From assembly GCA_031266215.1 (NCBI GenBank), contig JAISBL010000085.1:1-35033 (forward strand): 35,033 bases of DNA. Direction: 5' to 3'. The translations under genes and the position numbers were made by a program. Below, in pieces: positions 1-35,033 of this stretch. Positions within the stretch are counted from its first letter, which is position 1, and each line of letters begins with the position of its first letter. Under the pieces are notes generated by a model, which did no database searches, was not told the origin of the DNA, and worked only from the letters and a program-made list of their open reading frames with translations. The stretch comes from Tannerellaceae bacterium. GTDB taxonomy: Bacteria > Bacteroidota > Bacteroidia > Bacteroidales > Tannerellaceae.

Positions 1-58
1 TGCTGCAGGCGGAGGTGGCGATGAGCATCGCCACGAGAAAAAAACCAAGATGTTTCAT
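1..58 (-). CDS. Lipoprotein, N-terminal fragment (runs off the window start)
   Basis: Reading leftward from an ATG at 58, the frame is open to the window edge and gives 19 residues, MKHLGFFLVAMLIATSACS. This is a complete lipoprotein signal peptide: one basic residue, a hydrophobic stretch, then a lipobox ending at Cys18. The product should be exported and lipidated. Only the signal peptide is visible, so no function can be given. A -7-like element lies 25 bp upstream at 83-90, which supports this start. The fragment is too short for ordinary ORF listing. Confidence 0.75.
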   Translation of the reverse strand, partial: MKHLGFFLVAMLIATSACS

Positions 59-82
59 ATTGAATAATTTTAAATTACGTGA

Positions 83-90
83 CAAAGCTA
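83..90 (-). promoter_or_regulatory. Candidate -7 promoter element for the lipoprotein at 1-58
   Basis: On the minus strand this reads TAGCTTTG, a full match to the Bacteroidetes -7 consensus TAnnTTTG, 25 bp before the ATG at 58. No good -33 TTTG is seen at the usual spacing. The call rests on the -7 match and position. Confidence 0.45.
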
Positions 91-379
91 CTGTATATCA
101 ACCGAATACCCTCACGAAAACCATCCCATAAGTTCACCTTCACCGTGCTATTCCCGCCCCGATAGTTCATCATTCCCGGCCTCAGACAGGTACAAATATT
201 CACCAAACCAACCCACGCATATTTCCGCCATCGCCGGCGACGCTCACTGGCTGCTGTTGACCAGTCTTTTAGCCCATAATCCGATAAACCCGTAAACATC
301 AGTCCGCGATGAACGAATCACACCGGCAGGAAGCTAAAAACAGAGAGGCGTAAGGCATCTCCCATCCGAAAAACACACC

Positions 380-520
380 CCGATTGAACAGCTTCGCAGT
401 TCCTCAGGTGTGGGGCGCTCTACCCCGAGCTGCGCCCTGAAGGGCTTGCAAGGGGCTTCGCAAATTGGACGCCTACGGCGTCAGCACACACCAAAAGCCT
501 TTACCGGGTGAACCGGCATC
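380..520 (-). repeat. Dispersed hairpin-rich repeat, inverted relative to 32341-32840
   Basis: Three blocks found here recur in the same order but opposite orientation near 32.4-32.8 kb: a block containing the perfect hairpin GACGCC-TAC-GGCGTC (468-482) and the sequence TTTACCGGGT; a block around GCCCTGAAGGGC; and a block around GAACAGCTTCGCAGTTC. Each block is itself an inverted repeat. No credible protein is encoded. It looks like a REP-like or mosaic intergenic element; the family is not recognised. Confidence 0.6.
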
Positions 521-530
521 CCCCTTACCG

Positions 531-806
531 GGCAGGTTGGTGCTGCCTTATCAGGCATGTTGGCGTTGCCTTATCAGGCAGGTTGGCGTTGCCTTATCTG
601 GCAGGTTGGTGCTGCCTTATCTGGCAGGTTGGTGTTGCCTTATCAGGCAGGTTGGTGTTGCCTTATCAGGCAGGTTGGCGTTGCCTTATCAGGCAGGTTG
701 GTGCTGCCTTATCAGGCAGGTTGGTGCTGCCTTATCTGGTAAGTCGGTCTTACTATAGCTGGTAAGTTGGTCTTACCATAGCTGGTAAGTCGGTCTTACC
801 ATATCG
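531..806. repeat. Palindromic tandem array A (12 units of 23 bp)
   Basis: Twelve head-to-tail 23-bp units. Units 1-9 (531-737) follow GGCAG-GTTGGYG-YTGCC-TTATCW. Units 10-12 (738-806) follow GGTAAG-TYGGT-CTTACC-ATAKCK. Each unit is an inverted repeat, and the link between units forms a second alternating inverted repeat. Between the two unit types the stem pairs change together (C-G to T-A, G-C to A-T), so pairing is kept while sequence changes. The period is not a multiple of 3, so all three rightward frames stay open; these are not genes. It begins 78 bp beyond the stop of the histidine kinase. There are no unique spacers, so it is not CRISPR. Confidence 0.9.
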
Positions 807-883
807 GGAACAGTTCCGTACAGAGATGGTGAAAGCTTCGGCGCTCCCTCACGTATTTGTGAGGCTGATTTTCTTACTCAGGT

Positions 884-2779
884 TTATACCTTCAATTCCA
901 CATTAGCTTCCGTACCCTTTCCCGGCTCCGAGTAGATATCTATGCTGCCGCCAAAAGCGGAGAGGCGGGTGTGCAAATTTTTTATTCCTATTCCCATTCC
1001 CTGCGGAGAGGCCTGAGGATCGAAGCCGCAACCGTTATCCACGACTGAAAGATAAGCCGTTTCTTTATCCATGTTGAAATGGACCTCTATGCGGGATGCT
1101 CCGGCATGGCGCAGGGCATTACTTACCAATTCGTAGGCGCAACGATAAAGCACTAATTCTTTTTCCGGATCGAAGCGGCGTTCCGGCTCTGAATGATGAA
1201 ATTCAGCTTCGGGTACCGAACGGCAAAAATCGTCCAACGCCGGGGCCAGACCTTTTTCTACCAGAATAGCGGGCATGATATGGTGCGCCACCCGGCGTAA
1301 TTCCACAATGGACTTATCAAGTCCGTCCAGCGCTTTGTTAAAATAACCGGCCTCTTTATTCTCAATGACAGAATAGGATTTCATGATATTCATGTTGTTT
1401 TTTACCACTGAAAGCATCGCACCGACCCCGTCGTGCAAATCGCGGGCGATGGTTTCCCGTTCGACTTTTTCCGCATCCAGAGCCGAACGGGCGGCGATCA
1501 ATTCTTTTTCCTGTTCCAATTGTTTGATTTGCTGCTCCGCTAATTTTCGCTTCTGTACGGCTGATCGGTGGCGATAGAAAAAAAGCCCCATACCCAATAA
1601 TAAGGCTGTAACACTGGCAGCTCCCAGGCCGTCATATAATTTTTTATCCTTTTCTAAAGCTGCAATATGTATCTCTTTCTTTTCTGTTTCGTAGATAGCT
1701 TCCAGGTCCATCAGCGTTTCATCATACTTCTGCTCATTTAATTCCCGGCTTAACTCATTATACTTCCAAAAATAGTAAGAAGCTTTCTCCTTATTTCCCA
1801 TAAAGATATTGGACATTCCGATACAGAAAGACAAACCTCTGGCCCTGGTACTTATAGAATCTTCCTGATATACCTGCAATGCTATCGTTTCGCTGTCTTT
1901 GTACCGCTTCTCTTTCAGATAAATTTCGGACAATACCATAAGGGCATCGTACTTTTTGGAGGGATCGCCTAATTCATCAGCAAGCTTCAGGCTTTCATCA
2001 ACACACTCCAGCGCTTTAGCATATTCCTGAAGCTCATAATATGTGGATGCCAATATAGCCATACCCGAAGATTGAAAATTCTTATTCCCCGTTTCCTTAC
2101 ATAACTCAACAGTTTTCCATCCATACTCCAGAGCTTTATCATGATCATTCTCCACACTGTAAATGGAGGCAAGATGGCAGTAAGCGGTGATTCTCGCCTG
2201 CTTGAAATCTATTTCTTCGGCCAAATCCCTTGCCTGCTCCAAAAAATGAATCGCCCTTTTATTGTTTATAACCAGGTGTATGGAGCCAATGTTTGCAAGT
2301 ATCATCGCCTTGTAATTTTTATTATCGATTTTGTCGCATAAGTCCAGCGCCTTCTGATAATAGTCCAATGCCTTTATTCTGTCGTATGACTGGTAAGAAA
2401 CTCCCAGATTGACATAAAGCTTTGTTTCCTGATTAATATCTTTTGCTTTCACTGCCAGATCAAGAGCCTGTTCCAGATAAATTATTGAAGAATCCACTTC
2501 TTCCATAAAGTTGAACGAAACCCCGATGTACTCATTAAAGCGCGAGGCCATTGGTAGATTCTTTTCTTTTTCTGCAAGAGCAAGTCCTTTCCTTGAATAC
2601 ACTGCCGACTTTTCAGTATCATTAAAAGCAAGTTCCCTGCTTATTTTATCATAAAGTTCAAGCTGTTCATTGACAGTAAGTTTTTTCGTCTCTGATACAT
2701 CTATCAACGAATCAACATTCGTTTGGGCCGGCAGAACGAGCGGCGACAGGAAGAGTAACAGGTAAATCGCTTTTTTCAT
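884..2779 (-). CDS. TPR-containing membrane histidine kinase (HisKA_3/NarL-type)
   Basis: A 631-residue sensor kinase that should autophosphorylate and pass phosphate to the LuxR-type regulator encoded just upstream. Residues 1-19 form a signal peptide (MKKAIYLLLFLSPLVLPAQ). Residues about 50-350 are tetratricopeptide-like helical repeats, probably periplasmic. A transmembrane helix lies at about 384-402, followed by a coiled-coil linker at 405-440. The dimerisation/phosphoacceptor domain has ARDLHDGVGA with His449. The ATPase domain shows the N box around Asn554, the G1 motif DNGCGFD (581-587) and the G2 motif GMGIGIKNL (594-602). The start lies 25 bp after the regulator's stop, so the two are very likely one operon. 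This TPR plus HisKA_3 layout is common in Bacteroidetes. The signal sensed is unknown. Confidence 0.93.
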   Translation of the reverse strand: MKKAIYLLLFLSPLVLPAQTNVDSLIDVSETKKLTVNEQLELYDKISRELAFNDTEKSAVYSRKGLALAEKEKNLPMASRFNEYIGVSFNFMEEVDSSIIYLEQALDLAVKAKDINQETKLYVNLGVSYQSYDRIKALDYYQKALDLCDKIDNKNYKAMILANIGSIHLVINNKRAIHFLEQARDLAEEIDFKQARITAYCHLASIYSVENDHDKALEYGWKTVELCKETGNKNFQSSGMAILASTYYELQEYAKALECVDESLKLADELGDPSKKYDALMVLSEIYLKEKRYKDSETIALQVYQEDSISTRARGLSFCIGMSNIFMGNKEKASYYFWKYNELSRELNEQKYDETLMDLEAIYETEKKEIHIAALEKDKKLYDGLGAASVTALLLGMGLFFYRHRSAVQKRKLAEQQIKQLEQEKELIAARSALDAEKVERETIARDLHDGVGAMLSVVKNNMNIMKSYSVIENKEAGYFNKALDGLDKSIVELRRVAHHIMPAILVEKGLAPALDDFCRSVPEAEFHHSEPERRFDPEKELVLYRCAYELVSNALRHAGASRIEVHFNMDKETAYLSVVDNGCGFDPQASPQGMGIGIKNLHTRLSAFGGSIDIYSEPGKGTEANVELKV

Positions 2780-2804
2780 GGTTGATATTATTTTACTTTA
2801 TTTT

Positions 2805-3419
2805 TCAATCGATTAAACCTTCTTTACGTGCATTGGAAATAAGTTCTACCGGATTAGACGCATTCAGCTTCAGGTTTAATTTCTTACGGAATGAGAGGAC
2901 AGTCGAGAGAGCTACCTTTAACTGCCCTGCAATCTGCGGATTACTCATTCCTATGGCAACCATCTGCAAAACCTGTTTTTCGCGGGGGGTAAGGCTGACA
3001 TCCATTTTAGTTGTTTTTCGAATAACCTGCTCCATTTTCCGGCTGACATAAGTTTCGCCATTTGTTACCGCATGAATTGCCTCAAGTACTTCACTTACGG
3101 CTTCGCTTTTCACGATATAGCCCGAAGCCCCGTTTTTCAGCATAAGCATTACGCTCGAATACTCATCGTGCCCTGTCAGACCGATAATTTTCAGGTCAGG
3201 GTACAGCTTATGCACCTCCGCACAGAACACAATGCCGTTGCCATCGGACATGTTGATGTCGAGTAACAGTATGTTTGGAAGGTTCGAAGCTAACGTCTTC
3301 CGGCATTCCGATAGCATTAATGATGAACCCGTAACACGGGCAATACCCGAATCGTTGATTACCGGGATCAACAATTCCACAACCATAGCATGGTCATCGG
3401 CTATGTGTACTGTTACCAT
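2805..3419 (-). CDS. LuxR/NarL-family response regulator
   Basis: A 204-residue two-component regulator. The receiver domain (1-120) has acidic residues Asp8 and Asp9, the likely phosphoacceptor Asp54 in LLLDINM, Thr82 and Lys104, the full conserved set. The C-terminal helix-turn-helix (about 143-204) begins LTPREKQVLQMVA and continues through SNPQIAGQL, typical of the GerE/LuxR family. It precedes the kinase gene by 25 bp and is transcribed away from the BspA-like lipoprotein at 3549. A palindrome centred between the two divergent genes is a plausible binding site for this protein, by inference from position. A -7 element TAATTTTG lies 18 bp upstream of the ATG. Confidence 0.93.
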   Translation of the reverse strand: MVTVHIADDHAMVVELLIPVINDSGIARVTGSSLMLSECRKTLASNLPNILLLDINMSDGNGIVFCAEVHKLYPDLKIIGLTGHDEYSSVMLMLKNGASGYIVKSEAVSEVLEAIHAVTNGETYVSRKMEQVIRKTTKMDVSLTPREKQVLQMVAIGMSNPQIAGQLKVALSTVLSFRKKLNLKLNASNPVELISNARKEGLID

Positions 3420-3436
3420 ATTTCTTTATGTTTCTG

Positions 3437-3444
3437 CAAAATTA
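3437..3444 (-). promoter_or_regulatory. -7 element of the response regulator/kinase operon
   Basis: The minus strand reads TAATTTTG, matching TAnnTTTG, 18 bp before the ATG at 3419. Its centre is 34 bp from the centre of the palindrome at 3463-3486. Confidence 0.65.
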
Positions 3445-3462
3445 ATCATCTCAAAAAATCCG

Positions 3463-3486
3463 CTTACCCCCTGATGAGGGGATAAG
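3463..3486. promoter_or_regulatory. Candidate operator between divergent promoters
   Basis: An imperfect inverted repeat, CTTACCCCC then six bases then GGGGATAAG, with eight of nine positions matching. Its centre (3474.5) is exactly 34 bp from the centre of the -7 element on each strand, so it would cover the -33 regions of both promoters. That placement suits a shared activator or repressor site, most simply the adjacent LuxR-type regulator. Binding is inferred. Confidence 0.6.
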
Positions 3487-3504
3487 TATACAACATTTCA
3501 TCCA

Positions 3505-3512
3505 TAATTTTG
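3505..3512 (+). promoter_or_regulatory. -7 element of the BspA-like lipoprotein gene
   Basis: TAATTTTG matches TAnnTTTG and lies 36 bp before the ATG at 3549. It is the mirror image in position of the leftward element at 3437-3444. No TTTG is seen at -33; the palindrome occupies that position, consistent with activator dependence. Confidence 0.65.
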
Positions 3513-3548
3513 CTTCAATAAAACCGGTAAACCAATAATTTAAACAAT

Positions 3549-5114
3549 ATGATTATGAAATGGTATTTAAAAATTACAACAATAGTAATGACTATAAGCG
3601 CACTATCGTTTATGTCCTGTAGTAAAGATGATGAGAACGTAATCTACACAGTTACTTTCGATACCGGTGGAGGTAGTCCTGTCCCTGTCACCCAACATGT
3701 GGAAGCAGGAAGCGCGGCGACCGTACCCGTCACAAATCCTTCCAAAACGGGCTATGTGTTCCTTTTTTGGTATTTGAACGGAACATCAACAGCATATAAT
3801 TTCAGTACGCCCGTAAATAGCGATATTACCCTACAGGCCAGATGGGAAGAGGAAGCTAAAGTAGAATACTGGCAGGTTTCATGGGAACTGAACGGCGGGG
3901 TATGGCCTGCAACGGACGACAATCATGCAACACAGGTGGTAAAAGGCGGAACACTATCCGAACCGGCGCCCCCCATAAAAGCAGGAAATACCTTCGACGG
4001 CTGGTACAGGGAAGCGGCCCTTACCAATGAGGTTTTCTTTCCGTATGATGTAAGTCCGGTAACCGGTAATTTTACGCTGTATGCCAGGTGGAGCGCCGGA
4101 AGTGCGGGAGATTATAAGGTATTCACATCAATTGCAGAGTTGAGATCATGGCTGGCAGGTCAATCCGCCAATACAGTCGAAACGGCGTATAAAGCGGAGT
4201 TGAAAAGCGTAAACCTTGATGCCGGGAATAACTGGGTAAACCTGAGCCTTGCCATAAAAGGCTCAAAATATGTGGACTTAAACCTGCAAAGTTGTACCGG
4301 CGCCACTATAACGGAGGGATATTATGACCGTGAAGTTCATGGAACTGTAGTGACATACACTTACTACGGTGTATTTCTGGATATGAACAATCTGGTGGCT
4401 GTAACATTGCCCAAAGGATTGAAAACGATAGGTAAGTATGCATTTTATGAATGCGAGAACCTCGCGTCTGTCGCTCTTCCCGAAGGGCTTACCGGGATAC
4501 ATGAAGAGGCTTTCAGGAGCTGTGTGAGACTTAGTGACATTAACTTTCCTCAATCGATTACCGGTATCAATGGCTCAGCTTTTTATAATTGCAACAAACT
4601 GGCGTCGTTTACCGTACCTGCAAACCTGAAGGAAATAGGAAAGTTCGCATTTCAGTTTTGCGGACTGACTACAATTACCATACCTGGATCTATGGCTGAT
4701 GCGGAGTGGGGTTCTCATGTCTTTGCCGATAATAATTCTTTGACCGGTGTAGTTATAGGTGAGGGAATTGAGCATCTTGAGATAGGTGTGTTCTCCGGTT
4801 GCTGGTCACTTGAATCGGCCTCCTTACCCGCAAGCTTTAAAATAATTGTACAGGATATGTTCAAGGATTGCAAAGCGTTGAAGGTTTTGGAAGTACCTGC
4901 CGGTGTGACTTCTATCGGCGGCTCTGCATTTAACAATGCATTTACTTCCGGGACTTTGATTATGCGCTCTGTCACACCTCCCACACTGGCGTGGCGTCCT
5001 TTTGAATATGCCTCTATAGACGTTATTAAAGTACCGGCAGCCAGTCTGAATGCCTATAAAACGGCAAACGGGTGGAGTGCATATGCCGGTAAAATTGTAG
5101 CAAATACCGACTGA
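3549..5114 (+). CDS. BspA-like surface lipoprotein with InlB-type and leucine-rich repeats
   Basis: A 521-residue lipoprotein. The signal peptide ends at a lipobox (FMSC, Cys24), followed by SKDDE, an acidic stretch like the Bacteroidetes lipoprotein export signal that sends proteins to the cell surface. Two Listeria-Bacteroides (InlB B-type) repeats follow at about 32-98 and 105-180, each ending in LQARW or LYARW with an FxxWY core. From about 230 to the end there are LRR_5 (BspA-type) repeats with the pattern LPxGLxxIxxxAFxxCxxL. Such proteins usually act in adhesion or binding of host or partner surfaces; the ligand here is unknown. A second in-frame ATG at 3555 is possible. The gene diverges from the two-component operon, whose regulator may control it. 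Confidence 0.9.
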   Translation: MIMKWYLKITTIVMTISALSFMSCSKDDENVIYTVTFDTGGGSPVPVTQHVEAGSAATVPVTNPSKTGYVFLFWYLNGTSTAYNFSTPVNSDITLQARWEEEAKVEYWQVSWELNGGVWPATDDNHATQVVKGGTLSEPAPPIKAGNTFDGWYREAALTNEVFFPYDVSPVTGNFTLYARWSAGSAGDYKVFTSIAELRSWLAGQSANTVETAYKAELKSVNLDAGNNWVNLSLAIKGSKYVDLNLQSCTGATITEGYYDREVHGTVVTYTYYGVFLDMNNLVAVTLPKGLKTIGKYAFYECENLASVALPEGLTGIHEEAFRSCVRLSDINFPQSITGINGSAFYNCNKLASFTVPANLKEIGKFAFQFCGLTTITIPGSMADAEWGSHVFADNNSLTGVVIGEGIEHLEIGVFSGCWSLESASLPASFKIIVQDMFKDCKALKVLEVPAGVTSIGGSAFNNAFTSGTLIMRSVTPPTLAWRPFEYASIDVIKVPAASLNAYKTANGWSAYAGKIVANTD

Positions 5115-5172
5115 TAATAATAAGATTAAAATCATTACTGTCCGCTAAAAACATAATTGTCCTCATAATTAA

Positions 5173-5207
5173 GGGCTGATATTCCGTGATGTAGTATCAG
5201 CCCCTTT
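5173..5207 (+). terminator. Rho-independent terminator after the BspA-like lipoprotein
   Basis: A 9-bp perfect stem, GGGCTGATA (5173-5181) and TATCAGCCC (5195-5203), followed by CTTTA. It lies about 60 bp after the stop at 5114. Confidence 0.7.
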
Positions 5208-5314
5208 AGCGATAGCTTTGTACCTGCAAACAACAAAAGTATCACGTTAGTTAAAGTACATATTTCTACCTGACAGCCGCTTTATTTCTTTTTATTTACC
5301 GTCAAATGAATTCC

Positions 5315-5608
5315 ATCCCACGTGAAATGAATTCCATCTTTCGAAGAATTAAACCCATCTCTCGAGGGACGGGTTTCATCTCTCGAGGGATGGGTTTCAT
5401 CTCTCGAGGGACGGGTTTCATCTCTCGAGGGATGGGTTTCATCTCTCGAGGGATGGGTTTCATCTCTCGAGGGATGGGTTTCGTCTCTCGAGGGATGGGT
5501 TTCATCTCTCGAGGGATGGGTTTCATCTCTCGAGGGATAGGTTTCATCTCACGTGGGATAGGTGTCATCTCACGTGGGATAGGTTTCATTTCTCGTAAAA
5601 TTGAAATC
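5315..5608. repeat. Palindromic tandem array B (14 units of 21 bp)
   Basis: Fourteen 21-bp units. The central ones read ATCTC-TCGA-GGGAT-GGGTTTC. Each is centred on a 6-bp palindrome that varies in sequence but stays palindromic: CACGTG in unit 1 and in units 12-13, TTCGAA in unit 2, CTCGAG in units 3-11. The last unit is degenerate. Because 21 is a multiple of 3, both strands stay open and would encode heptapeptides such as MGFISRG; this is an artefact of the period, not evidence of a protein. The array lies between two terminators in a stretch with no gene (5208-5671). Confidence 0.9.
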
Positions 5609-5671
5609 TCTCCTCTGGATAACGTGGCTGCTTAGACAGAGAAAAATAGGGAGTGGACAGTAATAGATTAA

Positions 5672-5720
5672 AATAAGACACCGATTCTCAACTGTTCACA
5701 TTGAGTATCGGTGTCTTATT
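5672..5720. terminator. Strong bidirectional terminator beside tRNA-Pro
   Basis: A 20-bp stem with one mismatch: arms 5672-5691 and 5701-5720, nine-base loop, with A/T-rich runs on both sides. It lies directly 3' of the leftward tRNA-Pro gene and would also stop rightward readthrough from array B. Confidence 0.85.
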
Positions 5721-5724
5721 TTTG

Positions 5725-5799
5725 TCGGGGTACCAAGATTCGAACTTGGGACCCCCTGCTCCCAAAGCAGGTGCGCTAACCGGGCTGCGCTACACCCCG
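5725..5799 (-). tRNA. tRNA-Pro (anticodon TGG)
   Basis: The minus strand folds into a full cloverleaf of 75 nt. The acceptor stem CGGGGTG pairs with TACCCCG (one G-T pair), with discriminator A. The anticodon stem CCTGC/GCAGG encloses TTTGGGA, giving anticodon TGG for proline. The T arm contains GTTCGAATC. CCA is not encoded. The terminator at 5672-5720 follows at once. Confidence 0.96.
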
Positions 5800-5840
5800 A
5801 AATATTTTTGCGTTGCAAAGATAAATCTTTCATCCGATTT

Positions 5841-5855
5841 TGCAACTTAGTTGCA
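5841..5855. promoter_or_regulatory. Candidate metal-responsive operator upstream of the P1B ATPase
   Basis: A perfect 7-bp inverted repeat, TGCAACT-T-AGTTGCA, 12 bp before the -7 element at 5868-5875 and so overlapping the -33 region. Related TTGCAA motifs occur just upstream. A metal-sensing repressor or activator (Fur/Zur, MerR or ArsR type) is likely for an efflux gene, but none is encoded nearby, so the regulator is unknown. Confidence 0.55.
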
Positions 5856-5867
5856 TCCCTTTTGCCA

Positions 5868-5875
5868 TATCTTTG
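5868..5875 (+). promoter_or_regulatory. -7 element of the P1B ATPase gene
   Basis: TATCTTTG matches TAnnTTTG and lies 25 bp before the ATG at 5901. Confidence 0.6.
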
Positions 5876-5900
5876 ACCGCGAACTATTAAAATTGAGAAT

Positions 5901-7808
<1,908 letters not shown>

Positions 7809-7819
7809 CGCCTGCAACA

Positions 7820-8572
7820 ATGAGTGATTTGAAGAAGTATCTGGATGAGATGGCGGACAGGTATAATACCCCGGAGTTTGCCGATAACGACCCTGTGCAG
7901 TTCCCCCGGCGGTTCTCGTCGGTACGCGATATAGAGATTGCCGCCTTCCTTGCCTCCACCATTGCCTGGGGTAACCGTAAACAGATAATCAGCTCCTGCG
8001 AAAAGATGCTTTTCAGGATTATGGAAGGTCATCCGTACGACTTTATAATGAGCGAGGGGTGGCGCGATATAGACCCGTGCATGAATATTCACCGGACATT
8101 TTTCGGCCGCGACCTTATTTACCTTTGCAATGGGCTGTTCTACGTATATCAGCGCAATGGCAGCCTTGAAGATATCTTTTGCCAAAAGGAAGACGTATGG
8201 GATGGCATAATGTGCCTGCGTGAGACTTTCTACTCGGCAAATGGAGAATACACAAAGCACATATCACGGTCAAACGGCTATATATATAAAGGTGGGTCGG
8301 CGTGCAAGCGCATCAATCTGATGCTGCGCTGGCTGTGCCGCGACGACGGCATTGTTGACATTGGCGTATGGAAAGGGATAAAGCCTTCCCGCCTGATGAT
8401 TCCGCTTGATGTGCATGTGGGGCGTACCGGGCGTGAGTTGGGACTGATCGGGCGAAGCCAGAACGACCGGATTGCCGTTGAGCAATTGACTGCCAGACTG
8501 TGCGAGTATTGCCCTGAGGATCCTGTAAAATATGACTTTGCCCTGTTCGGCATTGGCGAATCCCGTAAATAA
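7820..8572 (+). CDS. TIGR02757/DUF2400 family protein
   Basis: A 250-residue protein of the DUF2400 family. The start is taken at the ATG at 7820 (MSDLKKYLDE), 11 bp after the ATPase stop; an upstream in-frame ATG at 7727 would lie deep inside the ATPase gene in another frame and is rejected. Family hallmarks visible are the early segment AAFLASTIAWGNRKQI and the late segment PLDVHVGRTGRELGLI preceded by LMLRWLCRDD. That late part resembles the helix-hairpin-helix core of HhH-GPD DNA glycosylases, so a role in DNA has been suggested for the family, but no activity is established. It is probably co-transcribed with the ATPase by proximity; no functional link is evident. Confidence 0.88.
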   Translation: MSDLKKYLDEMADRYNTPEFADNDPVQFPRRFSSVRDIEIAAFLASTIAWGNRKQIISSCEKMLFRIMEGHPYDFIMSEGWRDIDPCMNIHRTFFGRDLIYLCNGLFYVYQRNGSLEDIFCQKEDVWDGIMCLRETFYSANGEYTKHISRSNGYIYKGGSACKRINLMLRWLCRDDGIVDIGVWKGIKPSRLMIPLDVHVGRTGRELGLIGRSQNDRIAVEQLTARLCEYCPEDPVKYDFALFGIGESRK

Positions 8573-8668
8573 ACGCGCCCCCCCTCTCGTCATTGCAACG
8601 CAGTACGCATTATAATGCAACCTTAATTCGACACATGAAAACCCTTTACTCGAGCGTATAATAATGCA

Positions 8669-8704
8669 GGAGCCGTTACTAAGCACATACTTAATAACGG
8701 CTCC
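8669..8704. terminator. Hairpin between convergent genes
   Basis: A perfect 10-bp stem, GGAGCCGTTA (8669-8678) and TAACGGCTCC (8695-8704), between the converging DUF2400 and YccF genes. No clear T-run follows on either strand, so termination is inferred from position and structure. Confidence 0.5.
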
Positions 8705-8736
8705 GATCAGTTCAGCCACAGTGTTAATGAAGAATA

Positions 8737-9207
8737 TTACCTCACATACTTCTGTACCTGAGCGGCAGCCTTCCGGCGATCAATTTCATCCCTGACGGCT
8801 GCCGGTACGCATGTCTTACCTACGGGCTTGAATAATGTGCCCAATGATTTTACCGCCACAAGGGCTACCGGTATCCCTATCAGGGTGACGAACATCGCTA
8901 CTATCTGAAACAGTGAGACCAGGCACAAAAGCAGGCCGAAGGGCAGATAGCATATCCATACGATAATGCCGAACGCCTTCCATAGCTGGTTCTCTTCGGC
9001 GTCGGGGTTAAGCTGTTTCAGGTCGCTTTTGTCTACCATTGAGTAGGAGAAAGGGGCCAGGTACATTCTTGACAGTTGTATAAGCCCCAGACCGATGGGA
9101 GCTCCTACTACGCTGAGTACAAACAGCCCGCCTATCAGGAAGGTGATAAGGGCATTAAGGAATCCGAGATACGGAATGTGCCAGATTAAATTACCTAATG
9201 TTTTCAT
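8737..9207 (-). CDS. YccF-domain inner membrane protein
   Basis: A 156-residue membrane protein with two copies of the YccF domain, seen as GAPIGLGLIQLSRMYLAPF (about 35-53) and GIPVALVAVKSLGTLFKPVG (about 116-135). About four hydrophobic segments are visible, and the C-terminus is charged. Family members are small inner-membrane proteins of unknown function. The start lies 38 bp after the stop of the WG-repeat lipoprotein, so they are probably co-transcribed. Confidence 0.88.
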   Translation of the reverse strand: MKTLGNLIWHIPYLGFLNALITFLIGGLFVLSVVGAPIGLGLIQLSRMYLAPFSYSMVDKSDLKQLNPDAEENQLWKAFGIIVWICYLPFGLLLCLVSLFQIVAMFVTLIGIPVALVAVKSLGTLFKPVGKTCVPAAVRDEIDRRKAAAQVQKYVR

Positions 9208-9245
9208 TTTGTCTGAGTATTAAATAGGTTGATAATAAAGGTTGT

Positions 9246-10355
9246 TTAAAATATGGAGTCGTAGCGGCCACCGGTGATAAAATCTTCGGATACGGTTGCC
9301 GGATATTCCAGGTCCATCAGCGTTTCGCCCTTTTCGTTGATTATCTTCATCCCGTCGCCGCTCCTGTAACCGTTACGCACGACCGCCATGCCGCCTTTGA
9401 ATGACGAGACGAACTGTGCGAACTGCGGCTCTACTATAATCTGCCCTTTCAGGTCGATGATGCCGAATGCGTCGTCGAACTCTGGGCGGGCGCCGGCGTA
9501 CTTACTTCCTCCGAAGGGTTTGATATCCTCATAATCAAAATCTACCGACGGCTTGCCGGCCTCGTTTATGCGTCCGGCCAGATAATGATCGCCGTCGTTC
9601 TCGTATACGATAAACTCGTCTCCGTCGGCCAGTATATTAGCATATATATCCGACGCCGCTATCACATACTCACCCTTGCGGTTGATCACGCCATATTGTA
9701 CACCACGCCTGTCGTAGGTGCTGACTACGGCATAGCCTTTCGCCGAGAAAGGCCCGCCGGTATCAAGGTCTGCCTCAAAAGCCGGCGCCCCATTCTTGTC
9801 TACGTAACCCTTGTTGGTGAAAGCCAGTCCGTTTGAAAAGTCTCCGGCTTTGGCGTATGCCGGTTCAATCACCACCTTACCTATCCGGTCAACGTATCCC
9901 CATTTGTAACCCATTTCAAAAGCGGCCAGGCCTTCGCTGAAACGCCTCGCGTCGCTCACTTCATTGGGAAAGGTAAAGACCACTTCCCCTGCCTTGTCAA
10001 TGGCCTGTATGGGCGGCTTGTCTTCTTTCCTTACAAACGCCAGCCCTTCGCTGAACCGGGTAGCCCTCAGGTATTCGGCCGGTATGGCCAGCTTACCGTC
10101 GCGTCCGAGGTAGCCTGACCGGCCATCTACCCGTACCACGGCATAGTCATCGTAGAAAACGGAAGTTTCCTTCACGGCCACTTCCGGCGTGACCACGTCA
10201 CCTTTCTTGTCCAGATAGTAATAAGTATCTCCGTCGGATACCGGTATCCATACGTTCTTTTCCTGCGGGCCGCCCGGTCCGCCACAGCCTGCCATCAGTG
10301 CAGCCAGCGCCACTGGCGCTATTGCGTGTTTCAATACATTCATTCTAACTTTCAT
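9246..10355 (-). CDS. WG-repeat lipoprotein
   Basis: A 369-residue lipoprotein. The signal peptide ends at LMAGC (Cys24), followed by a Gly/Pro stretch. The rest consists of WG-type beta repeats with the pattern GYVDxxGKxVIxPxYxxAxxFSxGLA, for example KWGYVDRIGKVVIEP and repeated RFSEGLA segments. WG repeats form beta-propeller-like domains in surface proteins; ligands are generally unknown. A second in-frame ATG at 10343 is possible. The gene stands first in a likely pair with yccF. Confidence 0.88.
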   Translation of the reverse strand: MKVRMNVLKHAIAPVALAALMAGCGGPGGPQEKNVWIPVSDGDTYYYLDKKGDVVTPEVAVKETSVFYDDYAVVRVDGRSGYLGRDGKLAIPAEYLRATRFSEGLAFVRKEDKPPIQAIDKAGEVVFTFPNEVSDARRFSEGLAAFEMGYKWGYVDRIGKVVIEPAYAKAGDFSNGLAFTNKGYVDKNGAPAFEADLDTGGPFSAKGYAVVSTYDRRGVQYGVINRKGEYVIAASDIYANILADGDEFIVYENDGDHYLAGRINEAGKPSVDFDYEDIKPFGGSKYAGARPEFDDAFGIIDLKGQIIVEPQFAQFVSSFKGGMAVVRNGYRSGDGMKIINEKGETLMDLEYPATVSEDFITGGRYDSIF

Positions 10356-10392
10356 AATTTATCATATTAGTAAATATCATATTGCCTTTGTT

Positions 10393-10421
10393 CCCGTCAT
10401 TGCAGTGGAGGCAATGACGGG
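10393..10421. terminator. Hairpin downstream of the lipoprotein at 10446
   Basis: A perfect 11-bp stem, CCCGTCATTGC and GCAATGACGGG, with a seven-base loop, between the stop of the leftward lipoprotein and the next leftward gene. There is no T-run, so it could be an intercistronic RNA stem rather than a terminator. Confidence 0.45.
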
Positions 10422-10445
10422 AAGGTAGCTTGTTTTAAAATTTCG

Positions 10446-11270
10446 CTACCTGTAATCCTCCGCTTTTACCGGGAAAGGCCCCGACTCAAGAGCCGATTGG
10501 AGTCTATCCCCTTCGCTGTTCTTTCTATCTTTCATATTCTTCCACTCGTCTGAAGATATCAGGTGATATTCGTTCATTTTCTCAAGAACTGTTTTACTCA
10601 TGGGGTCACTCTTGAAATTCGTGAAAGTCATCTTTATAATATCCCCGACATGCCAGTTTTTTTCGAATGAAGTCTCGTTGTCATACTCCACCGACCTTGT
10701 CCCGGAAAATCCGTCAGGGCCTGTAAATGAGTAGTCGTATTCTCCGTAATTTGATACGCTGACAGATGTTATTCGATAAAAGTGTACCAGTTTTTCAAAA
10801 GGATACTTTGGCCAGTCCGGGACAAGCTCTTTCAGACTCTTTCCCCCGTAAGCTTCATTCAGTTTCTCAGCGTCATATTTCTTTATTTCCGGTTTAGCTT
10901 TTATGTAAAGCGGAAGTTTTTTGACGTCTTTGCCATCACGGCTTACAGCAATGACATCTCCCTTGTGCAAGCCAAGTTTCCTGACTTTCGACTTCGGCAG
11001 GGTCAGGTATCCTGCACTGATGTGTCCCAGTCCGTAATATTTTACACTCCATACATCGCCGGACTTCGAACCGAGGCCTTCACCGGTGTCTATCTCGCTT
11101 ATTTTTCCGAGGGAATAACCTTCGGGAACCTTGCCTTCGTACTTTTCCAGTTCGTAAAGCCATCCGTCTAAATTCCCATGATACGCCGGATCCGGCTTAT
11201 CCGGGTTATACCCGCAAGACGTCAATGTCAGTCCGAGGGTAACTGCTGTTACAATAAAAAATCTGTTCAT
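10446..11270 (-). CDS. Lipoprotein of unknown function
   Basis: A 274-residue protein. The start is placed at the ATG at 11270, which gives a clean lipoprotein signal peptide, MNRFFIVTAVTLGLTLTSC (Cys19). A longer frame starting at 11384 adds 38 residues without export features and overlaps a hairpin, so it is rejected. After the lipobox come a Trp/Tyr-rich segment and a beta-rich region with GDVWSVKYYGLGHISAGYLTLP. No family is recognised. It lies between a beta-barrel gene and the WG-repeat lipoprotein on the same strand, suggesting an envelope role. Confidence 0.8.
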   Translation of the reverse strand: MNRFFIVTAVTLGLTLTSCGYNPDKPDPAYHGNLDGWLYELEKYEGKVPEGYSLGKISEIDTGEGLGSKSGDVWSVKYYGLGHISAGYLTLPKSKVRKLGLHKGDVIAVSRDGKDVKKLPLYIKAKPEIKKYDAEKLNEAYGGKSLKELVPDWPKYPFEKLVHFYRITSVSVSNYGEYDYSFTGPDGFSGTRSVEYDNETSFEKNWHVGDIIKMTFTNFKSDPMSKTVLEKMNEYHLISSDEWKNMKDRKNSEGDRLQSALESGPFPVKAEDYR

Positions 11271-11340
11271 GTCGATTAAATATGAGTTTATTAAAGGTAT
11301 TACCATACTCTCTTGTTCTGAAAATCCGGGAGGTATGCTT

Positions 11341-11390
11341 CCGGCGCGTCCACCACTACGCGGGTGGGGTGGGGTGGACGCCATTGCCGG
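11341..11390. terminator. Large GC-rich hairpin after the beta-barrel gene
   Basis: Nested inverted repeats: CCGGC/GCCGG outside (11341-11345, 11386-11390) and GCGTCCACC/GGTGGACGC inside (11346-11354, 11373-11381). It begins about 10 bp beyond the stop of the leftward gene at 11401. No T-run follows, so it may terminate or stabilise the transcript. Confidence 0.5.
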
Positions 11391-11400
11391 AGTGGCGAGA

Positions 11401-12078
11401 TCAAAACGTCCAGCCGAGACGCAGCGTAGGCAGGGCGATCATCCCTATAACAGTCTGACTGTTGCTGTCTTTAGGCTCATCTGTTGTCGTCACACCGTTT
11501 GCGGTCGTTTCGGTCACCATGTTCTTAAGCGACCTGCTTTCAAAGGCCAGACCGGCCTCCGCTCCTATGTACAGGTTCCGGGCAAAGTAATAGTTGAAGC
11601 CGCTGAACACGCCCAGACCTATGGTGCTGAACATGTCGCCACCATTCTTGATTATCGACTTACTGTTTTTACTCTCTATGGTCATTTTAGCCGACATGGT
11701 TGCGAAGTTCAATTCGGCGCCTATGTAAGGCGTCAGCCTGTCGGTGCCGCCGAAGTTGTAGATGATACCCGGCGACAGCGATATGCGTGAAGTGCTGGAG
11801 GTAATCTGCTGCCAATCATCTTCCGTCATGGCATTGTCGTTCGACTCCGAGATCATACCTACACCAAGCCCTAAGCGGAACCCGATATTGTCGGTAACGG
11901 AATATATCCCCCTTATTTGCCCGTCACTGAGCTGGATATTGTCGCCATCAACGTTAAAGGGAGAAAAACCGACTTCCAGCGTCAGGCTGCCTGCTCCGGG
12001 TTTGAAACTGCTTTCCTGAGCCATACCGGCCGTCATACTCACTGCGACCAGCGCAGATACAATCAAATACTTTTTCAT
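11401..12078 (-). CDS. Outer membrane beta-barrel protein
   Basis: A 225-residue protein with a signal peptide (MKKYLIVSALVAVSMTAGMAQ). The mature part has alternating hydrophobic and polar strands with turns typical of the small outer-membrane barrels common in Bacteroidetes: TLEVGFSPFN, GFRLGLGVGM, LSPGIIYNFG, PYIGAELNFATMS, LYIGAEAGLAFES, and a last strand LPTLRLGWTF ending in Phe, as needed for barrel assembly. It has about eight strands and no OmpA peptidoglycan domain. It follows the large BspA gene by 85 bp on the same strand. Confidence 0.85.
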   Translation of the reverse strand: MKKYLIVSALVAVSMTAGMAQESSFKPGAGSLTLEVGFSPFNVDGDNIQLSDGQIRGIYSVTDNIGFRLGLGVGMISESNDNAMTEDDWQQITSSTSRISLSPGIIYNFGGTDRLTPYIGAELNFATMSAKMTIESKNSKSIIKNGGDMFSTIGLGVFSGFNYYFARNLYIGAEAGLAFESRSLKNMVTETTANGVTTTDEPKDSNSQTVIGMIALPTLRLGWTF

Positions 12079-12163
12079 GATGATGTTGTTGTTTAATTAA
12101 TAGGTAGATTAATAAATTTGATAAGTTACGACTAATGAATAAATTGATCTTTTTGTCATTGAG

Positions 12164-15100
12164 TTATTGAATTAATTGATATATCACTTTTACGCTTTGT
12201 CCGCCCGACGCCACGATGTATATGCCCCGTCCTCCCGGTAGCGTCACGCTGTGGTCAGTGGCTGTGGCCAGTCCGGCGTATACCTGCCTGCCCTGCATGT
12301 CGTAGACGTAGAAACGTTCGCCGGGGGTCAGACCGCTGACGTGCAACAAGCCGTTGGCTGCATAGGCACGCAGGGTGTTGGCTGCCGAGGGTGCGCCGAG
12401 GGTCGCATTTGCTCCGCTGTCTTCAATGTTTCCGAAACCGTTCCATCCTGCCGCCTGATAAACCGCCACCGTGCCGCCGGGTATAATCAGTCTGACTTTA
12501 CTGAGGTCTACTGAGCCGAATGTGTCGGGGAATAAAGACGGGGGCTGCATCATCCTGGCTTCAACAGTGCGCAGGGAAGTACAGCCGTAGAAAGCGCCGC
12601 CGCCTATATACGTAACGCCACCGGGAATAGTAACGGAAGTCAGGCCAGTGCAGTCGGAGAAAACTGCGGCGCCGATGCTTGTCACACTCGTGGGGATAGT
12701 TACTGAAGTCAGGCCACTGCAACCGGAGAAGGTGCTTGCCTCAAGCACTGTGACGCCATTAGGGATAGTAACAGACGTCAGCCTGCTGCACCCGTAGAAT
12801 GCACTGCTGCCGATACTTGTCACACCGTTAGAGATTGTGACGGAAGTCAGGTTGCTACACCCATAGAAAGCCTGACTGCCGATACTTGTCACGCTGCCCG
12901 GAATGACGACGGAGGTTATGGTCGTATTATCTTTAAACACATTGCTTGCAATGCTTTTTCCTTCGTCGGGTATTACAATATCCCCTCCGGTACCGATGTA
13001 TCGGGTCAGGACGCCGGACTCATTAATCGCAAAAAAGGTGGAGACATCTGCGCTCACTTCGACGTTTTCGAAACCAGGCACATACATTTGACCCGGCCCT
13101 CTTATCCATCCTGCCGCCCGATAAACCTCCAGTGTGCCGTAAGGTATAATTAATTTGACCTTACTCAGGTCTACTGAATCAAATGTGTCGAAAGATAAAT
13201 ATGGAGGCTTTAGCATTTTGGCTTCAACCGTACGCAGCGCCGTACAACCATCAAAAGCATATATGCCAATGCTTGTCACACTAATCGGAATAGTAATGGA
13301 AACCAGGCTACTGCAACCATAAAAAGCATAGCCGCTGATAAGTGTCAGGCTAGCCGGCATTGAAACGGATGTCAGGCTGCTACAATTCTGAAAAGCGCTG
13401 CTGCCGATACTTGTCACGCTACCAGGAATGACAACAGATGTTATGCTCGTATTATCTTTAAACACATTATCGGCAATGCTTTTTACCTCGTTCGGGATTA
13501 CCACGTTACCACCGAGGCCAACGTATTGTGTCAATACACCGGAACCATTAATTATAAAATGGTGTGGAGTACTTGTATCCATTTCAATGGTTCCGAAATT
13601 GCTCCATAAACCTGCCGACAGATAAGCTGCCTGTGCGCCGCCGGGTACAATTAATTTGACCTTACTCAGGTCTAACGAACCAAATGCGTTGGGAGATACA
13701 TAATATGTTTGTAATGGTGGAGGCTGTATCCATTTGACTTCAACCGTACGCAGGGCCGTACAACCATGAAAAGTATTGTCGTCGATACGTGTCAGGCTAG
13801 CCGGCATTGAAACGGAAGTCAGGCTGCTGCAACCGTAGAAAGCTCGGCTTTCGATACTTGTCAATCCGTCGGGAATATTAACGGAAGTCAGGCCGCTGCA
13901 ACCTTCAAAGGTCTGGTAGCCAATGCTTGTCACACTGGCAGGTATTGTAACGGAGGTCAGACTACTACAACCTTCAAAAGTCTCGTTACCGATACTTGTC
14001 ACACTGGCAGGCATTGAAACGGATGTCAGGTTGCTGCAACCAGAGAAAGCTTGGTTTCCGATAGTAGTCACGCTACCCGGTATGACAACAGATGTTATGG
14101 TCGTATTATCTTTAAACACATTGTTATTAATGCTTTTTACCTCGTTCGGTATTACCACGTTACCACCGGGGCCGATATATTGCGTCAATATGCCGGACTC
14201 ATTAATTACAAAGCGGGTGGGAGTATTTGCGTTCATTTCAATGGTTCCGAAAATTCCCCATCCTGCCGCCTTATAAACCTCCACCGTACCGCCGGATACA
14301 ATTAATTTGACTTTACTGAGGTCTACCGAATGAAATGTAACGGAAGATATACGTGGCGGCTGGATCATTTTGACTTCAACTGTCCGAAAGGCCGTACAAC
14401 CGGCAAAAGCATAGTCGCCGATACTTGTGACATTTTCGGGAATAGTAACGGAAGTCAGGCTGCTGCAGTCATTGAAAGCGCTGTGGCCAATACTTGTCAC
14501 ACTACTTGGGATAATAATGGAAGTCAGGCTACTGCAACCAGAGAAAGCTTGGCCTCCGATAGTAGTCATGCTACCCGGGATGACGACAGAAGTTATGCTT
14601 GTATTATTATAGAACACATAATTTGCAATGCTTTTCACCTCATTTGGGATTACAATGTCACCTCCGGGGCCAGTATATACAGTTAATACGCCGGAATCAT
14701 CAATCACAAAACGGGTAGGAGTATTTGTGTCCATTTCAATAGTTCCGAAACCACTCCATCCTGCCCTCTTATAAGCCTCCACCGTACCGCCGGGTACAAT
14801 TAATTTGACATTACTAAGGTCTGTCAAATCAAACGCAGAAGATAAAGATATACTCGGAGGCTTAACCATTTTGGCTTCAACCGTGCGCAGTGCAGTGCAA
14901 CCTGAGAAAGCTCTGTTACCGATGCTTGTCACACTTATCGGAATTGAAACAGAAGTCAGGCTTGTGTTATTATAGAACACATATTCAGCAATCCCTTTTA
15001 CCTCGTCAGGGATTGTTACGCTACCACCGGGACCAGTATACGTAGTTAGTGTGCCGTAATCGTTAATCACAAAACGGGTGGGAGTATTTGCGTCCATTTC

Positions 15101-16162
15101 AATAGTTCCGAAATCACCCCATCCTGCCCTCTGATAAATTCCCACCATGCCGCCGGGTACAATTAATTTGACTTTACTAAGGTCCGAATAAAACACAACA
15201 GAGGAATATATATGCGGTGGTTGTATCATTTTGGCTTCAACGGTATGCAGAGCCGTACAACCGTAAAATACATTGGTCCCGATACTTGTCACATTTTCGG
15301 GAATAGTAACGGAAGTCAGGCTGCTGCAACCAGAGAAAGCTTGGTTTCCGATACTTGTGATACTACTTGGAAGAGTAATAGAACTCAGGCTGCTGCAGTT
15401 ATAGAAAGCCAAGTAAGCGATATCTGTAACGCTTCCAGGAATGGTAACGGAAGTCAGGCCGCTGCAGCCATTGAAAGCGCTCTGGCCAATACTTGTCACA
15501 CTACTTGGAATAGTAATGGAAGTCAGGCTACTGCAACCTGAGAATGTGCTAGTCCCAAGCACTGTGACGCCATTGGGGATAGTAACAGAAGTCAGGCTGC
15601 TGCAACCATCGAAAGCGCTTTGGCCAATACTTGTCACACTACTTGGAATAGTAATGGAAGTCAGGCTACTGCAACCTGAGAATGTGCTAATCTCAAGCAC
15701 TGTGACGCCATTGGGGATAGTAACAGAAGCCAGGCTGCCGCAACCATTGAAAGCGTTGTCGCCGATACTTGTCACGCTGTTTGGGATAGTAACAGAAGTC
15801 AGGCCGCTGCAGCCATCGAAAGCTCTCCAACCAATGCTTGTCACGCTGTTTGGAATAGTAACAGAAGTCAGGCGGCTACAGCCATTGAAAGCGTTAAAAG
15901 GGATATTTGTCACCGTATATGTTTTCCCGTTCGTAACGCTTGACGGAATCGTAATATCCCCTCTTATATTTGTGTTGGCGGCAGAAACGGAAACCGTATT
16001 GCCGCCCTGAATAACATCATAACGGAAGTTACCAACCGTAAAAATTTGCGCCTGCGCTACTACGGTGGTAAGGAGAAGGGCGGTAAGGAGGAGTAGCGCC
16101 TTATGGCGGAAAGGGGGCCGGGGCGTGGGGAACTGTTTGTCTTTGTGTATAACTGTTTTCAT
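12164..16162 (-). CDS. Giant BspA-like leucine-rich repeat protein with T9SS-like C-terminus
   Basis: A 1332-residue secreted protein. A basic 24-residue extension precedes a hydrophobic signal segment ending AQAQ. The body is built from 23-residue LRR_5 units of the form SVTIPxSVTSIGxxAFxGCSSLT, grouped in six larger modules. Each module ends with a segment such as RTVEAKMxQPPxxxxxxFxSxDLSKVKLIVPGG, and the next begins with a TRFVINxSGxLTxYxGPGG linker. The last roughly 75 residues (LHVSGLTPGERFYVYDMQGR through GRGIYIVASGGQSVKVI) resemble type IX secretion sorting domains. BspA proteins of this kind bind host proteins or other bacteria. The mini-BspA gene upstream ends 28 bp before this start, so the two are probably co-transcribed. 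Internal DNA duplications suggest the repeat number changes by recombination. Confidence 0.92.
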   Translation of the reverse strand: MKTVIHKDKQFPTPRPPFRHKALLLLTALLLTTVVAQAQIFTVGNFRYDVIQGGNTVSVSAANTNIRGDITIPSSVTNGKTYTVTNIPFNAFNGCSRLTSVTIPNSVTSIGWRAFDGCSGLTSVTIPNSVTSIGDNAFNGCGSLASVTIPNGVTVLEISTFSGCSSLTSITIPSSVTSIGQSAFDGCSSLTSVTIPNGVTVLGTSTFSGCSSLTSITIPSSVTSIGQSAFNGCSGLTSVTIPGSVTDIAYLAFYNCSSLSSITLPSSITSIGNQAFSGCSSLTSVTIPENVTSIGTNVFYGCTALHTVEAKMIQPPHIYSSVVFYSDLSKVKLIVPGGMVGIYQRAGWGDFGTIEMDANTPTRFVINDYGTLTTYTGPGGSVTIPDEVKGIAEYVFYNNTSLTSVSIPISVTSIGNRAFSGCTALRTVEAKMVKPPSISLSSAFDLTDLSNVKLIVPGGTVEAYKRAGWSGFGTIEMDTNTPTRFVIDDSGVLTVYTGPGGDIVIPNEVKSIANYVFYNNTSITSVVIPGSMTTIGGQAFSGCSSLTSIIIPSSVTSIGHSAFNDCSSLTSVTIPENVTSIGDYAFAGCTAFRTVEVKMIQPPRISSVTFHSVDLSKVKLIVSGGTVEVYKAAGWGIFGTIEMNANTPTRFVINESGILTQYIGPGGNVVIPNEVKSINNNVFKDNTTITSVVIPGSVTTIGNQAFSGCSNLTSVSMPASVTSIGNETFEGCSSLTSVTIPASVTSIGYQTFEGCSGLTSVNIPDGLTSIESRAFYGCSSLTSVSMPASLTRIDDNTFHGCTALRTVEVKWIQPPPLQTYYVSPNAFGSLDLSKVKLIVPGGAQAAYLSAGLWSNFGTIEMDTSTPHHFIINGSGVLTQYVGLGGNVVIPNEVKSIADNVFKDNTSITSVVIPGSVTSIGSSAFQNCSSLTSVSMPASLTLISGYAFYGCSSLVSITIPISVTSIGIYAFDGCTALRTVEAKMLKPPYLSFDTFDSVDLSKVKLIIPYGTLEVYRAAGWIRGPGQMYVPGFENVEVSADVSTFFAINESGVLTRYIGTGGDIVIPDEGKSIASNVFKDNTTITSVVIPGSVTSIGSQAFYGCSNLTSVTISNGVTSIGSSAFYGCSRLTSVTIPNGVTVLEASTFSGCSGLTSVTIPTSVTSIGAAVFSDCTGLTSVTIPGGVTYIGGGAFYGCTSLRTVEARMMQPPSLFPDTFGSVDLSKVRLIIPGGTVAVYQAAGWNGFGNIEDSGANATLGAPSAANTLRAYAANGLLHVSGLTPGERFYVYDMQGRQVYAGLATATDHSVTLPGGRGIYIVASGGQSVKVIYQLIQ
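15484..15759. repeat. Recent 138-bp tandem duplication inside the BspA gene
   Basis: Two adjacent 138-bp copies (15484-15621 and 15622-15759), equal to 46 codons or two leucine-rich repeats. The first roughly 100 bp differ at only about two positions. The frame is kept, so this adds two repeats to the protein. Confidence 0.8.
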
Positions 16163-16190
16163 ATTCCTGTTGTTTGATTCTTTGATGGTA

Positions 16191-16916
16191 TTACTCGATG
16201 GTCCCGAAGTTGCGCCATAATTCGGCCTGACGGTATCGGCTTTCGGCGCCGGGCGGGACTATCAGCTTTACGCCGCTCAGATCAATCTCGGCGAATATGT
16301 TGGACGGGACGTCGGGCGGCACAGACCATTTCACCTCTAACTGTTTCAGATTTTTGCAGCCGGCAAAGGCAAGTTCGCCGATGTCCGTCACGCTCTGGGG
16401 TATTGAAACGGAGGCCAGGCCGCGGCAATAAAAGAAAGCGCTCTCACCTATGGTCTTCACTCCCTGGGGAATTACCAGGGAGGTCAGACCATTGCAACTG
16501 CTGAAAGCATCCCTGCCGATACCGGTCACACCCGGCGGGATCACTATGGACTCCAGATTGAGGCAATAATAGAAAGCAAATTCGCCTATGTCCGTAATGC
16601 CCGGAGGGATAACCACCGAAATCAGGTCTCTGTATTCACGGAAAGCATTTACATGGACGCTTTTCACTGCGTACGTCACACCCTCATGCCTGAAGACCGA
16701 AGGAAGGGTAATACTACCCTTTACATTGTCACGGCCATTGCCGGAAATTGCAACAGTATTAGGGATGTCGGGGTTTACCCTGTAAGCAAAGTCGCCAACC
16801 CTGAAAAACTGCGCCTCAGCCGCCGACGCTGTAATCAGCAGGACGGTAAAAAGTAATAATATCCTCTTGCATAAGAGGCCCTGAACGTGTTTGCTTATAA
16901 GTACAGATATATTCAT
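16191..16916 (-). CDS. Mini BspA-like leucine-rich repeat protein lacking the C-terminal domain
   Basis: A 241-residue secreted protein with the same plan as the N-terminus of its 1332-residue neighbour: signal peptide ending AEAQFFRVGDFAYRV, a beta lead-in (about 45-80), five LRR_5 units such as GVTGIGRDAFSSCNGLTSLVIP, then a closing segment EVKWSVPPDVPSNIF and DLSGVKLIVPPGAESRYRQA ending WRNFGTIE. It stops exactly where a module ends in the larger protein and has no sorting domain. It is either a compact paralogue or a truncated copy. It is probably first in a pair with the large BspA gene. Array C lies upstream of it. Confidence 0.88.
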   Translation of the reverse strand: MNISVLISKHVQGLLCKRILLLFTVLLITASAAEAQFFRVGDFAYRVNPDIPNTVAISGNGRDNVKGSITLPSVFRHEGVTYAVKSVHVNAFREYRDLISVVIPPGITDIGEFAFYYCLNLESIVIPPGVTGIGRDAFSSCNGLTSLVIPQGVKTIGESAFFYCRGLASVSIPQSVTDIGELAFAGCKNLKQLEVKWSVPPDVPSNIFAEIDLSGVKLIVPPGAESRYRQAELWRNFGTIE

Positions 16917-17000
16917 ATTCTTAATATTTGGTTGATATTTACTGCGAATTGTTTTGTTGTCGCCGGGGAAGCCGGTCTTCCCTGAGCGTTCAACCCGATA

Positions 17001-17092
17001 TTGACCGAGCTGTCAACCCTGCATTGACTGAGTTGTCAACATGGTATTGACTGAGGTGTCAACACCGGGTTGACAGCTCAGTCAACACGGTG
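17001..17092. repeat. Palindromic tandem array C (four units of 23 bp plus flanking half units)
   Basis: Four exact 23-bp units of the form TTGAC-N6-GTCAA-N7, starting at 17001, 17024, 17047 and 17070, with partial units on both sides (about 16988-17000 and 17093-17097). The 5-bp arms are invariant while the 6- and 7-bp spacers vary, the opposite of random decay. A further stem, GGGAAG-CCGGT-CTTCCC, abuts it at 16966-16982. The array ends 17 bp from the stop codon of the HU-like gene (17110) and lies upstream of the mini-BspA gene. Confidence 0.9.
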
Positions 17093-17109
17093 TTGAAAAT
17101 TCCCGTTCG

Positions 17110-17847
17110 TCATGCGAAGGTCAGTGTCTGATCAAAGGTGATGCTGCGAGGCTCGTTAAGGATATAGCCCACGGTGTACTGCGTGATTATTTCCAGCGTA
17201 CAGGTAGTGCTCATTGGCACCGACGGTATGACGACCATAAGTTCCGAGGGGTTGTTGATCACTATGTCCGTGGGATCGACCTTTACAGTAGCTCCGCTGT
17301 CGCCGTGGAAATAGACGCCTACCGAGTCGTGTTTGCCGTCGCCGGCGATCTTCAGCTTACTGCCGCTGATGCGAAGGTTGCGGTCGACGGTGAGAAGATT
17401 GTTGATGGAGCCGGTCTTGACGTCGAGCACCTGGGCGATGTATCCGTCGGTACTGGGAGCCCCCTGTATCTCTACCGTGATGCCGGGGATTTCCTTACGC
17501 ATAAGGGCGCCCTGATGAAGCTCAAAGATGATGGTGTGCTTCTCAGGGTCGTACTGCCCGAGGGGATTGTCGACCACCCCTTTGATGTGTACCGAGGCTG
17601 TGAACCATCCGGTGTTGATAGAATAACCGTCGCAGAGCTGGTAGCCCATCTCCTTAAGCCACAGTTTTACGGCGTGCTCCATAGCTGCGGCCGTTACGTC
17701 CGCCCCTCCGCGTGCGACGGCGATCTCACATACTTCGCTGATATTTAGCGAACGGTCCGCAATTACACGGATGGAATAGTCATCAGGGTCTTCGGTGAGA
17801 TAGTTCCTGTACAGGTTTGCCCTGATCTTGTGAAAAATATTTGCCAT
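17110..17847 (-). CDS. HU-like DNA-binding domain/DUF4469 protein (copy 1)
   Basis: A 245-residue protein of the Bacteroidales family that joins an N-terminal HU-like (IHF/HU-fold) domain to a C-terminal DUF4469 domain. Residues 1-120 include SLNISEVCEIAVARGGADVT and AMEHAVKLWLKEMGYQL, typical of the HU-like part. Residues about 130-245 form the beta-rich DUF4469 part, with LRISGSKLKIAGD and a GVYF core. There is no signal peptide, so it should be cytoplasmic and may bind DNA; its role is unknown. A palindromic array follows 17 bp after the stop. A long leader (to about 18139) carries a short ORF, a purine-pyrimidine tract and a hairpin. A paralogue lies at 31027-31818 with the same surroundings. 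Confidence 0.88.
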   Translation of the reverse strand: MANIFHKIRANLYRNYLTEDPDDYSIRVIADRSLNISEVCEIAVARGGADVTAAAMEHAVKLWLKEMGYQLCDGYSINTGWFTASVHIKGVVDNPLGQYDPEKHTIIFELHQGALMRKEIPGITVEIQGAPSTDGYIAQVLDVKTGSINNLLTVDRNLRISGSKLKIAGDGKHDSVGVYFHGDSGATVKVDPTDIVINNPSELMVVIPSVPMSTTCTLEIITQYTVGYILNEPRSITFDQTLTFA

Positions 17848-17892
17848 AACTGAAAAGAATTAAAGAATTAATAAATAGTAGAGTAAAGAAGA

Positions 17893-17933
17893 AACCCACC
17901 CGCAGAAGATGGGTATCTTCCAGCGGACGGGTT
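17893..17933 (-). promoter_or_regulatory. Attenuator-like hairpin in the leader of HU-like copy 1
   Basis: A long stem: GAAGAT/ATCTTC around a GGGT loop, extended by CCGC/GCGG and AACCC/GGGTT with small internal loops. On the minus strand it is followed by TTTCTTCTTT and lies 46 bp before the ATG at 17847. The shape is that of a terminator inside a leader, which suggests attenuation. The function is inferred. Confidence 0.5.
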
Positions 17934-18011
17934 ATACGTTTTGCAGCAAAAGAGGAGAGCGAAAGAAAAGAAAACAGGCCTCGTCTTTCTTGCTTGTTAA
18001 TTTGATTTTTG

Positions 18012-18113
18012 TTATAACGCCGTGCGTACGCGCACGTGTGTGTGTGTGTGTGTGTTAGGAGCCGTGTAGTTGTTGACTAACCATAAAGAACCGGTAAAAT
18101 AGGTAGTTATCAT
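18012..18113 (-). CDS. Possible upstream small ORF (33 codons) in the leader of HU-like copy 1
   Basis: An ATG at 18113 opens a 33-residue frame (MITTYFTGSLWLVNNYTAP, then a Thr-His run from a CA repeat, ending VRVRTAL). The ATG is 33 bp from the -7 element at 18146-18153, the same spacing as the small ORF before the other HU-like gene. The peptide has no recognised family, and the repeat makes coding uncertain. Changes in the dinucleotide tract would shift its frame. Confidence 0.25.
   Translation of the reverse strand: MITTYFTGSLWLVNNYTAPNTHTHTHVRVRTAL
18021..18055. repeat. 35-bp alternating pyrimidine-purine tract with (GT)10
   Basis: Every base from 18021 to 18055 alternates pyrimidine and purine, starting with CGTGCGTACGCGCACG and ending in a run of ten GT units. 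Such tracts favour left-handed Z-DNA under negative supercoiling and are prone to slippage. It lies between the divergent HU-like and lysS promoters, inside the transcribed leader of the HU-like gene. Confidence 0.9.
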
Positions 18114-18145
18114 TGTGATTTAAGCGGGGTTAAAATTAACGGAGA

Positions 18146-18153
18146 CAAACATA
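18146..18153 (-). promoter_or_regulatory. Candidate -7 element for HU-like copy 1
   Basis: The minus strand reads TATGTTTG, matching TAnnTTTG. Transcription from here would give a leader of about 290 nt before the HU-like start codon. No clear -33 element is seen. Confidence 0.45.
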
Positions 18154-18267
18154 ATTATTTTTTTGTAAAAGCTATATGTGCGGGATGTAAAAAATAACAT
18201 CATCGGTTTTGACAGTATAGATAAAGCCCGGCAGGAGACGGCGTCATAACTTTCTGAAAAAGTTTTT

Positions 18268-18275
18268 TACTTTTG
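18268..18275 (+). promoter_or_regulatory. -7 element of the lysS operon
   Basis: TACTTTTG matches TAnnTTTG and lies 27 bp before the ATG at 18303. A longer in-frame ATG at 18273 would fall inside this element, which argues that translation starts at 18303. Confidence 0.6.
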
Positions 18276-18302
18276 TGCGATGTTATAAAAACTATAATCA
18301 TA

Positions 18303-19838
18303 ATGAGTCAGACAGAATTGAGCGAACAGGAGATATTCAGGCGTAACAGCCTGGAACAACTGCGAGGATTGGGGATAGAACCCTATCCGGCCGCAGAATA
18401 CATAACCAATGCCTGGTCAAAAGATATAAAAGAATCATTTAAAGACGAAGATACCGTAAAACGCAATGTAAGCATTGCAGGACGTATCATGAGCCGCCGC
18501 ATAATGGGTAAGGCTTCGTTTATGGAACTGCAGGACTCAAGGGGAAGGATACAGGTGTACGTCTCGCGCGACGACCTCTGCCCGGGAGAAGATAAGGAGA
18601 CGTATAATACGGTGTTTAAGAAACTGCTTGACATAGGCGACTATATCGGTATCGAAGGCTACGTGTTCCGTACGCAGATGGGAGAAATCTCCGTTCACGC
18701 CTCTAAACTTACGGTATTGTCAAAATCATTGCGCCCGCTCCCGATAGTGAAGATGAAAGACGGCGTGGTGTACGACGGCTTTAACGACCCCGAACAGCGT
18801 TATCGCCAACGATACGTAGACCTTGTAGTAAACGAAGGCGTTAAAGACATATTTGTCAAACGTACCGGGATATTTAATTCCATGCGCGATTTCTTCAACA
18901 CCCGCGGCTATATAGAAGTAGACACGCCGGTGCTGCAAAGTATTCCCGGAGGAGCGGCCGCCCGCCCGTTTGTGACCCACCATAACGCCCTTGACATAGA
19001 CCTCTACCTGCGCATCGCCAACGAACTGTACCTGAAACGACTTATCGTAGGAGGCTTCGAAGGCGTATATGAGTTTAGCCGCAACTTCCGCAACGAAGGA
19101 ATGGACCGCACGCATAACCCTGAGTTTACATGTATGGAGATATATGTAGCCTATAAGGATTACAACTGGATGATGTCGCTGACCGAGCAGATGCTTGAAA
19201 AGATATGCCTCGAAGTCAACGGTAGCACACGTGTGACGTACGCCGGGTGCGAGATAGACTTCAAAGCCCCCTATAAGCGCATCACGATAACGGATGCCAT
19301 CCGCGAAAATACAGGAACAGACATTACCGGCATGGACGAAGAAGAACTGCGTGAAGTATGCCGGCAGACAGGCGTAGAGCAGGACAAAACGATGGGCAGG
19401 GGAAAGCTTATTGACGCCATCTTCGGCCATACATGCGAAGCGGGTTATATACAGCCGACCTTTATAACGGACTATCCCATAGAAATGTCGCCGCTGACGA
19501 AGAAACACCGTAACAATCCGCACCTGACCGAACGCTTTGAGCTGATGGTCTGCGGAAAGGAAATAGCCAATGCCTATTCGGAGCTTAACGACCCCGTCGA
19601 CCAGCGCGCCCGCTTTGAAGAACAACTGAAACTGAGCGAAAAGGGAGACGACGAAGCGATGTTTATCGATCAGGATTTCCTTCGCGCCCTGGAATACGGC
19701 ATGCCGCCAACCAGCGGTATGGGTGTCGGGATGGACCGTCTGGTGATGTTTCTTACCGGGCAGGAGAGCATACAGGAGGTATTACTCTTCCCCCAGATGC
19801 GTCCCGAATGGAGCCTAACGCCCGAAAATAAGGACTAA
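18303..19838 (+). CDS. lysS: Lysyl-tRNA synthetase, class II
   Basis: A 511-residue enzyme that charges tRNA-Lys with lysine using ATP, close to the usual bacterial length of about 505. An OB-fold anticodon-binding domain occupies about 45-165 ([20 protein letters not shown]). The class II catalytic core follows, with motif 2 in [19 protein letters not shown] and motif 3 in [15 protein letters not shown]. The start is taken as [10 protein letters not shown] at 18303 because an upstream ATG overlaps the promoter. It heads a compact operon with gpsA (4 bp later), pgi and a HAD phosphatase. Confidence 0.98.
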
Positions 19839-19842
19839 AAAC

Positions 19843-20838
19843 ATGGAACTGCCCGGGAAAATCGCTGTCATGGGAGGTGGTAGCTGGGCTACGGCCCTGG
19901 CGAAAATAGTGCTGTCTACCCAGGAGCATATCAACTGGTATATGCGCCGCCCCGATCAGATTGAAGAATTCAGGCAGCTGGGGCATAATCCGAGCTATAT
20001 AACAAGCGTCAAATTTGATATAAGCCGGATTACGTTTTATTCAAATATCAACCAGGTGATCAAAGAGTCCGACACACTGATATTCGCCACGCCCTCACCT
20101 TTCCTCAAGCAGCATCTGAAAAAAATAAAAAGACCGATGAGTGATAAGTTCATCGTCTCGGCCATCAAAGGACTTGTCCCCGACGAGAACATGCTGATAA
20201 CCGATTACTTCTCCGAATACTACAGGGTGCCGGCAGACAATATCGCCGTGATAGGAGGACCATGCCACGCCGAAGAAATAGCCCTTGAACGCCTTTCTTA
20301 CATAACGCTGGGGTGTACCGATACCGAAAAGATCGCACCTCTGGCCGGGGTTTTCAGTAACCAGTACCTCAAAAACACCATCAGCCGCGACGTCGCCGGC
20401 ATCGAATACGCCTCTGTGCTGAAAAATGTTTATTCCATAGCAGCAGGCGTATGCCACGGGATGAAATACGGCGACAATTTTCAGGCCGTATTCCTCTCAA
20501 ACGCAATACAGGAGATGCGCCGCTTTGTTGACGCCACAGGTGATAAGGGGCAGGACATAACCGACTCGGTTTATCTGGGAGACCTCCTCGTGACGGCCTA
20601 TTCGCGCTTCAGCCGCAACCGTATATTCGGGACAATGATAGGAAAAGGATACTCCGTGAAAATAGCCCAGCTCGAAATGGAGATGATAGCCGAAGGCTAC
20701 TACGGAACGAAATGTATCCATGAGATAAACGAGAAATACAAGGTAAACATGCCCATACTGGATGCCCTTTACGGCATACTGTACGAGAAGAAATCTCCCA
20801 CTACGGTTATTCAAAGATTGACAGAAACATTCAAATAG
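19843..20838 (+). CDS. gpsA: Glycerol-3-phosphate dehydrogenase (NAD(P)+)
   Basis: A 331-residue cytoplasmic enzyme that reduces dihydroxyacetone phosphate to sn-glycerol 3-phosphate for phospholipid synthesis. The Rossmann dinucleotide-binding motif is GGGSWATA near the N-terminus. The segments SAIKGL and GGPCHAEEI, and the helical catalytic part with SVLKNVYSIAAGVCHGMKYGDN including the catalytic lysine, are typical of GpsA. The start lies 4 bp after lysS, and pgi follows 6 bp after the stop, so all are co-transcribed. The end, PTTVIQRLTETFK, matches the family's usual length. Confidence 0.97.
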   Translation: MELPGKIAVMGGGSWATALAKIVLSTQEHINWYMRRPDQIEEFRQLGHNPSYITSVKFDISRITFYSNINQVIKESDTLIFATPSPFLKQHLKKIKRPMSDKFIVSAIKGLVPDENMLITDYFSEYYRVPADNIAVIGGPCHAEEIALERLSYITLGCTDTEKIAPLAGVFSNQYLKNTISRDVAGIEYASVLKNVYSIAAGVCHGMKYGDNFQAVFLSNAIQEMRRFVDATGDKGQDITDSVYLGDLLVTAYSRFSRNRIFGTMIGKGYSVKIAQLEMEMIAEGYYGTKCIHEINEKYKVNMPILDALYGILYEKKSPTTVIQRLTETFK

Positions 20839-20844
20839 GTTATT

Positions 20845-22191
20845 ATGAAAGGTATTATTCTTAACATTGACAAGGCGCTGGGTTTCGTATCACGGGAACA
20901 GGTATACGCCTGTGAAGACAGGGTGAAAGCGGCGACGGAAGCTCTGCACAGAGGCAGTGGCGCAGGCAGTGATTTCCTGGGATGGCTCAACCTGCCGTCT
21001 TCAATAACGGAGGCGGAGCTTGCCGACATAGAACATACGGCCCGCCTGCTGAGCATAGGATGCGAGGTTGTGGTGGTTATCGGTATCGGCGGCAGTTACC
21101 TGGGGACCAGAGCGACGCTGGAAGCGCTGAAAGGCAGCTTCGACTTACTGCTGAAAGAACGCGGAAACCCCGCCATCCTGTATGCCGGGCATAACATCAG
21201 CGAAGATTATCTGTACGAGTTGAGCGAAGCGCTGAGAGGCAGATCGTTCGGACTTATCAATATCTCCAAATCAGGCACGACAACCGAACCGGCCCTGGCC
21301 TTCCGTATACTGAAAAAGCAGTTGGAAGACGCCGTAGGCAAAGAAAAAGCCCGGGATCGCATCGTGGCCGTTACCGACGCACGCAAGGGCGCCCTGCGGA
21401 CACTGGCCGGCAGGGAAGGGTATAAGACATTCGTTATCCCCGACAACGTAGGCGGACGGTTCTCCGTATTTACACCCGTGGGCCTGCTCCCGATAGCTGT
21501 TGCCGGCGTATCCGTCCGCGACCTGCTGAGGGGAGCCGCAGATATGGAAAGGGCGACAGGCGCAGGTGTACCTTTTGCAGAAAACATCTCAGCTATCTAT
21601 GCCGCCACACGTAATGAGCTATACAAAGGCGGAAAGAAGATAGAGATACTTGCCAACTTCCATCCTAAACTGCATTATGTAGCCGAATGGTGGAAACAAC
21701 TGTATGGCGAAAGCGAAGGAAAAGACCATAAAGGCATATTCCCGGCCTCAGTTGACCTGACAACCGACCTCCATTCGATGGGACAATGGATACAGGATGG
21801 CGAACGTTCCATATTTGAAACAGTCATCTCAGTGGAAACACCCGGCAGGACCGTCTTTATACCGGCAGACGAAGCCGACTCTGACGGGCTGAACTTCCTC
21901 GCCGGCAAACGTATTGACGAGGTAAACAAGATGGCGGAACTGGGAACGAGCCTGGCGCATGTAGACGGCGGAGTTCCCAATATTCGTATATCCATCCCCG
22001 AGCTTACGCCATATTACATCGGGCAATTGCTCTATTTCTTTGAAAAAGCATGCGGCATCAGCGGCTATCTCCTTGAAGTCAACCCATTCGACCAGCCGGG
22101 CGTGGAAGCATACAAGAAAAATATGTTTGCACTGCTTAACAAGCCCGGATTTGAAAAGGAATCAGAAGCCATCAAAGCCCGTATGCAATGA
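20845..22191 (+). CDS. pgi: Glucose-6-phosphate isomerase
   Basis: A 448-residue enzyme that interconverts glucose 6-phosphate and fructose 6-phosphate in glycolysis and gluconeogenesis. Its length matches the short bacterial form rather than the roughly 550-residue form of E. coli. Sugar-phosphate isomerase motifs are visible: [40 protein letters not shown], and the active-site region [15 protein letters not shown]. It starts 6 bp after gpsA and overlaps the HAD phosphatase by 4 bp (ATGA), implying translational coupling. Confidence 0.97.
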
Positions 22192-22895
22192 TAAAAGCCG
22201 TATTATTCGACATGGACGGCGTCCTGTATGACTCTATGCCGTTCCATGTCCGCGCCTGGTCGGAAGTATCAGATAAGTACGGCCTGCGCTATGCGCCGGA
22301 AGATTTCTACCTCTACGAAGGACGCACGGGAGACAGCACGCTGGATATTCTATTCGGCCAGACCTTCGGGCGCGACGCTACGGAAGAAGAGAAGCGCGAT
22401 ATTTATCAGGAGAAAGTCGTCATATTCAATGAGATCAACAGCGGCGAGATGATGGCCGGCGCTGCGGAGGTACTGCAACAGGTCGGGAACTATGGCCTTG
22501 AGACGCTGGTAGTGACCGGTTCGGGGCAACATACCCTGATAGATAAGCTCAACAACGACTTCCCCGGATACTTCCAGCGCGAAAAGATGGTAACAGCATT
22601 CGACGTGCAATACGGCAAACCACATCCCGAACCATACCTTATGGGGCTCGAAAAAGCAGGAGTGCAGGCCGATGAAGCCGTAGTGATAGAAAACGCCCCG
22701 TTGGGCGTCAGGTCAGCCGTTGCCGCCGGCATCTTTACTATTGCCGTAAACACAGGTCCGCTACCTGATAAGATATTACTGGATGAAGGAGCCAGCCTGC
22801 TTTTTCATGATATGCATACCCTGGCCGAGAACTTCGCACGTGCCATACGCAGGGCTACAGGCCACAGGCCGGCGCAGGATTCAGAACTGCTCTAA
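22188..22895 (+). CDS. HAD-superfamily hydrolase, beta-phosphoglucomutase-like
   Basis: A 235-residue HAD phosphatase of subfamily IA. Motif I is DMDGVLYDS with nucleophile Asp8 and acid Asp10. A helical cap (about 18-90) follows, then motif II VTGSG, motif III with Lys in YGKPHPEP, and motif IV in VIENAPLGV. Such enzymes dephosphorylate sugar phosphates or act as beta-phosphoglucomutases. Overlap with pgi by 4 bp supports a sugar-phosphate substrate, but it is unknown. Motif IV has ENAP rather than the more usual EDS. Its 3' end overlaps the converging htpX-like gene by 15 bp. Confidence 0.9.
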
Positions 22896-23867
22896 TATTT
22901 CAATACGTTTCCCGATAGGCGGGTGGGTGGAGAAAAAACCGCCAAGTCCGCTGAGCATGCTGCGCGCCTGGCGTCCGGGATGTTCTATAAACAATTGGGC
23001 GACATCTTCGCGTCTGACGGCTTCAATGTCAGGGTCGGCAGATATTTTCCGCAGGGCGCTTGCCAGTGCATAAGGCTTTTTCGTCATCGCAGCCGCTCCG
23101 GCGTCAGCCATGTACTCCCGTTTGCGCGATATTGCAAAGCGCATCAGTGTGGAAAAGAAATATCCGATGACGGCGACAACGAGGGCCAGCAGCAAAATGA
23201 TAAGAACAGAAGCCCCGCTATTGCCTTTTTCCTGTTTACGCGAAGAGCGTGGGGCATGCAGGATCATACGGAAGCATATCTGCGAAAGCATGGCGAATAT
23301 CCCCACAAAGACAATAGACACAATCAGCAGTCTGACATCGCGGTTGCGGATATGGGAAAGCTCGTGGGCAACGACGCCTTCCAGCTCCTCGTCGTCAAGC
23401 TTTCTTATGATACCGGACGAAAAGGTGACAGTATAACTCTTTTCGTTTATGCCGCTGGCGAAGGCATTGAGCGAGTCGTCGTCAATTATATTTATCTGCG
23501 GCGTCTTCATGCCCTGAGACATGCAAAGGTTCTCTACTATATTATATACCCGCTTGTTTTCCTTCCGTTCCAGCGGACGTGCGCCGGCAGCATTGCGTAT
23601 GATTTGAGCATTTGCGAAATAAGCGATGACAAACCACAGCAAAACACCTCCCGCGACGTAAGGGGCCAACTGTACGAAAAGGCTGTTTGTTGAATACAAC
23701 AGGCCGGCGGACACCCGGCTCGCTTCCGTTCCGAATATATCAAACCGGAAAGCAAGGAAGCAAAACAGATAAACCAGCCCTGCCACTAGGCACGGAAAAA
23801 GCAACAGCAGGAGCAGAGAACGGAAGTTGTTTCTGCGCTGCTGTGTTTGTATCCCTACGTACTTCAT
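22881..23867 (-). CDS. htpX: M48-family membrane metalloprotease, HtpX-like
   Basis: A 328-residue zinc protease of the inner membrane. The catalytic motif is HELSH (168-172), and the third zinc ligand is probably Glu251 in SRKREYMADAGA. There are two N-terminal transmembrane segments (about 17-40 and 63-86) and two after the active-site helix (about 180-200 and 220-240), the HtpX topology. HtpX degrades misfolded membrane proteins. It begins 3 bp after the lemA stop; lemA-htpX pairs are common in bacteria, so the two products probably act together. The C-terminus overlaps the convergent HAD gene. Confidence 0.93.
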   Translation of the reverse strand: MKYVGIQTQQRRNNFRSLLLLLLFPCLVAGLVYLFCFLAFRFDIFGTEASRVSAGLLYSTNSLFVQLAPYVAGGVLLWFVIAYFANAQIIRNAAGARPLERKENKRVYNIVENLCMSQGMKTPQINIIDDDSLNAFASGINEKSYTVTFSSGIIRKLDDEELEGVVAHELSHIRNRDVRLLIVSIVFVGIFAMLSQICFRMILHAPRSSRKQEKGNSGASVLIILLLALVVAVIGYFFSTLMRFAISRKREYMADAGAAAMTKKPYALASALRKISADPDIEAVRREDVAQLFIEHPGRQARSMLSGLGGFFSTHPPIGKRIEILEQF

Positions 23868-23870
23868 ACC

Positions 23871-24431
23871 TCAGAACTGTATTTTAGGCGCTTCTTCGTA
23901 GGTGCTACGCTGTTCGCCCAGGTCGAACATCATCTCTTTATGGAAGCCGAACATGCCGGCTATGAGATTAGACGGGAAGGTCTGAACGGCGTTATTAAGC
24001 TCTTTGGTGGCGGAATTGAAGTAACGTCTGACGGCCGACAGTTTGTTTTCCAGATCGGCGATCTCTTCCTGCAGGTGCATGAAGTTCTGGTTGGCTTTCA
24101 GGTCAGGATATGCTTCCAGGGTTATCCGCATACCGGCCAGGGCGGAACTCAGCGCATTTTCGGCAACGATCTTATCGTTTATCGTTTTTGCGCTTACGGC
24201 TCCGTTGCGGGCGCTTATCACCCGGTCTAAAGTTTCCTTTTCGTGGGCGGCATATCCCTTAACCGTTTCTACAAGCTGGGGCACGAGGTCATGCCGTTGT
24301 TTTAGTTGCACGTCTATGTCGGCAAAAGCATTCTCCCTGTTGTTTCTCAGCCTTACCAGCGAGTTGTACATAGAACCTGCAATAATGGCAAGAAGCACGA
24401 TAATTCCAATGATAATAAGTAATGTCGTCAT
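23871..24431 (-). CDS. lemA: LemA family protein
   Basis: A 186-residue protein with one N-terminal transmembrane helix (about 4-22), then an extended helical domain. Family signatures are YNSLVRLRNNRENAFADIDVQLKQRHDLVPQLVETVKGYA and YFNSATKELNNAVQTFPSNLIAGMFGF. LemA proteins are membrane-anchored helical bundles of uncertain function, often paired with HtpX-like proteases as here (3-bp gap). The C-terminus ends APKIQF, as is usual for the family. Confidence 0.95.
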   Translation of the reverse strand: MTTLLIIIGIIVLLAIIAGSMYNSLVRLRNNRENAFADIDVQLKQRHDLVPQLVETVKGYAAHEKETLDRVISARNGAVSAKTINDKIVAENALSSALAGMRITLEAYPDLKANQNFMHLQEEIADLENKLSAVRRYFNSATKELNNAVQTFPSNLIAGMFGFHKEMMFDLGEQRSTYEEAPKIQF

Positions 24432-24542
24432 AATATTCTTTTTTGTTGCGTATTTATATATCTGCTCAGACAGGCGCCCGGCTCTGATTTATCGTCAGGG
24501 CCGAAGGTTAATCCCGCTATTGTCTATTGTGTAATTGTGTAA

Positions 24543-24579
24543 GGAGGAGTTGAACATCCCTTATCAACTCCTCCCTTTT
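24543..24579 (-). terminator. Hairpin after the small secreted protein gene
   Basis: A perfect 11-bp stem, GGAGGAGTTGA (24543-24553) and TCAACTCCTCC (24564-24574), about 20 bp beyond the stop of the leftward gene at 24596. On the plus strand CTTTT follows. It insulates this gene from lemA. Confidence 0.65.
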
Positions 24580-24595
24580 AACCTTCGTGCGCCCG

Positions 24596-24985
24596 TTATT
24601 TAACACGGGTCATCTCCATGGGCGGCATTTCGCCGAAATCAGAGATCATATTAAGCATGAATTTGCTTTCATTAAAATAGAAAGCAACTTTCATCTCGAA
24701 ATCAGGGATCTCCAGTATTGCAACATATTTGCCGTTTTCCGGTTTAAGCGCTGTTGTTGTCACCTCACCCATCGGATTGGCGAGGGTCGCTTTGGTTTCA
24801 CCGCTTACGGTGGCAATTTTGCACGTTCCCGCTATCGGGTCGCCTCCGCCCATCATGTCGGGCATCGAAAATGTCCATTCGCCTTCCATCTTTTTCAGTT
24901 CATTATCCTGGGCAAGTGTGGTAGTACTCAACGCTGCGATCATAGCTATACACAGCATAAAAATCTTTGATACTTTTGTTTTCAT
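24596..24985 (-). CDS. Small secreted protein of unknown function
   Basis: A 129-residue protein with a signal peptide (MKTKVSKIFMLCIAMIAALS, cut near LAQ). The mature domain of about 105 residues is beta-rich and begins KKMEGEWTFSMPDMMGGGDP, then alternates strands (ATVSGETKATLANPMGEV, KYVAILEIPDFEMKVAFYF). The GEW start and strand pattern resemble lipocalin-like small barrels, but this is only a resemblance. It has its own terminator, and no partner gene is evident. Confidence 0.78.
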   Translation of the reverse strand: MKTKVSKIFMLCIAMIAALSTTTLAQDNELKKMEGEWTFSMPDMMGGGDPIAGTCKIATVSGETKATLANPMGEVTTTALKPENGKYVAILEIPDFEMKVAFYFNESKFMLNMISDFGEMPPMEMTRVK

Positions 24986-25264
24986 ACGAATAAAGTGTTT
25001 AATTCAATGTAGGTATGGAACTCGCAGTACGTTTTATTTATCGCCTTTGGCGTAACATAGTTTTTACATGCTCGTTTCATAATGATTTGTTTTATTTTTT
25101 GGGTTATGGATCAGAAACCGGGATGTTGGTTCCTGTCCAGATTTACCGGGACGAAAATACATATTAATTATCACACGCAAAAACAAAACAGACAAACCGG
25201 TGTTTACCGGCAAAAGCCTTTTTATAATCATCGGATGTAAACTCACAGGAGAAGTAGTATGGGG

Positions 25265-25363
25265 GGGGTATAAAAAAATTAGAGGGTGTCTCACGACATC
25301 CCCTAACCAACTTTGTTAACCTTAAATCTAATACTATTATGAAAAAACCACAGTGCAAATATA
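25265..25363 (-). ncRNA. Possible small leftward RNA
   Basis: On the minus strand a hairpin (GGATGTC-GTGA-GACACCC, 25284-25301) is followed by ATTTTTTTA, a good intrinsic terminator. No leftward gene lies upstream of it for over 700 bp. A -7-like element TATATTTG sits at 25356-25363, predicting a transcript of about 80 nt. The -33 spacing is poor (25 bp). The same hairpin on the plus strand could instead belong to a leader. Confidence 0.3.
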
Positions 25364-25404
25364 TAGGGCTTTTTGTGATCGGCAATAGCAAAAATGCTAA
25401 ATAA
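25339..25404 (+). other. Short 21-codon frame after a leader-like sequence, possible gene remnant
   Basis: An ATG at 25339 follows an A/T-rich leader (TTAACCTTAAATCTAATAC at about 25316-25334) of the kind seen before Bacteroidales genes. It opens a frame reading MKKPQCKYIGLFVIGNSKN before a stop. This could be the broken start of a lost gene or a leader peptide. The region 24986-26026 otherwise holds no gene I can support: only this frame, the hairpin at 25283-25304, and the promoter elements near 25802-25841. Confidence 0.25.
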
Positions 25405-25801
25405 TGTTTTGCAGCACATAAAAAAGGCTAAATCGCGACATTTCTTTTCTTATTTGACCTGCTTTTGCCCCTTCACCCTCCCTTACCATATCAATTGGCC
25501 GCTATCAATGATCAAATGACGAATAAATCTAAGCTTTACTGCCGGATGATTTTACATGCCGTTTCCTGAGCGATCATGGCTACGCGGTAAGGCACCGCAA
25601 ACATATAATAATACTGCCGGCAAAAGGAACGCTGAAAACTCGCAGATGCTGATTGTAAAAAGAAAAGGGTCGTTTTTTTTATACATAAACAACATAATGT
25701 TTTACATGGCGACTGCCGGTATGCATCACGATCCGTTATACGGGTTACATCCGCGTATAGAGCAATATTACAGAGCAGTGAGGCAATGCAAAAAAATATG
25801 T

Positions 25802-25819
25802 ATCTTTCTTTAGAAAGAT
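25802..25819. promoter_or_regulatory. Perfect palindrome at the -33 position of the susC promoter
   Basis: ATCTTTC-TTTA-GAAAGAT: 7-bp perfect arms with a 4-bp centre, ending 14 bp before the -7 element at 25834. The placement fits an operator for a regulator of the susC-susD pair; no such regulator is encoded in the window. Confidence 0.45.
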
Positions 25820-25833
25820 CAAAAATTTATTCC

Positions 25834-25841
25834 TATGTTTG
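25834..25841 (+). promoter_or_regulatory. Candidate -7 element for susC
   Basis: TATGTTTG matches TAnnTTTG. It would give a leader of about 180 nt before the susC start at 26027. Confidence 0.45.
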
Positions 25842-26026
25842 CGAAGAATTAAAACGACGGTTTACTTTATGCTGTCTGAATCTGGATTTTATGGGAATCA
25901 TGACACATTGCGCGAAAAGCGCAGGTATAACAAAAGATCAAATATTTAAACTCTATATCGCCGCAATTATAATGAGAAACGCTTTTTTATCAAATTATAA
26001 ATAATCAATTTATTAATCTAACTTTT

Positions 26027-29000
26027 ATGCAGATGAGCTATTTAAAGAAAGCATGTGAAGGCTTTTTCACATGTTTGTTAGGGATTATGCTTTTAAGTCC
26101 CGGAGCAGTCATTGCCCAGTCTCAGACGATACGGGTAAGTGGCACGGTAGTGGATCAAACCACCAGAGAACCAATTATTGGGGCTAATGTGGTGGAAAAA
26201 GGAACGACAAATGGGAACATAACTGACCTTGACGGAACATTTACGCTGAATGTTAACCGTGGCGCTACGCTGACAATTTCTTACGTTGGCTATGTAAACC
26301 AGGAAATTCAGGCATCATCGTCAGCTATGAACATACTTCTGAAAGAAGATTCGCAGGCGCTGGGCGAAGTAATAGTAGTAGGATACGGCACACAACGCAG
26401 GGAAAGCCTCACCGGCTCTTTGCAGACGCTTAAAAACGAAAAGATTGTGACTGCCACTACTCCGTCGGTGGAAAACCTGCTTTCGGGCAAGGCGCCGGGC
26501 GTTTATGTCGCTCCCGGTAGCGGACAACCCGGTTCGAGAGGCAATATCATCATCCGCGGACGGTCGTCTATCAACGGCAGCACCGACCCGCTATGGGTAA
26601 TCGACGGCGTAATCGTGGGCACCGCGTCCAACTTCACCCTCAACCCCAGTGACATCGAAACGATGACCATCCTCAAGGACGCCGCCTCTACCGCTATCTA
26701 CGGTTCGCAGGGCGCCAACGGCGTTATCGTGGTGACTACCAACCGGGCGATGGGTGACAAGGTGACCGTAAACGTATCGGCCAAGTTCGGTGTCAGCAAC
26801 CTCGACAACGGTAAGCTGGAAGTTATGAACGGCGCCGAGCTGTACGACTACTACAAGTCTTTCTCCAACCAGGAAATGGTAACCTTCCCGCGCTGGAACG
26901 AGCAACTGAGGAACTCCAACTACAACTGGTGGGACCTGGCTACCCAGACCGGCATGGCGCAGGACTATAACGTCTCCATATCCGGAGGAAGTGAAACCAT
27001 GAAGTCTTACTTCTCACTTGGGTACTACGACGAAGAAGGTGCGGTAAAAGGATACGAATTCAGCCGCTACAGCATGCGCTTCCGTACTGAGTACAAGCCG
27101 CTGCAATGGCTTACCGTCAAACCGTCAGTCTCAGGATCGCGCCGCGACGTAGACGACAGGCAGTACTCAACCACCGCCATGTACTCCAACCTCCCCTGGG
27201 ACAGCCCTTATCTGGAAGACGGAGTTACACCTACGCCCCACCGCTCATCCACATGGGTAAAGAGCACGGGGACAAACTACCTCTACGACCTGCAATGGAA
27301 CAAGTCGGGAAGCGCACGCTATTCGTTTATGGGGAACATCGATTTTGACATCCGTTTCACCGACTGGCTCACTTTCTCATCCGTCAACAACTTCAGTTGG
27401 GATAACATAACCGAAAACACCTACACCGACCCGCGCTCCAACGGCGGTTCCGGCGTAAAAGGACGTATCAAGGAGCTGACCGATAAGACCGAGCGGAGGT
27501 ATACCAACCAGATACTGCGCTTCAACAAAGTCTTCGGCAAACACTCCATCAACGCCCTGGCTGCATACGAGTTCAGCGACTACCGCTTCCAAAGGACGGA
27601 AACGGCGGCTACCAACTTCGTACAGGGCTTTGAAGTGCTCAATGTGGGCACCACACCCGAAGAAGCCAAAGGATACATCAATACTTCGGCTATCCAGTCG
27701 CTGCTCTTCAACGCCAACTATGCGTATGACAACAAATACATGGCACAGGTATCGGCCCGCCGTGACGGAGCCTCCAACTTCGGCGAAAACGCCAAGTACG
27801 GTAACTTCTTCTCCATCAGCGCCGGCTGGCTTATCAATAAGGAAGACTTCTTCACCGCCCGGTGGGTAGACCTGCTCAAGCTGCGTGTGGCTTATGGAAC
27901 GGTGGGTAACCGCCCGCGTGACCTTTATCCGCAGTACGACCTGTATAGCGTATCCGGCAGCTACGACGACGTCTTCTCTGCCGTTATCAACCAGATAGGA
28001 AACAAAGACCTTACCTGGGAAAAGACAAAAACCATTGGCGTAGGGATAGACTTCAGCTTCCTCGACCGCTTCCGCATCAACCTGGACTATTACAACAAGA
28101 ACACCGACAACGTTCTCTTCAAAGTCCCCATACCGGCGCTCACCGGCGTCACGTCAAACTGGCAGAACGTAGGCGAACTGAGCAATATCGGTTTTGAAGC
28201 CGTCGTAGGCGCTGACATTATAAAAAGTAAAGACTGGAACTGGAGCGTGGACTTCAACATCGGTACCAACCATAATGAAGTGAAGAAGCTCTACAACACC
28301 AAAGACGCAAACCCGCAGATAGTAAACGGAGCCACTAACATAGCCGGAGGTATCGAGCGCCTGCTCAAACCCGGATATAGCAGCGATACGTGGTACACAT
28401 ACGAATGGGCCGGGGTAAATCCCGAAACAGGCGCCCCGCAGTGGTACACTACGGATGAAAACGGCGCGCGCGTTATCACCGAAGACTATTCCAAGGCCGA
28501 CAAGGTGATGTGCGGATCGTATACGCCGGACTTCTTCGGAGGCTTCTCCACATCGCTGAGCTGGAAACAGTTCGACCTCAGCGCCGTCTTCGCCTATTCC
28601 GTAGGCGGAACGATATACAACTATGCACGCATGGAGTACGACTCCGACGGGACATATACCGACCGCAACCAGATGAAGCTCATCGATGGATGGAAGCGCT
28701 GGACGCAGCCCGGGCAAACCGACGCTACGCACCCTGTAGCCAGCTACAATAACTCGTCGAAAGCCAACAGCACCTCCTCGCGTTATCTTGAAAAAGGCGA
28801 CTACCTCAAGCTGCGTAGCCTTACCATCGGATATAACCTCCCGCTGAAGCAATGGAAGATACAGAACCTCCGCTTCACGCTGTCGGCTGAAAACCTGCTC
28901 ACCTTCACGGGATACTCCGGCGTAGACCCTGAAATACCCGTCAATATCGACCCGGCCTACGGAATAACCGGCGTAACCAACGCCAGCAATTATCCCATCA

Positions 29001-29038
29001 CACGCAAGTACATGCTTGGTATCAACCTAACATTCTAA
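26027..29038 (+). CDS. SusC/RagA-type TonB-linked outer membrane transporter
   Basis: A 1003-residue outer-membrane importer. A signal peptide (about 1-30, ending AVIAQ) is followed by a carboxypeptidase-regulatory-like domain (about 34-110: VSGTVVDQTTREPIIGANVVEKGT). The plug domain has the family signature GEVIVVGYGTQRRESLTGS and later ANGVIVVTT. A large 22-strand barrel ends in RKYMLGINLTF, with the terminal Phe needed for assembly. With the SusD partner 12 bp downstream it forms a lidded importer for glycans or peptides, energised by TonB. The start could be ATG 26027 or 26033. There is no N-terminal signalling domain, so anti-sigma control is unlikely. No degradative enzymes follow, so the substrate is unknown. 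Confidence 0.96.
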   Translation: MQMSYLKKACEGFFTCLLGIMLLSPGAVIAQSQTIRVSGTVVDQTTREPIIGANVVEKGTTNGNITDLDGTFTLNVNRGATLTISYVGYVNQEIQASSSAMNILLKEDSQALGEVIVVGYGTQRRESLTGSLQTLKNEKIVTATTPSVENLLSGKAPGVYVAPGSGQPGSRGNIIIRGRSSINGSTDPLWVIDGVIVGTASNFTLNPSDIETMTILKDAASTAIYGSQGANGVIVVTTNRAMGDKVTVNVSAKFGVSNLDNGKLEVMNGAELYDYYKSFSNQEMVTFPRWNEQLRNSNYNWWDLATQTGMAQDYNVSISGGSETMKSYFSLGYYDEEGAVKGYEFSRYSMRFRTEYKPLQWLTVKPSVSGSRRDVDDRQYSTTAMYSNLPWDSPYLEDGVTPTPHRSSTWVKSTGTNYLYDLQWNKSGSARYSFMGNIDFDIRFTDWLTFSSVNNFSWDNITENTYTDPRSNGGSGVKGRIKELTDKTERRYTNQILRFNKVFGKHSINALAAYEFSDYRFQRTETAATNFVQGFEVLNVGTTPEEAKGYINTSAIQSLLFNANYAYDNKYMAQVSARRDGASNFGENAKYGNFFSISAGWLINKEDFFTARWVDLLKLRVAYGTVGNRPRDLYPQYDLYSVSGSYDDVFSAVINQIGNKDLTWEKTKTIGVGIDFSFLDRFRINLDYYNKNTDNVLFKVPIPALTGVTSNWQNVGELSNIGFEAVVGADIIKSKDWNWSVDFNIGTNHNEVKKLYNTKDANPQIVNGATNIAGGIERLLKPGYSSDTWYTYEWAGVNPETGAPQWYTTDENGARVITEDYSKADKVMCGSYTPDFFGGFSTSLSWKQFDLSAVFAYSVGGTIYNYARMEYDSDGTYTDRNQMKLIDGWKRWTQPGQTDATHPVASYNNSSKANSTSSRYLEKGDYLKLRSLTIGYNLPLKQWKIQNLRFTLSAENLLTFTGYSGVDPEIPVNIDPAYGITGVTNASNYPITRKYMLGINLTF

Positions 29039-29050
29039 AAACAACAGACG

Positions 29051-30772
29051 ATGAAAAATATATATATCTTCCTCATGGCCGTATGCTTACTCACGGCCTG
29101 CGACATCGACCGCTTCCCCTCTACCTCTATGGCGGCGGAACAGATAAAGGCAAACCCTGCCGGTATGATCGACGAGCTGCTTAACGGGGCCTACTCACAG
29201 ACGAAAACCTGGTCGGACGTCATGCACCGTTGCGGCGAATACGCCGGAGACAACATGATGATACGCGGTTCTTCCACAGACGCATTCTACCAGTTCATCT
29301 CATACTCGCGTACACCCAGCAACTCGCGCCTGAACAGCTTCTGGAGCAATAGCTATATGGCCATAGCCCAGACATCCAACATCATCACCATGATAGGCGA
29401 CAACAATGACCCCGCGATTACCAGCAAGATAGGAGAGTGCTACTTCCTAAGGGGCATGCTCTACTTCTACCTCTGCCGCGCCTACGGACGGCCTTACTAC
29501 CAGAGCCCGGAAACCAACCTGGGCCTCCCCATTGTCAACGGCACGCCTGAAAACATCCTCAACCTGGAACTGCCCGACCGCTCTACCGTGAAGGCAACGT
29601 ACGAACAGGCCATCGCCGACCTGGAAAAAGCCGCTTCCCTCATCACAGCCGACCGCGGACCGGCCTACGCCTCTCGCGAAGCCGCATGGGCGCTGCTCAG
29701 CCGCATATACCTCTATATGAGCGGCACATGGGATAGCCCGAACACCGCTAACGCCGCAAAGAGTATCGAATACGCCGACATGGTGATCAACAGCGGAAAG
29801 TACAGCATGCTCAGCCGCGGAGACTTCATGAAGTATAACACCTTCAAGCCTGAAAGCAACAAAGAATCCATCTTCGTGGTTAAACGCATGGCTTCCGAGT
29901 TCTCCGGCTCCGACCACTACTACGGTATCGGCGGTATGTATGCCAATATCGGCGGTATGGGCTGGGGCGAAATGTACGCCAGCGCAAAGTATATCGGACT
30001 GCTTGACGAAACGGGACGTAACGACTGGCGCAAAGGCAATATCGTAGACGCCCGCGCCGCCTTTATCGAACCGCAGTACGAGGAGGCTGAGCATCCCGTC
30101 TTCCGCTTCATCAAAAAGGTGTACAACGCAAACGGCGACCATACTAACTTCAATTACGTACAGGCCGACGTAACCGTCAACGGCAATACCGCCACCTGTA
30201 AGGAAGTGATCGCAGATGTTGAAAAAACTTTCCAGCTCACTCCGGTAAACGTGGAACAGGGCGTATGGTCGGTCAAATATGACGACGGCGAGACTTACAC
30301 CGGATACATGGACCAGTTCATCCGCCTCAACCGCGTATACCCGATGTTCTACATCGTCAAGTGCTCGCGCGAGGGCGAAAACTCACACCTCCACTCGCCC
30401 GTCATCACCCGTCTGGCCGAGATGTACCTCAATAAGGCTGAAGCCGCCGCCAAGACAGGCGACTACGGCTCTGCCCTTACGGCCCTCAACATCGTACGCG
30501 AACGCTCCCTCCCGGGTAAAGGCTACACCGCGCTGACAGCCGCCGACGCCGCCGACCGTATCGAGAAGGAACGTACCCTTGAACTGGCCTATCAGGCCGA
30601 ACGCAGCTACGACGTATATCGTAACGGCCGTTCGCTGACGCGCCTGTATCCGGGCCCGCACAATGCTGTTGAAGAGATATTCCCCAACGACTACCGCGTC
30701 GTTTACTATATCCCGCAGACAGCCATCGATTCTTACGCAGGCACGTTGACGCAGAATCCTACCTCCAACTGA
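29051..30772 (+). CDS. SusD/RagB-type surface lipoprotein
   Basis: A 573-residue lipoprotein that acts as the substrate-binding lid of the SusC transporter encoded 12 bp upstream. The signal peptide ends at LLTAC (Cys17), followed by DIDRFPSTSM. SusD landmarks are NGAYSQTKTW, GECYFLRGMLYFYLCRAYG, the TPR-like helical regions, and near the C-terminus RLAEMYLNKAEAAAKTGDYGSALTALNIVRER and ERTLELAYQAERSYDVYRNGR. A strong terminator follows at 30795-30834. Its codons are more GC-rich than the leader region upstream of susC. Confidence 0.95.
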   Translation: MKNIYIFLMAVCLLTACDIDRFPSTSMAAEQIKANPAGMIDELLNGAYSQTKTWSDVMHRCGEYAGDNMMIRGSSTDAFYQFISYSRTPSNSRLNSFWSNSYMAIAQTSNIITMIGDNNDPAITSKIGECYFLRGMLYFYLCRAYGRPYYQSPETNLGLPIVNGTPENILNLELPDRSTVKATYEQAIADLEKAASLITADRGPAYASREAAWALLSRIYLYMSGTWDSPNTANAAKSIEYADMVINSGKYSMLSRGDFMKYNTFKPESNKESIFVVKRMASEFSGSDHYYGIGGMYANIGGMGWGEMYASAKYIGLLDETGRNDWRKGNIVDARAAFIEPQYEEAEHPVFRFIKKVYNANGDHTNFNYVQADVTVNGNTATCKEVIADVEKTFQLTPVNVEQGVWSVKYDDGETYTGYMDQFIRLNRVYPMFYIVKCSREGENSHLHSPVITRLAEMYLNKAEAAAKTGDYGSALTALNIVRERSLPGKGYTALTAADAADRIEKERTLELAYQAERSYDVYRNGRSLTRLYPGPHNAVEEIFPNDYRVVYYIPQTAIDSYAGTLTQNPTSN

Positions 30773-30794
30773 GGCTGACAGGCATATAAATAAA

Positions 30795-30834
30795 AAAGGG
30801 GGCAGGCCATACAGGTCTGCCCCCTTTAATTTTC
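30795..30834 (+). terminator. Strong intrinsic terminator after susD
   Basis: A perfect stem of about 10 bp, AAAGGGGGCAG and CTGCCCCCTTT, then TAATTTT. It lies 23 bp after the susD stop and so ends the susC-susD transcript. Confidence 0.9.
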
Positions 30835-30867
30835 CCCCGCGTCCGGCAGGGTGTATATCCCATTTTT

Positions 30868-31019
30868 GGCAAGGCGCTTACCAAGGGCTGGTAAGGTGTT
30901 TACCTAACGCTTGGTAAGGTGTTTACCAAGGGCTGGTAAGGTGCTTACCAAGGCTTGGTAAGATGCTTGCCAAAGACTTGGTGTGAGGCTTGCCAAAAGC
31001 CCCTGGTAAACACCTTGCC
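30868..31019. repeat. Palindromic tandem array D (about seven units of 22-25 bp)
   Basis: Units of the form GGTAAG-GTG-CTTACC-AAGGGCT start at 30868, 30890, 30913, 30935, 30957, 30980 and 31005; the last two are degenerate. Stem changes are mostly compatible with pairing (GGCAAG with CTTACC, GGTAAG with CTTGCC, TTTACC), using G-T pairs. The stem is the same as that of units 10-12 of array A, although the spacers differ. The array ends 7 bp from the stop codon of the second HU-like gene and lies just after the susD terminator. Confidence 0.88.
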
Positions 31020-31026
31020 GTGGAAC

Positions 31027-31818
31027 TCATTGCTGCGGCGAATCCTCTCCGCCGGGTACAGTAGGTTGCGGGGCATTGCCGGAGGCTTTCAGCGTAAGTA
31101 TCAGGTCATACTCTATTACGCGGGGCGTCTTGAGCAGGTTGGAGCCGCCGTAGCGAGTGACAATGCGCAGCTTCATCTCGCGGGTGCCCATAAAGTAGGG
31201 CGTGCGGGCTACCACGCGCGAGGGTTGATTTTCACTGATACGGTCAGCCTCCTGCGTGCTGCCGTCTTCTACGAAAAAGACGCCCATGCCAGGCTCCATA
31301 GAACCGTCGGGTTGTGGCAGGCCGGCAACCTTGATCTTGTCCCCGGCGATTACAATGTCGTCACCCATCGTTACCGTGCCGTCGGTCTTTCCCGTGGCCA
31401 CGTCGGTCACCAGCATTATCCGTGCACCGGAGTCGGCCACGCCCAGAACCTCTACACCTACGTGATGCAACTCCTCGTGCATGGTTTTAGACAGGAAGGC
31501 ATCCACCGTCAGCCGGTGCTTACCCTTGGTGAAAGTCTCCTTGCCCGTCCACGTGCCGGTGATGCGGGGTGTGAGGTGTACCAGTTCGTCAAACACGCTG
31601 TACCCGTCCAGAATAAACTGCTGTTTTACAACGTTGGCCCTGTCGAGGATAGCCTTGATAGTCTCGGCTTTCACCTCGCTGCCTTCTTCCATTATACGGT
31701 TGATAATGTCTTGCTGGCGGCGCGTGCTGCCTGCGGTGTCTACTTCTGCGATGAAGTCTGTAAGGTCGGGCGTCAGTTTGTTCGGCCTCAACCACGCCTT
31801 CCAAAGGAATCTTGCCAT
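31027..31818 (-). CDS. HU-like DNA-binding domain/DUF4469 protein (copy 2)
   Basis: A 263-residue paralogue of the protein at 17110-17847. The HU-like part (1-125) has RRQQDIINRIMEEGSEVKAETIKAILDR and QQFILDGYSVF. The DUF4469 part (about 130-245) has VIAGDKIKVAGL, GVFFVE and KLRIVTRYGG. The tail is Pro/Gly-rich (QPTVPGGEDSPQQ). There is no signal peptide. Identity between the copies looks low outside the domain pattern, so this is not a recent duplication. A palindromic array follows 7 bp after the stop, and a small ORF precedes it by 45 bp, repeating the arrangement around copy 1. Function is unknown. Confidence 0.87.
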   Translation of the reverse strand: MARFLWKAWLRPNKLTPDLTDFIAEVDTAGSTRRQQDIINRIMEEGSEVKAETIKAILDRANVVKQQFILDGYSVFDELVHLTPRITGTWTGKETFTKGKHRLTVDAFLSKTMHEELHHVGVEVLGVADSGARIMLVTDVATGKTDGTVTMGDDIVIAGDKIKVAGLPQPDGSMEPGMGVFFVEDGSTQEADRISENQPSRVVARTPYFMGTREMKLRIVTRYGGSNLLKTPRVIEYDLILTLKASGNAPQPTVPGGEDSPQQ

Positions 31819-31863
31819 AATTGATAGATTTAATTGATTAATAATTAAGAGATAATATATGGG

Positions 31864-32022
31864 TTAAAAAGATGGATTGAAACGCTGCGCGAACCCGGCG
31901 GCAACGTTAAAGATGTAGGTAACAAGGCCATCACTGGTCTTGTCGTGTTCACAGCCTGCCTCATTGCAGGCTACGGTGGCGACGGATGCCGCCGGCCGGA
32001 TACATAAACCGGAATGTTTCAT
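31864..32022 (-). CDS. Possible 52-residue small protein upstream of HU-like copy 2
   Basis: An ATG at 32022 opens a 52-residue frame beginning MKHSGLCIRPAASVATVAC and ending AGFAQRFNPSF. It lies 33 bp after a -7 element (32055-32062) and 45 bp before the HU-like gene on the same strand, so it would be the first gene of the transcript. Four Cys or Cys-His positions (Cys7, Cys19, Cys24, His26) are notable. No family is recognised, and coding is not proven. Confidence 0.45.
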   Translation of the reverse strand: MKHSGLCIRPAASVATVACNEAGCEHDKTSDGLVTYIFNVAAGFAQRFNPSF

Positions 32023-32054
32023 AGGCGATTATTAAAGTGATTTTATTATAGCTG

Positions 32055-32062
32055 CAAAATTA
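32055..32062 (-). promoter_or_regulatory. -7 element for the small ORF/HU-like copy 2 transcript
   Basis: The minus strand reads TAATTTTG, the same octamer as at both promoters near 3.4-3.5 kb. The leader before the HU-like start would be about 230 nt. Confidence 0.55.
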
Positions 32063-32340
32063 ATACACATTACGGACTTTTAATTCATCAAATCGATCTA
32101 ATAATTCATTTTATCCCGCTCCGAAGCGACCCGATGTTCACCGTTTCCACCATCTTTTCCGTAAAATCATTCATCAAACCGGGACTCTGTATGATATATC
32201 TCCCTTATCACCGCGTCATGCGGCCTTTCGTGAGCTGAGTTAGGGATAAGGAAAGCAAAAGGGAGACCACCCTCACACGCTTGCGTGAGGCCATTTCATA
32301 CGAAAGAGTAGGGGGGCTCTTATGTCGAACCCGGACCGAT

Positions 32341-32434
32341 AAGTCCGCCGGCCTTGAAGTCAGACGCCTGATTGCCCGGCAGGGAGACACCGACCCGGTA
32401 AAGGCCTTCAGTGTGTGCCGATGCCGTAGGCGTC
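32341..32434 (+). repeat. 94-bp dispersed repeat, copy 1
   Basis: It matches 32663-32756 over 94 bp without gaps at about 90% identity (nine differences by eye) and ends in the hairpin-forming GATGCCGTAGGCGTC. A related block occurs inverted at about 468-520. The whole stretch 32090-32840 holds no gene I can support, only these repeats and hairpins, including CTGCGGGT-GCA-ACCCGCAG at 32769-32787 and one around 32272-32291. Confidence 0.8.
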
Positions 32435-32662
32435 TGAGACGGATAACCCTGCAAGCCCTTCAGGGCGCAGCTCGCATTACTCGCATTAAGTCTCTAATGA
32501 CTTTAAGTCTTAAAGACTGCACAACAATAGGCGCTGGCGGCAATGTAGAACGCGCCTGTGCACTGTCTTTCAATGTTGGCTGACGCCGGAAGGCGTCGGT
32601 AGCGTATCAGTGAGTCCGCAGACCTGTGTATGTTGCCAACCATGCCGGCGCAGCGTATCGGT

Positions 32663-32756
32663 AAGTCCGCCGGCCTTAAACTCCGGCGCCTGATTGCCCG
32701 GCAAGAAGACACCGACCCGGTAAAGGCCTTCGGTGTATGCCGACGCCGTAGGCGTC
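32663..32756 (+). repeat. 94-bp dispersed repeat, copy 2
   Basis: Direct repeat of 32341-32434, ending in the perfect hairpin GACGCC-GTA-GGCGTC. It is followed by the blocks that also follow the inverted copy at 380-520. A partial third copy lies between them at about 32610-32640 (AGCGTATCAGTGAGTCCGC), preceded by another hairpin at 32582-32597. Confidence 0.8.
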
Positions 32757-32869
32757 AAATGTGGGTAACTGCGGGTGCAACCCGCAGCATATGCACCCCC
32801 CACCTGCCGAACTGCGAAGCTGTTCAACAGCATCCGGTCAGATTTGGGATTATACCATTGCCTATGGAA

Positions 32870-32908
32870 AAACAGGAAAAAGGGTGTACGGAATTTCTCC
32901 GTACACCC
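32870..32908 (-). terminator. Terminator of dps
   Basis: A perfect 11-bp stem, GGGTGTACGGA (32882-32892) and TCCGTACACCC (32898-32908), followed on the minus strand by TTTTTCCTGTTTTTCC. It lies about 50 bp beyond the dps stop. Confidence 0.88.
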
Positions 32909-32957
32909 TCACCACTCAATGAATTATGAAAAGTTATTTACTTCGGGAGTTTATGTA

Positions 32958-33446
32958 TTATTTCTTACAGTCGGCAGTTAAGAATGCAACTAACATCCAT
33001 ACCGTCTTTTCCTGTTCTTTCAGATAATCGCTTATCATTGAACCGGTCGCTTCGTCTTTTGCCTCTGAAGCAGCGATTATAAGCGAGCGCTCTTCTTCTA
33101 TAATAACGCTGAATGCGTCAAGTATACTCTTTGCCGCTTCGTCGCAGCATGAGACCCCTGATACTTCTTTTACACGGGATACCTCGAGGTATTTGCTTAA
33201 GGCGTTTACCGGTTTGCCGCCCAGCATCATGATGCGTTCGGCTATTTCGTCTATTTTACTGGCGGCGTCGTTATACAACTCTTCAAACTTGCTGTGGAGT
33301 ACAAAAAAGTTATGCCCTTCAATATTCCAGTGAAACCCTCGCAGATTTGCATACAACAACTGGTAATCGGCCAGTAACTGTTGGTACCCTGCAATCACTT
33401 TGCTTGTTTTTGAAGCATCCAGGTGAATAAAATCTAATGTTTTCAT
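32958..33446 (-). CDS. dps: Dps-type ferritin-like DNA protection protein
   Basis: A 162-residue member of the Dps family, which forms 12-subunit shells that oxidise and store iron and protect DNA from peroxide. The inter-subunit ferroxidase residues are all present with the spacing of E. coli Dps: His39, His51, Asp66 and Glu70 (GFHWNIEGHNFFVLHSKFEE, KIDEIAERI). There is no long basic N-terminal tail, so direct DNA binding may be weak. It is a single gene with its own promoter (33496-33527) and terminator. Oxidative-stress control is expected for the family; no specific operator is seen. Confidence 0.95.
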   Translation of the reverse strand: MKTLDFIHLDASKTSKVIAGYQQLLADYQLLYANLRGFHWNIEGHNFFVLHSKFEELYNDAASKIDEIAERIMMLGGKPVNALSKYLEVSRVKEVSGVSCCDEAAKSILDAFSVIIEEERSLIIAASEAKDEATGSMISDYLKEQEKTVWMLVAFLTADCKK

Positions 33447-33495
33447 AATTGTTCGTTTTTGTAGTTTATAATCATTTTCTTTTTTTTATCTGACA

Positions 33496-33527
33496 CAAAG
33501 ATAAAGCAGGAAATCGTATGCTGCAAA
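33496..33527 (-). promoter_or_regulatory. Promoter of dps
   Basis: On the minus strand TTTG (33527-33524), a 20-bp spacer, then TATCTTTG (33503-33496): a full match to the Bacteroidetes -33/-7 promoter. It gives a leader of about 45 nt. Confidence 0.8.
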
Positions 33528-33596
33528 CAGATAATTTCTATGCAGGATAGAGATGCTCTATATGACCGGTACCATTTGAACATGCGCATCCCTGCC

Positions 33597-33905
33597 TCAA
33601 AGCATATCACGCCGGGGATCGAAAGGGCCGTCAGGGGGCAGTGACCTGATGATGCCTGTGCCCCACTGCGGGAAACTGTGATAGCTGAAGAAAACGCCCG
33701 ACAATATCATCATCGGCATAGTGACGGCACTGATCCGGCCGGCGCCTGCCTCCGTCTTTGAGGTGCGGCCTGAAACCAATATGCCGATGGCTGTAAAGGC
33801 CAGGTTGCCGGCCAGGAATAAAAACCGCCGGCGCGCCGATATTGCCATGTATATGTATGTCGAACAAAGTCTGAAATCTGTTTCATATCGATACCGCTCC
33901 GGCAC
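33597..33905 (-). pseudogene. Decayed fragment of an ABC-2 type permease
   Basis: The frame contains a stretch typical of the C-terminal part of ABC-2 transporter permeases: LAGNLAFTAIGILVSGRTSKTEAGAG, then TMPMMILSGVFFSYHSFPQW and IIRSLPPD. Intact members have about 250 or more residues with six transmembrane helices; here only about 80 residues match. The N-terminal residues (MPERYRYETDFRL) look unrelated, and the end (PFDPRRDML) suggests a frameshift or loss of the final helix. No ATPase partner gene is nearby. It is very likely a remnant left by deletion. Confidence 0.7.
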
Positions 33906-33912
33906 ACAGGCA

Positions 33913-33956
33913 ATTGCCCGACATTCAGGCAGGGCGTCTGTCTGATGCCGGGCAAT
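33913..33956. terminator. Long imperfect hairpin after the glycine-rich protein gene
   Basis: Arms beginning ATTGCCCG (33913-33920) and ending CGGGCAAT (33949-33956), with further pairing inside (CAGGCAG with CTGTCTG). It lies 25 bp beyond the stop at 33981. There is no clear T-run. Confidence 0.55.
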
Positions 33957-33980
33957 GTATCTGCTACCCCGCGAGGGTGT

Positions 33981-35033
33981 TTATTGGCGGATGCGGAAGC
34001 TGTATGACACGCGCGCTTTGGCAGCGCCGGAGTTTGAGCCCGCTGAGCCGCTCGAGGCGCCGTAGCTGCCGCCACCGCCTCCTCCGCCACCGCCGCTGCC
34101 TTTGGGGTTATAGTTATCGTCAGTAGCGCCCTGGCCGCCACCACCGCCGCCGCCATAGCCTCCTCCGCCACCGCCTCCTCCTCCGGTGCCGCTGGCAGCG
34201 TTGCTGGCTCCGTTGCCGCCGCCTATGCTGCTGCCGCTGTTGCCGGTGGCGTTCCCGCCCCCGCCGCTGCCTCCGCTGCCGTTTCTTCCGGCTCCGCCTC
34301 CAGCGCCTACAGGAGTAGCTTGACCTGCAGTTCCGTTGCTTCCGTTGCTGCCCTGGGTGGATCCGCCTCCGCCCGCGCCTCCGACGCCGCCTCTGCCTCC
34401 GCCAGTGCCGAAGGCGCCGAAGAGGCCTCCTCCTCCTCCGCCGCCGGCCACGAGGATGCGCGAAGCAAGCGACCCGGCGTCGTTCCAGTCTCCCCCGACG
34501 GTGCGGAAGTCCGTACCCCCTCCGCCTCCGCCGCCGCCAGTGTATGAGAGACCTCCGCTGCCCCCGCTTCCTCCTCCGTATCCTACGTAGATATACAGTG
34601 TCTCCTCAGCCTTCATCGTACGAGTGCTCTTGGAATATCCGCCTTTGCCTCCGACGGCTCCGCCGCTGCCCCCGGTACCGCCCTGTGCTCCCCAGGCCTC
34701 AAGCGTGTAAACGCCGTCTCGGGGAGCGGTGAAGGTATGCACGCCGCCGGCGAAGTCGACCACGGCCTCTTCGGTGACGAAGACGACGGTGTCTGTGCTC
34801 AGGCCGTACAGCCTGCCTGCCTCTATCGCAAGATCTGCGCCCGTCATTACGGTAAACGTCTTATCGACGCCGCTGCTTTTCAACTTCGAGCGTATCTTAA
34901 CCGTCGTACCCGTTGCGCCGGCCCCCAGCACCGTGGGGTAGAGGTAGAAGCTTCGGCCGTTGTTGGTAAGGTCGCCGGCAGCCAGTGAATAAGTCAGTCC
35001 GCCTGACGAAGGGGCCGTTGGTGCAATGTCATT
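33981..35033 (-). CDS. Fimbrillin-like protein with ALK-type glycine-rich domain (runs off the window end)
   Basis: The frame is open to the window edge, giving about 350 residues; a GTG at 34931 sits inside a continuous coding region and is not the start. The first visible part (GGLTYSLAAGDLTNNGRSFY, TVKIRSKLK, ending in a LYGLSTDTVVFV strand) resembles the C-terminus of fimbrillin-like domains. The next part has the glycine-rich domain signature: FTAPRDGVYTLEAWGAQGG, LYIYVGYGGGSGG, TDFRTVGGDW and ILVAGGGGGGG. Then comes a long Gly/Ser/Asn region with GNSGSSIGGGN, and the end is KARVSYSFRIRQ. This glycine-rich fold also occurs in animal ALK receptors. It is probably a surface protein or fimbrial tip subunit; the N-terminus lies outside. 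Confidence 0.8.
   Translation of the reverse strand, partial: NDIAPTAPSSGGLTYSLAAGDLTNNGRSFYLYPTVLGAGATGTTVKIRSKLKSSGVDKTFTVMTGADLAIEAGRLYGLSTDTVVFVTEEAVVDFAGGVHTFTAPRDGVYTLEAWGAQGGTGGSGGAVGGKGGYSKSTRTMKAEETLYIYVGYGGGSGGSGGLSYTGGGGGGGGTDFRTVGGDWNDAGSLASRILVAGGGGGGGLFGAFGTGGGRGGVGGAGGGGSTQGSNGSNGTAGQATPVGAGGGAGRNGSGGSGGGGNATGNSGSSIGGGNGASNAASGTGGGGGGGGGYGGGGGGGQGATDDNYNPKGSGGGGGGGGGSYGASSGSAGSNSGAAKARVSYSFRIRQ

Follow-up and report, generated by a model that had tools for sequence, protein, structure and literature searches.

HU-fold DUF4469 genes of Bacteroidales are linked to tandem arrays of dyad repeats that may be their own binding sites

The DNA analysed here (the window) is a contig of 35,033 nucleotides from a Tannerellaceae bacterium, and carries two genes whose products join an HU/IHF-fold domain (residues 9-129 in the product of gene 1) to an Ig-like DUF4469 domain (residues 137-236); each gene is followed by an array of palindromic repeats (Table 1). 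PF14848 and PF14734 both score above the curated Pfam cut-off in both proteins, which a BLASTP alignment of 182 columns shows to be 29% identical, as diverged as an earlier, sequence-only reading had judged them to be. The DNA-binding fold that it had assigned to the N-terminal domains is borne out by PF14848 in both proteins and by an AlphaFold2 model of the gene 1 product (mean pLDDT 89.7), for which Foldseek gave 4fmr as the top match, followed by IHF-DNA, Hbb-DNA and HU structures at E about 1e-2. The PDB search also gave weak matches to BurrH.

Table 1. Genes, arrays and leader features in the window
Feature	Position	Strand	Basis
HU-DUF4469 gene 1, 245 aa	17110..17847	-	PF14848 E 1.6e-28, PF14734 E 1.7e-19
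HU-DUF4469 gene 2, 263 aa	31027..31818	-	PF14848 E 1.1e-23, PF14734 E 4.1e-16
Array A1, 23-bp units, without adjoining HU gene	523..803	.	TRF; sequence reading
Array A2, 21-bp dyad units, without adjoining HU gene	5356..5595	.	TRF
Array A3, about five 23-bp units, GTCAA/TTGAC-type half-sites	16966..17096	.	TRF 16982-17096; dyads
Array A4, 22-23 bp units, GGTAAG/CTTACC half-sites	30866..31019	.	TRF 30866-30997; dyads
-7-like element of gene 1, TATGTTTG	18146..18153	-	conserved in L011
-7-like element of gene 2, TAATTTTG	32055..32062	-	TAnnTTTG match
Leader hairpin before gene 1, then T-rich stretch	17893..17933	-	folding
33-codon ORF	18012..18113	-	not conserved in L011; no NCBIfam match
52-codon ORF	31864..32022	-	candidate; no NCBIfam match

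The sequence-only reading had placed the two arrays 17 and 7 bp past the stop codons, and their adjacency holds at both genes, with TRF distances of 14 bp for A3 (to its end at 17096) and 30 bp for A4; the shorter distance at A4 corresponds to a degenerate first unit that is visible by eye from about 7 bp past the stop. A4 also lies 94 bp past the stop of a convergent SusD-like gene (29051-30772), and its unit type recurs at five other places in our sample of the window's genome. The unit type of A3, whose last dyad (16966-16982) has a half-site unlike those of its other units, is also present at a 93%-identical paralogue (L011). Among the arrays that lack an adjoining HU gene, A1 closes (736-803) with units whose arms are GGTAAG/CTTACC and whose core is longer than that of A4, and the unit type of A2 is common to six other arrays of the same sample. 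Non-overlapping dyad arms of at least 5 bases cover 46 bases in A3 and 56 in A4, above both the means (8.1 and 7.8) and the maxima (32 and 36) of 200 shuffles each. A test for dyads at a fixed period was passed by A3 (p 0.033) and failed by A4 (p 0.934), because the period of A4 slips between 22 and 23 bp.

The linkage of gene and array is real and general, with many cases in Bacteroidales, an order whose members live mostly in the gut. An array of 21-24 bp period lies within 200 bp past the stop in 103 of 152 distinct HU-DUF4469 genes (those left after removing proteins with identical last 120 residues), and 96 of these arrays have a 23-bp period; the median stop-to-array distance is 23 bp. 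Another 14 of the 152 genes have an array upstream only, and at 35 TRF found none. Genes were called by ORF length without a gene finder, HU genes were recognized with a profile built from genus proteins, and some loci are shared between the genus, family and named-genome sets. Post-stop arrays accompany 10 of 13 HU genes and 16 of 410 other genes in the sample of the window's genome, 12/18 and 5/123 in a second genome (G061), 4/4 and 0/28 in a third (G020), 8/22 (plus seven HU genes with an upstream array only) and 9/120 in G048/G052, and 42/53 and 11/285 at the named-genome loci, a count that omits one HU reading frame running off its locus (L218). At the level of the order the linkage is weaker (8 of 16 loci). 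Since most loci were fetched for holding an HU gene, the cleanest control comes from stretches of G061 picked regardless of HU genes, where 17 of 291 genes have an array. The comparison of HU loci with other genes, on which the sequence-only reading had staked its claim of a module, thus comes out as enrichment at HU genes; literature searches found no description of HU-DUF4469 genes paired with arrays, in keeping with its suggestion of an undescribed system.

A related family of HU-fold genes, HU-HIG, has arrays on the other side. Upstream arrays of 22-bp period are found at 16 of 26 HU-HIG genes and at none of five canonical HU genes, against an upstream control that is not low (10/63); they often lie at the promoter, and in two of eight inspected cases ahead of the -7 element. 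Each of the two families has its characteristic array side and period.

Within the units, the dyad appears to be a property of the DNA, because arm mismatches in 34 downstream arrays show no G.U bias on the sense strand (47 G.T and 46 A.C); the dyad test leaves nine of the 34, A4 included, above p 0.05. Identity between units is 0.86 in the arms, 0.60 in the core and 0.56 in the spacer, and the arms are more conserved than the other parts in 25 of 26 arrays. Recent amplification is a possible alternative source of half-site identity within an array. From gene to gene the unit sequence mostly differs, while the period, the dyad and the side on which the array lies are kept. Up to 60% protein identity, the similarity of units from different loci stays level (mean 0.14); below that identity, array similarity was not seen to follow protein similarity (Spearman 0.05, 1852 pairs). 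That the repeat sequence differs by gene suggests that each protein has its own DNA docking sites beside its gene. L126 and L127 are 96%-identical proteins whose arrays differ at two positions, the same two in each of the eight half-sites. Of the ten differences between the proteins themselves, four are within residues 95-99, a segment that aligns to the HU arm loop (residues 90-104 of the window model); the interval from stop to array has diverged as well. In a further pair (L133/L134) most of the changes in the protein are outside the HU arm.

Arrays are also scattered elsewhere in the genomes. In the window's genome 12 of 26 scattered arrays of 22-23 bp match the genome's own HU arrays, a number reached by none of 1000 foreign draws, and 14 have no such match. 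In G061, where 20 scattered arrays in 400 kb outnumber the HU genes, 4 of 18 match when all 13 own HU arrays are used (0 of 200 draws), and 2 of 18 match at 0.45 when two HU arrays are dropped as duplicates to leave 11 (foreign draws 0-1); 14 of the 18 are without a match. The 21-bp arrays match no own HU array (0/21), and no partner gene recurs among their neighbours. Composite repeats in the window's genome carry two array types (those at L035 and L048 are 95% identical over about 350 bp), some scattered arrays have common flanks, and some copies contain the end of an HU gene, which suggests that they originated from an HU locus.

Given the computed linkage, nearly fixed period, DNA-level dyad, half-site constraint, private units and own-genome matches, we consider it fairly probable that an HU-DUF4469 gene and its adjacent array are a cis-linked pair of a protein and its binding site. 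Binding itself, the number of dimers per unit and every downstream function are inferred. A dimer of HU domains would bind each dyad unit of roughly 23 bp sequence-specifically, and several dimers, aligned at one per two helical turns, would form a compact nucleoprotein patch beside the gene. The upstream array of HU-HIG genes may be an operator for autoregulation, the post-stop array of the DUF4469 family a private anchor or bridging site, and scattered arrays of matching type its secondary sites along the chromosome. More tentatively, each HU-Ig paralogue might read a dyad code of its own, code and HU arm changing together after duplication, and mark its own scattered arrays, giving a single genome many non-interfering protein-address channels that organize or guard the chromosome.

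Several known systems resemble this arrangement. In plasmid iterons with Rep and in partition centromeres a protein gene likewise adjoins a tandem array of sites of about 20 bp; the HU system differs in that the many paralogues of a genome have separate arrays, and the neighbourhoods of 105 HU genes, whose neighbour clusters are annotated in part, show no recurring gene family for replication or partition. The HU-HIG and HU-DNA_bdg clades (PF18291, PF14848), expanded in Bacteroidetes, are the same protein families as those described here; Burroughs et al. 2017 reportedly proposed, from protein analysis, that they recognize mobile elements, and is not known to have linked them to arrays. In Treponema denticola, TDE_2259 combines PF14848 (1-122) with PF14734 (130-227) and has the locus number adjoining that of TDE_2258, a BspA surface antigen; the excerpted account treats it as HU-like with non-specific DNA binding and mentions no array (PMC12724145). 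REP/RAYT systems, as excerpted, also unite a DNA-binding protein gene with palindromic repeats that flank it and are scattered, as they are here, but RAYT is a Y1 transposase, and the HU arrays are head-to-tail units of fixed period (PMC3733652, PMC2817692, PMC3116915). Identity with REP/RAYT was rejected, as PF01797 was found neither in the window's genome (0/1; 87% complete) nor in G061, G048, G020, G010 and G013 (0/5).

The arrays could instead be miniature mobile elements or minisatellites that settled next to HU genes without serving the protein, which we regard as unlikely. Their model would be BrickBuilt of Porphyromonas gingivalis, in excerpts of its description (PMC4596501) a 23-nt imperfect tandem repeat within a MITE, with 19 scattered copies; BrickBuilt_14, with 84 nt of repeat, adjoins PGN_0872, annotated as a PF00216 DNA-binding protein. 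Like BrickBuilt, the HU arrays occur in Bacteroidales and are tandem, 23 nt in period, intergenic and scattered; BrickBuilt is described as mobile, its repeat accompanied by a leader, a tail and inverted repeats at the termini, and the excerpts, which allow a comparison by description only, mention neither a dyad nor a link to an HU-type gene (PMC4596501). The composite repeats and the frequency of scattered arrays would suit mobile elements, yet these should be similar in sequence, whereas HU-adjacent arrays mostly differ and keep period, dyad and side, and the scattered copies with HU gene ends point to the HU locus as the source. Somewhat less probable still is that the arrays are bound by a different protein, with the HU gene as no more than a frequent neighbour. 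The many scattered arrays and the 21-bp arrays without an adjoining HU gene would agree with this, but no conserved partner gene emerged (the largest neighbour cluster spans 9 loci of the 105 HU genes), and two HU-fold families each keep to one array side and period.

We give very little credence to the units being RNA hairpins at the mRNA 3' end, with a role in termination or stability or as RNA targets of the HU domain. Most downstream arrays do begin only tens of bases past the stop, but the balance of G.T and A.C mismatches led us to reject this reading; terminator-like hairpins, seen by eye, precede the array at two loci (L148 and L154), and HU-HIG arrays lie upstream, some before the -7 element. 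HU proteins are known for structure-specific binding, and the protein might respond to the shape of a palindrome, cruciform or bent, whatever its sequence, as the lack of relation between units and protein similarity below 60% identity would also allow. This too is most improbable, as shape demands symmetry within a unit and not sameness between units, yet the arms are the conserved part, and all L126/L127 half-sites changed alike. HU and IHF are textbook examples of architectural proteins, with little sequence preference. If the pairing of each protein with its own sites holds, this large family of HU-type proteins would supply a natural collection of protein-DNA specificity pairs, expanded families of unknown role (DUF4469, HU-HIG) would gain a testable function, and 23-bp repeats such as BrickBuilt might be explained; the near-identical L126 and L127, with their different arrays, open the specificity residues to direct test.

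The sequence-only reading had also counted a promoter and a small ORF as parts of the module, with the -7 element 33 bp before the ATG. The spacing between TAnnTTTG and the short-ORF ATG is indeed the same in both window leaders (32 bases between), but it exceeds chance by little (14 of 464 TAnnTTTG sites have an ATG so placed, and the mean for distances from 5 to 69 is 8.8), and a promoter-like pair lies upstream of only 13 of 94 HU genes. The small ORF finds no support as a part of the module: compared with L011 the 33-codon ORF has indels and many replacements and is probably not a gene, and a Smalltalk-type small protein was rejected, as neither short ORF has an NCBIfam match. At gathering score Rfam placed nothing over arrays or leaders, its two matches in the window being a tRNA and FopS. 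The leader hairpin of gene 1 has a folding energy of about -24 kcal/mol and its L011 counterpart one of about -20; the two show paired changes, and the hairpin is possibly an attenuator.

Each of the two HU-DUF4469 genes of the window (hereafter HU genes; see the table) is followed by a palindromic array, as the sequence-only reading had it: A3 and A4 hold 46 and 56 dyad-arm bases, where shuffling gave at most 32 and 36. That reading was also right that the two proteins are diverged (29% identity over 182 alignment columns) and that they begin with a DNA-binding fold. PF14848 is matched in both, and the AlphaFold2 model of the HU gene 1 product (mean pLDDT 89.7) has as its top Foldseek matches all four chains of 4fmr (B. 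vulgatus BVU_2165, 'putative bacterial DNA binding protein'), with IHF-DNA, Hbb-DNA and HU lower down at E ~1e-2, interspersed with Ig and copper-protein folds. Residues 30-77 of the same product give a weak phmmer match, perhaps by chance, to the repeat protein BurrH (4cja, E 1.3e-4).

Features of the window and of compared loci (L numbers)
Feature	Position (nt)	Strand	Description
HU gene 1	17110-17847	-	PF14848 HU/IHF-type DNA-binding domain, then Ig-like DUF4469 (PF14734)
HU gene 2	31027-31818	-	same architecture: PF14848, then PF14734
A3	16982-17096		array after HU gene 1 (TRF)
A4	30866-30997		array after HU gene 2; degenerate unit closer to stop (TRF)
A1	523-803		array without adjoining HU gene (TRF)
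A2	5356-5595		array without adjoining HU gene (TRF); period 21
Other period-21 arrays			L014, L017, L020, L035, L041, L042; L252, L267, L271
Leader hairpin	17893-17933	-	ahead of HU gene 1; T-rich stretch follows
FopS	25269-25351	-	sRNA (Bacteroidetes), Rfam match
Repeat segments	~300-520; 32300-32760		intergenic
BspA-type genes	12164-16916		leucine-rich repeat
Composite repeat	L035:1-447; L048:17835-18296		also L011, L022; MITE-like

The linkage extends well beyond the window. The window's genome (2.70 Mb in 134 contigs, 87% complete) has 13 matches for PF14848 and 14 for DUF4469, and in a sample of it (41 stretches, 615 kb, partly selected around HU genes) an array lies within 200 bp after the stop in 10 of the 13 HU genes whose stop falls inside a stretch, versus 16 of 410 other genes (Fisher 3e-11). 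By the same measure the relatives gave 12/18 versus 5/123 (G061) and 4/4 versus 0/28 (G020); in G048 and G052 together, 8 of 22 HU genes have an array after the stop and 7 more have one upstream only, versus 9 of 120 others. A HU-blind control, 400 kb of G061 selected without regard to HU genes, contained 20 arrays, and 17 of its 291 genes had one. Across 54 loci from named genomes the counts were 42/53 and 11/285. The proposed check, whether arrays are commoner after these stops than after other genes, came out in favour. At the level of the order, DUF4469 is present in 10 of 148 genomes, and at eight of 16 loci the stop is followed within 200 bp by an array, weak in one case. Pooling all loci yields 153 distinct HU genes: 103 with a downstream array (period 23 bp in 96, 22 bp in six, 24 bp in one), 14 with an upstream array only, 35 with none, and one too close to a contig end. 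At some genes without a TRF array irregular repeats are visible by eye, for example in P. gordonii (L170), and long inverted repeats follow the stop at two others (L168, L216; by eye). The family is expanded in some genomes, with 43, 29 and 19 DUF4469 matches in G048, G052 and G061. HU genes, most with arrays, also occur on contigs labelled as Treponema, Spirochaetaceae or Planctomycetaceae MAGs (L183-L185, L187-L192, L194-L197), which points to inter-phylum transfer or to mis-binning of the contigs.

The array unit is a dyad, with arms of ~5-9 bp flanking a short core. Were the hairpin selected in RNA, G.U-compatible arm mismatches should exceed A.C mismatches on the sense strand; among 1165 pairs from 34 downstream arrays there are 47 and 46, and the array thus looks like a DNA element. 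Terminator-like hairpins stand ahead of the array at L148 and L154 (by eye). Palindromy exceeds that of column shuffles at p 0.05 in 25 of the 34 arrays and does not in nine, A4 among them. Identity between units is 0.86 in arms, 0.60 in cores and 0.56 in spacers, the arms exceeding the other parts in 25 of 26 arrays (Wilcoxon 1.5e-5), where arms were defined by pairing rather than conservation, two properties that are not fully independent.

Unit sequences are largely private to each gene. Unit similarity is 0.14 for HU gene pairs up to 60% protein identity (1852 pairs in all), 0.24 for the 24 pairs at 60-80% and 0.36 for the four above 80%; the paralogue L011, 93% identical to HU gene 1, has the same unit sequence. 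In the G048 pair L126/L127 (96% identical, 10 differences of 247, with nearly identical flanks after the arrays), both variable positions are altered alike in all eight half-sites, from GGGGAG to GGGAAA in one orientation. Residues 95-99 hold four of the ten protein differences; this segment aligns with residues 93-97 of the HU gene 1 product, in the loop joining the two arm strands (82-89, 105-112) of the AlphaFold2 model. Against a simple account, however, the stop-to-array stretch of this pair has diverged as well, and L133/L134 (90% identical, arrays upstream) have wholly different arrays, and residues 1-70 contain 19 of their 24 protein differences.

Some of the arrays without a HU gene beside them (scattered arrays) resemble those of the HU genes. 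Of 26 scattered arrays with a 22-23 bp period in the window's genome, 12 are similar to a HU array of that genome (11 in all), whereas none of 1000 draws of 11 foreign HU arrays gave more than one match; in G061 the figure is 4 of 18, against 0 of 200 foreign draws. Three bear the C-terminal coding end of a HU gene (L045, L039, L020), and GGTAAG-type arrays at L011, L022, L035, L038 and L048 are flanked by sequence resembling the final codons, the stop and the following spacer of HU gene 2; such remnants suggest copies from which the 5' portion of the gene has been lost. Some of these copies sit in composite repeats that hold a further array type (L035 and L048, 95% identical over ~350 bp); the intergenic, MITE-like composite carries TGAAGG and GGTAAG arrays (22-23 bp) ~220 bp apart. 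Arrays of period 21, often dyadic, form a separate class. The 65 arrays of period 20-24 in the 615-kb sample comprise 22 of period 21, five of 22, 36 of 23 and two of 24, and 7 of 20 in G061 have period 21; none of 21 such arrays matches any HU array, and a search for a partner gene found none recurrent.

A second HU-fold family, HU-HIG (PF18291), has its arrays on the other side: 16 of 26 genes of the genus (L235, L236 and L250 being counted in the DUF4469 set too) carry an array of period 21-24 bp no more than 250 bp upstream, all 16 at a 22-bp period, as do none of five canonical HU genes and 10 of 63 other ORFs at the same loci (neighbours sharing one array included). In eight such regions, by eye, the array begins just after a TAnnTTTG element in five, sits immediately ahead of one in two and has no clear position in one. 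This placement is operator-like and, more than any other finding, hints at the proteins acting on their own arrays. Linkage, period, symmetry, constraint and scattered-array matching are shown by computation, and we infer that the protein binds the array and that this has a function. The most likely basis, which we consider reasonably probable, is that HU dimers recognise the dyads sequence-specifically, with one dimer for roughly every two helical turns. HU-HIG upstream arrays would then serve autoregulation, DUF4469 arrays would seed a nucleoprotein patch downstream of the gene, and scattered arrays would be secondary sites.

Genes that lie next to an array of sites for their own protein are long familiar, as with iterons and partition sites. 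REP/RAYT systems require a Y1 transposase, and none was found in the window's genome (87% complete) or in G061, G048, G020, G010 and G013. The accessible literature on DUF4469, on the Pfam accessions, on HU proteins and repeats in Bacteroides, and on HU and minisatellites in Bacteroidales yielded no description of the pairing, and none of the known kinds of system tested here fits. BrickBuilt of P. gingivalis, an imperfect 23-nt tandem repeat in 19 copies, of which BrickBuilt_14 (84 nt) adjoins a gene annotated PF00216 (PMC4596501), is alike in its period and in having one copy beside a DNA-binding-protein gene, and may be the same phenomenon viewed from the repeat side.

Several further observations concern the window. 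The leader hairpin of HU gene 1 is stable, shows paired base changes in L011 and is possibly an attenuator. The FopS match scores 61.6 bits (gathering score 56), and the two long intergenic repeat segments are related and rich in inverted sequence (by eye). Directly downstream of HU gene 1 lie the BspA-type genes; the T. denticola HU-DUF4469 gene TDE_2259, reduced in a trtA mutant and with no array mentioned in the accessible parts of the paper, is the next number to a BspA gene (PMC12724145).
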